From: Heyndrickxia coagulans 36D1
Lineage (GTDB): Bacteria; Bacillota; Bacilli; Bacillales; Bacillaceae_C
Length of the DNA: 64,000 nucleotides
NCBI RefSeq assembly: GCF_000169195.2
Contig: NC_016023.1
Location: 2,232,001-2,296,000 of the forward strand
Reading direction: 5' to 3'
The notes beneath the pieces were generated by a model, which saw only the letters and a program-made list of their open reading frames with translations, searched no databases and was not told where the DNA came from. Of this stretch, positions 1 through 64,000 are shown piece by piece (the first letter of the stretch is position 1; each line of letters starts with the position of its first letter). The position numbers were made by a program, and so were the translations under genes.

Positions 1-2
1 AA

Positions 3-848
3 AAAGGCCTCGTTTCAGGCATCTCCGTCGGGGCGTACGGGACTGGCAGCCTGGTATTTAAGTTTATAAACGGTGCCGTCCTCAGTTCGTTTGGCGTCAC
101 ACAGGCTTTCCTTTGCTGGGGAGTGATTGCGATTGTCATGATCACCGGCGGATCTTTCCTCTTGAAAGAAGCAGAAAATGCAACCACATCCGGTACTGTA
201 TCCAAACAACCGGCCGGAAAAGATTTTACCATCAAAGAAATGCTCAAAACGAAACAAGCTTACCTTTTATTCATCGTATTCTTCACTGCATGTATGAGTG
301 GTTTGTATCTGATCAGCCTTGTAAAAGACATTGGCACGAGGCTTGTCGGGCTGGATGTTGCGACGGCCAGCAATGCAGTTGCACTCATTGCCGTTTTTAA
401 CACAATCGGACGGCTCATTCTCGGCGGTTTATCAGACCATGTTGGAAGAATGAAAGTGGTATCAGGGACGCTGCTTGCAACGGCCATTGCGGTTTCCGTT
501 TTAAGCTATGCCCACTTAAATTTCGCCTTGTTCTTTATCTGTGTTGCAGCGATTGCTTTCGGTTTCGGCGGAAATGTCACCGTATTTCCGGCTATTATTT
601 CAGACTTCTTCGGTCTGAAAAATCAAAGCGCCAATTATTCAGTGATTTACCAAGGGTTCGGCATCGGCGCATTATCCGGATCGGTCATTGCTTCTCTTCT
701 CGGGGGCTTTATGCCGACATTCCATGCGATCACGATTCTCTGCCTGATCTCTTTTGCGATTACGCTTTTCATTAAATCACCGGCTGAAGAAGCAGCCCGC
801 ACACACGGGGTTCGACGGAGTGTTGGTCGTGCCCAGCATTCGCATTAA
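3..848 (+). CDS. MFS transporter, oxalate:formate antiporter-like (5' truncated)
   Basis: The reading frame is open from the window edge, so only the C-terminal 281 codons are present and the true start lies to the left. The protein is very hydrophobic with repeated membrane segments. It has the loop motif GRLILGGLSDHVGRMK typical of the major facilitator superfamily (the RxxxGxxxDxxGR signature), and the opening GLVSGISVGAYGTGSLVF resembles the OFA (oxalate:formate antiporter, YhjX-like) subfamily. Expected role: a secondary transporter of a small organic anion in the cell membrane. The substrate cannot be read from the sequence. The last about 20 residues are hydrophilic and look like a cytoplasmic tail. 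The family call is firm; the substrate class is tentative. Confidence 0.85.
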   Translation, partial: KGLVSGISVGAYGTGSLVFKFINGAVLSSFGVTQAFLCWGVIAIVMITGGSFLLKEAENATTSGTVSKQPAGKDFTIKEMLKTKQAYLLFIVFFTACMSGLYLISLVKDIGTRLVGLDVATASNAVALIAVFNTIGRLILGGLSDHVGRMKVVSGTLLATAIAVSVLSYAHLNFALFFICVAAIAFGFGGNVTVFPAIISDFFGLKNQSANYSVIYQGFGIGALSGSVIASLLGGFMPTFHAITILCLISFAITLFIKSPAEEAARTHGVRRSVGRAQHSH

Positions 849-935
849 AGCTGGCTGTGCGCTTCAATTATGAACAAACAGCTTGTATGAAAAGAAAAAG
901 GGATTCGTGCTTGAATCACGGTCCTGACGGATAAA

Positions 936-964
936 AAACCCGCTGGCTGCCCAGCGGGTTTTTC
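936..964. terminator. Bidirectional rho-independent terminator
   Basis: A stem of AACCCGCTGG paired with CCAGCGGGTT, with an A-run before it and a T-run after it. It lies between the convergent MFS gene and the methionine-synthase-like gene and can serve both. Confidence 0.85.
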
Positions 965-968
965 CGGT

Positions 969-2072
969 TTATCCCCAAATTTCCTTTGCGGTATCCACAA
1001 TATATTTTACTTTTTCCCACTGTTGTTCTTCCGATAAAAGATTGCCGTGGTGGGTGGAGGAGAAGCCGCACTGGGTGCTGATGCAAAGCTGTTCGAGCGG
1101 TACATATCTGGATGCTTCTTGAATTCGTTTTTTGATCAGTTCCTTATCTTCAAGCTCTCCCTTTTTCGATGTAAAAATGCCAAGCACGACTCTCGGTCCG
1201 CCTTCCGGAATGTATTTTAACGGTTCAAACCCGCCGGAACGCTCATCGTCGTATTCAAGGAAAAACCCGTCTACTTTTTCGTTTGCAAAGATTTTCGGGG
1301 CAATTTTATCATACGGGCCTTCAAAAGCCCATTTCGACTGGTAGTTGCCACGGCACAGATGGGTTGTGATGGTCAGGTCATCCGGCTTGCCTTCCAGTAC
1401 GCTGTTAGCTACATGCAAAGCGAGATCAATCAATCTTTCCCTCTCGAGCTCACTGTCTGCAAACGGCAGTTTCGGTGCACACAGGCCGGCAAGATAGACA
1501 TCATCCAGCTGTAAGTAGCGGCAGCCGGCATCATAAAAAGCTTTGATCGCATCCCGGTAAGTTTGGATAATATCATTTGTGTATCCTTCAAGATCCGGGT
1601 AAATGTCTTCATTGCGGATCCCGGCATTGAAAAACTGATTCGGGCTTGGAATGGTCATTTTCGCAATCGCCCTGTCCCCGGCGATTTCTTTCAGCGCAAT
1701 AAAATCTTTTATGTGCGGATGGTCCGGGTTAAAGGAGATTTTTCCGGTTACCCGGACGTCATAAGCTTCTGTTTCAATGCCAACAAACCGGTATCCATGG
1801 TTCGGTACATACCCTTCCACCCCGTTCAAATGCTCCATGAAATCCGTATGCCAGAATCTCCGACGGAATTCCCCGTCTGTTACTGCTTCGAGGCCGGCTT
1901 CAATTTGTTTGTCGACAAGATGGCGGATTTCTTCATTTTCAATTGCACGCAAGTCTTCCGCCGAAATGGTGCCCGCTGCAAATTTTTCCCGCGCATCGTG
2001 CAGCCGGGCCGGGCGCAAAAAACTTCCGACAATGTCTGCTCTGTACGGCGCTTTTGTTAATGTTTTTGTCAT
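969..2072 (-). CDS. Cobalamin-independent methionine synthase C-terminal-like protein (YxjG/YxjH family)
   Basis: A protein of about 367 residues that matches the stand-alone C-terminal-type MetE domain family (B. subtilis YxjG/YxjH). It opens with RADIVGSFLRP and has DGEFRR near residue 75, which contributes to the folate/homocysteine site in MetE-like proteins. A conserved DDVYLAGLC segment and a late CISTQCGFSS motif carry the likely zinc-binding Cys (with His in THLCRG). Family role: methyl transfer to make methionine or salvage related thiols. The start at 2072 (or the ATG one codon upstream at 2075) is preferred over 2093 because GAGGGA sits just upstream. An S-box leader upstream fits a methionine role. 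The exact methyl donor is unknown. Confidence 0.85.
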   Translation of the reverse strand: MTKTLTKAPYRADIVGSFLRPARLHDAREKFAAGTISAEDLRAIENEEIRHLVDKQIEAGLEAVTDGEFRRRFWHTDFMEHLNGVEGYVPNHGYRFVGIETEAYDVRVTGKISFNPDHPHIKDFIALKEIAGDRAIAKMTIPSPNQFFNAGIRNEDIYPDLEGYTNDIIQTYRDAIKAFYDAGCRYLQLDDVYLAGLCAPKLPFADSELERERLIDLALHVANSVLEGKPDDLTITTHLCRGNYQSKWAFEGPYDKIAPKIFANEKVDGFFLEYDDERSGGFEPLKYIPEGGPRVVLGIFTSKKGELEDKELIKKRIQEASRYVPLEQLCISTQCGFSSTHHGNLLSEEQQWEKVKYIVDTAKEIWG

Positions 2073-2149
2073 CATGATTCCCTCTTTCTGCATATTTTTT
2101 TAAACAGCTGCTGTGCGCAGAAAGAAATTGCTTTTAGCTGCATAGGCCC

Positions 2150-2316
2150 ATCAAAAAAACCTCTTCGGCAATAAGAAGAGGTTTGGATTGCAAAATAGAA
2201 CCGTCCGCTCTTCTTATCTTCAAGCAATTGCTTTCTGGAATTGGCACAGTTCTTTAAAAAAAGACCGCTGCCGAGGCTTCAAAGGGCCAGTCCCTCCACC
2301 TCTCTGGATAAGAATT
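2150..2316 (-). promoter_or_regulatory. SAM-I (S-box) riboswitch with terminator
   Basis: On the minus strand the leader reads CTTATC, AGAGaGGTGGAGGGACTGGCCC, GGCAGC, TGCCAATTC and closes with GATAAG. These are the conserved S-box helices P1 (2307-2312 with 2213-2218) and the P2/P3 core. Downstream, AAACCTCTTCTTA and the AAGAGGTT half form the terminator stem ending in a T-run (about 2154-2184). High SAM should terminate transcription before the YxjG/YxjH-type gene. Confidence 0.93.
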
Positions 2317-2340
2317 TTAAATATTATTTAGTTTAAATAC

Positions 2341-2369
2341 ACTTTAAATGTTTCGCCCATTTTTGTCAA
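2341..2369 (-). promoter_or_regulatory. Sigma-A promoter of the S-box operon
   Basis: On the minus strand TTGACA (2364-2369) and TAAAGT (2341-2346) are 17 bp apart, about 25 nt upstream of the S-box aptamer. Confidence 0.7.
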
Positions 2370-2406
2370 GGGCACTCGCATTATTTTTTAAAATGGGACG
2401 GAAAGA

Positions 2407-2436
2407 TTGAAATCAGGGGCGATGTGAAAATATAAT
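2407..2436 (+). promoter_or_regulatory. Sigma-A promoter of yetJ
   Basis: TTGAAA (2407-2412) and a consensus TATAAT (2431-2436) separated by 18 bp, about 30 bp upstream of the yetJ start. Confidence 0.65.
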
Positions 2437-2464
2437 AGTACTAAGAAAAACAAGGAGGGGTTTT

Positions 2465-3100
2465 ATGGAGGCTGTACAATCAAGGCCTGTGTTCCAGAAA
2501 GTGCTTGGCGTCTTTGCTGTTTCACTGCTGTTTGCAACCGCGGGTTTATATACGGGAAGATTTATTCCGCCTGCGCTCATGATGCCGTTGATGGTCGCGG
2601 AAATTGTAATGGTCATTGCCGCTTTCTGGTTAAGGAGGAAAAAGAGCGTCGGGTATATGTTCGTTTATGCCTTCACCTTTATTTCCGGCATTACGACATA
2701 TCCGATTGTGGCTTATTATGCATCCCAGGCTGGTGCTGAAGTCGTGCTGCTCGCTTTTGGTTCCACGTTCGGCATTTTTGCCGTGATGGGTGTCATTGGG
2801 GCCGTTACCAAAAGGGATCTTGGCTTTTTAAGCACCGCATTGCTTGTCGCATTGCTGGCACTGATCTTCATCGGAATATTCAGCATTTTTAGCCCGCTAA
2901 CTTCAACCGGGATGCTCGCGTATTCCTTCATTGGCGCGATTGTTTTTTCCCTGTATGTGGTTTTTGACTTTAACCAAATGAAGCACCATGGCATTTCCGA
3001 GGAAATGGTCCCGCTTCTGGCTTTAAGCCTGTACCTTGATTTTATCAACCTGTTTATTTACATTTTGCAAATTCTCGGCATTTTGGGAAGCGACGATTAA
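2465..3100 (+). CDS. yetJ: Bax inhibitor-1 family protein YetJ (pH-sensitive calcium leak channel)
   Basis: 211 residues with seven predicted hydrophobic segments, the usual TMBIM/BI-1 length. The two aspartates of the BsYetJ di-aspartyl pH sensor are visible as D168 in VVFDFNQMK and D192 in SLYLDFINLF, an offset of three from the B. subtilis numbering. Known family role: pH-dependent calcium leak across the cell membrane. The start ATG is preceded by AAGGAGGGG. It is a single gene with its own promoter and ends in a terminator that overlaps the convergent P450 gene. Confidence 0.9.
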   Translation: MEAVQSRPVFQKVLGVFAVSLLFATAGLYTGRFIPPALMMPLMVAEIVMVIAAFWLRRKKSVGYMFVYAFTFISGITTYPIVAYYASQAGAEVVLLAFGSTFGIFAVMGVIGAVTKRDLGFLSTALLVALLALIFIGIFSIFSPLTSTGMLAYSFIGAIVFSLYVVFDFNQMKHHGISEEMVPLLALSLYLDFINLFIYILQILGILGSDD

Positions 3101-3102
3101 GA

Positions 3103-3146
3103 AAAAAAGAAAACGCCCGCCATCAACTGGCAGGCGTTTTCTTTTT
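3103..3146. terminator. Terminator shared by yetJ and the P450 gene, overlapping the P450 3' end
   Basis: The arms AAAAGAAAACGCC and GGCGTTTTCTTTTT form a long stem. The right arm encodes the last codons of the minus-strand P450 gene, whose stop lies at 3123-3125, so coding sequence and terminator share bases. Confidence 0.8.
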
Positions 3147-4385
3147 CACATGTTGGAGAATAAAGCCGCTCTCTGGCAAAGTCGGCATTTTATTGAGCGG
3201 CACGCTTAAATCCTGGGCCGGCACGTCGTAGTCGATGGCATTCACAAGAAAGTCAAGGGAGGCTTCGATAATTTCCTGCGTGATGCCTTCGCCCGGGCAG
3301 CGGTGCCCTTTTGCCGGGTCTGCCCCGCCCTGCGGAATAAAGTTGTACAGGCTGCCGTCCCAGTCGCGGAAGCGTTCAGGACTGAAAACGTCCGGGTCAC
3401 CCCAAATGGCAGGATCCCGGTTTGTTCCGTACATATCGAGAAGGACGAGCAGGCCTTCGTCAAATGGATAGCCGTTCCATGTAAAACTTTTCCGGACTTT
3501 TGCCCCTAAAAACGGGCCGAACGGGTAAAAACGCCTGACCTCCCGTGTAAACCAATCGATGTGTTGTTTGTCCCCGTTCTGTACCCAGTCTCTTGCGCGC
3601 GGATGTTCGAACAGGGCAAGCGCCGCGAAAGTAATGAAGGTGGCAATGGCGGTGACCGGGCGGATGACATTGATCAGTTCGACGGCAGCCATTTGCGCAT
3701 TGAACCTGCGGCCTTGCGCATCTTCGTAAAACGCCATCTCTTTTAAAGGAGAACCGTCTTTTGCTTCAATTTTGCCGGCCCGCACATCTTCAATGACCGT
3801 CCGGATCCAGTCTTCCGTGCTGTTTCTTGCTGTCCTTCCTTTCCAGTGCCGTGGCCCTACTGCCCCGAATGCATAGACCATATCGATGAATTCCTGCGCC
3901 CGTTTCTCGGCTTCTTCTTCGCGGAGCGGAACACCGGCCCATTTGCATGCACAGCGGCAAAGCAGCAGTTTCGCCTCGTCGAACAAAACAATACGGTCTT
4001 TTTGCTCCCACTCGGGGATGCGCGCTTCCCACGCTGCCCGAACCATTTGTGCCAAATGCTGCTGCGCATCCGGCCCCATCAGTGATAAAAACAGCGCTTT
4101 CCGGTGGAGATGTTCTTTTCCATCGAGCGTCTGGATCGCATTTTCGCCAAACAATGTTTTTTGCACCCGTTTCGGCACAGCCCCGTTTCTTTTGAATTTT
4201 TCCGGGTCATAAAACATTTTGACCGCTTCCTCGCCGCTGATGCACACCGCTTTTTGTCCGAGCAGACGGGTTTCAAACAAATTTGCATGGTAATCGTCCG
4301 TCCGGTTTTTAATGTAGAGATACCCTTCTTTCATCAAATCAATGGTATCATCAATCGTTTTTTCATTTGGTATTTGCCCAGCCAT
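3123..4385 (-). CDS. cypC: Cytochrome P450 CYP152 fatty-acid peroxygenase
   Basis: 420 residues, starting at the ATG at 4385 with AAGGAG 7 nt upstream (an upstream in-frame extension has no ribosome site and is rejected). It uses hydrogen peroxide to hydroxylate fatty acids without a reductase partner. Landmarks fall at the same numbers as in B. subtilis P450BSbeta: the Arg242-Pro243 pair (NVIRPVTAIA) that binds the substrate carboxylate, and the haem cysteine C363 in GHRCPGEG. Residue 85 is Gln, as in the hydroxylating P450BSbeta, rather than the His of the alkene-forming OleT. Hydroxylation is therefore the expected main activity. The gene stands alone. Confidence 0.95.
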   Translation of the reverse strand: MAGQIPNEKTIDDTIDLMKEGYLYIKNRTDDYHANLFETRLLGQKAVCISGEEAVKMFYDPEKFKRNGAVPKRVQKTLFGENAIQTLDGKEHLHRKALFLSLMGPDAQQHLAQMVRAAWEARIPEWEQKDRIVLFDEAKLLLCRCACKWAGVPLREEEAEKRAQEFIDMVYAFGAVGPRHWKGRTARNSTEDWIRTVIEDVRAGKIEAKDGSPLKEMAFYEDAQGRRFNAQMAAVELINVIRPVTAIATFITFAALALFEHPRARDWVQNGDKQHIDWFTREVRRFYPFGPFLGAKVRKSFTWNGYPFDEGLLVLLDMYGTNRDPAIWGDPDVFSPERFRDWDGSLYNFIPQGGADPAKGHRCPGEGITQEIIEASLDFLVNAIDYDVPAQDLSVPLNKMPTLPESGFILQHVKKKTPAS

Positions 4386-4617
4386 TGTTTTGCTCCTTTT
4401 TTCATGTGCCCGTTTTTCCCGGCCGCTGCGAAAAAGCCTGCTGCTTCCGGAAAAAATTTGACACATCCTTTTTTTCTTTTTACACTTTTTCATCCAAATT
4501 AAAACATTGTACGCAACATAATCGAAGTTTACCCGCAAGCCGGGGAATTTATGCCATGTTTCGGTTCGCATGCAAACAGGGTATAAGGAAATAGAAATGC
4601 AAAAGGAGAGGGAAAAG

Positions 4618-5877
4618 ATGGCAAAGGAAATCAATGTGGGCATCGGATTTGCAACAGGAAGAAAAAGTTTTAAAAACGTTTTAAAAACGTATATGTATAA
4701 CCTGAAGGAATCCGAACTGACGGAAAGCGACAGGATCAAGCTGCATTTGTTTGTTGCCTATGATTTGCACTACGAAAATGCAGAGCCTGAAGACTTTGTA
4801 TATATTGAAACGGAATGCATGGAAGATATTGACCAGGCTTATTTTATCGGGGAGAAGGAGACGCGTAAAGCAACCGAGGAACTCGTCTCACAAATGGGCA
4901 TGAGCAGAAAAGAAGCAGGCCTTTTGTTCGGCGAAGGATATGCGTCCAAACGCAATGTAATCGTTTATGAGGCGTTAAAAAGAGGCATCGATTATCTCAT
5001 TTTTCTTGATGATGATGAGTATCCGGTTGCCGTGACAAAGAGTAGAAAAACGGCTGTCTGGGGCGGCCAGGAAGTGCTCCGAAAACATTTGGAACATATC
5101 CGGCATGCCGATATTACGAACGGATATCATTGCGGCTACATTTCCCCGATTCCATTCATTTCTTTCAATGAGGTCCTGCAAGAAAAAGATTTCCGCACGC
5201 TCATTGAGGCGCTGAGCAACGATATTGTCAATTGGGATACGATAAAAAGCGTGATGAAAAACGGCGGGGTGACATATGCCGATACAGGTGTGCTGGTAAA
5301 GGATGAAGCGGAAGAAGTGCCGGAGATCAACAGGGCAAAATTTATTTCAGGATCGAATTTGACGCTGAATTTAACAGATCCGGACCGTGTACAACCGTTT
5401 TACAATCCGCCGAATGCACGGGGCGAGGATACTTTCTTGGGCACATGCCTGACAGACCGGACTGTGTTGCGCGTGCCGGCCTATACTTTCCATGACGGTT
5501 TCGGCGCTTACCAGCATTTGCTGCTCGGGGTGCTGCCGACCAATTTAAGCTATATTAAAGCGGATACGAAACAGGTCGTGGAACGTTTTTACAAAGCATG
5601 TGTCGGCTGGATCCGGTACAAGCCGCTTTATGTGTATATCACTGACAGGGAAAACTATGATGAAAAAATGGCGGAAGTGCGCGCCCGGCTGAAAGAGACG
5701 CTTCCGAAAGTTTGTCGCTACTTCGGACGGGACGATTTTATGAATGTGCTGGAGGAATTCGAGCAGTACCACCGCAACGTCAGACAGCATTACCGTGATT
5801 TTCAGGATACAAAAGCAGCGTGGAAAAAAATAACCACACAACTGGTTTCAAGAGAAAAAAGAAAAACAGCCATTTAA
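4618..5877 (+). CDS. Glycosyltransferase-like protein (GT-A type, uncharacterised)
   Basis: 419 residues from the ATG at 4618, chosen because AAAGGAGAGGG lies 6-10 nt upstream; upstream in-frame codons lack such a site. LIFLDDDEYP at about residue 140 looks like the DxD metal/nucleotide-sugar motif of GT-A glycosyltransferases, and a later RGEDTFLG resembles the acceptor-side ED motif. No membrane segment or signal peptide is seen, so it is probably cytoplasmic. The C-terminal third is charged and helical. The substrate is unknown and neighbours give no help. The fold assignment is an inference from motifs, not from close recognition. Confidence 0.6.
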   Translation: MAKEINVGIGFATGRKSFKNVLKTYMYNLKESELTESDRIKLHLFVAYDLHYENAEPEDFVYIETECMEDIDQAYFIGEKETRKATEELVSQMGMSRKEAGLLFGEGYASKRNVIVYEALKRGIDYLIFLDDDEYPVAVTKSRKTAVWGGQEVLRKHLEHIRHADITNGYHCGYISPIPFISFNEVLQEKDFRTLIEALSNDIVNWDTIKSVMKNGGVTYADTGVLVKDEAEEVPEINRAKFISGSNLTLNLTDPDRVQPFYNPPNARGEDTFLGTCLTDRTVLRVPAYTFHDGFGAYQHLLLGVLPTNLSYIKADTKQVVERFYKACVGWIRYKPLYVYITDRENYDEKMAEVRARLKETLPKVCRYFGRDDFMNVLEEFEQYHRNVRQHYRDFQDTKAAWKKITTQLVSREKRKTAI

Positions 5878-5904
5878 GCCGCTTTGGATTGAGCGGCTTT
5901 TTTG
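5878..5904 (+). terminator. Rho-independent terminator
   Basis: GCCGC, a short loop (TTTGGATTGA), then GCGGC and TTTTTT, directly after the stop codon of the glycosyltransferase-like gene. Confidence 0.85.
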
Positions 5905-6047
5905 CCGGTTGGAAAGGAAAAACTTAGCCGAATGGGGAACGCCATAGGGCCCCCTGTCGTGCATCGCCGCCCATGCCGCAACAAATGCGAATCAGCCGGT
6001 GCAAATTTGTCCACGGCCGCTTTTTTCAGGGCCGAAGGGAGACCTGG

Positions 6048-6149
6048 ATGAAAATATATGATCTCTTATTCATGATATTGCCGCTCAGTTGCCTGCTGCA
6101 AAAAGTCATCCTCATGCAATTGGTGCCAGGGCTTGATGCAAGAATTTAA
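6048..6149 (+). CDS. Possible 33-residue hydrophobic micro-ORF
   Basis: The stretch 5905-6328 has no long gene. It holds this ATG-initiated ORF with GGGAG about 8 nt upstream, encoding a hydrophobic 33-residue peptide (MKIYDLLFMILPLSCLLQ...), followed by the sigma-B-like promoter. No family is recognised. It could easily be chance. Confidence 0.25.
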   Translation: MKIYDLLFMILPLSCLLQKVILMQLVPGLDARI

Positions 6150-6171
6150 GTTCATTTTATATAGAAAGCAT

Positions 6172-6197
6172 GTTTATTTATTTGGTGTATGGGGTAT
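6172..6197 (+). promoter_or_regulatory. Sigma-B-type (general stress) promoter
   Basis: GTTTAT (6172-6177), a 14-bp spacer and GGGTAT (6192-6197) match the sigma-B consensus (GTTTaa N13-15 GGGtAt). It lies about 130 bp upstream of the STAS-domain gene and has the same orientation. Confidence 0.6.
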
Positions 6198-6328
6198 AAG
6201 AATGGTATTCTTTTAGAGGCGGGGCCATTTTTCCCTGTCCTGGCTGCGCTTCGGACAGGCCGCAAAAAACGCGGGCGGCCGCCGCTTCAACAGCCATCCT
6301 TTTATCATAATAGATGAGGTGTGGAGAA

Positions 6329-7186
6329 ATGAGATCGATTGTAAATGAACAAGAAGAAATTATCGCATACCTTAAAAAAAATAGAAACAGCTTCGAACAG
6401 AAGTTATTAAATGAAGCTGTAAATGTTAAGGATAAAATTGATGAAATTTTAAGAATAGGGAACATTGATTTGTTGAACAATGCTTTTAAAATTGTGACGT
6501 ATGTCGTCGAGCAGCAGGATGAGGAATTGGTCGCCTTTGCCCGCCAGGAAGGGATTGCCTGGGCAACTCATTCTTTGACGCTCGGACTGAAACTGGAGTG
6601 GGTGCAGGCGATCCGCCGGACATTATGGGTATTCCTTAGAAAGTACGGGGAAGAAAAAGGGATTGAAGTAGACCAGGACTACTTTTTTGACATGGAGAAA
6701 AAAATCAATGACCGTATTGACCAATTTTTAAATCACTTTTTTATCCGGTATTCTACCTATAAAGATGAGCTGATCGACCAGCAAAAAAGATTGGTGGAAA
6801 ACCTCTCCGTCCCGATCATTCCAATTACATCGAGCGTCTGTATTTTGCCGTTAATCGGTTCTATTGACATGTTCCGCACCAATATTTTGGAAGAAAAAGT
6901 TTTGCTTGAGGTGGGGCGGCTGCATATCCAAACGTTGATCATGGATTTCTCCGGCATTGCAGAAGTAGAGATGGATGTAGTCGACCATATTTTTAAGATG
7001 ATAGACGGCACTTCGATGATGGGATGCAAAGTGGTCATCACCGGCTTGCGCCCGGAAATTGTAAGGCAGATGGTCACAAGTGGCCTTTCCTTTGAAAATA
7101 AAGCAGAAACGACAGGGACATTACAGCAGGCATTGAAAAAATATATTCAGTATGATGATTTAAACAAGGAAATTAAGCTGTATTAA
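6329..7186 (+). CDS. RsbR-type STAS-domain stressosome protein
   Basis: 285 residues from the ATG at 6329, with GAGGTG 7-8 nt upstream. The N-terminal about 150 residues are helical like the non-haem globin domain of RsbR paralogues. The C-terminal part (about 160-275) is a STAS domain with IMDFSGIAEVEMDVVDHIF where RsbR has its DxTG phosphorylation segment. In this protein Ser replaces the first Thr, and the second is not conserved. Family role: structural and sensory subunit of the stressosome, which releases the RsbT kinase to activate sigma-B. No rsbS, rsbT or sigB lies nearby, so this is an orphan paralogue, and the sigma-B-like promoter suggests feedback. Confidence 0.8.
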   Translation: MRSIVNEQEEIIAYLKKNRNSFEQKLLNEAVNVKDKIDEILRIGNIDLLNNAFKIVTYVVEQQDEELVAFARQEGIAWATHSLTLGLKLEWVQAIRRTLWVFLRKYGEEKGIEVDQDYFFDMEKKINDRIDQFLNHFFIRYSTYKDELIDQQKRLVENLSVPIIPITSSVCILPLIGSIDMFRTNILEEKVLLEVGRLHIQTLIMDFSGIAEVEMDVVDHIFKMIDGTSMMGCKVVITGLRPEIVRQMVTSGLSFENKAETTGTLQQALKKYIQYDDLNKEIKLY

Positions 7187-7255
7187 CAGTGATATTATAG
7201 AAACCATCAAAAAGGCCCCGCACTTTTTTGGGGAGAGCACTAAAAAAGTGATGTG

Positions 7256-7303
7256 CAAAAAAACGGTGAGACACTATTAATGGTGTGTCTCACCGTTTTT
7301 TTT
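7256..7303. terminator. Strong rho-independent terminator
   Basis: AACGGTGAGACAC and GTGTCTCACCGTT form a nearly perfect stem with A-run and T-run flanks. It lies between the STAS gene and the convergent brnQ. The stretch 7304-7514 after brnQ is GC-rich and shows nothing else. Confidence 0.9.
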
Positions 7304-7514
7304 GTTTTCTTTTGGACTTTTTCAGCGGCATTTTTTTTACCGGCAGGGCTTTTTTTACGGCTGAAAAATTTAATCGTTTGATGGTCCGGTTACGGGCTTT
7401 GCGCCGGGCGCCCGCAATTTCCCATAAATTCCGCCCGGGGGAAAATGCATCGCCTAATGGTCCGTTCCGCGGGAAAGGCAAGACCAGGCTGCCCCGCGAA
7501 GCTTTTCCGGGCCG

Positions 7515-8861
7515 CTACAAGCTTTGTTCCCTTGCCTGGACGGCACGTGTTTCTTTTGTGCGGTGTTCCAGCCGGCTGAATAAAAGCCCGATGGCAGTTC
7601 CACACAGGGCTGGCACTACCCATTCAAGGCCGGCGGAGGCAAGCGGCAGTTTTTGGGCGAATGCCCCGATAAAGCCAAGCGGGACGCCGAATCCTTTCAG
7701 CCCTTCGATTAAAGCAAACACGCCTGTAAACAACAATGCAAAGCCGTATACTTTCTTCGAGCCGCGGAATGCCGTGTGGAAAAATGTCAGGACAACGAGC
7801 ATGATCGTAACCGGATAAGCCATTTCCAAAAACGGGACAGAAAATTTTAAAATGGTATTGAGCCCGAGATTGGACAGCGTAAAGCCGGTAAGGGTAACGG
7901 CAATGACAACACCATGGTAGCTGAATTTCGGCACCAGATTGGAAAAATATTGTCCGCACGCTGTCGTTAAGCCGACGACGGTTGTAAAACAGGCCAGCAT
8001 AAAGATAAAACCAAGCAGTATTTTTCCAGCCTGCCCGAATAGCAGGGAAGACACTGCCGTCAGGACATCGGTGCCATTTTGGAACGTGCCGCTTGAAGCC
8101 ATTTTTGCGCCGATCAATCCGAGTGCGACATAGACGAGTGCCAAAATCGCGCCGGCAATCAACCCGGCTTTTAATGTATAGGCCGTCATTTGTTTCCGGT
8201 TAGCGATGCCGCGATGTTTGACCGCTGTTAAAATGACGATGCCAAACGCCAGGGAGGCGAGCGCATCCATCGTGGAGTATCCGTCAATAAAACCTTTATA
8301 GAAAGAACCGGTCTGGTATCCGGCTAGCGGCGCCGTAAACGGGCGGCCGGAGAGTTTGAAGAAACCGGCTGCGCAAAGGACGGCCATTGCCAGCAATAAT
8401 ACCGGTGTAATCCAGCGCCCGAGCGTATTTGACATTTTGTCAGGATTTAAACTAGTCAAATAGACGAGCAGGAAAAAGACGACGCTGAACAACAATAAAG
8501 AGACCGGCGAACTGTGGGCGGACCCGGAAAGAAACGGTTTAACCCCCATTTCATAAGCAACGTTTGCATTTCTCGGGATAGCCAAAAACGGCCCGATACA
8601 TAAATAGACAATCACGGTAAATACCGTACTGAAGACCGGATGGACACGGTTCCCGATCGCCTGGATGCCGCCGTCTACAAACGAAACTGCGGCGATAACG
8701 AGCACCGGCAGCCCGACTCCCGTTACGATAAACCCTGCCATTGCCGGCCAGTAAGACGATCCTGACTGAATACCGAGAAAAGGAGGGAAAATTAAATTCC
8801 CGGCTCCGAAAAACATGGAAAACAACATAAAGCCGATAAACAATACTTCGTTTCTTTTCAT
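7515..8861 (-). CDS. brnQ: Branched-chain amino acid:cation symporter BrnQ
   Basis: 448 residues with about 12 hydrophobic segments, the usual length for the LIVCS family. The N-terminus MKRNEVLFIGFMLFSMFFGA, followed by GNLIFPPFLG, is characteristic of BrnQ. It imports Ile, Leu and Val with sodium or protons at the cell membrane. The start has a purine-rich site (GGAAGCGGAC) upstream. A T-box leader with an Ile-type specifier lies immediately upstream, so uptake should rise when tRNA-Ile is uncharged. It is divergent from the ilv-leu operon, which serves the same amino acids. Confidence 0.95.
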   Translation of the reverse strand: MKRNEVLFIGFMLFSMFFGAGNLIFPPFLGIQSGSSYWPAMAGFIVTGVGLPVLVIAAVSFVDGGIQAIGNRVHPVFSTVFTVIVYLCIGPFLAIPRNANVAYEMGVKPFLSGSAHSSPVSLLLFSVVFFLLVYLTSLNPDKMSNTLGRWITPVLLLAMAVLCAAGFFKLSGRPFTAPLAGYQTGSFYKGFIDGYSTMDALASLAFGIVILTAVKHRGIANRKQMTAYTLKAGLIAGAILALVYVALGLIGAKMASSGTFQNGTDVLTAVSSLLFGQAGKILLGFIFMLACFTTVVGLTTACGQYFSNLVPKFSYHGVVIAVTLTGFTLSNLGLNTILKFSVPFLEMAYPVTIMLVVLTFFHTAFRGSKKVYGFALLFTGVFALIEGLKGFGVPLGFIGAFAQKLPLASAGLEWVVPALCGTAIGLLFSRLEHRTKETRAVQAREQSL

Positions 8862-8902
8862 CCGATGTCCGCTTCCTTTCGATGCAATAATGTAGAGAAA
8901 AA

Positions 8903-9175
8903 CAAAAAACCCGCCCCTGAAACAGGGACGAGTTTGCTCGCGTTACCACCCTTATTCCGCACAGAAACGTGCGGCACCTCATTCAACGTACCAACATACG
9001 TGTTCCTTTCTTAACGGGGGAATCACCGTCAAAGCCTACTAAAAACTTCAGCTTTGCATCTCGGGGATGATCTTCGGAATGGCCTTGAACATTGGCTTTC
9101 AGCAATATGCCAACTCTCTGGGGAACAAGATCCAAACTTACTCTTCCCGTCCTCGACTTTTGTTTTTCATATTAT
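8903..9175 (-). promoter_or_regulatory. T-box leader of brnQ, Ile specifier (AUC)
   Basis: On the minus strand the T-box sequence AGGGTGGTAACGCG is followed by a terminator stem (CGTCCCTGTTTCAGGGGCG... then a T-run). Upstream, stem I has the AGAGAG distal element and a specifier segment reading GAAG-AUC-AUCCCCGAGAUG. Aligning the five T-box leaders of this window on their GAG motif puts AUC in the specifier position. Uncharged tRNA-Ile should allow read-through into brnQ. Confidence 0.88.
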
Positions 9176-9184
9176 TTGAAAATA

Positions 9185-9213
9185 AGATTATCACTGAACA
9201 TTTCATCTGTCAA
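9185..9213 (-). promoter_or_regulatory. Sigma-A promoter of brnQ
   Basis: On the minus strand TTGACA (9208-9213) and TAATCT (9185-9190) are separated by 17 bp, just upstream of the T-box leader. Confidence 0.7.
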
Positions 9214-9426
9214 CATCTCTTTCGGAAAATTTTTAACCCCGTGCCCGCGATCAAAATGGACAGAAGCCGCAAAATGATGCCGTTTTTGGATAAGTCAAAA
9301 CCCGGCCAATACAAGCGTGAACTAAAAATAAGAACGGCCGAGCAGCAAGTAGAACCAGCTAAAAAATCAGGAGTCCATCCTGAGCAATTCAAAAAATGAA
9401 AAAAAGAAAAGTCAATAAAATCAATA

Positions 9427-9441
9427 ATGAAAGCGTTTCCA
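9427..9441 (+). promoter_or_regulatory. CcpA-binding cre site
   Basis: ATGAAAGCGTTTCCA matches the cre consensus WTGNAANCGNWWNCA at every defined position. It is centred about 90 bp upstream of the predicted ilvD transcription start, nearly the distance at which CcpA activates the B. subtilis ilv-leu operon. The rest of 9214-9623, apart from the promoter below, shows nothing else that I can name. Confidence 0.8.
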
Positions 9442-9487
9442 AATAGATTTTTAAATCAAAATTGTCAAAAAAGTTGACAGAAAAGGG

Positions 9488-9516
9488 TTGACCCCGGCAA
9501 TCAAAAGTCGTATGAT
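9488..9516 (+). promoter_or_regulatory. Sigma-A promoter of ilvD / ilv-leu
   Basis: TTGACC (9488-9493) and TATGAT (9511-9516) are 17 bp apart, with an untranslated leader of about 100 nt before ilvD. A second TTGACA at 9473-9478 has no good partner. Confidence 0.7.
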
Positions 9517-9623
9517 TGACAACAATTAAAGAATATAAAAAATTTTTCGGGCGGATATTTAAAGAACCGGATTTTCACCGGGCATAAGAAATACCCCGCA
9601 GGCAATAGAATGGGAGTGATGGA

Positions 9624-11324
9624 ATGCGAAGTGACATGATCAAAAAAGGGATCGACCGTGCCCCGCACCGAAGCCTTTTATATGCAGCAGGGCTGAAAAC
9701 GGAAGACTTCGACAAGCCTTTCATCGGGGTGTGCAATTCCTATATTGATATTATCCCGGGGCACAGACACCTCAATAAGTTTGCGGAAGTAGTAAAAGAG
9801 GCGATCAGGGAAGCGGGCGGTGTCCCGTTTGAATTTAATACGATTGGGGTGGATGACGGCATAGCGATGGGACATATCGGCATGCGGTATTCGCTTCCGA
9901 GCCGCGAACTGATTGCCGACAGTGCCGAAACGGTCATCAATGCCCACTGGTTCGACGGGGTCTTTTACATTCCAAACTGTGACAAGATCACCCCTGGCAT
10001 GTTGATGGCAGCTGTGAGGACAAATGTACCGGCAGTCTTTGTTTCCGGGGGACCGATGGAAGCCGGTATGGCGCCGGATGGAAAACAATTGTCCCTTACA
10101 TCGGTATTTGAAGGCGTTGGCGCCCATAAATCCGGAAAAATCAGTTATGAAGAGCTGAAAATGCTGGAAACGAGCGCCTGCCCGACATGCGGATCGTGTT
10201 CAGGCATGTTTACGGCAAACTCGATGAATTCATTAATGGAAATGCTTGGCCTGACGCCGCCCGGCAACGCCACCATCGTTGCCACGTCGGAGGAACGGCA
10301 CCGCATTATCCGGGAAGCCGTCGGGCACTTAATGAACTGTATCAAAAACGATATCCGGCCGCGCGATATTGTCACAGAAGAAGCGATTGATGATGCTTTC
10401 GCACTTGATATGGCAATGGGCGGTTCAACCAATACCGTGCTACATACGCTGGCCATTGCCCGGGAAGCAGGAATTGACTACGATTTGGAACGGATTAACA
10501 AGGTGGCAGAAAGAGTCCCGTATCTGGCGAAAATTATGCCGGCGTCGGATTACTCGATGCACGACGTCCATCTTGCAGGCGGAATCAGCGCCATTGTCCA
10601 TGAACTTTGCAAGATTGAAGGGGCGATTCACCCCGGCCGGCTGACGATCACCGGCAAAAGCATCTATGAAAATGTGAAAGATGCGGAAATCCGTAATCCT
10701 GAAGTGATCAGGCCGAAAGAAAATCCTTACAGCCCGGTCGGCGGTTTGTCCATCCTGTATGGTAACATTGCCCCGGACGGCGCTGTTATCAAAGTGGGAG
10801 CGGTCGATCCGGATATTCACACCTTTACTGGGGAAGCGATAGTATTCGAATCCCAGGAAGAGGCTCAAAAAGGGATTGACAGTGGTCTTGTCCATGAAGG
10901 GCATGTCGTTGTGATCCGTTATGAAGGGCCAAAGGGCGGACCGGGCATGCCGGAAATGCTCGCGCCAACATCCTCCATTATGGGCCGGGGGCTTGGCAAA
11001 ACCGTTGCCTTGATTACGGACGGCAGATTTTCCGGCGCAACCCGTGGTATCTGCGTCGGCCATATTTCACCGGAAGCGGCGGAAGGCGGGCCGATCGCAC
11101 TTGTCGAAAACGGCGACCGCATTACGATTGATTTAATCAACAGAAGGATTGAGCTCCATGTTCCGGATGAGGAATTGCAAAGAAGAAAACAAAATTGGGT
11201 GCAGCCGGAGCCGAAAATCACGAGCGGCTACCTGGCAAGATATTCCGCACTCGTGACTTCCGCGAATACAGGCGGGGTTTTAAAAATCGGATTACCGCAA
11301 AAAACGTTGACGGGGACAAAGTGA
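9624..11324 (+). CDS. ilvD: Dihydroxy-acid dehydratase
   Basis: 566 residues, full length for the IlvD/Edd family. It dehydrates the dihydroxy acids to the keto-acid precursors of valine and isoleucine. The iron-sulfur cysteines are visible: C119 in [11 protein letters not shown], and C186, C189 and C192 in [13 protein letters not shown]121 follows the first. GGGAGTG lies about 8 nt upstream of the ATG. It is the first gene of the branched-chain block and is separated from ilvB by a T-box that begins at its own 3' end. ilvD is therefore transcribed ahead of the attenuation point. Confidence 0.97.
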
Positions 11325-11645
11325 TCGGATTAGGTATTTTTCAGAGAGCCGGGGATGCTGGGAGCCCGGTAAATACCCCGGTCACGACATCGCCTCTGAG
11401 TGCAAGTCTGAACGGTTCTGCCTACTAGGACTTGCCGGGTCGGCCGCATGAAGCGGAGGACCCGTTACAAAAAGCAGCATTTTTTAAACAATGCTGCATG
11501 AGGCGGCGTTTGTGAGAACGCCGTGAAGTTGGGTGGTACCATGAAAAGATGCCTTTTCATCCCTGCAAAACCGGCAAAAACGATTGTTCCTTTTGCCGTT
11601 TTCAAGGAGAAAAAGGCATTTTTTATTGGGATAAATCAAGAAGCC
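11325..11645 (+). promoter_or_regulatory. Intra-operonic T-box leader of ilvB, probable Ile specifier (AUC)
   Basis: Stem I begins at the ilvD stop with AGAGAGCCGGGGATGCTGGG, the specifier segment reads CGAC-AUC-GCCUCUGAGUG, and the T-box sequence GTTGGGTGGTACCATG lies at 11526-11541. ATGCCTTTTC and GAAAAAGGCAT with a T-run form the terminator (to about 11625). I see no separate promoter, so it should act on transcripts coming from ilvD. AUC is preferred by alignment with the brnQ leader, but a Leu codon (CUC, two codons on) is possible because B. subtilis uses a Leu T-box here. Confidence 0.85.
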
Positions 11646-11673
11646 TGCGCAAATCAGAATAGGAGGTTAAATC

Positions 11674-13389
11674 GTGTGTGCGAAAGCAAGAATGGATGGC
11701 AATGTGAAAACAGCAGAATGTACGGGTGCTGAGGCGCTTGTCCAGTTATTGGTGCGGGAAGGGGTCGACGTCATGTTCGGCTATCCAGGGGGTGCGGTTT
11801 TACCGATTTACGATGCCCTTTACAACCAGCCGATAAGGCATATCCTGGCCCGTCATGAGCAGGGGGCCATTCACGCGGCAGAAGGTTATGCGCGCGTTAG
11901 CGGAAAACCGGGTGTCGTTATTGCGACTTCGGGCCCCGGGGCAACCAACCTGATTACCGGGATTGCCGATGCGATGATGGATTCGCTTCCGCTCGTCGTC
12001 TTTACCGGCCAGGTCGGCACTTCCGTCATCGGCTCGGACGCGTTCCAGGAAGCCGATGTCATCGGCATGACGGCTCCGATTACCAAGCACAATTACCAGG
12101 TAAGGGATTTGCGGGATTTGCCGCGGGTCGTCAAAGAAGCTTTTCATATTGCAAAATCCGGCCGGCCCGGACCGGTGGTGGTCGATATCCCGAAAGATAT
12201 CCAGCAGGGCACGGTGGAAATGGGAGAAAGCCGGGAAGTATATCTGCCCGGTTACCAGCCGAATACAAGCCCGAATCCGCTCCAGATTAAAAAGCTTGTG
12301 GAAGCTGTCTCTTATTCCGAAAAACCGGTCATATTGGCAGGCGCCGGAATCCTCCATGCAAAGGCGTCTGATCTTTTACTCAAGTTTGCGGAAAAGTGCC
12401 AGATCCCGGTCGTAAACACGTTGCTCGGCCTTGGCAGTTTTCCGTTCCGTCACCCGCTTTTTCTCGGCATGGGCGGCATGCATGGAACGTATGCGGCAAA
12501 TATGGCCATTTGCGAATGCGATCTGCTCATTAATATCGGGGCCCGGTTTGATGATCGTCTGACAGGCAACTTAGCCCACTTTGCCCCGAATGCAATGGTT
12601 GTCCATATTGATATCGACCCGGCTGAAATCGGAAAAAATGTCAAAACCGATATCCCGATCGTGGCAGATGCAAAGGAAGCCTTGCAGAAGATTTGTTCGG
12701 AAGATTTGCAAAATGCCGGCACGGATGAATGGGTCCGCCATTTAAAAAAATACGCCGAAAATTTCCCGCTTTGGTACGAAGATGATGGTGAAGAATTGTC
12801 CCCGCAGCATGTCATTCAAAGAATCCATCATTACACAAACGGGGATGCGATCATTTCGACGGATGTCGGCCAGCACCAGATGTGGGCGGCACAGTATTAC
12901 GGGTTTGAAAAGCCGCACAAGTGGATTACATCCGGCGGGCTCGGCACGATGGGATTCGGGTTTCCGGCGGCGATCGGCGCGCAAATCGCATATCCGGACC
13001 AACTGGTGGTTTCGATCAGCGGCGACGGCGGCTTCCAGATGACATTACAGGAACTTGCCGTTGTAAAAGAGTTAAATCTGCCGCTCAAAATATTTATTGT
13101 GAATAACCAGTATCTCGGTATGGTACGGCAGTGGCAGGAATCTTTCTACGAAGAACGCTATTCCTATTCGACGATCCCGGTGCAGCCCGACTTTGTCAAA
13201 CTTGCAGAAAGCTACGGCATCAGAGGCTGCCGCGCAACGAACAATGAAGAACTCGACAAGGTGCTGAAAACTGTTTTCGAGGATGACGGGCCTGTCGTTG
13301 TCGACTGCCGCGTGAAAAGGCTTGAAGCTGTGTTCCCGATGGTCGCGCCGGGCAAGGGGCTGCATGAAATGATGGGGGTGAAGCCATGA
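11674..13389 (+). CDS. ilvB: Acetolactate synthase large subunit
   Basis: 571 residues from a GTG start, with AGGAGG 7 nt upstream. The thiamine-diphosphate enzyme condenses pyruvate with pyruvate or 2-ketobutyrate. The N-terminal [12 protein letters not shown] and [14 protein letters not shown] carry the catalytic glutamate. The C-terminal [12 protein letters not shown] ... NNQYLGM is the ThDP/Mg motif. It is the first gene after the internal T-box, and its stop overlaps ilvN by 4 nt, which implies translational coupling and a stable complex with IlvN. Confidence 0.97.
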
Positions 13390-13907
13390 AGCGGATTGTT
13401 GTAGCCACTGTTTTAAACCAGAGCGGGGTGCTGAATAAAATTACCGGCGTCCTCGCAAAGCGGCAGTTTAATATTGACAGCATTACGGTCGGACGCACTG
13501 AAACGGAAGGCATCTCGCGCATGACCATTGTCGTCAATGTTGAAGACGACAGGCAGGCAGAGCAGCTGACAAAACAGCTGAACAAGCTGATCGATGTGAT
13601 CAAAGTCCAGGACATCACAGGCCAGGCGATCGTCTCACGGGAACTTGCCTTGATTAAAGTATTGAGCACACCGCAGACGAGAAGCGAAATTGGCGGGCTT
13701 GTCGAACCGTTCCGTGCCTCCATCATAGATGTCAGCAGGGAATCTGTCACCATCCAGGTAACCGGTGACAGCGACAAGGTGGAGGCGCTCGTTGACCTGC
13801 TTAAACCGTACGGCATTAAAGAAATGGTCCGTACCGGGATGACCGCATTTCTGCGCGGCTCGCAAAAACAAGTAACCGATTTAAGCTCTTATTCTCTATT
13901 AAAATAA
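13386..13907 (+). CDS. ilvN: Acetolactate synthase small (regulatory) subunit
   Basis: 173 residues, the longer form of the subunit (often called ilvH). An N-terminal ACT domain (about 3-78, starting [20 protein letters not shown]) is followed by the C-terminal ALS_ss_C domain. Family role: activates IlvB and confers valine feedback inhibition. The ATG overlaps the ilvB stop (ATGA). Confidence 0.97.
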
Positions 13908-13935
13908 AAATCTTAAACTTAAAAGGAGAGAATGA

Positions 13936-16495
<2,560 letters not shown>

Positions 16496-16514
16496 TTTTC
16501 GGGGAGGAACGACA

Positions 16515-17615
16515 ATGAAAATGAAACTGGCCGTACTGCCCGGTGATGGGATCGGGCCGGAAGTGATGGATGCAGCGATCCGCGTTTTAAAAACCGTATT
16601 GGACAATTACGGGCATGAAGCCGTTTTTGAAAATGCGCTGATCGGGGGCGCCGCTATTGATGAAGCGGGGACGCCCCTCCCGGAAGAAACGCTTGACATT
16701 TGCCGCAGGAGCGATGCCATTTTGCTTGGCGCAGTAGGGGGGCCGAAATGGGATCATAACCCGGCTTCCCTCCGCCCAGAAAAAGGCCTGCTTGGAATCC
16801 GGAAAGAAATGGGGCTGTTTGCGAACCTGCGCCCGGTTAAAGCATATGCCCCGCTTTTAAATGCATCGCCTTTAAAACGGGAACGGGTGGAAAACGTCGA
16901 TCTTGTTATCGTCCGCGAACTGACGGGTGGCCTCTATTTTGGGCGCCCGAGTGAAAGGCGCGGGCCGGACGGGAATGAAGTGATAGACACGCTTGCTTAT
17001 ACAAGGGAAGAGATTGAGAGAATTATTGAAAAAGCATTCCAGCTTGCGCAAATCAGAAGAAAAAAACTGGCGTCCGTCGATAAGGCGAATGTACTGGAAT
17101 CAAGCAGAATGTGGCGCGAAATTGCGGAGGAAACCGCGAAAAAGTATCCGGATGTGGAAGTAAGCCATATGCTTGTCGACTCCACCTCGATGCAGCTGAT
17201 TGCAAATCCGGGCCAATTTGATGTCATTGTAACTGAGAATATGTTCGGTGATATTTTAAGCGATGAAGCGTCTGTGATTACCGGCAGTCTCGGCATGCTT
17301 CCATCCGCAAGCCTCCGTTCCGACCGGTTCGGCATGTATGAACCGGTCCACGGCTCAGCGCCGGATATCGCCGGGCAGGGAAAAGCCAACCCGCTCGGGA
17401 CGGTGCTGTCGGCGGCTTTGATGCTCCGTTATTCGTTCGGACTTGAGAAAGAAGCGGCGGCGATTGAAAAAGCGGTGGATGATGTGCTGCAAGACGGTTA
17501 TTGTACAGGTGATTTGCAGGTGAAAAACGGAAAAGTGGTCAGCACCCATGAGCTCACAGACAAACTGATTGAAAAATTAAATAACAGTGAAGCCCGTCCA
17601 CGCATTTTGCAATGA
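16515..17615 (+). CDS. leuB: 3-isopropylmalate dehydrogenase
   Basis: 366 residues from the ATG at 16515, with GGGGAGG 7 nt upstream (an upstream in-frame ATG lies inside leuA and is rejected). The N-terminus LAVLPGDGIGPEV is the family signature. RELTGGLYFG and NMFGDILSDEASVITGSLG carry the NAD- and metal-binding residues. It oxidatively decarboxylates isopropylmalate in leucine synthesis. Confidence 0.97.
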   Translation: MKMKLAVLPGDGIGPEVMDAAIRVLKTVLDNYGHEAVFENALIGGAAIDEAGTPLPEETLDICRRSDAILLGAVGGPKWDHNPASLRPEKGLLGIRKEMGLFANLRPVKAYAPLLNASPLKRERVENVDLVIVRELTGGLYFGRPSERRGPDGNEVIDTLAYTREEIERIIEKAFQLAQIRRKKLASVDKANVLESSRMWREIAEETAKKYPDVEVSHMLVDSTSMQLIANPGQFDVIVTENMFGDILSDEASVITGSLGMLPSASLRSDRFGMYEPVHGSAPDIAGQGKANPLGTVLSAALMLRYSFGLEKEAAAIEKAVDDVLQDGYCTGDLQVKNGKVVSTHELTDKLIEKLNNSEARPRILQ

Positions 17616-17761
17616 GCGTATTTTTCAACAGAAAATAAGTAGCTGTTTACGGCGGTCCACGCGTTTTCCGGGATGGAAAAACAGTGCAGTTTTTAATCAC
17701 AGGAAGAGGCGAAACGGAGATTGATCTAAAAAAACGAAAAGCGGCAGATGGGAGTGATACG

Positions 17762-19177
17762 ATGGCACCGAAAACGATTATCGATAAAATATGGGAAAAC
17801 CATTTGGTCCACTGCGAAGAAGGGAAACCGGACCTGCTCTATATTGACCTGCACCTTGTCCATGAGGTTACGTCCCCGCAGGCGTTTGAGGGGTTACGGA
17901 TGAATGGCCGCAAAGTGCGGAGGCCGGATTTAACATTCGCCACCGTTGACCATAATGTTGCGACAACAAAGGGCAGGGTTTCAAAAGACCCGGTCTCGAA
18001 AAAACAAATGTCCACTTTGGAGAAAAATTGCCAGGAATTCGGCATCCCGCTTGCCGGCATCAACCATCCAGACCAGGGGATTGTTCATGTGATCGGGCCG
18101 GAACTGGGACTCACCCAGCCCGGGAAAACGATCGTATGCGGCGACAGCCACACGTCCACGCACGGTGCATTCGGCGCCATTGCTTTCGGAATCGGCACGA
18201 GTGAAGTAGAACACGTGCTGGCAACCCAAACATTATGGCAAAAGCGCCCGAAAACGATGCAAATCAAAATCAACGGCAAACTGGGGCCAGGCGTGACGGC
18301 TAAAGATTTAATCCTTGCCATCATTGCAAAATTCGGGATTGGCGTCGGCACCGGCCATATTGTCGAATACACCGGTGAAGCGATCCGCAATTTATCCATG
18401 GAAGAGCGGATGACCGTCTGCAATATGTCGATTGAAGCAGGGGCCAGGGCGGGGTTGATCAGCCCGGATGAAACGACCATTTCCTTTTTGCGCGGAAGGA
18501 AATATGCGCCGAAGGAAAATTTTGAAGAAAAAGCGGCATACTGGCTCTCGCTGGCATCAGACGAAGGCGCCGTCTATGACAAAACGCTTGAAATGGACGC
18601 AGCAGAAATTGAGCCGCAGGTTACATGGGGTACAAATCCATCCATGTGCCTCCCTATCAGTGAAACATTGCCGGATCCGGCTGAAATCAACGATCCAGGC
18701 GAACGGCAGGCGGTTGAAAAAGCGTTGCAATACATGGGCCTTGAACCGGGGATGAAAATCACAGACATCCCTGTCCAGCACGTGTTTATCGGCTCGTGCA
18801 CGAACTCGCGGATTGCCGATTTGCGGGCTGCAGCGGAAATTGTAAAAGGCCGGCATGTAAGAGAAGGGGTTCGGGCCCTCATTGTTCCGGGGTCGCAAAG
18901 CGTGAAAGCACAGGCAGAAGAAGAAGGCCTGGACAAAATATTTACGCAAGCCGGGTTTGAATGGCGCGAGTCGGGCTGCAGCATGTGCCTTGCCATGAAT
19001 GATGATATTGTCCCGGCCGGAGAACGATGCGCCTCCACATCGAACCGCAACTTCGAAGGCCGGCAAGGAACAGGCGCCAGAACGCATCTTGTCAGCCCGG
19101 CAATGGCTGCAGCCGCCGCCATTTACGGCAAATTTGTCGATGTCCGGAAGCTCGGACAGCCTGAGCCAGTCCGCTAA
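17762..19177 (+). CDS. leuC: 3-isopropylmalate dehydratase large subunit
   Basis: 471 residues from the ATG at 17762, which has GGGAGTG upstream and gives the family's usual N-terminus ([13 protein letters not shown]). The aconitase-type 4Fe-4S cysteines are visible in FIGSCTNSR and in [11 protein letters not shown]. It works with LeuD to isomerise 2- to 3-isopropylmalate. About 145 bp separate it from leuB. That gap has no terminator. Confidence 0.96.
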
Positions 19178-19261
19178 ATGGCGGCATGCCGTGCTGCTTC
19201 TTTTGCAGCAGGCAGCAGAAGAAAATTCATTCATCTATACGAAGAGAGGGGGCAAAAGCAA

Positions 19262-19852
19262 ATGGAGCCATTTCAAACTTTTTCAGGGCTCGTATTCCCA
19301 TTGGACCGGAAAAATGTCGATACCGACCAGATCATTCCGAAACAGTTTTTGAAAAGGATTGAGCGCCAAGGGTTCGGAGAATGCTTGTTTTACAACTGGC
19401 GCTTCGATGAAAGCGGAAATAAAAGGGAAGATTTTCCTTTAAATGACCCGAAATACGATGGTGCGCAGATTTTAGTGGCAGGCGACAACTTCGGATGCGG
19501 CTCTTCACGGGAGCACGCGCCTTGGGCATTACAGGATTACGGCTTTAAAGTAGTTATCGCACCAAGTTTTGCTGATATTTTCCATAATAACTGTCTGAAA
19601 AACGGGATTTTAACCGTAGAGCTGCCGGAAGAAGAAGTGCGTGATTTGATTGACAAGGCACAGAGAGAACGGCTCTTTTTAACGGTTGATCTTGAAAAAC
19701 AAGTGGTATTAACGAGAGAAAAGGCCATCCACTTTGACATTGATCCGTATCCGAAGAATATGCTGTTAAAGGGACTGGATGAAATCGGGCTGACATTATT
19801 GCTTGAAGATGAAATTTCAAAATTTGAAGCGTCTGAAAACGCAGGAGTGTGA
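19262..19852 (+). CDS. leuD: 3-isopropylmalate dehydratase small subunit
   Basis: 196 residues from the ATG at 19262, preceded by GAGGGGG. It begins with the swivel-domain sequence LVFPLDRKNVDTDQIIPKQFLK and has NFGCGSSREHAPWAL, the substrate-binding arginine motif of LeuD. Partner of LeuC. Its last about 44 nt overlap the longest possible reading frame of ilvA. Confidence 0.96.
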   Translation: MEPFQTFSGLVFPLDRKNVDTDQIIPKQFLKRIERQGFGECLFYNWRFDESGNKREDFPLNDPKYDGAQILVAGDNFGCGSSREHAPWALQDYGFKVVIAPSFADIFHNNCLKNGILTVELPEEEVRDLIDKAQRERLFLTVDLEKQVVLTREKAIHFDIDPYPKNMLLKGLDEIGLTLLLEDEISKFEASENAGV

Positions 19853-20861
19853 CGAGAACAATGGGGATTTCTTACAAACGAAAGACATTGTAGCAGCATT
19901 TGAAAATTTATTGCCGGTCGTGCACCGGACACCGTTGAACGAATCGGCGACATTCAATGAAATGGCAGGGACAAGGCTTTACTTTAAAATGGAAAACCTG
20001 CAGCGCACAGGGTCTTTTAAAATCAGGGGCGCGCTGAATAAGATTACGAACTTAACAGGGGATGCGAGAAAAAACGGCGTGATTGCGGCATCTGCGGGCA
20101 ATCATGCGCAAGGTGTTGCGTTTTCAGCAACGAAACAGGGGTTGAAGGCAAAAATATATATGCCGGAAAAAACGCCGCTTGCCAAAGTATTGGCAACAAA
20201 GGCGTATGGTGCGGAAGTCGTGCTGACCGGCGAATCTTTTCAGGAAGCGTATGAAGCAGCTGTATTGGACCAGCAAATCACAGGGGCAACGTTTATTCAC
20301 CCGTTTGACGATTATGAAGTGATGGCCGGCCAGGGAACGATCGCTCTCGAAATGATCCAGCAATGCGCGGATCTTGATACGGTTGTGATTCCGGTCGGGG
20401 GCGGCGGCTTAATTGCCGGCATGGCCTGTCTCCTGAAAAATTATGATCCGAAAATCCGCGTCATCGGCGTGCAGTCCGAGGGGGCGCCTGCCGCCTATAA
20501 TCGCTTTAAAGGGATGGGCAACAGCCGGCTCGAACATGTTTCGGGCATTGCGGACGGTATTCTTGTAAAAGAGACCGGCCAGCTGACATTTCCATTAATC
20601 AGCAAGTATGTGGATGATGTCGTGACAGTAAGCGATGAAGACATTGCCACTGCCATCATTTATATGCTTGAACGCGAAAAAATGTTTGTCGAAGGGGCAG
20701 GAGCGGCGGCATTCGCGGCTGTATTAAGCGGCAAAGCTGGCGTTTCAGGAAAGCACGTCGGCATTGTTGTAAGCGGCGGAAATGCGGATCTGGATAAAAT
20801 TTCTCACTTCAAACGGCTGGCTACGGCTGGCAAAAAAAAACATAGGGTTGTTTCGCTTTAG
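19809..20861 (+). CDS. ilvA: Threonine ammonia-lyase, short form without ACT domain
   Basis: A PLP enzyme that makes 2-ketobutyrate for isoleucine. RTGSFKIRGALNKI holds the PLP lysine, SAGNHAQGVA follows, and VGGGGLIAGM is the phosphate loop. The protein ends at ISHFKRLATAG, so the C-terminal regulatory ACT region of classical IlvA (about 420 residues) is absent, as in TdcB-type enzymes. The start is unclear. The frame runs back to ATG 19809 inside leuD with no good ribosome site. A better-placed ATG at 19861 (behind AGGAG) is in another frame, and one extra G in the GGGG run after it would bring it into frame. Confidence 0.9.
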   Translation: MKFQNLKRLKTQECDENNGDFLQTKDIVAAFENLLPVVHRTPLNESATFNEMAGTRLYFKMENLQRTGSFKIRGALNKITNLTGDARKNGVIAASAGNHAQGVAFSATKQGLKAKIYMPEKTPLAKVLATKAYGAEVVLTGESFQEAYEAAVLDQQITGATFIHPFDDYEVMAGQGTIALEMIQQCADLDTVVIPVGGGGLIAGMACLLKNYDPKIRVIGVQSEGAPAAYNRFKGMGNSRLEHVSGIADGILVKETGQLTFPLISKYVDDVVTVSDEDIATAIIYMLEREKMFVEGAGAAAFAAVLSGKAGVSGKHVGIVVSGGNADLDKISHFKRLATAGKKKHRVVSL

Positions 20862-20875
20862 AACCGGGCACCAGA

Positions 20876-20932
20876 CCGGGGCATGCCGGGCGTTGTCACT
20901 AGGCTGTGCCCCGGGGCGCCTTTTCTTTGTGC
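20876..20932 (+). terminator. Probable terminator of the ilv-leu operon
   Basis: CCGGGGCA and TGCCCCGG can pair across a loop of about 27 nt, followed by a T-rich stretch (CCTTTTCTTT). The stem is weaker than the others in this window. Confidence 0.5.
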
Positions 20933-21005
20933 AGGCCGAAAAGGGAGAAAACGATACAAAAAAACAGCATCCTTTGTTACACTGATGTAGGAAAGAGGTG
21001 AAGAG

Positions 21006-22136
21006 ATGATTCAAACGGTATTATTTGATGTGGACGGCGTATTGCTGAGCGAGGAACGTTATTTTGACGCATCCGGCTTAACCGTCTGGGAATTGATACA
21101 TAGTGGCCATTATTTAGGGCTCGCACCGGAACAATTTAAAACAACCTTAACAGATGAGGAAATCAGGCGCATCCGGGCTGATGTTTTTCAACATGATGAA
21201 GTGCTGCGGTTTTTAAAATCGCGCGGGATGAACGCGAACTGGGATATGATTTATTTAACGTTCACCTGCCAGCTTTTACACTTGCTTTCCCAAATAAAGG
21301 AAAAGGAAGCGGGCCGGATCCGCGGCTGGCTGGCAAGTGAAATCGGTGATGTAACACTTCATGAAATGCGCGAGGTACTTGCACATTATCCGGTTGAAAC
21401 CGACTATAGCATCTTTTTAAACTGGTTTGCAAAGAGGCCTGAAACGAAACAGGATTTATTGAAAGTGTTGGATCAGCTTGCTTATGAAATCTTCGGGCTT
21501 ACAGATACGCAGCTTGGTAAAAAAGGCGCGCTCTGGTCGGTGTGCGAGCATGCTTCTCAGGAATGGTATGTCGGCGACCAAAATATTGTGGCATCTACCG
21601 GGAAGCCGAGCGTGCAAACGGGAAAAAAAGGGTTTCTCGATGAGGAGATTCCGCTTGCTGAACCGGAAAAAATCGGTGCCTTGTTTTCCTTTTTAGCAGA
21701 GAAAGGGCTGAAACTTGGTGTCGGCACGGGAAGGCCGCAGCTTGAAACGTACGGGCCGTTCCGGGCGCTTGGCTGGCTGCCGTTGTTTCATGAGGAGCAT
21801 ATTGTAACGGCGGACGACGTTTTAAAGGCGGAAGAGGAGCTTGGCGGCCATACGCCGCTTGCAAAGCCGAACCCTTTTACCTACCTGCTTGCTTTAAAGG
21901 GGAAAAACACGCCCGCCCGCGACTGTACGGAATGCAGCCTCCCGCTTGAAAACGGGCAGGAAATCCTGATTGTCGGGGACTCGCTTGCAGACCTGCTTGC
22001 TGCGCAAAAAATAGGCGCCCAATTTGCCGGCATTTTAACCGGCTTGTCCGGAAAAGAAGCAAAAGCCGAATTTGAAGAACACGGGGCAGATTATATTTTT
22101 GAAAATGTGGCAGACCTCAAAAACATATTTTTGTAG
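21006..22136 (+). CDS. HAD-superfamily hydrolase
   Basis: 376 residues. Motif I is FDVDGVLLSEERYFD at the N-terminus with the nucleophile and acid aspartates. Motif II is GVGTGRP at about 240, and motif IV is LIVGDSLADLLAAQKIG at about 325. A large helical cap of about 150 residues sits between motifs I and II, longer than in ordinary phosphoglycolate phosphatases. Phosphatase activity on a small metabolite is likely. The substrate is not identifiable. GAGGTG precedes the ATG. It lies just after the ilv-leu operon as an independent unit. Confidence 0.8.
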   Translation: MIQTVLFDVDGVLLSEERYFDASGLTVWELIHSGHYLGLAPEQFKTTLTDEEIRRIRADVFQHDEVLRFLKSRGMNANWDMIYLTFTCQLLHLLSQIKEKEAGRIRGWLASEIGDVTLHEMREVLAHYPVETDYSIFLNWFAKRPETKQDLLKVLDQLAYEIFGLTDTQLGKKGALWSVCEHASQEWYVGDQNIVASTGKPSVQTGKKGFLDEEIPLAEPEKIGALFSFLAEKGLKLGVGTGRPQLETYGPFRALGWLPLFHEEHIVTADDVLKAEEELGGHTPLAKPNPFTYLLALKGKNTPARDCTECSLPLENGQEILIVGDSLADLLAAQKIGAQFAGILTGLSGKEAKAEFEEHGADYIFENVADLKNIFL

Positions 22137-22138
22137 AG

Positions 22139-22171
22139 CTGGGGCATGCGAAGGCATGCCTCTTTTTCGCA
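22139..22171 (+). terminator. Rho-independent terminator
   Basis: GGCATGC, a GAAG loop, then GCATGCC and TCTTTTTC, directly after the HAD hydrolase stop. Confidence 0.85.
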
Positions 22172-22372
22172 GGACATTCCGCTACGTGAAAAATGGCATT
22201 TTTTGAAAAGAAAATTTTTGTAGGGAAATCTAACATGATCATTTTATTAATATAGTGTAATTTTGCCAGTTCCTCCATAAAAATGAAGATAAAAGTTTGA
22301 AAAAAATATTTTTAAATAAAATTAAAACTAACGTAATATTTTAACATCATAAAAAAAGGAGCGGAAATCTAG

Positions 22373-22405
22373 ATGGATAAGCCGGCATTTGACGGAAATC
22401 ATTGA
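22373..22405 (+). CDS. Possible 10-residue leader ORF upstream of the EIIC-like gene
   Basis: The AT-rich gap 22172-22475 has no gene of normal size. It contains AAAGGAG followed by ATG and a ten-codon ORF (MDKPAFDGNH, then TGA), 70 nt ahead of the transporter start. A ribosome site on so short an ORF suggests a leader peptide, but nothing else supports it. Confidence 0.25.
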   Translation: MDKPAFDGNH

Positions 22406-22475
22406 AGACGGAAACTAAAACAGAAACGGCGATTGTAACAGCTTTTAATTCGGAATATTTCAAGGAGTGGAAAAG

Positions 22476-23504
22476 ATGAAGCAAGCAACTAAAGATTATG
22501 TCATTGATAGGGCGTATAAAGCATCTGCCGGGGTAGCAAACGCTGTGCTCGTGACTTTGGGTCTGGGCCTTTTGTTTGAAACGTTCGGGAAATTCCTCGG
22601 CTGGGACGGCTTTTTGACGATCGGGGCAGCGACAAAATCGCTGTTGGCACCGGCCATCGGCGCAGGCGTTGCATACCAGCTTGGCGGCAATACATTGGTC
22701 ATTTTCAGTTCGATGGCTTGTGCGGCAGTCGGCGGAAACGCGATCGGCACAACCCAGGACGGCTTGATTACGATTGTTACCGGACAACCTGTAAGTGCTG
22801 TGCTGGCTGCAGTTGTCGCAACGTGGGTCGGAAAACGCGTAACTGGCAAAACAAAGCTCGATATGATGGCAATTCCGTTTGCCGCGATTCTTGTTGGCGG
22901 TGTTGCCGGCGTTGGCCTTGCTGCTGTCACCACGCCGTTTTTGCAATGGCTGAGCGGTGAAATTACGGCGTCTGTACAGGGTTCGCCGCTTTTCGGCTCA
23001 ATGGTTGTATCGCTCGTCTGGAGCATCCTGCTCATGTCACCTGCTTCTTCGGCCGCGCTTGCCATTGCGCTGCAGCTTGATCCGGTATCCAGCGCAGCCG
23101 CACTGATCGGCTGTACGGTCCAGTTTGTCGGTTTTACGGCAATGTCGCTGAAACAAAATGACTGGGGCGGCAATATTGCACAGTCATTGATTACGCCGAA
23201 AGTCCAGTTTCCAAATTTGGTGAAAAATCCGCGCCTTGTCATTCCACCGTTTGTTTCGTCGCTCATTTGTGCGCCGGTTGCAACGATGATGTTCCATTTG
23301 AAGGTGCCGTATGAACTCGGCGGGCTTGGCCTGAATTCTTTAATTGCACCGCTTAATATTCTCGCAAATCAGGGAATGCGCGTGCTGCTTGCTTATATTG
23401 CGGCAGGTGTGATTTTACCCATTTTTACAACGCTCGGCATCTATCATTTCCTCAAATTGTTCGGCTGGGCAAAAACCGGAGACCTCAGGATGGAAGTCCA
23501 ATAA
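22476..23504 (+). CDS. PTS EIIC-like membrane protein (PTS_EIIC_2 family)
   Basis: 342 residues with about nine hydrophobic segments and many GG/GxG turns. It resembles the stand-alone EIIC family PF13303, in which EIIC proteins occur without EIIA/EIIB partners. None lies nearby here. The start at 22476 has AAGGAG 8 nt upstream. Localisation is the cell membrane. A transport role is likely, but the substrate and whether it is phosphorylating are unknown. Confidence 0.75.
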   Translation: MKQATKDYVIDRAYKASAGVANAVLVTLGLGLLFETFGKFLGWDGFLTIGAATKSLLAPAIGAGVAYQLGGNTLVIFSSMACAAVGGNAIGTTQDGLITIVTGQPVSAVLAAVVATWVGKRVTGKTKLDMMAIPFAAILVGGVAGVGLAAVTTPFLQWLSGEITASVQGSPLFGSMVVSLVWSILLMSPASSAALAIALQLDPVSSAAALIGCTVQFVGFTAMSLKQNDWGGNIAQSLITPKVQFPNLVKNPRLVIPPFVSSLICAPVATMMFHLKVPYELGGLGLNSLIAPLNILANQGMRVLLAYIAAGVILPIFTTLGIYHFLKLFGWAKTGDLRMEVQ

Positions 23505-23544
23505 AAACCGGGTTGTACAAGCCTCATTTTGACTTGTATTCGAA

Positions 23545-23582
23545 AAAAGCATTCACAGCGTTTTGCCGTGAATGCTTTTTAT
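23545..23582. terminator. Bidirectional rho-independent terminator
   Basis: AAAAAGCATTCAC and GTGAATGCTTTTT form a perfect stem between the convergent EIIC-like gene and serA. Confidence 0.92.
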
Positions 23583-25208
23583 TTATACTTCTACAAAAGG
23601 TTCTTCCTGAAAGGTATAGCCGGTTGCGAGTTCCAAAGTCTGGACGGCTTTAATGCCGATTACCTCTTTTAATTGGTCCAGCACTTGCCGGCTTGCGGTT
23701 TTATCGAGCGTGAGCACCATGATCGCTTCCCCGCCGATTTCTTTCCGGCCCACCTGCATCGTGCCGATATTCGTATCGTTGCTGCCGAGAATCGATCCGA
23801 CCTGACCGATCATGCCCGGGATGTCCAGATGCCGGATATAAAGAAGGTGCTGTTCCGGGCGGAGATCGACACGGTAATCGTTCAGCTTCACGATGCGGCC
23901 GCCAAACCCGTTAATGATCGAAGCGCCGATATTCACTTGTTTGCCTTTTTTATACAGTGCCAGTTCCAAATAATTGGAGAAGCCCTTAAACGCCGCATTG
24001 CGCTGCAGATTGTATGTCAACCCCTGTTCTTTTAAGAGATGGAGGGCATTGACAAGATTAACGGTGCTGCCGAGATGGCGCGCCAGAATCCCTTTGATAA
24101 TCGTTCTCGTCAGCAGTTTTGTATCTTCATCCAAAAGCTCGCCGGCGTACGTAATTTCAATTTTTTCCGGCGCTTCATCCAAAAGCTGGATGCCGAGCTG
24201 TGCCACCTGTTCGCCAAGAAGGAGGAATGGTTCCATCCGTTCGCGGTTTTCCCCGGAAGTTTGCGGCATATTGATGGCATTGCGGATTTCCTCAGATTCA
24301 AAGATATGGATGATTTCGTCGCTGACATCCGCCGCCACCCGGACCTGTGCTTCGCGGGTCGACGCGCCGAGATGCGGGGTTACAGTAACATTCGGCAGTT
24401 CCAAAAGCCCCGGTGTGATGTCCGGCTCGTTTTCAAAAACGTCCAAGGCGGCCCCTGCAACGCGGCCTTCCTGAAGCGCCTGAAGCAGCGCCTGTTCGTC
24501 AACGAGCCCGCCGCGTGCGCAATTGATGATGCGGACACCTTTTTTCGTTTTTGCCAAAAATGCTTCATTGATCAAATGCTTCGTTTCTTTCATCAGCGGC
24601 GTATGGAGCGTGATGAAATCGGCTTGGGCGGCAATTTCGTCAAGCGTTGCTTTTTTGATGCCAAGCTTGGCCGCGCGTTCTTCGGTTAAATACGGGTCAT
24701 ACCCGAGCACGGCCATGCCAAATGCTTTTGCCCGTTTCGCCACTTCTGTCCCGATTTTTCCCGTCCCGATGATGCCGAGCGTTTTCTTGAAAAGCTCGAC
24801 GCCTTTGAACTTTTCACGCTCCCATTTTCCTGCGGCTGCGGACTTGTGTGCCTGCGGGATATTGCGGGAAAGGGAAAGCATCATGGCGAGTGTATGCTCC
24901 GTTGCGGAAATCGTGTTTCCTCCCGGTGAATTGACGACAATAATCCCTTTTCTCGTCGCAGCATCGACATCAATATTGTCAACGCCGACCCCGGCCCTTG
25001 CTATGACACGCAAATTGCCGGATGCCTCAATGATGTCTTTTGTCACTTTTGTTTGGTTCCGCACAATCAGCCCGTCATATTGGCCGATTGTGGCTTTTAA
25101 ATCTTCCGGCGCAATGCCCGGTTGGTGCTCAACGATAAAATCTTTGTGCGCATACAGTTTTTTTAAGCCTTCTTCGCTTACTTTATCCGTTACTAAAATG
25201 TTAAACAT
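23583..25208 (-). CDS. serA: D-3-phosphoglycerate dehydrogenase
   Basis: 541 residues, the long type. The N-terminal catalytic and NAD domains (GIIGTGKIGTEVAKRAKAFG near 145, NCARGGLVDE, and HLGAST with the catalytic His) are followed by the ASB intervening domain and a C-terminal ACT domain (about 455-525) that binds serine. It makes 3-phosphohydroxypyruvate. Its ATG overlaps the stop of the upstream aminotransferase by 8 nt, so the two are co-translated. Confidence 0.97.
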   Translation of the reverse strand: MFNILVTDKVSEEGLKKLYAHKDFIVEHQPGIAPEDLKATIGQYDGLIVRNQTKVTKDIIEASGNLRVIARAGVGVDNIDVDAATRKGIIVVNSPGGNTISATEHTLAMMLSLSRNIPQAHKSAAAGKWEREKFKGVELFKKTLGIIGTGKIGTEVAKRAKAFGMAVLGYDPYLTEERAAKLGIKKATLDEIAAQADFITLHTPLMKETKHLINEAFLAKTKKGVRIINCARGGLVDEQALLQALQEGRVAGAALDVFENEPDITPGLLELPNVTVTPHLGASTREAQVRVAADVSDEIIHIFESEEIRNAINMPQTSGENRERMEPFLLLGEQVAQLGIQLLDEAPEKIEITYAGELLDEDTKLLTRTIIKGILARHLGSTVNLVNALHLLKEQGLTYNLQRNAAFKGFSNYLELALYKKGKQVNIGASIINGFGGRIVKLNDYRVDLRPEQHLLYIRHLDIPGMIGQVGSILGSNDTNIGTMQVGRKEIGGEAIMVLTLDKTASRQVLDQLKEVIGIKAVQTLELATGYTFQEEPFVEV

Positions 25209-26361
25209 GTGCTTTCCATGCCTCCTCCGCTTTTTTCACCGCAATGCCGAAAGTGTCCCTTCCGTTCAGTTCGTGTACCGCCATTTCCAGCGCGGTTAAA
25301 ACGTTGATCACGTCAAAAGGCGTGCTGTAACCCATATGACCAATTCGGAAAATTTTTCCTTTCAGCTGCTTTTGCCCGCTTGCGACGACCATTGAAAAAT
25401 GATCCTGCAAATATTTTTTGATTGCCCCGGCTTGATCACCATCCGGTTTCACCGCTGTAACGGTCGGCGAAGCATCCGCGTCGTTTTCGACAAGGAGCGG
25501 AAGGCCCAAAGCTTTCACGCCGGCACGGGTCATATCGCGCAAAATTTCATGGCGCTTGATGACATTGTCCCAGCCTTCTTCCTCAATCATCCGGCACACT
25601 TCTTCCGCGCCAAACACAAGGGAAACCGGCGGAGTGAATGGAGTGGTCACAGCTTCATCATACGAATCGATATAACGGTTCAGGTCGAGATAAAACCGTT
25701 TCTCAGGGCCGTTTTTGATTGCCTCTTTGGCCCGTTTATTGACGGCGACAAAGGCAAGCCCTGGCGGCAGCATGAGCGCTTTTTGCGAACCGGAAACAAG
25801 GATATCAATCTGGTAATCTTCCATATTTGCAGGCACACCGCCAATGCAGCTGACGCCGTCAACGATATATAAAGCATCGGTCACTCGTTTTACAACGGCC
25901 CCAAGGTCTTTCACCGGGTTCAACACCGATGTGGATGTTTCGCAATAGGTGGCAAAAACCGCTTTGACCGGATCTTTTAGCCCCTTAAGGAACGTTTCCA
26001 GCTGTTCCGGGCGGCAGGCGGTTCCCCATTCTATATTGAGGCGGTGGACATGGGCGCCGTATGATTCGCAAATGGAAGCAAAACGCTCCCCGAACACGCC
26101 GGTGACAACGACAACGACATGGTCGCCTTCATGGACAACGTTGCAGACGGCGCTTTCCAGTGCGGATGTTCCGCTGCCGGCAATGACGACCACCGGTTCT
26201 TTTGTGCCAAAGACCGGCATCAGTTTTGTCGCCACTTGCTTCAGGCTATTTGAAAAGACTTCACTGCGGTGGGCGACCATAGGCTGGTTCATGGCCTGTT
26301 TTACGCGGTCCGGTACGGGTGTCGGGCCTGGTGTGAATAGCGATTCCTTACAAAAAAGCAT
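25201..26361 (-). CDS. Class V aminotransferase, probable phosphoserine aminotransferase of the serA operon
   Basis: 386 residues from the ATG at 26361, behind GGAGG; the longer upstream frame crosses the T-box and is rejected. The fold type I PLP enzyme starts with FTPGPTPVPD. VSGSQKALMLPPGLAFVAV contains the PLP lysine. By similarity it belongs to the alanine-glyoxylate/serine-pyruvate aminotransferase group, not the classical SerC group. Overlap with serA and a shared Ser T-box imply that it performs the phosphohydroxypyruvate-to-phosphoserine step. The substrate is therefore inferred from context, and the family is seen directly. Confidence 0.85.
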   Translation of the reverse strand: MLFCKESLFTPGPTPVPDRVKQAMNQPMVAHRSEVFSNSLKQVATKLMPVFGTKEPVVVIAGSGTSALESAVCNVVHEGDHVVVVVTGVFGERFASICESYGAHVHRLNIEWGTACRPEQLETFLKGLKDPVKAVFATYCETSTSVLNPVKDLGAVVKRVTDALYIVDGVSCIGGVPANMEDYQIDILVSGSQKALMLPPGLAFVAVNKRAKEAIKNGPEKRFYLDLNRYIDSYDEAVTTPFTPPVSLVFGAEEVCRMIEEEGWDNVIKRHEILRDMTRAGVKALGLPLLVENDADASPTVTAVKPDGDQAGAIKKYLQDHFSMVVASGQKQLKGKIFRIGHMGYSTPFDVINVLTALEMAVHELNGRDTFGIAVKKAEEAWKAHV

Positions 26362-26397
26362 GAGTACGTCAATCCTCCAATATAAAATTAAAATAAA

Positions 26398-26660
26398 ACG
26401 TCCCTCCGCCACAAAAAAATCCTTGTGGAGGAGGGACGTCATGTACCGTGGTGCCACCCTCATTTGCTGCGAAATGCAGCCTCTGGGAAAATAACGGCAT
26501 GTGCCGGGTGCGGCCTACATCAATTTCGGCCGGCCAGTTCAGAAGCGCTGGGCATTGTATCAGCAAAAGCATCGGTTCGCAGCAACCACCGACTCTCTGC
26601 GGCTTTTTGCAAATACGCCTTCTTCATCATTACTTTTCGAATATCATTTTGCTCTGTGCT
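26398..26660 (-). promoter_or_regulatory. T-box leader of the serine operon, Ser specifier (AGC)
   Basis: On the minus strand AGGGTGGCACCACGG (about 26447-26461) is the T-box. It is followed by the terminator stem ACGTCCCTCC / GGAGGGACGT with internal CCACAA/TTGTGG (26398-26441). Stem I carries AGAGAGTCGGTGG and the segment AGC-GCUUCUGAAC, which aligns with UGG-GCUUCCGAGC of the trp leaders and so puts AGC (Ser) in the specifier position. Confidence 0.87.
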
Positions 26661-26664
26661 AAAT

Positions 26665-26693
26665 ATTCTAACAGCTGATTTTAGTTCTGTAAA
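26665..26693 (-). promoter_or_regulatory. Sigma-A promoter of the serine operon
   Basis: On the minus strand TTTACA (26688-26693) and TAGAAT (26665-26670) are 17 bp apart, immediately upstream of the Ser T-box. Confidence 0.65.
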
Positions 26694-26747
26694 GGGAAAA
26701 ATGAAATAATTTAAAAATCACCGTATTTTTTGATTCGCGCAAACAGG

Positions 26748-27710
26748 TTAATAACCTTTTTTGTAGTCGACCAGATGAATGTCCGGCTTGTCACCAGCGA
26801 GATACCGTTTTAAATTCGGAATAAAGATATCCCGGACAACCCGTTCGTCGTAATGTTCGGTTGAGCCGGCCGTGTGCGGGGTAATGATCACATTTTCCAG
26901 CTCCCAAAGCGGGCTGTTTTCAGGGAGCGGTTCCTTTTCAAATACATCCAGTCCGGCACCGGCAATTTCGCCGGAGGCAAGCGCATCGGCCAGTTCTTTT
27001 TCATTTGCGATTTCCCCTCTGCCGATATTGATAAAAAATGCAGACGGCTTCATCCGGGCAAATGCTTCTTTCCCAAATAAATGGTACGTTTCTTTCGTAA
27101 GCGGCAGGCAGACGGCAACATAATCACAAAGCGGCAGCATATCATGGAGCTGCCCGTTCGTATACATTTCATCAACAAACTCGGCAGGCGCACCGGAACG
27201 CCGTACGCCCAGCACTTTCATCCCGAAGGCTTTGGCAATTTTTGCCGTTTCAAGCCCGATTTCCCCAACGCCGATAATGCCAATCGTCTTTCCGTGCATT
27301 TCCAGCTTTAACCCGGCATGGTCCCATTTCTTTTTCATTTGATTTCTGACATATGTATGGATTTTCCTTGTCAATGCCAGCATCATTGCAAAAATGGTTT
27401 CCGAAATCGGATAGGCGTGCACGCCGCTTGCAGAAGTGAGAAAGAGACCTTTTTTCTCAAATTGTTCGAGCGGGAAACTGTTCACCCCCGCACTCCAGCT
27501 TTGAACCCAGCGGAGAGCGGAATCTTCCGATAATGCATCTTTTTCCATTTTTTTCCGAAAGCTCGCAATCACTTCCGCTTTCTTCACTTCATTCTGCCAA
27601 TGCGCCGGATCCTTTCCGGCCAGTATGCGCCATTCCGGGACCAGTTTCCTGATTTCATCAAGCAGGCCGGGGGCAAGATTTTCCGCAATAATCATGGTTC
27701 TTTCCGCCAT
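26748..27710 (-). CDS. D-isomer-specific 2-hydroxyacid dehydrogenase
   Basis: 320 residues from the ATG at 27710, with AGGAGG 7 nt upstream. The NAD-binding motif GIIGVGEIGLETAKIAKAFG lies at about 145. FINIGRGEIANEKEL and the late PHTAGSTEHYDERV carry the catalytic Arg/Glu/His set. It resembles the GhrA-like glyoxylate/hydroxypyruvate reductases and related dehydrogenases. Cytoplasmic. The substrate is uncertain; hydroxypyruvate would fit the serine neighbours but that is a guess. Confidence 0.88.
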   Translation of the reverse strand: MAERTMIIAENLAPGLLDEIRKLVPEWRILAGKDPAHWQNEVKKAEVIASFRKKMEKDALSEDSALRWVQSWSAGVNSFPLEQFEKKGLFLTSASGVHAYPISETIFAMMLALTRKIHTYVRNQMKKKWDHAGLKLEMHGKTIGIIGVGEIGLETAKIAKAFGMKVLGVRRSGAPAEFVDEMYTNGQLHDMLPLCDYVAVCLPLTKETYHLFGKEAFARMKPSAFFINIGRGEIANEKELADALASGEIAGAGLDVFEKEPLPENSPLWELENVIITPHTAGSTEHYDERVVRDIFIPNLKRYLAGDKPDIHLVDYKKGY

Positions 27711-27957
27711 CAAACTCCCTCCTTTATTTCATTAAATCATATATTCGATATACCGCAAAAATTTCCTGCTTATTCTGGTAATTTTTGTCATATACTTTTC
27801 ACATTTACAAAAACCGCTATCCCTTCAGCCTGTAAGCCTTATCAATCATACGCACACATTTTTCCGGGTATAAAGCCCTATGAAAAAGCGACTAAAAGGT
27901 ACGATAAAAGAAATAGTGATAACCGCTATGAAAATGAACAAAAGGAGTTGCCCTGTC

Positions 27958-29934
27958 ATGCGAAAGATGGTAGAGAAACATGTACGGTGGAACATGAAAG
28001 CGAAATTGTTGGTTTCGATCCTCGCAATCCTGCTCGTTCCATCTGTACTGATCGGATATTTTTCAATCAAATCAGCAGGAAGTGAAGTCCAATCGCAAAT
28101 GCTGAATGCCGCCACGGAAAATGTCAATCTGTTGCAGAATATCATCCATGATGCGATCCAGCCGCGCATGGACGATGTGGATTATTTTTCTAAAAAAATT
28201 TCGGCCGAAACGGAAAAAAAGCCGTCCGAAATCAAGACGATGTTCAGCCAATATGCAAATCTGCATAACAATGTCTTGAATGTTTACGTTGGGACAGCTT
28301 CCGGGAAAATGATGATCGAACCGAATGGCAACTTGCCTGCAGGTTATGATCCAAGGCAAAGGCCGTGGTATAAGGAAGCGATGGAACAGCCCGGAAAAGC
28401 GGTTGTGACGGCCCCGTACCAGGACGCGACCACGGGGGAAACGATTGTCACCATTGCCAAAACGACGCAAGACAGCTCCGGGGTGGTCGCAGTTGACCTG
28501 AAAATAAGTACGATTCAAAAAATGGCAAAAGAAATCAAAATCGGGAAAAGCGGGTATGCCGTGCTTATAGACCCGGCCCGCCATTATATCGTTATGCCGG
28601 GAAAAAAACCGGGCGCGTATGCAAAAGAAAAAGTGTATGATACCGTATTTAACCATGTTTCCGGACACACTTCCTATACGTATCAGGGGAAGGAAAAAGT
28701 GATGATTTATACAACTGATAGCCTAACGGGTTGGAAAATCGCAGGCACCGTGTACGCTGATGAGGTCGGTAAAGCTGTACAGCCGATCATCGACCGGATG
28801 ATCCTTGTCATCGTCATTTTTCTCGTTCTCGGTACGGTATTAGCCTATTTTGTCATCCGTTCTGTGACACGGCCGATTAACCGCCTGAAAGAAGCAGCGT
28901 TAAAAATTTCCTCCGGGGACTTAACAGAGGAAATAGATATCCGGAAAAAAGATGAAGTCGGTGAACTGGCTGTAAGTTTTAAAAAAATGCAGGACAGCCT
29001 GCGCGATCTTCTCGACCAGGTTGATAAAAGCGCGGAGATGGTCGTTTCCTCTTCAGAAGAGCTGAAGGCAAACGCGGAAAATACAACACAAGCAAGCCAT
29101 GGAATCAACTCCGCTGCTGCCCAGATTGCAAGCGGTGCAGAAACACAGACGAACGGCACGGAAAACAGCGCCCAGGCGATGAGTGAAATTGCAAAAGCAA
29201 TGGAAAAAGTAACCGACAGCACGATGGCGATTTCCAGCTTGTCCAATGCCACGCTCGAACATGCGAAACAAGGCGGCGAGGCTGTCCGTGAGACGGTCGC
29301 GCAAATGAAGTCCATTGCCGGTTCTGTCGCGCAATCCAACGCAAAAATCCAGGCACTCTTTGAAAATTCGAAGCAAATCAGCCAGATTACAGAAGTGATA
29401 AAAGGCATTGCGGCTCAGACGAATTTGCTTGCTTTAAATGCAGCGATTGAAGCGGCAAGAGCGGGCGAGCACGGAAAAGGGTTTGCGGTCGTGGCAGACG
29501 AAATCCGGAAACTGGCCGACCAGTCGCAAAACTCAACAAAAGAAATTGAAAAGCTGATTACGCAAATCCAGCATGATACGGAAGATTCCGTCCGCGAGAT
29601 GGAACAAGTGTCCAAAGATGTGGAAACCGGCGTGTCACGTTCCAAAGATTCGATCGGAAAATTTGACACGATCATGAACGGGATGAAAGAGATCACACCG
29701 CAAGTGGAAGAAATGGCGGCGATCTCGGAAGAAATTTCCGCCTCCGTCCAGGAAGTGACCTCGACTGCGAACGAACTTGCCCAAATTGCTGAAGAAAATG
29801 CGGCGGCAACCGAAGAAATGGCCGCTTCCATTGAAAGCCACCTTAAGTCGATGGATGACATCAGCGATTCGGCAAGAGCATTGTCCTATCTGTCGGAATA
29901 CTTACAGGAGATTGTGAAGAAATATAAGTTTTAA
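27958..29934 (+). CDS. Methyl-accepting chemotaxis protein (Cache-type chemoreceptor)
   Basis: 658 residues from the ATG at 27958, with AAGGAG about 10 nt upstream. An N-terminal membrane segment (about 16-36) is followed by an extracytoplasmic dCache-type sensor (about 40-275, with [11 protein letters not shown] typical of the family), a second membrane segment (about 283-303), a HAMP domain ([20 protein letters not shown]), and the MCP signalling domain with the hairpin tip around [20 protein letters not shown]. Many QA/EA methylation-type heptads are visible. It signals to CheA/CheW in chemotaxis. The ligand may be an amino or carboxylic acid, as for many dCache receptors, but is not shown. 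Confidence 0.95.
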
Positions 29935-29937
29935 AGA

Positions 29938-29980
29938 AGAAGCGCCCAAAGCAGAAATCCCGGCTTTGGGTGCTTTTTTG
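29938..29980 (+). terminator. Rho-independent terminator
   Basis: GCGCCCAAAGC and GGCTTTGGGTGC followed by a T-run, directly after the chemoreceptor gene. Confidence 0.87.
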
Positions 29981-30127
29981 GTTGGCGCCTTTTATAGGTT
30001 TAGCCAAAAATGGGAATAGAGATCCAAAAATTTTTGGGAGTGAATTTTGCTCCTCCCCACGACACACCGTGACGGTTGGCACGCGAGAAACCGATGGAGC
30101 AGCGGCCACTTTGCAAAAGGGCTTTAG

Positions 30128-30176
30128 GACGCCGGCAAAAAGTTTTCGGTGACAATGGCTCCGGCGTCCATTAAAA
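30128..30176. repeat. IS-end-like relic, copy 1
   Basis: TTTTCGGTGACAATGGCTC followed by about 8 variable bases and ATTAAAATA occurs here and again at about 39620 and 43490. Here flanking GGACGCCGG / CCGGCGTCC arms form a stem. The string TTTCGGTGAYAC seen in the other copies is repeated like the terminal transposase-binding repeats of IS21-family elements. No transposase remains, so the IS origin is an inference. The rest of 29981-30242 shows nothing else. Confidence 0.45.
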
Positions 30177-30242
30177 TAAAACTAGGAAGATGATGAACAA
30201 ATTTTTTGAAAAAGGAAATTCCCTTATGGAGGAGAGAAAAGC

Positions 30243-30374
30243 ATGCATACATATGTCAATTGGCCTGATGTGGTATTTCAGTTGGGCTGGCTCATTTTTC
30301 TCTGTGCCGCCGGATTTGCTATTTATAAAATCATAAAAATCAGGAAAATGAAGAATCAGCATTTGAAAAAATAG
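30243..30374 (+). CDS. Small single-pass membrane protein (43 residues)
   Basis: ATG with a strong GGAGGAG site 8 nt upstream. The peptide has a short N-terminal segment (MHTYVNWPDVVF), one hydrophobic helix (about 13-31) and a basic tail (KIRKMKNQHLKK), consistent with an N-out, C-in membrane protein. No family is recognised. It precedes glgP by 67 bp in the same direction and may share its transcript. Confidence 0.55.
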   Translation: MHTYVNWPDVVFQLGWLIFLCAAGFAIYKIIKIRKMKNQHLKK

Positions 30375-30441
30375 TCAGGAACGGCTCTGAGCCTCTCCGG
30401 AGAAAGGGTTACATTACGGGCAAAAAACGGGAGGAAATGGG

Positions 30442-32853
30442 ATGGAACTCACAAAGGAACAATTTAAGGCCGATTTCGAAAGAATGCTGTCGGACTACTT
30501 CACAATGGATGTGGAAAAATCTGATTTGACAGAGCAGTATGTTACACTCGGAAAATTGATCGGTTCTTATGCAGCAAAAGAATGGCGGAACACGAATCAG
30601 CGCTACTTGGAAAAAGGGGAAAAACAAGTTTACTATTTTTCAATGGAATTTTTGCTTGGCAGGATGTTGAAAAGTAATTTGTTCAACCTCGGAATTCTCG
30701 ATACGGTCCGGGCGGGGCTTAAAGAAATGGGGATGGACCTGGAAGCGTTGGAACAGGTGGAACTGGATGCCGGACTGGGAAACGGCGGTCTTGGCCGGCT
30801 GGCAGCTTGTTTCATTGATTCAATGGCGACACATGCGATCCCCGGGCACGGGAACGGCATTCGTTTTAAGTACGGGCTTTTCAGACAAAAATTTGTCAAC
30901 GGCTACCAGGTTGAACTGCCTGAAAACTGGCTGCGAAACGGAAATGTGTGGGAGACACGCCGGCTGAACAAGGCGGTAAATGTGCGGTTTTATGGCAACG
31001 TCCGGCTTGAGAAAGATGCATCGGGGCATTTTGTTCCCCATTATGAAAATGAGGAAATTGTACTTGCCGTGCCGTATGATACCCCGGTAATCGGTTACGG
31101 GGACAATACGGTCAACACTTTAAGATTATGGTCGGCGGAAATGCCGCTTGAGGATGCGAACACGGAGTACAATGCTTTTATTCAGCAGCAAAGCCGGATC
31201 GAAAGCATTTCGGAAGTGCTGTATCCTGACGATTCCAATTATGAAGGGCGTCTGTTGCGTTTAAAACAGGAATATTTTTTCGTCTCAGCAGGCATTCAAA
31301 GCATTATCCGCACCTATAAAAAACGCGGCCTGCCGATGTCCAATCTCGCCGAAAAAGTCGCCATCCACATCAATGATACACACCCGGCATTATGTGTCCC
31401 CGAACTGATGCGTATTTTATTGGATGAAGAAGGGATGGACTGGGAACCGGCTTGGGATGTTACGGTAAAAGTGCTCAGCTATACCAACCATACCATTATG
31501 TCCGAAGCGCTCGAAAGTTGGCCGACAGATATGATGGCACAGCTTTTGCCGCGCATTTATCAAATTATTTGCGAGATTGACCGCCGCTATGCCGAGGACA
31601 TGGCCCGTTTATATGACTGGGATATGATTGAGCGGACGAGGGTAATTTCGGGCGGGAGCGTGAAGATGGCGCACCTGGCAATCATTGGCAGCCATAGCAT
31701 CAACGGGGTGGCAAAGCTCCATACGAATATTTTGAAAGAAAAAGTGCTTCGTGACTTCTATCACATTTTCCCGTCCAGATTTAATAATAAAACAAACGGC
31801 ATTACTCACCGGCGCTGGCTGCTGCTTTCCAACGAACCGCTGCGCAGTTTTATTGACAGCAAAATCGGCAAGGAGTGGGCGACAAAGCCGACAGACCTGA
31901 AAATGCTGGAGCCTTTTCGCCGGGATGAAAACGTCCTGCGGCAACTTGCGGAAATCAAACAAATCAATAAGCAACGGCTGGCAGACTATATTAGGAAAAG
32001 GACAGGGCTCGCCGTCTGGACAGATGCCATTTTTGATGTGCAGGTCAAACGTTTCCATGCTTATAAAAGGCAGCTTTTGAATCTTTTGCATATTTTAAGC
32101 TTGTATTTTAAATTGAAGGATGATCCGGGAGCAGATATTTACCCGCGCGTTTTCATCTTTGGCGGCAAAGCGGCACCGAGCTACACTTACGCCAAGGAAA
32201 TCATTAAGTTGATAAACGCCGCAGCGGATCTCATTAACCATGACCCGGCAGTCAGGGATATGCTGAAGATCGTTTTTATCGAAAATTACGGTGTGTCGCT
32301 GGCCGAGCGGATCATCCCGGCGGCAGACGTCAGCGAACAGATTTCACTCGCATCCAAGGAAGCCTCCGGAACGAGCAATATGAAATTTATGCTCAATGGC
32401 GCGGTTACATTGGCCACGCTGGACGGTGCAAATGTGGAAATCCGCGACCTCGTGGGGGAAGACAATATTATTCTCTTCGGGCTGACCGATCAGGAAGTTT
32501 TCCAATATTACCATGACCGGTCTTATCATTCCTATGATTATTATAAGAAAAATCCGGTGCTGCACCGTGTACTCGATGCGCTGATTGACGGCTCGATTCC
32601 CGGTGTGCAGGCGGAAGGGCGGGACATCTTTGATTCCCTCATTAAATATGGTGATGAGTTTTTTGTTTTAAGAGATTTCGAGGATTACGCGCTGGCGCAG
32701 AAAAAAGTGGACATGCTGTACCGCGATCCGCTCAAATGGCAGGAGATGGCATTGATCAATATCGCCAATGCCGGTGTATTTTCATCGGATTATACCGTGC
32801 TCAGATATGCAGCTGAAATTTGGAACGTAAATAGCAAAACAAGGCTTTTTTAG
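30442..32853 (+). CDS. glgP: Glycogen/maltodextrin phosphorylase
   Basis: 803 residues, the usual length for GT35. It releases glucose-1-phosphate from alpha-1,4-glucans. Landmarks are AGLGNGGLGRLAACF near 110, HINDTHPAL, FNNKTNGITHRRWL, and EASGTSNMKFMLNGAVTLAT at about 640-660 with the PLP lysine (the NMK lysine). GGGAGG precedes the start. The rest of a glycogen operon (glgBCDA) is absent from its neighbourhood. The following 286 bp have no gene and no clean terminator. Confidence 0.96.
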   Translation: MELTKEQFKADFERMLSDYFTMDVEKSDLTEQYVTLGKLIGSYAAKEWRNTNQRYLEKGEKQVYYFSMEFLLGRMLKSNLFNLGILDTVRAGLKEMGMDLEALEQVELDAGLGNGGLGRLAACFIDSMATHAIPGHGNGIRFKYGLFRQKFVNGYQVELPENWLRNGNVWETRRLNKAVNVRFYGNVRLEKDASGHFVPHYENEEIVLAVPYDTPVIGYGDNTVNTLRLWSAEMPLEDANTEYNAFIQQQSRIESISEVLYPDDSNYEGRLLRLKQEYFFVSAGIQSIIRTYKKRGLPMSNLAEKVAIHINDTHPALCVPELMRILLDEEGMDWEPAWDVTVKVLSYTNHTIMSEALESWPTDMMAQLLPRIYQIICEIDRRYAEDMARLYDWDMIERTRVISGGSVKMAHLAIIGSHSINGVAKLHTNILKEKVLRDFYHIFPSRFNNKTNGITHRRWLLLSNEPLRSFIDSKIGKEWATKPTDLKMLEPFRRDENVLRQLAEIKQINKQRLADYIRKRTGLAVWTDAIFDVQVKRFHAYKRQLLNLLHILSLYFKLKDDPGADIYPRVFIFGGKAAPSYTYAKEIIKLINAAADLINHDPAVRDMLKIVFIENYGVSLAERIIPAADVSEQISLASKEASGTSNMKFMLNGAVTLATLDGANVEIRDLVGEDNIILFGLTDQEVFQYYHDRSYHSYDYYKKNPVLHRVLDALIDGSIPGVQAEGRDIFDSLIKYGDEFFVLRDFEDYALAQKKVDMLYRDPLKWQEMALINIANAGVFSSDYTVLRYAAEIWNVNSKTRLF

Positions 32854-33139
32854 TGGATTGTCTCCCATCGCTGTAAGGTACGCGGGTACAGCCCGGTGAA
32901 GCGTACGGTGGCAAATAGAAAAGGCCGGCTTGCTGTATATTGCCAGGAATCCTCCCGCTAAAAGCAGCCGGCAAGGACCGAGCTGCTCTTAGGGAGAACC
33001 GGGCATTCAGCAGCATAAGCCGTTATCCGAACGGGAGAAAAAAGGGGGTGAAATTTCGTCTGAATCTTTGCTTTTTTTCAGGGAAATATGTCCGCTTGGC
33101 GAATATCATTCAATAGATTTCCAGCAGGAGGGGAGACAC

Positions 33140-34240
33140 GTGAAAAACATATATTTTTTTACCGGTTTTCCTGGTTTTATCGCTTCGTCGCTGATCAGGC
33201 GGATGGCACAATTGGATTATCCGGCCGGGCACATTTATTTGCTTGTGCTTCCGGCGATGCGTCAAAAAGCAGAAGCGGAGATCGGGGGAATTTGCAAGAA
33301 AGCGGAAAATATTTCGAAGGAACAGTTCACCGTCATTGAAGGGGATATTACAAAAGAAGGGCTCTCGATTGAGGAAGGGATGCGCTTCAAGCTGGCAGAA
33401 GAAGTAACCCATGTGTTCCACCTTGCCGCCATTTACGATCTTGCGGTGAAACGGGACATCGCCTGGCGGGTGAATGTAACGGGAACAGAGAACGTAAACC
33501 AGTGGGTAAAAACGCTTAAAGCCTTAAAACGGTATGTGTATTTCAGCACCGCCTACGTGTCGGGGAAAAGGGAGGGGCGCATTTACGAACATGAACTCGA
33601 CATGGGGCAGACGTTTAAAAACCATTATGAGGAGTCAAAATTTGAAGCGGAAAAGCGCGTTCGCGACATCATGGGGGAGGTGCCGGTTACGGTGATCCGC
33701 CCTGGGATTGTAAAAGGGCATTCAAAGACTGGTGAAACCATTAAATTTGACGGCATTTATTTTCTTTTGAATACGCTTACAAAATTTAAAATTTTTCCCG
33801 TGATTCCGTATTTCGGCGAGGGCACGGCGGAAGGAAATTTTGTCCCGGTCGATTACATTTTTGATGCCACCCTTTATCTTGCCCATGCACATGCCGAGAC
33901 GGGAAAAACGTATCACCTTACCGACCCGCATTCGTACCGCATGCGCGAATTGTACAAAATGGTCATGGAAGCGTATCTCGGAAGAAAACCGCACGGGACC
34001 ATCCCGCTATCGGTAATGGAATGGCTGTTTTCTATTAAGGCTTTCCGGAAATGGCTGAATGCGGAGCGGGAAGCCCTTGAATATTTTACATGCAAGGCAG
34101 AATATGACTGTAGCACGGCCCAAAAAGATTTGGAGGGGTCCGGGATTTCCTGCCCGGATTTCAAAGAGACATTGCCGGCAATGGTCCGTTTTTATGAGGC
34201 GCACAAAGATGACCGCGATAAGCAGCTGAAGATTGTTTAA
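33140..34240 (+). CDS. NAD(P)-binding SDR protein, acyl-CoA-reductase-like (Male-sterility family)
   Basis: 366 residues from the GTG at 33140, with AGGAGGGGAG about 6 nt upstream. The N-terminal FFTGFPGFIASSLIRR is a GxxGxxA-type nucleotide loop. HLAAIYDLA, STAYVSGKREG and YEESKFEAEK contain the YxxxK active-site pair of extended SDRs. The arrangement resembles NAD_binding_4 (thioester/acyl-CoA reductase) proteins. A role in making or trimming fatty aldehydes or in lipid biosynthesis is possible. It is followed 14 nt later by an aldehyde dehydrogenase gene, which supports a link to fatty aldehydes. Function is inferred. Confidence 0.75.
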   Translation: MKNIYFFTGFPGFIASSLIRRMAQLDYPAGHIYLLVLPAMRQKAEAEIGGICKKAENISKEQFTVIEGDITKEGLSIEEGMRFKLAEEVTHVFHLAAIYDLAVKRDIAWRVNVTGTENVNQWVKTLKALKRYVYFSTAYVSGKREGRIYEHELDMGQTFKNHYEESKFEAEKRVRDIMGEVPVTVIRPGIVKGHSKTGETIKFDGIYFLLNTLTKFKIFPVIPYFGEGTAEGNFVPVDYIFDATLYLAHAHAETGKTYHLTDPHSYRMRELYKMVMEAYLGRKPHGTIPLSVMEWLFSIKAFRKWLNAEREALEYFTCKAEYDCSTAQKDLEGSGISCPDFKETLPAMVRFYEAHKDDRDKQLKIV

Positions 34241-34254
34241 AGAGAGGATTCCGT

Positions 34255-34968
34255 ATGAATGCAGAGTCGATTCTGGCAAAACAGCAAGCTTTCTTTTATT
34301 CGGAGAAAACAAAGCCGTATGCATTCCGCATTAGGGCGCTTGAGGCGCTGAAAAAAGCTGTTATCCGGCATGAAAGGGCACTGTCGGGTGCGCTCCGGAA
34401 AGACTTGAACAAGTCGGCGTTTGATGCGTATGCAACAGAAATCGGCATTCTTCTGAGCGAGCTTTCATTTACATTGAAACATTTGAAAAGATGGATGAAA
34501 CCGGAGCGGGCAAAAACGCCGCTCACCCATGCCGGTTCAAAAAGCATGATTATACCGGAACCGTACGGCACGGCGCTCATTATTTCGCCATGGAACTTTC
34601 CGCTGCAGCTCGCGCTTGTACCACTTGTTGGCGCAGTGGCCGCCGGAAACTGTGCAGTGATCAAGCCGTCGGAATACACGCCGCATACTTCAAAAGCTTT
34701 GAAAAAACTGGTGGAAGAAATATTCCCGGAAGATTTTATCGCCGTGATCGAAGGCGGGGTAGAAACGAGCCAGGCGCTTCTTGAACTGCCATTTGAGCCG
34801 TTCGGCGGCGTCGGGGCAAGCGGGATGGGCGCTTACCACGGAAAGGAAAGCTTTAATGCCTTCTCCCACCGGAAAAGTGTGTTACGACAAACAACCGTCT
34901 TCGACATCCCGTTCCGTTATCCAAATATGAAAAATGGGTTGACAAAAATAAAAAGATTTTTAAAATGA
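34255..34968 (+). pseudogene. Aldehyde dehydrogenase with large in-frame internal deletion
   Basis: 237 residues against about 455 in the family. The N-terminal half is normal up to VIEGGVETSQALLELPF, with the NAD-site ISPWNFPLQLALVPLVGA. It then jumps straight to the family's C-terminal FGGVGASGMGAYHGKESF. The missing about 215 residues include the catalytic glutamate (LELGG) and nucleophilic cysteine (GQ-C). The frame is intact across the join (about 34795-34805), but no dehydrogenase activity is expected. GAGAGGA precedes the ATG. It sits directly upstream of the first Trp T-box repeat, and its last codons are part of that repeat. Confidence 0.9.
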
Positions 34969-35270
34969 AGATTGACATTTTTTATTTTCAGCATTAAGAT
35001 AATAATCAATCAATGGCAATGAAGAAGCGTAACCTTTGTGGATTCCGAAGAGAGCCGGTGGGTGGTGCGAACCGGTGATGACATGCAGGCGAATGGGCTT
35101 CCGAGCTTCCAAACCGAAACGTCCGGAGTAGGCTTTGGCGAATGCCTTATCGTTACAAAAGGCAGGTATACGGTTTTTCCCTGATACCGTCAAAGCCGGG
35201 CTGATCAAGCCAATAAAGGTGGCACCGCGGGTTTCCCGTCCTTTACGTGGATTGGGGTCCTCTTTATATT
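34929..35270 (+). repeat. Direct repeat A flanking the accessory island (ALDH 3' end + Trp T-box)
   Basis: Highly similar to 51190-51540: the last 13 codons of the ALDH gene (KNGLTKIKRFLK here, KNGLKKIKKFLK there), the promoter, and the whole T-box leader through its antiterminator. Differences are scattered substitutions and a few indels. The two copies bracket about 16 kb. Confidence 0.93.
34972..35000 (+). promoter_or_regulatory. Sigma-A promoter of the comQ-proximal Trp T-box
   Basis: TTGACA (34972-34977) and TAAGAT (34995-35000) with a 17-bp spacer. The same promoter occurs at 51233-51261. Confidence 0.75.
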
Positions 35271-35276
35271 TTTTTA
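35006..35276 (+). promoter_or_regulatory. Tryptophan T-box leader upstream of comQ (duplicated trp leader)
   Basis: AGAGAGCCGGTGGG distal element, specifier segment CGAA-UGG-GCUUCCGAGC (Trp), and T-box AAAGGTGGCACCGCGGG at 35216-35232. The terminator arms after it are GGGTTTCCC ... GGGGTCCTC with a T-rich tail, and pair less well than GGGTTCCCC / GGGAACCC in the trpE-proximal copy. Termination may therefore be leaky. The next ribosome site (GGGAGAGGG) belongs to comQ. Confidence 0.87.
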
Positions 35277-35376
35277 AAAAATGGGAGAGGGATTATGATG
35301 CAACTGAATCAGAGGCACTTTAACTGATATAAAATACGCGCTTCATGAATTAATTGAAGGTTTTTTTTATGGAGAA

Positions 35377-36255
35377 ATGAAAGATATGGCTCACAAATAT
35401 GCGAGTGAGCATGAGAAAACAAATCTTCCTTTTGGAATGTTGTGTGTAAACCACCACCATTTGCTGGGCGGAAAAAGCGCTTCTGTTTTTCATGTGGCAG
35501 CATGTGTAGAACTGATTATACTTGCCTTTAATATTTTAGATGACTGGCAAGATCAGGATCATCATCGCTCGCCATGGATGCAAGATCATGCAGGCCAATC
35601 ATTGACGGTGGAAACGGCCTTTTTGTTGTTGGCTATGTCAAAATTGAATGGATTTTTAGGCAGTCAAAAAAATAATTTGGCTTTTCAACTAATCGTTGAC
35701 CGAATAAATCGTTCCGTTCATGGTCAATTTGCTGATATTCGAAATGCACCATTGAAAGAAGAAGAATATATTGCAGTAATTAAGCAAAAATCAGGAGCAC
35801 TTTGTGCGCTCGCTTGCTTGTGCGGAGCTATGCTAGCTGGTAATACTACTGATCTTCATTTAATAGGTGAGTATGCAACTGGAATAGGTATTTGTGCCCA
35901 GCTCGAGAACGATCTTGATGATGTTCTCCATTTGGGTGAAAAAAATGATCTAATTCACAAAAAATGGACACTGGCTACCATGTATCTCGCCCATCACCCA
36001 AGCCGAATCGGAAAGGCAGTGGCATCTTATTTTGAAAATCGGCTGTCTTTAGATCGATTACTAGCCATTCAATCATTGGAGGCATGGATTCAATCATCAG
36101 GTGTTATTCTCTATACAAGAGTTTTAATAGAAGCTGAAAAAATAAAAGCAAAAAACATTATTGATAAATTGTCCGTTGACGAAACCATTAAACGACAAAT
36201 CAAGAGCTTTGTTGATGGAATTCATTTCAAGGCGGATATCCCAGGAGAAACTTAA
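35377..36255 (+). CDS. comQ: ComQ-type isoprenyl transferase (ComX maturation), 5' end apparently frameshifted
   Basis: Intact part 292 residues. The Asp-rich motif DDWQDQD (55-61) and a second one at LENDLDD (176-182) are the prenyl-diphosphate sites of the ComQ/polyprenyl-synthase family. It cleaves and prenylates ComX on its tryptophan. The only ATG with a good ribosome site (GGGAGAGGG, ATG 35295) opens MMQLNQRHFN and then hits TGA at 35325. A shift of one base there would continue as DIKYALHELIEGFFYGEMKD into this frame, giving about 325 residues. From ATG 35377 the site GGAG is only 2 nt away. So comQ is either frameshifted, miscalled by one base, or uses a weak internal start. Confidence 0.85.
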   Translation: MKDMAHKYASEHEKTNLPFGMLCVNHHHLLGGKSASVFHVAACVELIILAFNILDDWQDQDHHRSPWMQDHAGQSLTVETAFLLLAMSKLNGFLGSQKNNLAFQLIVDRINRSVHGQFADIRNAPLKEEEYIAVIKQKSGALCALACLCGAMLAGNTTDLHLIGEYATGIGICAQLENDLDDVLHLGEKNDLIHKKWTLATMYLAHHPSRIGKAVASYFENRLSLDRLLAIQSLEAWIQSSGVILYTRVLIEAEKIKAKNIIDKLSVDETIKRQIKSFVDGIHFKADIPGET

Positions 36256-36361
36256 GATTGTAAATCTTAGTTTTTTCCTTAATCTTTAGTTGGAAACATC
36301 ATTTTAAAATATATAAATGGTATTATATGGATGATAGATGAATAATATGGGAGATGATAAG

Positions 36362-36523
36362 ATGGAAACGTTTATTTACCAGTTGATGAAGCAACCACAT
36401 CTGATTGAAGAAATTAAAGCGGGGACTTTTGATTACCCGGAATCTTTTACTGAAGAAGATAAATGTGCCGTATTGAATGCTATCAAAGGGGAGAACAGTC
36501 AAGATTATCGTTTATGGGCCTGA
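36362..36523 (+). CDS. comX: ComX pheromone precursor
   Basis: 53 residues from the ATG at 36362, with GGGAG about 8 nt upstream. The hydrophilic precursor ends SQDYRLWA, with Trp at position 52, next to last. In known ComX peptides the C-terminal 5-10 residues become the pheromone and a near-terminal Trp carries the isoprenyl group. Identity rests on size, the Trp and its place between comQ and comP, since ComX sequences vary widely. comP starts 6 nt after its stop. Confidence 0.88.
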   Translation: METFIYQLMKQPHLIEEIKAGTFDYPESFTEEDKCAVLNAIKGENSQDYRLWA

Positions 36524-36529
36524 TATAAA

Positions 36530-38809
36530 ATGATTAGAATGCGCTTTCTTTTGCTAACTGGTTTATTTTTGTCGTTTATACTTGCTACGTATTTTGTGTT
36601 TGTTATTTTTAAGTATCCATACATAGGCATTATTGTCAAAAAGGCGGATCATCAAATCGTGGTGGACAGTGTAGATCCGTACGGGTGGGCTTCTGAACAG
36701 TCCATTTACAGGGGGGATGTTATCCGGCTTATTGACGGACGTTCTCCAACAAAAAAGCCATCCGTCCAACATAAGGAGATTATTAGTGACGCTAAGAAAA
36801 TAACGATAGAACGCGGGAACCAGGATGTACAATATAAAATAGATAATCATCAGCCTGTTACTGGAATGATTTATTATTTTCTTGTTCCATCGGTTTTCTT
36901 TTTGGTTTGTTTTTCTTTAGGATGTTTTTTATTTAAATTTCTGGATAAAAACAAGTCAATTCCAGTCCTGATCCTTTTTTTAGCAGTAATCGTCCCCGTA
37001 TTACTAAATATTAGTGCCAATTCCCGAATCTACAATTGGAGCAGGTATACAGTGGGGATATTTATGTGTATCAGTCTGGTATTGCTGCTACATTTTTTGC
37101 GAAATTATTATCATTCCTCATCACGACTGGTTTCAAACCATGTGCTTTCTTTTCTATATTTAGGCGCCGGACTTGTTTTGATAAACCGGGTAATCGCCGC
37201 CGATTATCCGCTTGAACTGTTTTTTGTGCCCGTTGTCTTTATCATTCTTATGATCTCTGTTTTTCGATTATATTATCAAACGAAAAACAGTGAGGTGAAA
37301 AAATCATTACAGGTGCTTTTTACGGGTATCTTCCTTGCCCTTATGCCATTTGTCACACTTTACGCACTTCCAATCGTCATTTTCAAGGATTCAATCATGC
37401 CATGGGAGTGGACAACACCTTTTCTTGTTTTTTTACCAATTACAACGGGCTATTTGGTGCTGACTTATAAAATGATTGATTTGTCCTTTATTATCAACCG
37501 GCTGCATTATTATTGCTTGATGAGCCTAATGATAATGTCCGTTATTTTAACGGGAACGCTCGCTTTTGATCCGGGTAAACTGTCGGGCAATATATTTAGG
37601 ATTACACGCCTGGCTCTGTTCGTTTTTACTGTTATACTGTTGTTTTTATATATAAAAGATTATGTCGAATACCGGTTTAGAAAAATTATGTTTCCAAAAC
37701 GGCAGGATTTTCAAATGAGCTTGAATCGTTTTTTGCAATGGATGAAGTCGGAGCATAAGCTGGCTAATTTAGCCTTTATTTTGAAACGGGAAATTGAAAA
37801 CTTTCTGCCAGCTAAGGAAGTTACTTTAGTAAAGGTCGATCAGAATGGGAAAGCTATTTCTTTACTCGACAATACTAAAGTGAATGTGACACATCACTCG
37901 ATGACGAATGAATGTACAGAACGTCTTCAGATGGATGTGCACGGGTTTAAAATCAACTTGTATCATGACAAAAGCGGCACGATCTTTTTATATGGGCGTT
38001 GGAAAATGCGAAGAAAGCTCAATCCCGATGAAAAGATTTGGCTTGAGACGCTTTTAAACTATGCACAGGTTGTGATTGAGAATCAGGACAAGGCTGAAGA
38101 CCTTATCGCTTTATTAAGCTTGGAAAAAGACCGGGATTTGTTGCCGCATACAGTAAAAAAAGCAATTTTTAACATTTCAGAGCGCGAACGCAAGCAATTG
38201 TCGAGGGATCTACACGACACGATCATACAAGAGCTGCTGGCACTGGCGAGGGATGTCGATATCAAAAGGGCCGGTTGTGCTGATCCATTTGTTATTGACA
38301 TGCTGTCCGAAATTCGGGAGGGAATTTTAAATAACATTAAAACATTGCGGGAAATCATACATCATTTACATCCGGAATTTATTCACAAAATGGGCTTGCC
38401 CCTTGCTCTGAATCAATTATGCCTTCAAGTACAAAAACAATCATCATTTGCTTTACATATGCATATCGATCAGCATTTTACAATTTTTGATCGTGAACTG
38501 GAAATCAACATGTATCGTATTGTCCAAGAGCTTTTAAACAACGCGATCAAGCATTCCCAAGCAGAGCATGTAAGCTTAATTTTGGCTGAAGAAAGCACGA
38601 GGTATATTCTTCTTTACGATGATGATGGGATTGGGATAGACAAAGATGTACTCAAACCCCAGCATCATTTCAGCACAATGGGATGGCCAGGTTTAAACGG
38701 GCGCGTAGCCATTACCGGCGGTCAATTAAACATAGACTCACTTAAAACAGGAAACGGTAGGAAAGGGCTTCATTTAGAAATTGTCTGGCCAATCAGCCGA
38801 GGTTTATAA
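36530..38809 (+). CDS. comP: ComP sensor histidine kinase
   Basis: 759 residues, matching B. subtilis ComP in size. After a first membrane helix (about 5-27) there is a PDZ-like segment (about 33-100), then about seven more membrane helices to about 375. A cytoplasmic linker leads to a HisKA_3 dimerisation domain with the phospho-accepting His562 in LSRDLHDTIIQELL, and an HATPase domain with the N-box VQELLNNAIKHS and DDDGIGI. It senses the modified ComX and phosphorylates ComA. No clear ribosome site is seen, so translation is probably coupled to comX. Confidence 0.93.
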   Translation: MIRMRFLLLTGLFLSFILATYFVFVIFKYPYIGIIVKKADHQIVVDSVDPYGWASEQSIYRGDVIRLIDGRSPTKKPSVQHKEIISDAKKITIERGNQDVQYKIDNHQPVTGMIYYFLVPSVFFLVCFSLGCFLFKFLDKNKSIPVLILFLAVIVPVLLNISANSRIYNWSRYTVGIFMCISLVLLLHFLRNYYHSSSRLVSNHVLSFLYLGAGLVLINRVIAADYPLELFFVPVVFIILMISVFRLYYQTKNSEVKKSLQVLFTGIFLALMPFVTLYALPIVIFKDSIMPWEWTTPFLVFLPITTGYLVLTYKMIDLSFIINRLHYYCLMSLMIMSVILTGTLAFDPGKLSGNIFRITRLALFVFTVILLFLYIKDYVEYRFRKIMFPKRQDFQMSLNRFLQWMKSEHKLANLAFILKREIENFLPAKEVTLVKVDQNGKAISLLDNTKVNVTHHSMTNECTERLQMDVHGFKINLYHDKSGTIFLYGRWKMRRKLNPDEKIWLETLLNYAQVVIENQDKAEDLIALLSLEKDRDLLPHTVKKAIFNISERERKQLSRDLHDTIIQELLALARDVDIKRAGCADPFVIDMLSEIREGILNNIKTLREIIHHLHPEFIHKMGLPLALNQLCLQVQKQSSFALHMHIDQHFTIFDRELEINMYRIVQELLNNAIKHSQAEHVSLILAEESTRYILLYDDDGIGIDKDVLKPQHHFSTMGWPGLNGRVAITGGQLNIDSLKTGNGRKGLHLEIVWPISRGL

Positions 38810-38836
38810 ATAGCCAGTTTTACAAGGAGGAGTATA

Positions 38837-39490
38837 ATGATGGCGTCCATACTTGTCATTGATGATCATCGTTTAGTGGCAAGCGGTACGAAGAGTTTGC
38901 TGCAAAACGCAGGATTTGAAGCGGAAGCCATTTTTTCTGCTGATTATTTAAAAGAAAAGATAGAGAGTGCGAATTATGATGTTTTTCTTATTGACTGGAG
39001 TTTTCCTGAAGTGAACGGTCTGGAAATATCAAAAAAAATAATCAAATTACAGCCGCAAGCTAAAATTATTATTTATACGGGTTTTGATTCAGAACTTGCT
39101 ATTGTGTTGGATCAATTAATTGAAGAAGGCATTTCCGGGATTATCAGTAAAACGGCCTCAGTGAATACATTAATTAACGCTGTCCATGCCGTTATCAGTG
39201 GATACAGCATTTTTCCAAATACCCTTGTGAAAGAGTCTGTTTACACCCTCCGGTTGAAAAAGGAAACTGAAAATCTGTTTAGTGAAAGAGAAATAGAAAT
39301 TATTGAGTGTTTAATTGACGGTGATACGAACAAGGAAATTGCTGCTAAACTTTACATCACTCAACGTTCTGTAGAGTATCAGCTGCGCTCCATTTATAAA
39401 AAATTGGGCATTCATTCCAGAGAACAAGTGGCGGATAGAGTAAAAGAAATGAGGATTATTTCGCCTGATTCATATAAAATTCATGGATAG
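38837..39490 (+). CDS. comA: ComA-type response regulator (NarL/LuxR family)
   Basis: 217 residues with AAGGAGGAG upstream. The receiver domain has the acidic pair D9-D10 in VIDDHR, the phospho-acceptor D53 in VFLIDWSF, and lysine in ISKTAS. The C-terminal LuxR helix-turn-helix (about 148-205) has LFSEREIEIIECLIDGDTNK and a recognition helix near ITQRSVEYQLRSIYKKL. Partner of ComP. Likely targets are the adjacent bacteriocin genes, but no ComA box was recognised by eye. Confidence 0.93.
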   Translation: MMASILVIDDHRLVASGTKSLLQNAGFEAEAIFSADYLKEKIESANYDVFLIDWSFPEVNGLEISKKIIKLQPQAKIIIYTGFDSELAIVLDQLIEEGISGIISKTASVNTLINAVHAVISGYSIFPNTLVKESVYTLRLKKETENLFSEREIEIIECLIDGDTNKEIAAKLYITQRSVEYQLRSIYKKLGIHSREQVADRVKEMRIISPDSYKIHG

Positions 39491-39655
39491 AGCGGATTTG
39501 CAAAGAATTCCGCTTTTTTGGTATTAGCCACCAATGTTTGGGCAGCAGCTGTCCACTTTTTTTCGGTGTTACCACACAAAAATTTCGGTGATACCCCGCA
39601 AAGATTTCGGTCATGCCACACAAAAATTTCGGTGACAATGGCTCTTTTGTCAATT
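39428..39655 (+). repeat. Direct repeat C: comA 3' end + terminator + IS-end-like debris (copy 1)
   Basis: From the last comA codons (GCGGATAGAGTAAAA) through the comA terminator (GCGGATT / AATTCCGC with T-run, 39486-39521) to TTTCGGTGACAATGGCTC and ATTAAAATA. It matches 43317-43523 with scattered indels. The part after the terminator carries four TTTCGGTG-type motifs spaced about 21 bp. The remaining bases to 39770 show no gene. Confidence 0.85.
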
Positions 39656-39787
39656 AAAATAAACGTGTCATTTTTTAGGCACTTTTTTGACAATTAAGGA
39701 TCCCCTCAGTGCAAAGTAAATTAGGTCATTTGTACTGTGTGTTGGTGATGTCTTTTTTTATATCAAATTTGATTGGAGGATGAAAAG

Positions 39788-40483
39788 TTGATCGAAGCCA
39801 AGGACATCTCCGTTTCAATTGGAGGAGTACCCGTGCTGCATGCTGAGTCAGTACGTTGCAATTCCGGAACCATGACAGCTCTCGTTGGTCCCAGTGGGTG
39901 TGGGAAAACCACACTTCTGCACTGCCTTGGGTTGTTGCTCCCGGTGGATCAAGGCCAGATTTTATTTAATGGAAAAGATGTTACAAAGTACAATTCATCG
40001 GCACGACGCAAATTTTGGTGTGATCACGCAGCCTTCATACTTCAAGATTACGGAATCATGGATGAGGAGTCGATTGCTTTCAATGTAACCATGCATGCAA
40101 GTATGTTTGGTCGGCGTTTCAGGGGAAATCGCGAACGCTTGGCGAAGGTACTTGAGCAAACAGGTTTACAGGGCCGGGAAAAGGAGCTGGCCGGTCACCT
40201 AAGCGGAGGAGAAAAACAGCGATTAGCTTTAGCGCGTGCTGTTTACAAGGATGCGGAGCTTCTATTTGTTGATGAGCCTACTGCTTCTCTTGACGCAGTC
40301 AATCGGAAAAAAGTCTTCCATTTGTTGGTAAAATTTGCTCTGAGTGGTCGTACAGTGATTGTGTCAACGCACGATTCCGAGATGATTAACGCATGTGGTG
40401 CCAAATATGAAGTCGGTTCTAACAGTTCATTACATAATCCGTCTTCTACTGATTTAACTGGTAATATGGGAGAAACCTTATGA
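39788..40483 (+). CDS. ABC transporter ATP-binding protein (bacteriocin-export/MacB type)
   Basis: 231 residues from the TTG at 39788, with GGAGGA 7 nt upstream. Walker A GPSGCGKTT lies near 34, the signature HLSGGEKQRLALARA near 135, and Walker B LLFVDEPTASLD near 160. It resembles the LolD/MacB ATPases, including the group annotated with lactococcin-972-type loci. The next gene starts inside its stop (ATGA), and a polytopic FtsX-like protein follows, so these probably form one exporter or immunity system. Confidence 0.85.
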   Translation: MIEAKDISVSIGGVPVLHAESVRCNSGTMTALVGPSGCGKTTLLHCLGLLLPVDQGQILFNGKDVTKYNSSARRKFWCDHAAFILQDYGIMDEESIAFNVTMHASMFGRRFRGNRERLAKVLEQTGLQGREKELAGHLSGGEKQRLALARAVYKDAELLFVDEPTASLDAVNRKKVFHLLVKFALSGRTVIVSTHDSEMINACGAKYEVGSNSSLHNPSSTDLTGNMGETL

Positions 40484-40836
40484 AGCCGGTTCATAAGAAA
40501 ATTATTGGTGTGGTTGTCGGTTTGTTGCTAATAGTGGGAGCGCTTGCGTTACTGAACGGCTGGTTCTCAGGCTCAGAGGACACGCATCCGCCGTGCAATC
40601 AGCTGCCGACTGTGTCGAAGGTAGATGAGGCGATTGCTAGCCATCAAAAACTTACTAAGGAGATAAAATCAATAGGGGATGACATTACAGTTGAAGTGGG
40701 GAGGCCTTGCTCCAAAGACCAGAACCGGGGACTGGTCATGGTGAAATATGGTACAAAAACTGAGCGTAAAGCGATTGATGATCTTCTCAGCCGTCGAAAC
40801 GGGTTCGGGGTCCCGGTATATCTGGTGAAGAACTAA
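40480..40836 (+). CDS. Membrane-anchored protein of unknown function
   Basis: 118 residues, overlapping the ATPase gene by 4 nt. One N-terminal hydrophobic helix (about 9-28) is followed by an extracytoplasmic domain with two cysteines (PPCNQLP and GRPCSKDQ) that could form a disulfide. No family is recognised. Its position between ATPase and permease suggests an accessory subunit of the same system. Confidence 0.7.
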   Translation: MKPVHKKIIGVVVGLLLIVGALALLNGWFSGSEDTHPPCNQLPTVSKVDEAIASHQKLTKEIKSIGDDITVEVGRPCSKDQNRGLVMVKYGTKTERKAIDDLLSRRNGFGVPVYLVKN

Positions 40837-40949
40837 TGCCTATTTCCACCGTAGGATGACTTTTTACATTAGGAAACAGCATGGCAATAATTCATTTGTT
40901 TTTTTTAATATGTTGGCCGAATAACAGTGTGAAGGAAGGAAAGGAATAA

Positions 40950-41069
40950 ATGAAAAAACATGATCTGCTAATCCTCGCTATTACACAGAGGCTCAACAAT
41001 AATAATAAAAAACATTGGGAAACGGTGAGTCGAGTTTCTGACGTTCATGGAGGGTTTATCTGTGTATAA
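40950..41069 (+). CDS. Possible 39-residue ORF overlapping the next gene
   Basis: ATG behind GAAGGAAGGAAAGG. It encodes a 39-residue peptide (MKKHDLLILAITQRLNNNNK...) whose TAA (41067-41069) lies just past the preferred GTG start (41062) of the permease gene, in another frame. It could serve as a coupling leader. The peptide resembles nothing known to me. Confidence 0.4.
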   Translation: MKKHDLLILAITQRLNNNNKKHWETVSRVSDVHGGFICV

Positions 41070-43035
41070 GCGTATTATCGTGGTGGTTGCGAGTGCCTTG
41101 TTTGCACTACTTGCGTTGCTCGCTGCAATTATCACAGGCCTATATGATCGAGACTTTCCGCAAGCCATTCATACTGGGAGTAGGATTAGCCTAGACTTTA
41201 GCGAATCAAATATTTCCATTACTAAGGCATTTGACACGTTGGAGAAATTAGATGCACGCTGGGGTCTGGGACTAGTCAAGGTTGCACCGGATCTTGAGGG
41301 GGATGGCGATGCTCAGATTTTCGTGGCACTTAATAATGAGGGCTTCCCCAAGGAATTTACTTGGTTTGGCGGCGAAGGTACAGGTAAGATCGTTGGGAAG
41401 GAGAGACTTGCCACTTCTTACCCTGATGGTTTATATTTAGTGACCGGAAAGGAAACCCACTTGAATGAGTTGGTGAACTCGTTAAAGCAATCAGGTGTTA
41501 AGGTGAGTCGTACGGATGCGTCAATTTTTCGCAGTCTAGAATTTGTGGTGCGGGAAAGGGGATTTGCTGCTGCTGTTGTTGCAGCTTTTGCGCTAATCGC
41601 CGCACTGGCGTTGTTTTGGTTGTCGTTGAGAGCACGCGGGCGAGCGCTCCGTGTTTTAGGTGGATGTCCAACCGTACAAATCCAAATGCAGGATCTATCA
41701 GGGTTCGGTGGTGCACTACTGCTTGCGGCGTTAGTCGTGGTGGTGGTTTCAGCAGGCTATGTAGGTATATTTCATGGCTGGATGTACGTAGGTGCCTTTC
41801 TCAAAGCTTTAGTAAGTCTACAAGTTGCAATCATCGGTGTATCCCTATTCGTAGCGTTTGTTATGTCGGCTTCTGCCTGGCCGAGCGCCACCATGCTTGC
41901 CACCAGACAACCAGCAGTAAAGAGCCTGCGTGTAGCGGCAATTGTGATTCAAGTATTAACTTTTCTACTGGTGGTTGCTGCGGCCGGACCCGCATGGTCT
42001 ACATACAAACACTCTTCAGCTATGGCAGCTGAAATGGCACAGTGGAAGCAATTGGCAGACCAAGTCGCCATTGTATTTGCAACAGATGTTGATGAAATGG
42101 ACAGCTTGGAACCCCAAATTGGCAAATTAGTAAAAGAAGCTGAATCGCGTGATAAGGTTGCTCTATCTTATACTTTTACCAAAGAAATGGGATTACCGGC
42201 TGATTCTGGAAAGTATTCAGCAGTCTCATTCGTGAACCAGCGTTGGCTCGACCTAGTGACTAAGGGTGCACCACAGTCAGCTGTTAAACCGGTACCTTAT
42301 CGCAGTATTCCAAAGGGACTCATTCAAATGGTTCGTGAAGAGACTAAACTTCTATCAAGGCATGGTTTTTCTAGGGAATCATTCGGACAGCTTCAGTTTA
42401 TGCAACCAGTAAAAGGGTTTCAGTTACCAGTGGCCCAAGGAGGTGGGGGCCAAAGTCTTCACTTTGCTGACGATGTCCTGGTCGTTGTTGTGCCATCGAT
42501 TTATGATGCATTTAACGATTCTACACTAACCTCCATGGCTTCAACTAGTAACATTGTGTTTACCGGTGTGGCTGCTACACAGCAATTGTTAAAAAATCAC
42601 GGCCTTGATGTGCGCGCGTTACGCGAACACGGCATTCATGGTGAACTTCATATTGCTTACATTGCTGAAGATGGGATTCTTCAAGCGCAGTTTGCAGCGA
42701 ATGTTGTAAGGTTGCAGAGCTTTGCGCTGATTGCCTTGGTGGTTGCTTTCACTGTCGCAACAGTGATCAGTGCGTTGATTACCGCGATATTACGGGCGAA
42801 ACATGACTTCCCGCTTCGGTTGGCGGGTCAATCTTGGGCACGGATTTTATGGAATCGTGTGGTCAAGGAATTGCTAATTGGTACCGGCCTTGCGGGCATT
42901 GTTGTCATGCTACAAAGGCCAGATGCGATGGAAGCCGTACTTGTGATAGCAGTATATGGATTGCTTGTCGTACCGTTAAGTCATCTTTTTGCTACGCGCT
43001 ATTGTTTCAATGGTGTTATCAGACGTCGAATTTGA
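41062..43035 (+). CDS. Bacteriocin-associated integral membrane protein (DUF1430/FtsX-like permease)
   Basis: About 657 residues from GTG 41062 (GGAGGG 7 nt upstream); ATG 41047 is an alternative. One N-terminal helix is followed by an extracytoplasmic region (about 30-165), a group of three or four helices (about 170-310), a second large extracytoplasmic region (about 320-540) and three C-terminal helices. This 7-8 helix plan with two big loops matches the bacteriocin-associated 7TM proteins found with MacB-type ATPases. Role: efflux or immunity partner of the ATPase. No lactococcin-972-like precursor was found beside it. Base composition is richer in GC than the following bacteriocin cluster. 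Confidence 0.75.
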   Translation: MYKRIIVVVASALFALLALLAAIITGLYDRDFPQAIHTGSRISLDFSESNISITKAFDTLEKLDARWGLGLVKVAPDLEGDGDAQIFVALNNEGFPKEFTWFGGEGTGKIVGKERLATSYPDGLYLVTGKETHLNELVNSLKQSGVKVSRTDASIFRSLEFVVRERGFAAAVVAAFALIAALALFWLSLRARGRALRVLGGCPTVQIQMQDLSGFGGALLLAALVVVVVSAGYVGIFHGWMYVGAFLKALVSLQVAIIGVSLFVAFVMSASAWPSATMLATRQPAVKSLRVAAIVIQVLTFLLVVAAAGPAWSTYKHSSAMAAEMAQWKQLADQVAIVFATDVDEMDSLEPQIGKLVKEAESRDKVALSYTFTKEMGLPADSGKYSAVSFVNQRWLDLVTKGAPQSAVKPVPYRSIPKGLIQMVREETKLLSRHGFSRESFGQLQFMQPVKGFQLPVAQGGGGQSLHFADDVLVVVVPSIYDAFNDSTLTSMASTSNIVFTGVAATQQLLKNHGLDVRALREHGIHGELHIAYIAEDGILQAQFAANVVRLQSFALIALVVAFTVATVISALITAILRAKHDFPLRLAGQSWARILWNRVVKELLIGTGLAGIVVMLQRPDAMEAVLVIAVYGLLVVPLSHLFATRYCFNGVIRRRI

Positions 43036-43316
43036 TGGCAGTCTCAGACAATTTTATATGAAAAATGTTTAAATGGTCATTTTATTTAATGTGCAATCTG
43101 AACTGTTTTCTGTTATATAAACGAAGTTGGTTTCCAACTTTTCATTCTATGAAATATTTTTTGGATTGAGATTTTTGTGGGACTTCTTTCTTTTTAGGGA
43201 AATCCCTGGATTATTCTTTTTACTACTATTGTTTCTAGGGTAATAACCATTGTAGAACATAAGGAATAATAAAAGACATTTGAAATTAAAACAAAAATAA
43301 GGTACATGCCTGAGGC

Positions 43317-43523
43317 CAGCAGATAGAGTAAAAAAATGAGGATTATTTCGCTGATTCATATAAAAATCCATGGATAGAGCGGATTCGCACAGAATTCCGC
43401 TTTTTTGTATTAGCCATCAATGTTTGGGTAGCATCTGTCCACTTTTTTTCGGTGATACCACACAAATTTTTCGGTAATACCACACAAAGATTTCGGTGAC
43501 AATGGCTCTAGGGCCTATTAAAA
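43317..43523 (+). repeat. Direct repeat C, copy 2 (degenerate comA tail + IS-end-like debris)
   Basis: GCAGATAGAGTAAAA, the broken comA end (single-base losses), the terminator hairpin GCGGATT / AATTCCGC, and the TTTCGGTG motifs ending GGTGACAATGGCTC repeat 39428-39655. The gap 43036-43680 holds this repeat and otherwise AT-rich sequence in which I see no gene. Confidence 0.85.
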
Positions 43524-43680
43524 TATGAGTATCAGATACGTTGATTAGTGTATCTTTCTAAAGTTCTTAATGTCCTTAATAACTGATAAAAAATACCCTT
43601 GATTTTCTTATGAGTTGAGGAAAAAAGATTGAAGAATTCAATTATTAACAATATTAAACAATTAATGGAGAGATAAACAA

Positions 43681-44253
43681 ATGAAAAAAGGAATAACATC
43701 ATCAAATACTTATTGGATTTTTATTTCTTTATTTTTTATAGTAATATTTAATGCTTTTTTTCAATACTGTATTCATCAAAAAGCGCTAAATTTGTTTTGG
43801 TCTCAGGTTGATAAAGAAAATCATCTTGGCTCTTCAATTAATGTAATATTTTATGTTGTTCAAAGTTTTACGGTGCTTACGTCAATAGTTGGCATATTAA
43901 TAGGAGCTTTAGTGGTTGCTTTTTTTGGATTCCTGTTTGGAATTAAAAAAAAGAAAAAAGATTATTTATTAGTTTATTCCCTAACTTCATTATTTCTTTC
44001 ATTTAAACTTGTCATAGCAGGCATAGTAAATCTGTTTCATGCAAATGCAAGCAAAATCTATATTGTTGGAAAGCAGAGTTTCCTTACGCAAATAGCGGAT
44101 CCTTTTTTATGGTTAAGTACTGTTTTATTTTTCCTTTTAGGAGTTAATATTTTATCAAGCAACAGAAAAAAAGTATTTTATTTAACACTCATTTATTTGC
44201 TGATTAAATTTGTGAATATCGGTCTCTCTTATTTTTTAAATTATATAGTTTAA
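43681..44253 (+). CDS. acnB: Circular-bacteriocin cluster membrane protein (AcnB position)
   Basis: 190 residues, about five hydrophobic helices, very AT-rich. It lies directly upstream of the bacteriocin precursor, as in the amylocyclicin cluster (acnB-A-C-D-E-F), and the symbol is given by position. GGAG lies 11-14 nt upstream of the ATG. Likely a role in maturation, export or immunity. The molecular function is unknown. Confidence 0.65.
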   Translation: MKKGITSSNTYWIFISLFFIVIFNAFFQYCIHQKALNLFWSQVDKENHLGSSINVIFYVVQSFTVLTSIVGILIGALVVAFFGFLFGIKKKKKDYLLVYSLTSLFLSFKLVIAGIVNLFHANASKIYIVGKQSFLTQIADPFLWLSTVLFFLLGVNILSSNRKKVFYLTLIYLLIKFVNIGLSYFLNYIV

Positions 44254-44307
44254 TAATGGGGGGGCTATTAAACTATATATATAAAAATTAAGATTGGAGT
44301 GAAATGT

Positions 44308-44646
44308 ATGGTAAATAGCTTAACTAACAAAAAAAGGGTATTTCTGTTTGTGGTAATTGGGCTGGTACTCGCCACTCTGTCATCGGTTGCGTATATCAGC
44401 ACACTACAAATCACTATTCATCAAACTGCAGTTTTGCCTGGCAATGCTTACTTAGCAAGCACCCTTGGCATTTCCACCGCCGCAGCAAAGAAGGCTATCG
44501 ATATTATCGATACTGCTTCAACGATTGCATCAATTATTTCTTTAATTGGTGTTGTAACAGGCGCTGGAGCTATCTCTTACGCTGTTGTCGCTACTGCTAA
44601 AGCGATGATCAAAAAATACGGTAAAAAGTACGCGGCTGCTTGGTAA
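44308..44646 (+). CDS. acnA: Circular bacteriocin precursor, amylocyclicin-like
   Basis: 112 residues from the ATG at 44308, with GGAG 8 nt upstream. A 48-residue leader ending LPGNAY precedes a 64-residue core starting LASTLGISTAAAKKAID and ending KKYGKKYAAAW. From memory this core differs from amylocyclicin of B. velezensis at about four conservative positions (near core residues 21, 34, 45 and 51). The leader and core lengths are identical. Maturation cleaves after Tyr and joins Leu1 to Trp64 head-to-tail, giving a cationic helical ring that permeabilises Gram-positive membranes. Its codon use is richer in GC than the flanking acnB and acnC. Confidence 0.95.
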   Translation: MVNSLTNKKRVFLFVVIGLVLATLSSVAYISTLQITIHQTAVLPGNAYLASTLGISTAAAKKAIDIIDTASTIASIISLIGVVTGAGAISYAVVATAKAMIKKYGKKYAAAW

Positions 44647-44697
44647 TTAGCATTACCTGCCCCCCTTTTTTAGTTTGAAGAAAGAGTTGACGAGTTT

Positions 44698-46359
44698 ATG
44701 AAAAATAATAATTATAGTATACTGTATTATATTGTGAAATTTAATATACTCTCAAAGACAAGAAAAAAATTAGACGATTGGAATCTGAATCATATTGGGG
44801 TTAAAAAGGCCTTTTATGCTTTATTATCCTTTATCTTTCTCACTTCATTACTAGTGTTTATTTTGTCGTTTTATATTAGTAAGAAATACATGCTCCCAAA
44901 TACATATTTACAGTTACTGTTGGTATTCATTTTCATTGAACAAATCGCTTCGTCCCTAAGTTTTTTCAAAAACAATAGAGACTATTTTTTAAAAGATGAA
45001 AGAAAGTTAATCCATCAAAATAGAAGGATTAGGATTGTTCAGTTGAAATCTGTTTTAGTATATAAAACTATTGAAAAAGCAATGCTAACAAGTATTTTAA
45101 TATTAATACCCGTTTTATTAGCTTTAAACCTAACCCAAAACTCAATTATCGGTATATTTGATTTGCTTCTCATAGTACTTATGTATTTCTTTGTTAACTT
45201 TTTCTTGTCGTTGTTATTCTCTTACATTCCATATATTTTATCAATTTTATGGTCAAGAGCATTAAAATCATCCATTATAAAAATAATTGCATTAATTATC
45301 AACCTATTGGTACCTGTGATTATTGGCTTCTTCGGATTTTATTTGCTGAATAAATTTAATATTGTACAGTCCCTGTATGAATTATCCCATACTAAAATAT
45401 TTTATTATTTTAAAGTGGCAAACCCTTATCAAGTAATTTGTAAAAATAACATTTCCACCGACTTAATCATTGTTTCAATTTTGGCGGTTTCATGTGTGCT
45501 TGTATATATAATATGGAGCAAAACTTTAGAGAGATTCGACTTAATAGAGTACACGAAATTAAATAATCGAGTTTACTCAAACACAATACCGCTAGCAAAT
45601 AAAAAGAAAATATTTTATTGTATCTTACATAAAGATAGAGCTTTTCTATTAAGAATCGATGGTTTCTTTTTTAGAAATCTTGGCAACATGCTATTTTTGG
45701 TTATGTTTTTTCTTGGATTTGGTTTCCCTTTTATCTTAAGATACTTTAGTGGCTATCCTGTTCAAGCATCGATTATTTCCGCTTTTTTAATTTCTTCATT
45801 GTTCTATCAGCTTGTTGGAGATGCAATAAAAATGATTCTTTCCGTTGAATTAGATTTAAAAAATTACCATATTTTTTATTCTAATGTATTTAATTTATGG
45901 GAATTAGCAAAACCAAAATTAAGAAATTATAATCTTATTGTTTGGTTTCTAACGATTTTTCTAACTTTTATTTCTTTTTTCTGGCAACCTTATTTCATTC
46001 TGATTCATTTTGTATTTTTTATTATATTTTTGTGTAACGGTTATTTATATAGCCTTATTCAAACAAGTAGTGTTTTACTGTATCCCAAAAAGAATTGGGA
46101 GCATTTCTATGAAATCGGGGAATCAAGTAAAGCAAAAACATTTCAACATATCTACGAAGGATGTATCTTTGTCATTATATTACAAATGATAAGTCTCGTC
46201 AGTTTCCTGTTAATGAAATTCAGTACTTTTTCTTCAATTATACTTTTAAGCCTTGGGACAGTTATGATTGTTTTTACTTTACTTAATTATTTATTCTCTA
46301 TGTTATATCTAAAAAAGATTAACATGAATGAGAGGTACATTTTGAATGATAGAGATTAA
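44698..46359 (+). CDS. acnC: Circular-bacteriocin biosynthesis membrane protein (CirB/AcnC type)
   Basis: 553 residues, about 12 hydrophobic helices, with the length and position of the large membrane protein found in all circular bacteriocin clusters (CirB, UblB, AcnC). It is thought to take part in leader cleavage, cyclisation or export. It is strongly AT-rich. Its stop overlaps the next ATPase gene by 14 nt. Confidence 0.8.
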   Translation: MKNNNYSILYYIVKFNILSKTRKKLDDWNLNHIGVKKAFYALLSFIFLTSLLVFILSFYISKKYMLPNTYLQLLLVFIFIEQIASSLSFFKNNRDYFLKDERKLIHQNRRIRIVQLKSVLVYKTIEKAMLTSILILIPVLLALNLTQNSIIGIFDLLLIVLMYFFVNFFLSLLFSYIPYILSILWSRALKSSIIKIIALIINLLVPVIIGFFGFYLLNKFNIVQSLYELSHTKIFYYFKVANPYQVICKNNISTDLIIVSILAVSCVLVYIIWSKTLERFDLIEYTKLNNRVYSNTIPLANKKKIFYCILHKDRAFLLRIDGFFFRNLGNMLFLVMFFLGFGFPFILRYFSGYPVQASIISAFLISSLFYQLVGDAIKMILSVELDLKNYHIFYSNVFNLWELAKPKLRNYNLIVWFLTIFLTFISFFWQPYFILIHFVFFIIFLCNGYLYSLIQTSSVLLYPKKNWEHFYEIGESSKAKTFQHIYEGCIFVIILQMISLVSFLLMKFSTFSSIILLSLGTVMIVFTLLNYLFSMLYLKKINMNERYILNDRD

Positions 46360-47047
46360 AAATATTAAAAAACGATTCGATAAAAAAATTGTTCTGAGGG
46401 GGCTTTCTCTGGAAATTAAAGACGGCGATTTTTTTGGAATATTAGGGACAAACGGTGTAGGGAAAACAACTTTGTTAAAAATTATTGCAGGGATGATGGT
46501 TCCTGATAGTGGGGAAGTCACCATAAATGGAGAAAAACAAGACATTAAAAATTATGCATTGCAAAATCTTATAGGATTTGTACCGGATCACGCTATTTTA
46601 TACGAATATCTTACGGGAGAAGAGTATCTGTATTTTGTTGGCGGAATGTTTAATGTGCCAAAAAAGAAAATTGTCGAATTTGCCGCGAATATCCTTAATG
46701 ATTTTGAATTGTATAATGAGAAAGATCAATTAATAAAAACGTATTCTCATGGAATGAAGCAAAAGATTTCGATAGCGGCTGCTCTAATACATGAGCCTCA
46801 AATTTTAATATTAGATGAACCGCTTACGGGAATAGATTTAAAATCAAGTAAGGTTATAAGGAAATTTCTAAAAGATTACACGGATAAAGGAAAAACAGTG
46901 CTCATAACAACTCACTTATTAGAATTAGCTCATTCTGTTTGCAACCAAATAGCAATCATCCATGAAGGCAAACTTGCCAGAAAAATAACCGTGCAAGATT
47001 ATAGCTTGGATAAATTAGAGGAGGAAGTAGAAAACATATATGTATAA
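46346..47047 (+). CDS. acnD: ABC transporter ATPase of the circular bacteriocin cluster
   Basis: 233 residues. Walker A GTNGVGKTTLLK lies near 35, the signature-like YSHGMKQKISIAAALIHEP near 132, and Walker B ILILDEPLTGID near 150. It corresponds to CirD/AcnD and powers export together with the membrane proteins. The signature reads SHGMKQK instead of LSGGQ, as in many bacteriocin and antibiotic ATPases. It overlaps both neighbours. Confidence 0.9.
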   Translation: MIEIKNIKKRFDKKIVLRGLSLEIKDGDFFGILGTNGVGKTTLLKIIAGMMVPDSGEVTINGEKQDIKNYALQNLIGFVPDHAILYEYLTGEEYLYFVGGMFNVPKKKIVEFAANILNDFELYNEKDQLIKTYSHGMKQKISIAAALIHEPQILILDEPLTGIDLKSSKVIRKFLKDYTDKGKTVLITTHLLELAHSVCNQIAIIHEGKLARKITVQDYSLDKLEEEVENIYV

Positions 47048-47564
47048 AGTTCCCTCTATTCTAAGAAACAATTGGATTTTGTTGACGATTACAACAGCAA
47101 TCTATGTTTCGGGTTTTGTATACGGTATCACATCCGCTGATCCAGTTAATAAAAGCGGAAGTTTAAATACAACATCCAGTCTGATACATCTAATTGACAA
47201 TAATTTATTAGCGTGCGGTCTGATTATTTCCGGTTTTTTTACGTTTGGTTTAACTACAATTTTATATTTATTTACAAATGGATTAATCCTTGGCGAATCC
47301 ATTATGAATAATCTGGACTTTGGTGTATTAAAAATTGTTTTATTGATTTTACCACATGGAATATTCGAAATTCCTGCTTTAATTGTAAGTGGAGTAATTG
47401 GTTTTAAAGGTATTGCTCTAATTCCTCAATTGTTCCACAAGAAAAATATCAGCAACTTTATCAAAGATTATTTTACAAATATACTGCTATTACTAATTGT
47501 GGTAATGCTATTTGTTATGATCAGCGGTTTAATAGAAACCTATTTGACACCATTATTCAAATAG
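47040..47564 (+). CDS. acnE: SpoIIM/DUF95-family membrane protein of the bacteriocin cluster
   Basis: 174 residues, about five helices. LPHGIFEIPALIVSGVIGF is the hallmark of the stage II sporulation protein M-like (DUF95) family that accompanies circular bacteriocins (CirC, AS-48C). It is believed to act in export and immunity. It overlaps acnD by 8 nt. Confidence 0.88.
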   Translation: MYKVPSILRNNWILLTITTAIYVSGFVYGITSADPVNKSGSLNTTSSLIHLIDNNLLACGLIISGFFTFGLTTILYLFTNGLILGESIMNNLDFGVLKIVLLILPHGIFEIPALIVSGVIGFKGIALIPQLFHKKNISNFIKDYFTNILLLLIVVMLFVMISGLIETYLTPLFK

Positions 47565-47577
47565 AAAGGATAGGAAA

Positions 47578-47805
47578 ATGAAAAAAATAGGTGAAATCTT
47601 ATATTTGATTGGAATTCCGCTTGTTTTAGCTTTCGGATTGATTATATCCCATTATTATCCATTTTTATTGCCAGTAAGTACTTTCGGGTTATTTGGTTTA
47701 TATATGTTTTTGTTTAGCCCATTTAAAAAGATTTTTGCACGAATACTATTTATCACAGTATTTATTGTAAACTTAATCGGCAGTGTTCTTTTATATTTTG
47801 CCTGA
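47578..47805 (+). CDS. acnF: Small hydrophobic protein, probable bacteriocin immunity peptide
   Basis: 75 residues with two or three membrane helices and a basic loop (SPFKKIFAR), directly after acnE behind AAAGGA. Its size, hydrophobicity, charge and position match the immunity proteins of circular bacteriocins. The sequence itself is not conserved enough to prove it. Confidence 0.65.
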   Translation: MKKIGEILYLIGIPLVLAFGLIISHYYPFLLPVSTFGLFGLYMFLFSPFKKIFARILFITVFIVNLIGSVLLYFA

Positions 47806-47820
47806 AAGGAGATGGGATAG

Positions 47821-48018
47821 TTGGTTAACAAGTATGCAATTTTTATAGTTGCACTTATATTTTTTATTCTAGCAGTTACAGTCAAGCCGGTTTTTGAACT
47901 TATAGGTTGGAATCTTCCGGATAGAACATTAAATATGGTGGCAGTTATTTTTGGCCTCCTCGCACTTTGCATATCGTTAATAACAGCCGTCATTGCCGTT
48001 ATCGATTTTAAAAAGTAG
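47821..48018 (+). CDS. Second small hydrophobic protein of the bacteriocin cluster
   Basis: 65 residues from a TTG start with AAGGAGATGGG upstream. It has two hydrophobic helices with KPVFELIGWNLPD between them and a basic end. Not recognised. It could be an additional immunity peptide. About 70 bp of empty sequence follows before the next gene. Confidence 0.55.
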   Translation: MVNKYAIFIVALIFFILAVTVKPVFELIGWNLPDRTLNMVAVIFGLLALCISLITAVIAVIDFKK

Positions 48019-48090
48019 ATTTCCATAGTTGCGTTTTAAGCCACATTTATTAACAAGAAATAAAAACATATTTATGAACGAGGTTTTATC

Positions 48091-49149
48091 ATGAATGAAG
48101 AGACAGCTAACGGGAAGAAAAATCTCATTATTGCTTTGATTATTATTGCCGCCCTTTTTGGAGTGCTGTGCTTGGTAATTGTTTTAAGGACGCATGCAAG
48201 TTTAAAAAGCGAACCCCATTACCAGCAATATGTGGTCAAATATACTCCGGCGTTAGTTGAAACAGGGAAGGTTTCAGCAAAGCAGACACAGAATTTGCAA
48301 ATACCGGATGGTACAGTACAAAAAGTAAATGTACGGAACGGTGATGAAGTGAAAAAAGGGGATGTTCTCTTAACAACCCATAATAACGAAATCATAGAGA
48401 AGATTACTGACGTGAAACAGAGTATTTTAAAAATGCAGCGCGACTTAGCGGTTCAAAAACAAAACATTGCTTATCTTAAAAAGAAATTATCAGCAGTACA
48501 CCAAGAAGAGAATAAAGAGGAGCTGAATCTTGAAATTGCAAGAGATCAGAATACCTATCGAGATACAGAAGCTGGTTTGCAAAATCAACAGGATCAATTA
48601 AATCAGCTGGAGAATAGAGTGGAGGGCAGGTTAAAAGCACCGTTTGATGGTGTGGTGAGTATTTCCACTAATAATAGCGGCCAATCGCAATACAGCATCA
48701 GCTCGGATGCTTTAGAGGTCCAGTCGAGTGTTTCCGAATATGACTATGACAAGTTGCGTGTAGGGAGTAAAGTGGTTATTAAGGCCTTGGCAAACGGGAA
48801 GAGGCAGACCACAACCATTCAGTTTATTTCCAAAATACCCTCAAAAACCGCTACTAAGAAAGGCTTTTCAATGTATGACTTCACGGTCGATGTGGATCGC
48901 CGCTTTATGGCAGGCCAAAGCGTGCAAATCACAATACCACAAAAGCAAATAAAGCTTCCGAGCAAAGCCATTATCAAAAAGAATGGTCAAACGGCCGTTT
49001 ATTTAGTCGTAAATGGAAAAGCACGTTTTCGCACTGTGGCGGTAGAGAAACAGAACGGTTTCTACACCCTCAAAAGCGGATTGCACCCCGGCGATCGTAT
49101 TGTGGCTGATCCGGACAAACGACTAAAAGATGGAGCGAAGGTGAACTGA
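48091..49149 (+). CDS. HlyD/MacA-type membrane fusion protein
   Basis: 352 residues. An N-terminal membrane anchor (about 10-31) is followed by a biotinyl-lipoyl-like segment (VQKVNVRNGDEVKKGDVL), a coiled coil (about 110-185), the second lipoyl half (RLKAPFDGVVS), and a beta-barrel region. It is the adaptor of a tripartite-like exporter with the next two genes, in the same position as AS-48E/F-type proteins of the second transporter in enterocin AS-48 clusters. Likely role: self-protection or extra export of the circular bacteriocin. Confidence 0.85.
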   Translation: MNEETANGKKNLIIALIIIAALFGVLCLVIVLRTHASLKSEPHYQQYVVKYTPALVETGKVSAKQTQNLQIPDGTVQKVNVRNGDEVKKGDVLLTTHNNEIIEKITDVKQSILKMQRDLAVQKQNIAYLKKKLSAVHQEENKEELNLEIARDQNTYRDTEAGLQNQQDQLNQLENRVEGRLKAPFDGVVSISTNNSGQSQYSISSDALEVQSSVSEYDYDKLRVGSKVVIKALANGKRQTTTIQFISKIPSKTATKKGFSMYDFTVDVDRRFMAGQSVQITIPQKQIKLPSKAIIKKNGQTAVYLVVNGKARFRTVAVEKQNGFYTLKSGLHPGDRIVADPDKRLKDGAKVN

Positions 49150-49833
49150 TTGATTCGATTAGAACGGCTCAACAAGTATTATCAACAAGGAGATGAAAAA
49201 ATTCATGTGCTGAAGGATATTTCTTTGGAAATTAATCAAGGAGAGTTCGTGGCAATTATGGGGCCGTCGGGTTCGGGCAAATCAACGCTCATTAATATCA
49301 TTGGCTTTCTTGATAATCAATTTGAGGGTGAATACTTGTTTAAGAGGAATTCGGTAATTGGCAAGTCATCAAAAGACTATGCAAAGTTGCGAAATCAAAA
49401 CGTGGGCTTCGTTTTCCAAAATTTTAAACTGATTGCGAATTTAACGGTTGCTGAGAATGTTGGTTTACCGCTGCTTTATGCCGGATACCGCCGAAAGGAC
49501 ATCGGCGAACGAGTGAATAATGTATTACAAAGTGTGCATTTAAAAGGAATTGCTAAAAAGTTGCCGTCCCAGCTGTCGGGCGGCCAGCAACAGCGTGTTG
49601 CCATTGCCCGCGCCCTTATATCCAAGCCGAGTTTCTTACTGGCCGATGAGCCCACTGGCGCACTTGACAGGCATACTTCGCAAGAGATTTTAAAACTGTT
49701 CCTTGACTTAAATCAAAAATTACGATCCACCATTATTATGGTTACGCACGATTACCAAGTTGCCAGCCAGAGCCAACGTATGATTCAAATTATGGATGGC
49801 CGGATTGAAAGCGATAGGAGCGTCAGCAAATGA
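49150..49833 (+). CDS. MacB/LolD-type ABC ATPase
   Basis: 227 residues from a TTG start right after the adaptor gene's stop. Walker [10 protein letters not shown], signature [16 protein letters not shown] and Walker [13 protein letters not shown] are all canonical. The stop overlaps the permease start by 4 nt. ATPase of the second exporter (AS-48G-like by position). Confidence 0.9.
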
Positions 49834-51011
49834 GGGCAGCCGAACTGTTTTTTACTGCAATACGTTCGCTTTTGGCGAATCGAAGGCGAAGTATTTTAAC
49901 AATGTTGGGCATCGTTATCGGCATTGCCTCGGTGATTACGATTATTTCCTTAGGTAAAGGCGTTGAGAAAGCAACTCTTAAAAATTTACAGGCGTCCAAT
50001 TCGGGCAAGCAGTCAACTGTCGTGGAATATTATGCTGACGATTTGAACGCGGCCGAATCTGGTTTTAATGAGTCGGATCTATCGTTATTAAATTCCGCCG
50101 GGGCAAGCTTCGGACTGGCAGAGGCTCATATTATTAACGATGACAATGGGACAGTCGATGTCCAGGCTTCGCTAAATGGTAGCGAACAAAACGTAACAGT
50201 AAAGCTTCTTAAACGTTCTTCTTCGGAACAAGAGATTTCTGCTGGCCATAATATCTCTCAAAATAATATCACATTCGCTGATCCTGTTGCTTTAATTTCA
50301 AAAAAATTGGCGGCTTCTATTTATATTCAACCCAATCGTGCCTTAGATACGGCTGTCATCGTGAATGGGATTAGCTACCATGTTATCGGAGTCTTTGAAA
50401 ATGCCGATGATTTTCATGATATAATGATTCCCAAAAAGGTTTATAAGAAAAGTAATATCAGCAACGTGGGAAATAAATTAAAACTGGTCTTCAATCGCGG
50501 GGAAAACGTCAGTAAACAAACAAAAAAAATCGTCAGCCTGCTCAACAAGCAGGGCAGCCATCATTTGCAGGGGAGCTATGAGCATATAGAAATGGGGCAA
50601 ATCTTGAAAGGCATTGGATCAGTCATTAACAGTTTAACCTACTTCATTAGCGCAATTGCCGGGATTTCGCTGTTTATTGCTGGGATTGGGGTAATGAACA
50701 TGATGTATATTTCTGTCTCTGAACGTACCCGGGAAATTGGCATTCGTCTCGCTATCGGCTCAACCCCAAAGAATATCTTATTCCAGTTCCTTTTGGAAGC
50801 GGTGTTGTTGACGGGAATAGGCGGCTTGATTGGTTTTGGGATAGGTGGTGGACTCGCGTGGCTCATTTCGCTCTTCTTACCTTTCCGTGCCGTGATCGGT
50901 GTAGGAAGCTTTTTACTCGCTTTTTGCGTCTCTACCTTTGTCGGCATTCTATTTGGCATATTGCCGGCTAAAAATGCAGCCAATAAGAACTTGATCGATA
51001 TTTTGCGTTAG
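49830..51011 (+). CDS. MacB-type ABC permease (FtsX domain)
   Basis: 393 residues. A first helix (LTMLGIVIGIASVITIISLG, about 22-41) precedes a periplasmic-core-like domain (about 45-265) and three C-terminal helices of the FtsX domain with SVSERTREIGIRLAIGSTPK in the cytoplasmic loop. Partner of the ATPase and adaptor upstream. The 178 bp after its stop hold no gene and lead into direct repeat B. Confidence 0.9.
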   Translation: MRAAELFFTAIRSLLANRRRSILTMLGIVIGIASVITIISLGKGVEKATLKNLQASNSGKQSTVVEYYADDLNAAESGFNESDLSLLNSAGASFGLAEAHIINDDNGTVDVQASLNGSEQNVTVKLLKRSSSEQEISAGHNISQNNITFADPVALISKKLAASIYIQPNRALDTAVIVNGISYHVIGVFENADDFHDIMIPKKVYKKSNISNVGNKLKLVFNRGENVSKQTKKIVSLLNKQGSHHLQGSYEHIEMGQILKGIGSVINSLTYFISAIAGISLFIAGIGVMNMMYISVSERTREIGIRLAIGSTPKNILFQFLLEAVLLTGIGGLIGFGIGGGLAWLISLFLPFRAVIGVGSFLLAFCVSTFVGILFGILPAKNAANKNLIDILR

Positions 51012-51189
51012 GATGTTGATTGGAAGAATACAGTGGTCTAAACAATGATGAATGTGCAAAGTAAAATGTCCTAACCGGACCCCTTCTTCGAACGAAGTGG
51101 CCATGCGTGCCCTTTCGCGTATTTTTTCCCGGGTAGGCCAAGTCACTTTTTCACAAGGAAGACAAGGTTTGTCCGCCAAATGTTACTTG

Positions 51190-51540
51190 GAAAAATGGGC
51201 TGAAAAAAATAAAAAAATTTTTGAAATGAAGGTTGACAATTCTTATTTTCAGCATTAAGATAATAATCAATCAATGAAACATTTTTCAGGCGATGAAGAA
51301 GAAGAGTAACCTGTGTGGATTCCGAAGAGAGCCGGTGGGTGGTGCGAACCGGTGATGACGTGCAGGCGAATGGGCTTCCGAGCTTCCAAACCGAAACGAT
51401 TCCGGAGTAGGCTTTGGCGAATGCCTTATCGTTACAAAAGGCAGGTATTACGGTTTTTCCCTGATACCGTCAAAGCCGGGCTGATTAAGCCAATAAAGGT
51501 GGCACCGCGGGTTCCCCGTCCTTTACATGGATTGGGAACC
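51190..51540 (+). repeat. Direct repeat B flanking the island (ALDH 3' remnant + Trp T-box)
   Basis: This is the second copy of 34929-35270. It begins with an in-frame remnant of the ALDH C-terminus (KNGLKKIKKFLK, stop) although no ALDH gene precedes it here. The T-box part is about 9 bp longer than copy A near 51285. Confidence 0.93.
51233..51261 (+). promoter_or_regulatory. Sigma-A promoter of the trp operon
   Basis: TTGACA (51233-51238), 17 bp, TAAGAT (51256-51261), ahead of the tandem T-boxes. Confidence 0.75.
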
Positions 51541-51548
51541 CTTTTTGC
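51270..51548 (+). promoter_or_regulatory. Trp T-box leader 1 of the trp operon
   Basis: Specifier segment CGAA-UGG-GCUUCCGAGC; T-box AAAGGTGGCACCGCGGG at 51496-51512; terminator GGGTTCCCC ... GGGAACCC followed by TTTTT (51510-51547), well paired. Confidence 0.92.
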
Positions 51549-51579
51549 GTTCCGTTAAAAAAATTCCATAAAAGAAAAT

Positions 51580-51862
51580 CGTTGAGTAAGAAGAGTATGC
51601 AAATGGCAAGCGTTCCAGAGAGCCGGCGTGGGTGGGAGTCCGGCACGAACTGCCTTTGCAGAATGGGCTTATGAGAGGTTTCCTGAACTGTGTAGTAGGG
51701 AAACACGGCTTCCCCCGTTACAGGGATAGGGTATAAAGAGTGGCTTGCTCCGTACCTGAATGAGCGGAAAGGTTTTAAATCCTTTCAAAAGAGGTGGCAC
51801 CGCGTTGGAAAACGTCCTCTGTCCTGCAGCATCTAGCTGCGGGCAGAGGACGTTTTTTATTT
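51580..51862 (+). promoter_or_regulatory. Trp T-box leader 2 of the trp operon (tandem)
   Basis: Sequence quite different from leader 1, with its own AGAGAGCCGGCGTGGG, specifier segment AGAA-UGG-GCUUAUGAG (Trp) and T-box AGAGGTGGCACCGCG at 51790-51804. The terminator AACGTCCTCTGTCC / GGGCAGAGGACGTT ends in a T-run (51810-51860). Tandem Trp T-boxes before trpE are known in other Bacilli and give tighter control. Confidence 0.92.
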
Positions 51863-51993
51863 AGCCGGGAGCCGGGATCTGTAATCGGAACCCGCCTGTT
51901 AAGTGAAGGATATTCACCCGGTTCAGCCAGGTGGCAGTCGGAGCGCGAAAAACCATCTAGTTGTGACCATTAATAAAAAAGGAGAGCGGACGG

Positions 51994-53376
51994 ATGCAAT
52001 ACAAAATGGTTAAGCTAAACGGCGATGTTTTAACACCTATCATGATTTTTAAGAGACTGAAAGGAAAATGCAAGTTTTTGTTCGAAAGTTCGCTGCCAAA
52101 TGACAGCAACGGCCGGTTTTCTTTTATCGGGGCTGATCCGGTAAAAGCGTTCATCGGGCGGGATGATGAACTGGAAGTGATTGACCGGATGACAGGACGG
52201 CGAGAAATAAAAAAAGGAAAGCCGCTCGATATTGTCAAAGACCTGTTGCCGCGTCTTGGCATTCAGCTTCCCTTTCCGTTTTACGGCGGGGCGGTCGGCT
52301 ATATCGGCTATGACGCCATCCGCCAGTATGAAGAGATCGGCCGTGTGCCGGAAGATGAAACAGGAATCCCCGATCTGCATTTGATGCTGTACCAAAACAT
52401 AGCTGTTTACGACCATAAAAGCCAGACCGTCTACCTTGTTTCAACCGGGGAAGACGGAGAAGCAATAGAAAAAAATCTTGCGGCAATGGAAAAAGCGATT
52501 CGCCAGCAGACGAGCGCAGAACCATTTGTTGACTATGGCCCGGTTGATTTTGTCCCGGCCATTCAAAAGCAGGCATTTATGAAGATGGTCGAAACCGCAA
52601 AACAGCATATCGAAAACGGGGACATTTTCCAGGTTGTCCTCTCACAGCGCATGAAAGGGACGCTCTCGCACGACCCGTTCTATTTTTACCGGAAGTTAAG
52701 GAAAGCGAACCCGTCCCCGTACATGTTTTATCTCGACTTCGGCGGCTATGTCATCCTCGGGGCATCGCCGGAAAGCCTGATCAAAACGAAGGGGCGTGTG
52801 GTATATACGAACCCGATTGCGGGAACGCGCCCGCGCGCCAAAGTCCCGGAAGAAGATGAGCGACTTGAAAACGAGCTTTTACACGATGAAAAAGAACTTG
52901 CCGAACATAAAATGCTCGTTGATCTGAGCCGGAACGACCTCGGCCGGGTGTGCGAGCCCGGCAGCATCCGGGTGCAAAAATATATGGAAGTCGAGCGGTT
53001 CCAGCATGTGATGCACATCGTTTCGGAAGTACGGGGAAAATTGCGGGACGGTTTTAGCGGAATTGATGCGCTCATCTCCTGTCTCCCGGCCGGCACGGTA
53101 TCAGGCGCGCCGAAAATCCGCGCGATGCAGATCATCAACAGCCTGGAAACCCTGAAGCGCGGCATGTACGCGGGAGCGGTTGGCTATATCAACCTGAACG
53201 GCGACATCGATTTTGCGCTCGCCATCCGCTCGCTCCTGATTAAAGACAACACCGCTTATTTGCAGTCGGGCGCAGGCATTGTCTACGATTCCGATCCGGA
53301 AAAAGAGTATGAAGAAACGCTCAACAAGGCGAGATCGATTCTGGAGGTACAGACACATGATTTTATTGCTCGATAA
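51994..53376 (+). CDS. trpE: Anthranilate synthase component I
   Basis: 460 residues. N-terminal domain with LFESSLPNDSNGRFSFIG, then the chorismate-binding domain with NPSPYMFYLDFG, PIAGTRPRA, DLSRNDLGRVC and the signature LPAGTVSGAPKIRAM. It makes anthranilate from chorismate with ammonia from TrpG. AAAGGAGAG precedes the ATG. It overlaps trpG by 20 nt, implying coupled translation of the two subunits. Confidence 0.97.
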   Translation: MQYKMVKLNGDVLTPIMIFKRLKGKCKFLFESSLPNDSNGRFSFIGADPVKAFIGRDDELEVIDRMTGRREIKKGKPLDIVKDLLPRLGIQLPFPFYGGAVGYIGYDAIRQYEEIGRVPEDETGIPDLHLMLYQNIAVYDHKSQTVYLVSTGEDGEAIEKNLAAMEKAIRQQTSAEPFVDYGPVDFVPAIQKQAFMKMVETAKQHIENGDIFQVVLSQRMKGTLSHDPFYFYRKLRKANPSPYMFYLDFGGYVILGASPESLIKTKGRVVYTNPIAGTRPRAKVPEEDERLENELLHDEKELAEHKMLVDLSRNDLGRVCEPGSIRVQKYMEVERFQHVMHIVSEVRGKLRDGFSGIDALISCLPAGTVSGAPKIRAMQIINSLETLKRGMYAGAVGYINLNGDIDFALAIRSLLIKDNTAYLQSGAGIVYDSDPEKEYEETLNKARSILEVQTHDFIAR

Positions 53377-53956
53377 CTATGACTCTTTTACTTACAACTT
53401 GTATCAGTATTTTTGCGAACTTGGGGAGGAAGTAAAGGTGTTCCGCAATGACCGGATCACCGTGGATGAAATCAGAAGGCTCAAGCCGGAAGCGATTGTC
53501 CTCTCGCCGGGGCCCGGGGTGCCGGAAAATGCCGGCATTTCCATTGAAGTCGTTAAAACATTTTACCGGCAAATCCCGCTGCTCGGCGTCTGCCTCGGCC
53601 ATCAGGCAATCGCCGCGGCATTCGGGGGAGGGATCACAAAAGCAAAAGAAATCAAGCATGGCAAAACTTCGCTTGTGCGCCATGATGGGAAAGGAATTTT
53701 CAGCGGCCTGCCGGATCCGGTCGAAGTGATGCGCTACCACTCGCTTGTCATGGACCGGACAAAGATCCCGGAAGTCCTGGAAGTGGTTGCTGAATCCCTT
53801 GATGACGGCGAAATCATGGCCATTCAACATCAATCCGCCCCATGCTTCGGCGTCCAGTTTCATCCCGAGTCGATCGGGACGGAAACCGGCAAACAGATGC
53901 TTGAAAATTTTTTACGCGAAATCAGAAAGGATGAGAAAGTTGAAACCGTATCTTGA
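53357..53956 (+). CDS. trpG: Anthranilate synthase glutamine amidotransferase component
   Basis: 199 residues from ATG 53357, with CTGGAGG upstream inside trpE. Class I amidotransferase: oxyanion loop LSPGPGVPENAGI, nucleophile in GVCLGHQAI, and the His/Glu pair in GVQFHPESIGT. B. subtilis lacks trpG in its trp operon and shares pabA instead. Here a dedicated copy sits between trpE and trpD. Confidence 0.97.
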   Translation: MILLLDNYDSFTYNLYQYFCELGEEVKVFRNDRITVDEIRRLKPEAIVLSPGPGVPENAGISIEVVKTFYRQIPLLGVCLGHQAIAAAFGGGITKAKEIKHGKTSLVRHDGKGIFSGLPDPVEVMRYHSLVMDRTKIPEVLEVVAESLDDGEIMAIQHQSAPCFGVQFHPESIGTETGKQMLENFLREIRKDEKVETVS

Positions 53957-54965
53957 AAAAATTTTGGCACAAGAAGGGCTGACGTTTGAAGAAATGCGGG
54001 AAGCATCCCGCGCACTGTTTTCAGATGAAGTGACAGAAGGGGAGATGGGCGCATTTTTGGCCGTCTTGAAATGCAAAGGCGAAACGGCGGAAGAAATTAC
54101 CGGGCTGGTCGAAGTGATCCGTGAAAAAGCCGTGCCGGTTCCGTGCAGCGTTCCCGGGCTTATGGACAACTGCGGGACGGGCGGGGACGGCAGCCACAGT
54201 TTTAACATCAGCTCGACCTCCGCATTTGTGCTGGCGGCAAGCGGCGTGAAGGTCGCCAAACATGGCAACCGCAGTGTCTCAAGCCAGACCGGAAGCGCCG
54301 ATGTCCTTGAAAAACTCGGGATTTCCTTGTCTTTCCCGGCGGAAGAAATTGAAGGCTTGCTGAGAGAAATCGGCATCGTCTTCCTGTTTGCCCCGAATGT
54401 CCATCCGGCCCTCGGAAAAATGATGAAAATCCGGAAAAATTTGCGGATCCCGACGATTTTTAACCTGATCGGCCCGCTCACAAACCCGATGAACCTGGAA
54501 ACACAACTGCTCGGGCTTTACCGGCGCGATATGCTCAGGACGATGGCAGAGGTACTCGGCCGCCTTGGCAGAAAACGCGCGCTCGTTGTCAATGGCGCCG
54601 GCTATCTTGATGAAGCATCTTTATCGGGGGAAAACCATTTTGCGCTGCTCGACGGCGGGAAAATTACCACGTTTACGCTGACGCCGGAAGAAGTCGGTTT
54701 GCCGTATTACCCGCTTGAAGCGATCCGCGGCGGCGATGCGCAAAAAAACAGCGATATTTTGCTGTCAGTATTAAAGGGGGAAAAAGGTGCTTATCGTGAT
54801 ACGGTGCTCTTCAATGCCGGGCTTGCGCTCTTTGCTGCAGGGCGGGCAGAGACGGTAAAAGAAGGGATCCAGATTGCGGAGCAGGCAATCGAATCGGGCG
54901 CGGCACTTGAAAAACTGCATGCGCTCATTGAAGCGAGCCGGAAACTCACGCAGGAGGCGATTTAA
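53931..54965 (+). CDS. trpD: Anthranilate phosphoribosyltransferase
   Basis: 344 residues from ATG 53931 (AAAGG upstream); longer starts lie inside trpG and are rejected. The PRPP-binding DNCGTGGDGSHSFNISSTSA and KHGNRSVSSQTGSADVLEKLG are diagnostic. It overlaps trpG by 26 nt. Confidence 0.97.
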   Translation: MRKLKPYLEKILAQEGLTFEEMREASRALFSDEVTEGEMGAFLAVLKCKGETAEEITGLVEVIREKAVPVPCSVPGLMDNCGTGGDGSHSFNISSTSAFVLAASGVKVAKHGNRSVSSQTGSADVLEKLGISLSFPAEEIEGLLREIGIVFLFAPNVHPALGKMMKIRKNLRIPTIFNLIGPLTNPMNLETQLLGLYRRDMLRTMAEVLGRLGRKRALVVNGAGYLDEASLSGENHFALLDGGKITTFTLTPEEVGLPYYPLEAIRGGDAQKNSDILLSVLKGEKGAYRDTVLFNAGLALFAAGRAETVKEGIQIAEQAIESGAALEKLHALIEASRKLTQEAI

Positions 54966-56390
54966 ATGGCATTTTTAGAAAAGATTTTAGCCGAAAAAGA
55001 AAAAGAAGTGGCCCGTATCAAAGCTGCAGGAAAGGCTTTTGCCCCAAACGCGCGCAAAGCCCCTTCTCTTTATGAAACATTTATGCACGCCGAAAAAACA
55101 AGCATCATTGCTGAAATCAAACGGGCCTCCCCATCAAAAGGGGATATCCGAACGGGCGTGGATCCCATCCGGCAGGCGCTTGCCTACGAAAAAGCAGGCG
55201 CCGGCGCCATTTCCGTTTTAACGGACGAAATCTTTTTTAAAGGATCGGTGGAAGATTTGAAAGCCGTAAGCGATGCAGTCCGGCTTCCGGTTCTCTGTAA
55301 AGATTTTATCATCGACGAAATCCAGATCGACCGGGCAAAAGCATATGGTGCAAGCGTAATTCTCCTGATCGCAGCGGCTCTTTCCCCCGAAAGGCTCCGT
55401 CAGCTGTACGATTATGCCCGGGGCGCCGGCCTTGAAGTGCTGCTTGAAGTGCACAATGAAGCGGAACTGGAAACCGCTGTGGAAACAGGGGCCCGGATTA
55501 TCGGCATCAACAACCGCAATTTAAAGACGTTTGACGTTGATCTCGGCGTTGCCAAAAAGCTCGCGCCAAAAATCTCAAATCCGGATGTGCTTGTGATTAG
55601 TGAAAGCGGCATCCGCACCCGGAAAGATGTCGTTCGCGCTGAACATGCCGGGGCAAAAGGGATTTTAGTCGGGGAAACGCTGATGCGTGCAAACGACCCG
55701 GAAACGGCAATAAAAAGACTGACCGGTCTCCCGGAGAAACGGAAAGTCAAGGTTTGCGGCATTCGCACGCTTGAAGCGGCCCGAGCGGCTGTCTCTGCAG
55801 GGGCGGACATGATCGGCTTTGTATTTGCCGAAAGCAAACGGAAGATTACACCGGAAAAAGCAGTACAGATTGCAGAAGCGTTGCCGGATCATGTCGAAAA
55901 AGTGGGCGTATTCGTCAATGAATCGCCTGAAAAAATGGCGGAAATTGCAGAGCGGGCCGGGCTCGATTACCTGCAGCTGCACGGTGATGAAACAGCAGAA
56001 GACGTCGCGCAAATCCCTTATCCGGTAATCAAGGCTTTCCCGGTAAGGACAGATGCTGATCTCGAAGCGATACACGATTACCGGTGCGATCTGGTGCTTT
56101 TGGACAGCGCCGGCGGAAAATATCGCGGCGGTAACGGAAAGGCGTTTGACTGGGAATTGGCAAAGGCGCTATCGGATGAGCGGGCGGTGGTGCTTGCCGG
56201 CGGGCTCACACCGGAAAATGTCGAAGCCGCGATTCTTTCCGCCCGGCCGCATATCGTCGACGTTTCAAGCGGGGTGGAGACAAACGGGGAAAAAGACCCG
56301 GATAAAATCAAAACCTTTGTGCAAGCAGCAAGAAAAGTATTTCAAAAATTAGAGGAGCGTGACGATAATGCAAACATACAAACTGCCTGA
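54966..56390 (+). CDS. trpCF: Fused indole-3-glycerol-phosphate synthase / phosphoribosylanthranilate isomerase
   Basis: 474 residues. TrpC part about 1-255: [42 protein letters not shown] and SESGI are the barrel's active-site strands. TrpF part about 260-460: [38 protein letters not shown] and [10 protein letters not shown]. No start codon or ribosome site lies at the join ([17 protein letters not shown]), so this is one bifunctional chain, as in enterobacteria. B. subtilis has separate trpC and trpF genes. The two activities are consecutive only in the reverse order of the domains (TrpF acts first). Confidence 0.96.
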
Positions 56391-57573
56391 TACAAACGGC
56401 CGTTTCGGGACTTTCGGGGGGAGATTCGTCCCGGAAACCTTGATGCCAGCTGTTAAAGAACTCGAGCAAGCTTATCGTGAAGCCATGAACGATCCGGCTT
56501 TTCATGCGGAATTGGAGAAACTGCTGAAGCAATATGTCGGTCGTGAAACCCCGCTTTATTTTGCAGAAAACTTAACAAAGCTTGGCGGCGGCCCGAAAAT
56601 TTTCCTGAAACGCGAAGATTTGAATCATACGGGGGCACATAAAATCAACAACACAGTCGGCCAGGCGCTGCTTACGCTTAGAATGAGAAAAAAGAAAGTC
56701 GTTGCCGAAACGGGCGCCGGCCAGCACGGAGTGGCAACAGCAACTGTGTGCGCGCTGCTCGGCCTTGAATGCATAATTTTTATGGGGGAAGAAGATATCC
56801 GCCGGCAAAAGCTCAATGTATTCAGAATGGAATTGCTCGGTGCAAAGGTCAAAAGTGTGGCGCAGGGCAGCGGCACATTGAAGGATGCGGTCAACGAGGC
56901 ACTCCGCTACTGGGTTGCCCATGTGGAAGACACGCACTACATTATGGGTTCAGCAGTCGGCCCGCATCCGTTTCCGCAAATTGTCCGCGATTTCCAAAGT
57001 GTGATTGGGAAAGAAACGAAAAAACAGATTGTAGAACAGACAGGCAAACTTCCCGATGCAGTTGTCGCCTGTGTCGGCGGCGGCAGCAATTCGATCGGCA
57101 TGTTTTATCCGTTTGTGGAAGATAAGTCCGTAAAATTGTTCGGCGTGGAAGCGGGCGGCGCCGGCCTTGGAACAGGAAAGCACGCGGCGTCTTTAAGCGA
57201 CGGCAAACTCGGCGTGCTTCACGGCATGAAAACATATCTGCTGCAAAATGACGACGGGCAAATCCAGGAAGCTTATTCGGTATCGGCCGGGCTTGATTAT
57301 CCGGGAGTCGGGCCGGAACACAGCTATTTAAAAGAAACGGGCCGGGTTACGTATACGTCCGTGAATGACGATGAAGCATTGGATGCATTCCGGTTGCTTT
57401 CAAGGACAGAAGGCATTATCCCGGCCCTGGAAAGCGCACATGCTATCAGTTTTGCACTGAAACTGGCAAAAACAATGGGGAAAGACGAAACAATCGCCGT
57501 TTGCCTGTCGGGGCGCGGGGACAAAGATGTAGAAGCAGTCAGCCACTTGCTTGGAGGGGAAAACAATGGGTGA
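56368..57573 (+). CDS. trpB: Tryptophan synthase beta chain
   Basis: 401 residues from ATG 56368 (GAGGAG 10 nt upstream). The PLP lysine is in [16 protein letters not shown], the loop [14 protein letters not shown] follows, and [14 protein letters not shown] binds the phosphate. It condenses indole and serine. Its stop overlaps the start of a 48-codon ORF that is a degenerate copy of its own C-terminal end. Confidence 0.97.
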
Positions 57574-57710
57574 AATTCCGGCCCTGGAAAGCACACATGG
57601 CAACAGTTTTGCGCTGCAATCGGCAAAAACGATTGCTGCTAGCCTCTTGGAGCGCAGGGACAAAGATGAAGGAGCGGTCAGCCGCTTGTTTGGAGGGGAA
57701 AACAATGGGT
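57421..57710 (+). repeat. Degenerate tandem duplication of the trpB 3' end
   Basis: Copy 1 (57421-57571) is the last 50 codons of trpB. Copy 2 (57578-57710) repeats it in frame with six codons missing and many substitutions. Both start CCGGCCCTGGAAAGC and end TTGGAGGGGAAAACAATGGG. Confidence 0.92.
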
Positions 57711-57712
57711 AA
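57566..57712 (+). CDS. 48-residue trpB-tail micro-ORF between trpB and trpA
   Basis: An uninterrupted ORF beginning at the ATGGGTGA overlap with trpB (GGAGGGG upstream) and ending at ATGGGTAA, the trpA start. Its product runs from [18 protein letters not shown] to GGENNG, a diverged copy of the TrpB C-terminus ([18 protein letters not shown] ... GGENNG). It keeps the stop/start overlaps on both sides, so trpB, this ORF and trpA can be translated in relay. A catalytic function is unlikely. It may be a coupling spacer or simply a relic. Confidence 0.6.
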
Positions 57713-58496
57713 ACAAAAATTGGAAGCACAGTTTGAAACGGTTCTTGCACGCGGTGATCAAGCGTTTGTCCCTTATATTATGGCAGGGGACGGCGGAATG
57801 GAAGAGACGGAGAAAAGGCTTGCGTTTTTAGAAGCTTGCGGGGCAACGGCAATTGAACTTGGCATTCCGTTTTCCGACCCGGTCGCAGACGGCCCGGTCA
57901 TCCAGGCGGCAGGACTCCGCGCTTTTAAGGCAGGTACGACAATGAAAAAAGTGCTGGACCATTTAAAAGCCCATCCAAGGCAAGTTCCGATTATTCTCAT
58001 GACGTATTTCAACCCGGTTTTTGCCTACGGGCTGGAAAAATTTGCAGCAGACTGCGCGAATGCCGGTGTTGACGGACTGATTATTCCAGATTTGCCCATC
58101 GAGGAAGAAGAGGAAATTGCCGGAGAACTGGCAAAATGCGGCCTGGCGCTCATCCGGCTGGCTGCCATTACAAGCCCGAAAGACCGGCTTGAGGAAATCG
58201 CCTCCCGTTCAGATGGGTTTCTGTATGCTGTCACGGTCACCGGTACAACCGGCACCCGTACAAATTTTCACGACAATATCGAGGATTACCTGGATTTCTT
58301 ATCAAGCATCAGCCGGGTGCCTGTTCTTGCCGGCTTTGGCGTTTCCAGCCCGGAGCAGGTCCGCCGTTTAACCCGTTACTGCAGCGGCGTGGTGGCCGGG
58401 AGCAAAATCATCGAGCTCTTCCAGCACGGGGAAACGGAAAAAATCCGCGCGCTTGTGGAAAGCGCAAAGCAACAAGCAGCACCAAACCAGCTGTAA
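57705..58496 (+). CDS. trpA: Tryptophan synthase alpha chain
   Basis: 263 residues from ATG 57705 behind GGAGGGG. The catalytic Glu is in AIELGIPFSDPVADGPVIQ (with the Asp shortly after), LIIPDLPIEE is the loop-2 Asp region, and AGFGVSSPEQV the phosphate site. It cleaves indole-glycerol phosphate and channels indole to TrpB. Last gene of the operon. Confidence 0.96.
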   Translation: MGKQKLEAQFETVLARGDQAFVPYIMAGDGGMEETEKRLAFLEACGATAIELGIPFSDPVADGPVIQAAGLRAFKAGTTMKKVLDHLKAHPRQVPIILMTYFNPVFAYGLEKFAADCANAGVDGLIIPDLPIEEEEEIAGELAKCGLALIRLAAITSPKDRLEEIASRSDGFLYAVTVTGTTGTRTNFHDNIEDYLDFLSSISRVPVLAGFGVSSPEQVRRLTRYCSGVVAGSKIIELFQHGETEKIRALVESAKQQAAPNQL

Positions 58497-58525
58497 AAAT
58501 GCCTGTACGCACGCGCCGAAACGGT

Positions 58526-58716
58526 TTACGCACACGGTCGTCCGTGCTCCAGTTGAGTTTCCACAGGGTTATACACATCTTGAACTGGTAAAGAAAAGGG
58601 ATTTTTCTGGTTATCCACAATATCCACATTTTATACACAAAAAATGTGCACAAATTTATGCACATCAAATCATATTGGGAATAAAGGTATTGAAAGGTTT
58701 ATGCACATCATCCACA
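58526..58716 (+). promoter_or_regulatory. Cluster of DnaA-box-like sequences
   Basis: Five exact matches to TTATNCACA on the + strand: 58569-58577 (TTATACACA), 58611-58619 (TTATCCACA, consensus), 58631-58639 (TTATACACA), 58656-58664 (TTATGCACA) and 58699-58707 (TTATGCACA). Single-mismatch versions occur at 58526, 58620, 58645 and 58708. All lie in the gap between trpA and the trp terminator. Confidence 0.75.
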
Positions 58717-58754
58717 AAAAACGGGAGCCTCATGGAAAGGCCTCCCGTTTTATT
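58717..58754. terminator. Terminator between trpA and yfhD
   Basis: AAAACGGGAGGC-type arms (AAAACGGGAG-CCT and AGG-CCTCCCGTTTT) around a short loop, with A- and T-runs, serving the convergent trp operon and yfhD. Confidence 0.87.
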
Positions 58755-58937
58755 TTACCGACTGTTTTTCGCTCTTTTTGCCGCAGCGTCGGAACGGGCT
58801 TGTGCTTCCAAATCTTCCCCATCTGCGAGTTCCCTCGAATATTCAATGTCTTTCCCGTCTATTTTCATGTTCTTCGGTACTTGCGGCAATGTTGCTTTAT
58901 TTTTATCGCGTGTTTTATGCTGATGTCCGCGGCTCAT
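58755..58937 (-). CDS. yfhD: YfhD family protein
   Basis: 60 residues, highly charged: MSRGHQHKTRDKNKATLPQ ... EYSRELADGEDLEAQARS. This matches the small YfhD family of Bacillaceae, which lies next to recX in B. subtilis as well. No membrane segment. Function unknown. AAAGGGG precedes the ATG. Confidence 0.88.
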   Translation of the reverse strand: MSRGHQHKTRDKNKATLPQVPKNMKIDGKDIEYSRELADGEDLEAQARSDAAAKRAKNSR

Positions 58938-59083
58938 TTAAAAAACCCCTTTCAAGCAGTTTGCGGTTGCCCCCGCAAAACTACTTTTTACGTAAAAGGT
59001 TTTTCTTAAACAGGTAATTATTTGTGCCAAAAGTATGCAGATATTGCCATTCCCACTAGCGTAAGTTCTTCTTAAATAGGTAT

Positions 59084-59206
59084 TTATTTGCGTCCGCTGT
59101 CCGTGTATCCTCCGGCCCGGTCGGCTTTTTTAAATTCACGCTGGTAAGTCACTTCCTGCATGCTTCTTAATGTGCTTTTCGTCTGAACTTTTTTATCTTT
59201 CGGCAT
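59084..59206 (-). CDS. yfhE: YfhE family protein
   Basis: 40 residues: MPKDKKVQTKSTLRSMQEVT, then YQREFKKADRAGGYTDSGRK, the pattern of the tiny YfhE family. AAGGAGG lies 7 nt upstream. In B. subtilis yfhE also neighbours yfhD. Between it and yfhD two near-identical stretches (about 58999-59015 and 59070-59090, each with CTTAAAYAGGTA) form a short direct repeat. Function unknown. Confidence 0.85.
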   Translation of the reverse strand: MPKDKKVQTKSTLRSMQEVTYQREFKKADRAGGYTDSGRK

Positions 59207-59292
59207 TCGTAAAACCTCCTTTTTGGATTATTGTTCCCGGTCATACCGCTTTCTACACTTTCAATGGTAAAATAGACAAGGGAGGTATGCAT

Positions 59293-60108
59293 GTGCCGGT
59301 CATTACAAAAATCTCAGTTCAAAAAAATAATAAAGAACGATACAATATTTTTCTTGACGGCCAGTACCGATTCAGTGTTGATGAAGAAGTGCTGGCACGG
59401 TACCAGCTTTTAAAGGGGAAAGAATTGGATGAGCTTGATATTGAAGCAATCCTTGCCGAAGATGATATCCGGAAAGGCGTCAACACCGCTATCCATTTTC
59501 TTTCCTACCGGATGCGGTCGGAAAAAGAAGTACGTGATGATTTGATAAAAAAGGAATTTGCGCCGGAAGTCATCCGGAGTGTCATATCAAAGCTTTATGA
59601 ATTGCAGTATTTGGATGATGCGGAATTTGCCGCAAGTTTTGTACGAACACAAATGAATACAACACATAAAGGGCCTGTTGTCATTAGAAGGGAACTCCAG
59701 CAAAAAGGCATTGCACCAGAGCTTGTGAAAAAGGCGCTTGAAATTTTTGATGCGGATCAGCAAGTGGAACACGCCCTTGCCCTTGCGGAAAAACTGTCCA
59801 GGCAGCATGCCCGGTTGTCAGAGAAGCTTTTAAAGCAAAAAGTGGAGCAGGGGCTTGTCGTAAAAGGTTATCCACCTGAAGTGATTTCCGCTGCGATGGC
59901 GGCGCTTCATATTGAAAAGGATGAAGAAGCGGAGTGGGAAGCCCTTCTTCAGCACGCTGAAAAAGCAAAGCGCAAATACGGTAGACTTTCGGGATATGCA
60001 TACAGGCAAAAAATGAAGCAGTTTTTATACCGGAAAGGGTTCCCGGTTGATTTAATAGACCGCTACTTGCGAGAAGAGGAGGATGGAGATGGAAAAAAGA
60101 TACAGTGA
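59293..60108 (+). CDS. recX: Recombination regulator RecX
   Basis: 271 residues from the GTG at 59293. GGAGGT ends at 59286, which leaves 6 nt to this GTG but none to the in-frame ATG at 59287. The protein has the three-helix RecX repeats, with YRMRSEKEVRDDLIKKEF, LDDAEFAASFVRTQM and YRKGFPVDLIDRYL. It binds RecA filaments and limits their growth. Overlaps yfhH. Confidence 0.93.
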   Translation: MPVITKISVQKNNKERYNIFLDGQYRFSVDEEVLARYQLLKGKELDELDIEAILAEDDIRKGVNTAIHFLSYRMRSEKEVRDDLIKKEFAPEVIRSVISKLYELQYLDDAEFAASFVRTQMNTTHKGPVVIRRELQQKGIAPELVKKALEIFDADQQVEHALALAEKLSRQHARLSEKLLKQKVEQGLVVKGYPPEVISAAMAALHIEKDEEAEWEALLQHAEKAKRKYGRLSGYAYRQKMKQFLYRKGFPVDLIDRYLREEEDGDGKKIQ

Positions 60109-60406
60109 AATGAGCGAGTATGAGTTAAAGCAGGAAATTGCACAATTGACGGAAAAAGCGCGCAAGGCCGAACAACTTGGTATTGTGAATGAGTTTGCCG
60201 TGCTTGAGCGGAAAATTGCGATGGCAAAGTCGTATTTGCTGGACCCGGCTTCTTTTCAAAAAGGGGAAATTTATGAAATTGAAGGAGACCCCGGCGTCTA
60301 TTTTAAAATTGATTATATTGACGGCGTCTTTGCCTGGGGTTACCGGGTTAGCGGGGGCAAACCGATCGAAGCCCTCCCGATTTCGATGCTGAAACCGGTG
60401 GATTGA
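60089..60406 (+). CDS. yfhH: YfhH family protein
   Basis: 105 residues from ATG 60089, with AGAGGAGG 6 nt upstream. A helical N-terminal half (about 1-50) and a beta-rich C-terminal half (GEIYEIEGDPGVYFKIDYIDGVFAWGYR region) match the B. subtilis YfhH family (a small SH3-like structure is known). Co-transcribed with recX. Function unknown. Confidence 0.88.
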   Translation: MEKRYSEMSEYELKQEIAQLTEKARKAEQLGIVNEFAVLERKIAMAKSYLLDPASFQKGEIYEIEGDPGVYFKIDYIDGVFAWGYRVSGGKPIEALPISMLKPVD

Positions 60407-60431
60407 ATGAAAGTTAGGACGGATTTGTCGC

Positions 60432-61500
60432 GGGTTGACATGTTTTTTATAGGGGTTCAAAAGGGGTGCACGTTGCCAGTCGGAATGTCTTTTATAGGGC
60501 TCAAAAGGACAAAAGTGGTGCACGATGCTGGTTGAAATGTCTTTTACAAAGGTGCAAAAGGACAAAAGGGGACACGTTGCCGGTTGAAATGTCTTTTACA
60601 AGGGTTCAAAAGGACAAAAGGGGGCATGTGGCCGGTTGAAATGTCTTTTATAGAGGTTCAAAAGGACAAAAGGGTGCACGAAGCTGGTTGAAATGTCTTT
60701 TAGAGGGGCGCAAAAGGACAAAAGGGGACACGTGGCCGGTCGAAATGTCTTTTACAATGGCGCAAAAGGACAAAAGGGGACACGTTGCCGGTTGAAATGT
60801 CTTTTACAAGGGTTCAAAAGGACAAAAGGGTGCACGATGCCGGTCGAAATGTCTTTTATAGGGGCACAAAAGGACAAAAGGGTGCACGAAGCTGGTTGAA
60901 ATGTCTTTTAGAGGGGCGCAAAAGGACAAAAGGGGACACGTGGCCGGTCGAAATGTCTTTTACAATGGCGCAAAAGGACAAAAGGGGACACGTTGCCGGT
61001 TGAAATGTCTTTTACAAGGGTTCAAAAGGACAAAAGGGTGCACGATGCCGGTCGAAATGTCTTTTTTATAGGGGCACAAAAGGACAAAAGGGTGCACGAT
61101 GCCGGTCGAAATGTCTTTTACAATGGCGCAAAAGGACAAAAGGGTGCATGTGGCCGGTTGAAATGTCTTTTACAGAGGTTCAAAAGGACAAAAGGGTGCA
61201 CGTTGCCGGTTGAAATGTCTTTTACAAAGGCTCAAAAGGACAAAAGAGGGCACGTTGCCGGTTGAAATGTCTTTTAGAGGGGCGCAAAAGGACAAAAGGG
61301 TGCATGTGGCCGGTTGAAATGTCTTTTACAGAGGTTCAAAAGGACAAAAGGGTGCACGATGCCGGTCGAAATGTCTTTTATAGAGGTTTAAAAGGACAAA
61401 AGGGTGCACGATGCTGGTTGAAATGTCTTTTACAAAGGCGCAAAAAGACAAAAGCATGCCCGTCCCATGTTGAAATGTCTTTTACTGAGGTTCAAAAAGA
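60432..61500 (+). repeat. 52-bp tandem hairpin array, left arm (21 units)
   Basis: The motif AATGTCTTTT recurs with an exact 52-bp step (60484, 60536, 60588, 60640 ... 61474), with one 54-bp step at 61056-61110. Each unit holds TGTCTTTT, about 10 variable bases, AAAAGGACA, a short stem-loop, then AAAGGG and a semi-variable GCACG-TGCCGGTTG segment. The first unit (60432) is degenerate. Open reading frames across the array are by-products of the period. Confidence 0.96.
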
Positions 61501-61504
61501 CAAT

Positions 61505-62180
61505 GGATTCGCCTCCTTTTGTCTTTCATCCTGTTTATGAAAGACATTTCATTCCGCGGATCGTCTCCATTTGTCCTTCATCGTGTTTATGAAGGACATT
61601 TCAGCTTGGGGTGCGTCTCCTTTTGTCCTTCATCCCTGTTATGAAAGACATTTCATCCCGCGGATCGTCCCCTTTTGTCCTTCATCGTGTTTATGAAGGA
61701 CATTTCAGCTTGGGGTGCGTCTCCTTTTGTCCTTCATCCCTGTTATGAAAGACATTTCATCCCGCGGATCGTCCCCTTTTGTCCTTCATCCTGTTTATGA
61801 AGGACATTTCAGCTTGCAGTTCGCCCCTTTTTGTCCTTCATCCCGTTTATGAAGGACATTTCATCCCGCGGTTCGTTCCCTTTTGTCCTTCATCCCAGTT
61901 ATGAAGGACATTTCATCCCGCGGATCGCCTCCTTTTGTCTTTCATCCCGTTTATGAAGGACATTTCAGCTTGCAGTTCGCCCCTTTTTGTCCTTCATCCT
62001 GTTTATGAAAGACATTTCAGCTTGGGGTGCGTCTCCTTTTGTCCTTCATCCTGTTTATGAAAGACATTTCAGCTTGGGGTGCGTCTCCTTTTGTCCTTCA
62101 TCCCCCTTATGAAAGACATTTCATCCCGCGGTCCGCCCCCTTTTGTCTTTCATCCTGGTGATGAAAGACATTTTGAAACG
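61505..62180 (-). repeat. 52-bp tandem hairpin array, right arm in inverted orientation (13 units)
   Basis: GACATTTCA recurs at exactly 52-bp steps (61543, 61595 ... 62167). Read on the minus strand, the unit starts TGAAATGTCTTTCAT and continues ATGAAGGACAAAAGG, colinear with the left-arm unit. The hairpin here is stronger: TGTCCTTCAT pairs with ATGAAGGACA. The last unit ends at the mutY stop. The two arms meet at about 61500. Confidence 0.96.
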
Positions 62181-62184
62181 AAGC

Positions 62185-63303
62185 CTATCCTTTAATGTCC
62201 TTCACCTTTTCACTTTTTGCCTGTTCCCGGAAGGCTTTCCAAATTTTTTGATGGGGGACAGGAAATGCGAACGTTTCAATCTCATCAGGAGGCACGCATT
62301 TTAATTCATTCGTTTCCTGCACCTGATTTATAATTTTCCCGCGGTATACCCGGATATCCCAAATTAAATGGGTGAAAACATGGCGTATTTCCGTAAAATG
62401 TTCGGTTTCAAGCGCTGCTTCAATTTTAAAAACATCTCCAAGATAGTCCTTCAGCACCTGCCTGGCCGGCAAAACGGTGCTTTCTTCCACTTGTACAAAT
62501 TCCCACATATTTGCAAGCAGCCCTTTATCCGGACGCTTATGGATCAAAATGCGCCCGTCTTCATCTTCCAAAACGGCTGCCTGAAGCCGGATCTGTTTCT
62601 GCTTTTTCCCTTTTGATTTCACAGGCAGCTCATCAATGGTTCCCTCTCTAAACGCCCGGCAATGCTCCCGGACCGGGCAAAGCAGGCATGACGGCGATTT
62701 TGGTGTGCAAACGAGCGCCCCGAGTTCCATTAAAGCCTGATTAAAAAAAGACGGATTCTCCCGGGAAATCAGCTTGCGGACGACTTCTTCAAAAACCTTT
62801 CTTGCAGAAGGCTTTGCAATGTCTTCCCATATGGATAAAATTCTTGCCAGCACCCGCATCACATTGCCGTCCACAGCCGGTTCCGGCAGGCCGTATGCAA
62901 TGCTTAAAATCGCACCGGCCGTATATGGCCCTACGCCTTTTAGCTTCGATACCTCCTCCGGCGTGTCCGGAACCGTGCCGCCGTAATGTTCCTCCACTTC
63001 TTTTACAGCAGCGTGCAAATTCCGGACGCGCGAATAGTAGCCGAGTCCTTCCCACGCTTTTAGCACTTCATCTTCACTGGCATCCGCCAGCGCTTCAATT
63101 GTCGGGAATTTTTCCATAAAACGCCGGAAATAGGGGATGACGGTGTCCACCCTTGTCTGTTGCAGCATGATTTCCGATACCCAAATTTTATACGGGTCAC
63201 GGTCCTCCCGCCACGGAAGTTTCCGCTGTTCCCTTTCAAACCAGGAAATCAGATCATCTTGAAAAGATTTTATATCAAAGTCGTCGATTGGCAAATTTTT
63301 CAA
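62185..63303 (-). CDS. mutY: A/G-specific adenine glycosylase
   Basis: 372 residues from a TTG start with GGGGGAG 8 nt upstream. Catalytic Glu44 in [10 protein letters not shown], helix-hairpin-helix [13 protein letters not shown], catalytic Asp145 in [10 protein letters not shown], and the 4Fe-4S cluster cysteines in [17 protein letters not shown]. The C-terminal NUDIX-like domain (about 235-365) recognises 8-oxoG. It removes adenine paired with 8-oxoguanine. Divergent from yfhP, as in B. subtilis. Confidence 0.96.
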
Positions 63304-63481
63304 TGTTTAACTCCCCCAAATGATTGCTATACATTTTATAAACGGGAAAAATACAATCAGGAAATCCTGAATTGACCGCTTCTGTCTATTGCAATTCTTT
63401 TTAATTTACCATATGATGAAGGCATATGAAAGAAATAAGCGCTTTAATAAGGAGCCAGAACCATTTTTAGGAGGAATAAGA

Positions 63482-64000
63482 TTGGATACAGGAACCCATG
63501 TTGTTATGGGATTTGCACTTGGAGGTTTGGCAACGTTGGACCCTGTGGTCGCACAAGATGCGGTTCATTTTCACAGCGTTCTCATTGCCACGGTTTTAGG
63601 TTCACAGGCACCAGACATCGATACTTTGCTTAAATTTAAAAATAATGCGGTTTATATTCGCAACCACCGCGGCATTACACATTCTGTTCCCGCCGTCTTG
63701 CTGTGGCCGCTTGCCATTACAGCTGTGCTCAGCATCTTTTTCCCTGGAACGGATGCGCTTCATTTATGGCTTTGGTCTTTTTTGGCTGTTTTTTTGCATG
63801 TGTTCGTCGATATCTTTAATGCGTACGGGACACAGGCATTGCGGCCGTTCTCATATAAATGGGTCGCGCTCGGCGTGATCAATACATTTGACCCGTTCAT
63901 TTTCACCATCCATGTGATCGGCATTGCCGCCTGGCTGTTCGGGGCACAACCGGGGCCAACTTTCCTGGCCATGTACATCTTCATATTTTTATATTATATC
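63482..64000 (+). CDS. yfhP: YfhP-type membrane-bound metal-dependent hydrolase (3' truncated by window)
   Basis: The first 173 codons are present, from a TTG start with AGGAGG 7 nt upstream. It opens MDTGTHVVMGFALGGLA and contains GSQAPDIDTLLKFK and NHRGITHS, the Asp/His set of the YdjM/YfhP (DUF457) family, followed by membrane helices. Located beside mutY as in B. subtilis. Enzymatic activity is presumed from family. The C-terminus lies outside the window. Confidence 0.88.
   Translation, partial: MDTGTHVVMGFALGGLATLDPVVAQDAVHFHSVLIATVLGSQAPDIDTLLKFKNNAVYIRNHRGITHSVPAVLLWPLAITAVLSIFFPGTDALHLWLWSFLAVFLHVFVDIFNAYGTQALRPFSYKWVALGVINTFDPFIFTIHVIGIAAWLFGAQPGPTFLAMYIFIFLYYI

Follow-up and report, generated by a model that had tools for sequence, protein, structure and literature searches.

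How did a block of quorum-sensing and bacteriocin genes come to lie between an ALDH gene and the trp operon of Heyndrickxia coagulans 36D1? In the window, the whole 64,000-nucleotide stretch analysed, one intact and one decayed leader surround this block (Table 1). This suggests that it arrived by recombination at an RNA switch and not at a usual insertion site.

Table 1. Features of the island and its flanks, by position in the window
Feature	Position	Strand	Evidence or remark
SDR / NAD_binding_4 reductase-like gene, left flank	33068..34240	+	PF07993 3e-46
ALDH gene, pseudogene-like	34255..34968	+	in-frame internal deletion, 237 aa
Repeat copy A: ALDH tail, promoter, decayed Trp T-box leader, 5' of comQ	34929..35265	+	
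T-box A	35010..35246	+	RF00230 103.2 bits; deletion near stem I base
comQ-like isoprenyl transferase	35377..36255	+	PF00348 6e-19; N-terminus possibly frameshifted
comX-like pre-pheromone	36338..36523	+	translation, ending QDYRLWA
comP-like histidine kinase	36530..38809	+	PF07730, PF02518
comA-like response regulator	38837..39490	+	PF00072, PF00196
Inner repeat copy 1: comA 3' end, terminator-like hairpin, promoter-like GTGACA-17-TAAAAT	39431..39660	+	four TTTCGG elements, 22-bp spacing
ABC cassette: ATPase, 118-aa protein, 662-aa membrane-like protein	39773..43035	+	
Inner repeat copy 2: comA tail remnant without comA, terminator-like hairpin, promoter-like sequence	43319..43524	+	three TTTCGG elements
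Circular bacteriocin cluster: precursor, ABC ATPase, SpoIIM-like protein, DUF5970	43681..47805	+	
Circular bacteriocin precursor	44299..44646		PF09221 2.5e-22, 79.3 bits; TIGR03651 66.8 bits (cutoff 30.7)
HlyD, ABC ATPase, MacB/FtsX exporter	48091..51011	+	last 0.4 kb persists as a remnant in DSM 1
Spacer, MacB to copy B	51012..51189	none	not detectably ALDH-derived
Repeat copy B: ALDH tail relic, promoter, intact Trp T-box 1 of trp operon	51190..51545	+	RF00230 116.5 bits
T-box 2 of trp operon, outside repeat	51573..51822	+	RF00230 138.5 bits
trpE, first trp operon gene	51994..53376	+	PF00425, PF04715

Copies A and B bracket 15.9 kb as direct repeats, 16.26-16.28 kb apart. An earlier note on this DNA had called them near-identical. 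They are indeed direct repeats, but the term overstates their likeness: blastn aligned 34929-35256 with 51190-51536 at 90.5% identity over 347 columns, and the longest identical stretches were 48, 46 and 38 nt. As the note had claimed, both carry the ALDH 3' end (copy B, as we read it, ends KNGLKKIKKFLK-stop), a promoter (TTGACA-17-TAAGAT) and a Trp T-box that scores above the RF00230 gathering cutoff of 93 bits. The specifier position, as we read it, is UGG. When the whole genome was scanned for the leader, only these two sites matched over most of its length; the two remaining matches spanned 28 and 40 bp. The island boundary coincides with a whole repeat unit at both ends, no additional partial copy was found, and a boundary out of register with the repeats was not seen. 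We also considered the spacer upstream of copy B as a longer ALDH relic; this was ruled out, its local alignment being no better than that of shuffles.

The two leaders differ in predicted function. Folding of the terminator region gave z-scores of -0.37 and -0.62 for copy A, no better than shuffles, versus -2.98 and -3.09 for copy B and -3.27 for the leader of strain DSM 1. Strong terminators are predicted in copy B, DSM 1 and T-box 2. Copy A is decayed, with a competing terminator predicted to be weak, and copy B, which combines a T-box score above the cutoff with a strong predicted terminator, is intact. The trp operon retains its own promoter and tandem T-boxes, copy B with T-box 1 followed by T-box 2, in agreement with the earlier note. 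For comQ, copy A may have left a promoter without a Trp switch. A T-box before comQ is not general: none of 27 comP-anchored loci (seven, L018-L024, and twenty, L041-L060; L061-L066 were left out) contained one at the gathering cutoff, in a sample with 1.5-kb flanks that did not always reach far above comQ, with comQ presence unconfirmed per locus, and to which some further comP matches contributed no locus. Searches of the open-licence PMC literature turned up neither an island bounded by T-boxes nor a T-box 5' of comQ.

The content of the block largely bears out the first description, with comQXPA, an ABC cassette and a circular bacteriocin cluster between the repeats; the HlyD-ABC-MacB genes are an addition to that list. 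The com genes follow the order Q-X-P-A on a single strand, with a Trp near the C-terminus of ComX. The comX-like protein had no Pfam or NCBIfam match; with the comX region of another genome (G180) it shared 48% identity across 52 residues, and the comP-like kinase was 51-52% identical to ComP from that genome. Homology of comQ with one relative (L021) starts 5' of the first in-frame ATG. The bacteriocin precursor belongs by family match to the uberolysin/circularin type, and the 662-aa protein of the ABC cassette showed similarity to TIGR01654 below the cutoff. The GC content of the island segments is, in order, 38, 46, 30 and 42%, versus 48 and 52% in the flanks. The claim that the island is AT-richer thus stands for most segments but not for the ABC cassette, which at 46% is hardly AT-richer than the flanks. 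Scanned with Pfam, 19 proteins (16 island, 3 flanking) included no integrase, recombinase or transposase, in a scan where five of the 16 island proteins had no family match and smaller ORFs lay outside. An Rfam gathering scan of the window listed no tRNA.

On the left flank, the ALDH gene before copy A is an internally deleted remnant: against the 466-aa ALDH 6k0z it covers residues 18-200 and 400-465 and lacks the middle. The neighbouring SDR-like gene had no match at 1e-40 in seven other genomes searched. Read from the sequence, decayed tails in W. acidilactici and H. acidiproducens indicate that an ALDH tail stood before the trp leader ancestrally. The presence of the tail relic in copy B therefore does not in itself point to foreign origin.

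Is a single leader the older state? In each of four congeners, all draft assemblies where comP drew no match at 1e-30 and comA none at 1e-20, we found one such leader, and none showed a second copy. Hence two ALDH-tail/T-box copies without the island were not seen among these relatives. The assembly of H. acidiproducens is interrupted at a group II intron that lies between the two T-boxes, and its site could therefore not be read through. Only one genome in the comparison has the full island; in the four congeners no island DNA was found beyond the terminal 587 bp, present in DSM 1, and short matches (66-93%, mostly ABC-ATPase sequence). DSM 1 shows the single leader but holds a remnant rather than an empty site. 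There the SDR-like gene is reduced to its upstream edge, joined at 33133, and DSM 1 has apparently lost nearly all of the island by a 17.5-kb deletion in which the repeats played no part. Excision through the repeats, as suggested earlier, was thus not the route of the one visible loss. The island end differs between 36D1 and DSM 1 at 9 of 580 positions (98.4% alike), and the flanks, at 571 of 9392 on the left and 395 of 5580 (summed) in trp, are mostly 93-94% alike. Among 780 overlapping windows, 3 reach the similarity of the island end, in one other patch of the flanks.

At sites where the W. acidilactici and H. acidiproducens leaders are the same, B matches both at 20 substitutions between A and B, and the reverse occurs at none; DSM 1 agrees with A at two of these 20, and some A-specific substitutions adjoin gaps. 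A recent near-identical duplication is ruled out, since 26 of 338 sites differ and the change lies off B in 20 of 20 polarised substitutions. In a tree, copy A groups with B and DSM 1. Of the placements that would take A out of this group, the two tested were rejected (AU p 0.00075 and 0.00078). Duplication thus fits an origin within the H. coagulans lineage, and any donor leader would have been conspecific or nearly so. The tree does not resolve the branching order among the three, so that the duplication may predate or postdate the split of 36D1 and DSM 1.

A second repeat lies inside the island. Its two copies, 90.7% identical over 182 columns, bracket the ABC cassette, with the whole comA at the left and a 20-codon comA tail at the right. 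This is the same design as the outer repeat, a gene tail with a control region. The promoter-like sites of the two inner copies lie at 39632 and 43496. Matches to the promoter pattern with two mismatches occurred at the level of a reversed-pattern control and only exact ones were counted, of which 36D1 has four and DSM 1 one. IS ends were thought an unlikely identity for the inner repeats, which have three long and a few short copies in the genome, beside promoter-like sequence.

The reading that we favour, to which as a whole we give a probability of about 0.5, starts from an ancestral order of ALDH, promoter, T-box 1, T-box 2 and trpE. Cargo with comQXPA, export and bacteriocin genes would have entered at the leader within the H. 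coagulans lineage and duplicated about 340 bp, namely ALDH tail, promoter and T-box 1. Single-crossover entry would best account for the sequence, most simply a RecA-type event with circular or multimeric DNA that carried a closely related leader. The left copy would have become the upstream region of comQ and, with its strong terminator and some of the stem I region gone, would now, as the folding predicts, probably be a promoter without the Trp switch. Selection for trp control would have kept the right copy. A like event inside the island would then have duplicated the comA tail and the TTTCGG-array promoter around the ABC cassette. The island end would later have become common to the 36D1 and DSM 1 lineages through recombination, and DSM 1 would have lost nearly all of the island. 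The leader-to-leader recombination of Campbell type that the earlier note proposed is compatible with the repeats, the boundaries and the single-leader congeners, which fall short of demonstrating the mechanism. Copy A decay, the A/B/DSM 1 grouping, the ALDH deletion, the nested repeat, the DSM 1 deletion and the similarity of the island end are new beyond that note.

Searches of viral contigs and plasmids yielded no donor, circle, plasmid or phage with the leader or cargo, and no empty 36D1-type strain was found. Nothing useful came from viral contigs searched with the leader, ComP and a 553-aa protein, or from plasmids searched with the comQXPA/ABC part and the 553-aa protein; genome contigs searched with ComP gave no lead. 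Another plasmid search matched 405 records; in the 20 listed, no more than 17% of the query is covered, at ABC transporter genes where the gene is named.

The strongest rival, which we hold to be possible but improbable, places duplication first: a short tandem copy of ALDH tail and T-box 1 would have arisen, and foreign DNA would have come between the copies by illegitimate recombination. A cargo-free duplication of a gene tail does occur nearby, where the trpB 3' end (57418-57574) is repeated at 57575-57713, likewise in DSM 1; a locus (L090) taken for the trpB-trpA junction of another genome, G003, did not contain that junction. Direct repeats of at least 80 bp were present in 10 of 17 stretches of 20 kb that were sampled; by spacing most are tandem or, in the seven stretches inspected, they lie in gene families or rRNA/tRNA-like sequence. 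However, the insertion must strike the unit junction almost exactly, with no partial unit on either side, and the inner repeat requires this coincidence a second time. Duplication at insertion is favoured because whole units stand at the boundaries, without the partial copy that insertion into a tandem duplication would usually leave.

Somewhat less probable still is a route through natural transformation, by homology-facilitated illegitimate recombination or by alternative pairing, in which a linear donor is anchored in the leader and its other end is joined without homology. Late-competence gene homologues are reported in B. coagulans DSM 1, 36D1 and 2-6 (PMC3536758), and transformation of S. 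pneumoniae with partly repeated fragments produced tandem duplications (PMC3784515), but B. coagulans is also termed recalcitrant to transformation (PMC3536758), and this route and a circular single crossover cannot be told apart by sequence alone. A classical site-specific island or transposon with coincidental leader repeats would fit the atypical GC of most segments and the direct repeats at both ends, but is very improbable given the lack of an integrase, recombinase or transposase among the 16 island proteins scanned and repeats of ~340 bp whose gene-tail content is unlike att cores or target duplications.

The ends of this chromosomal island coincide with an RNA regulatory leader, apparently in place of a tRNA or att site; downstream control is kept, and the redundant copy is decaying. 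A second, nested case hints that accessory gene blocks may grow at control regions without a recombinase. More speculatively, and in our view rather doubtfully, the locus could be a quorum-sensing/bacteriocin platform of modular build, put together by one single-crossover insertion after another at regulatory leaders. Each cargo would then have brought or duplicated the gene tail and control region of its landing site, so that the downstream operon kept its control and the incoming genes gained a resident promoter, the trp leader thereby turning into a Trp-blind comQXPA promoter. Through the duplicated comA-proximal TTTCGG promoter, one quorum-sensing regulator would govern the ABC cassette and the circular bacteriocin alike. 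This leads to the hypothesis of quorum-sensing control of a circular bacteriocin in a lactic-acid species used as a probiotic.

Genomic islands of the tRNA/att type have atypical composition, direct repeats at their ends and variable presence. The 36D1 island shares these traits, but its repeat joins a gene tail, a promoter and a riboregulator, and no recombinase was seen. Campbell-type insertion-duplication places a whole unit on each side of the cargo, leaving the full gene end at the left and the tail at the right. 36D1 shows this layout, with the cargo between full direct copies of the homology, here as a natural and nested pair. The ComA recognition element of B. subtilis is TTGCGG; in direct repeats, which lie near -35 and bind with 4-5-nt spacers, a T is noted at the third position of the second element, giving a TTTCGG-like hexamer (PMC4797271). 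The TTTCGG hexamer of 36D1 is similar, but its spacing is 22 bp, so that the likeness to a ComA-activated promoter extends to the hexamer alone. PMC4008528 includes the comQXPA locus of 36D1 itself among the 'canonical unusual' com systems, its comX being hypothetical, and sees no reason to think such loci functional. Its account concerns the same strain and the same kind of locus; repeats, leaders or a bacteriocin are not mentioned in that account, and the words horizontal, neighbor, transpos and tRNA are absent from the main text. Tandem T-boxes before trpE are a known arrangement in Bacillota, according to PMC12452182. 36D1 has the same pair, and in addition a displaced, decayed T-box 1 lies 16 kb upstream, before comQ.

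The direct repeats that the earlier note had described at either end of the 15.9-kb island are real: copy A, before comQ, and copy B, before the trp operon, are 90.5% identical over 347 columns (blastn), with longest identical stretches of 48, 46 and 38 nt. Both contain the ALDH 3' end and a TTGACA-17-TAAGAT promoter, and the T-box in each scores above the Rfam gathering cutoff. Across the whole 36D1 genome (a single 3,552,226-bp contig), matches to most of the leader's length occur at these two places only. The structure is real and well bounded, and entry of the island through recombination at the leader is its best explanation, though unproven. The ALDH gene before copy A is not intact. Its product covers residues 18-200 and 400-465 of a 466-aa enzyme in alignment and so lacks the middle, presumably the part carrying the catalytic Cys.

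Features of the window (strand where assigned; gene labels of the T-box targets are ours)
Position	Strand	Feature	Context
2211-2314		SAM riboswitch	
8921-9162	minus	T-box	before branched-chain amino acid transporter-like gene
26429-26639	minus	T-box	before aminotransferase/SerA-like pair
30144-30180		promoter-like TTTCGGTGACAATGGCTC, of the inner-repeat type	about 300 bp before glycogen phosphorylase-like gene; retained in DSM 1
34939-34966		second promoter-like TTGACA-16-TAAAAT	inside ALDH tail of copy A alone; absent from B in same scan
35296-35377		possible comQ 5' frameshift	ribosome-site-like sequence and ATGATG open 10 codons, then stop
39431 and 43319 (starts)		inner repeat copies	around ABC cassette
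57418-57713		tandem duplication of trpB 3' end (83%)	before trpA
60386-62327		52-bp units in a long tandem array	

The locus was compared with four relatives, all draft assemblies whose identities agree with matches of 200-nt probes. In W. acidilactici JC-4 and in H. acidiproducens DSM 23148, a chemotaxis-receptor gene is followed by an ALDH tail (decayed, in our reading), one T-box 1, T-box 2 and trpE, an arrangement that makes the tail part of the ancestral trp leader; H. ginsengihumi Gsoil 114 lacks the tail there. In H. acidiproducens the trp T-boxes are also separated by a group II intron, which adjoins the terminator of T-box 1 (L027:1-250 and L028:1-290), and the contigs break there. 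Island DNA gave these three relatives short matches only (30-242 bp, 66-93%; 1, 9 and 2 rows in W. acidilactici, H. acidiproducens and H. ginsengihumi), mostly of ABC-ATPase sequence, and a diverged ABC-MacB pair seems to be present elsewhere in the H. acidiproducens genome.

H. coagulans DSM 1 does not provide the empty site that had been sought. Its sequence passes directly from window position 33133 to 50603, with a GGGG at the joint common to both sides, and the locus is an island remnant; beyond the retained island end, it matches the island over just one stretch, 44 bp of ABC-ATPase sequence. The repeats were not the endpoints of this deletion. The idea that they let the island excise is unsupported by this single visible loss. 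Differences between 36D1 and DSM 1 number 9/580 in the MacB tail and spacer, 4/356 in leader B and 11/249 in T-box 2, against 75/1383 in trpE and 571/9392 in the left flank. At four-fold sites 2/64 differ in the island end; for trpE, the phosphorylase and the chemotaxis gene together the count is 151/814 (Fisher 5e-4, treating sites as independent). Among 780 overlapping windows of the flanks, three reach the similarity of the island end, and these three belong to a single patch near 24.1 kb. Because of these fewer differences, the island end and leader B seem to trace to a more recent 36D1/DSM 1 ancestor than does most of the DNA around them, with the breakpoint uncertain owing to constraint on the leader.

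When A and B were aligned with the four relatives, A differed at 20 substitution columns where B agreed with W. acidilactici and H. acidiproducens, and the reverse pattern did not occur; some A-specific changes adjoin gaps. Gap columns were assigned to A in 10 cases and to B in 8 (six at the outer edge), 13 columns were ambiguous, and DSM 1 agrees with A in 2 of the 20. The AU test rejected both tested trees placing A outside the A/B/DSM 1 group (p 0.00075 and 0.00078) and retained all three orders inside it, the best pairing A with DSM 1. The terminator region of A has no more predicted folding stability than shuffled sequence (z -0.37 and -0.62; B and DSM 1, -2.98 to -3.27), and the promoter hexamers of A are preserved, from which we infer that comQ would have a promoter in copy A but no functional Trp terminator switch.

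Of 17 genome samples of 20 kb each, 10 contain direct repeats 80 bp long or longer. Among the matches listed (up to 8 rows per stretch, which omits 14 rows of L093 and L101), pairs more than 2 kb apart, in at least three stretches, were rRNA-like sequence, a repeated gene family and a minisatellite (our labels); none resembled a gene tail and control region placed around unrelated cargo (17 stretches, context viewed in 7 of the 10). Repeats in multiples of about 52 bp, as in the array at 60386-62327, also appear in control stretches L092 and L093. A short tandem duplication that preceded the cargo stays a live alternative, since a cargo-free gene-tail duplication exists beside trpA, that of trpB; it is also found in DSM 1 and is single in H. 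acidiproducens.

The nearest ComP outside 36D1, among 397 genomes of the order, has 52% identity. It belongs to genome G180, where comQXPA adjoins pyr-like genes (our labels) and comQ is a remnant. This closest comQXPA relative and genome G012 (loci L068 and L069) likewise gave no more than partial ComQ matches. In 36D1, ComQ homology begins in a frame other than that of the ATGATG and upstream of the first in-frame ATG; comQ may carry a 5' frameshift. A comQXPA census that lists 36D1 finds no grounds for regarding the unusual com loci, 36D1's included, as functional (PMC4008528). According to a nine-strain comparison (PMC8954581), 36D1 and a single further strain carry an hlyD, which may or may not be the island's HlyD gene; this fits a patchy distribution.

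Within the island, the inner repeat copies are 90.7% identical over 182 columns. The left is the genuine comA end; the right is an indel-bearing comA tail that no comA gene precedes. After the tail, both have a terminator-like hairpin, TTTCGG elements every 22 bp (four in the left copy, three in the right) and the sequence GTGACA-17-TAAAAT. Upstream of an ABC-transporter-like gene (our label) at 0.73 Mb lies a third copy, which lacks the comA tail. All five plus-strand TTTCGG pairs of the window spaced 19-24 bp fall inside these arrays (minus strand: one, elsewhere); 30 simulated windows had none at exactly 22 bp on one strand, and 17 genome stretches, both strands, contained one pair. DSM 1 retains one exact promoter of this type with no ComA match at 1e-20, which speaks against ComA as its exclusive regulator. 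The hexamer is similar to the one that ComA recognises in B. subtilis; the 22-bp spacing here, however, falls outside the published rule (PMC4797271).
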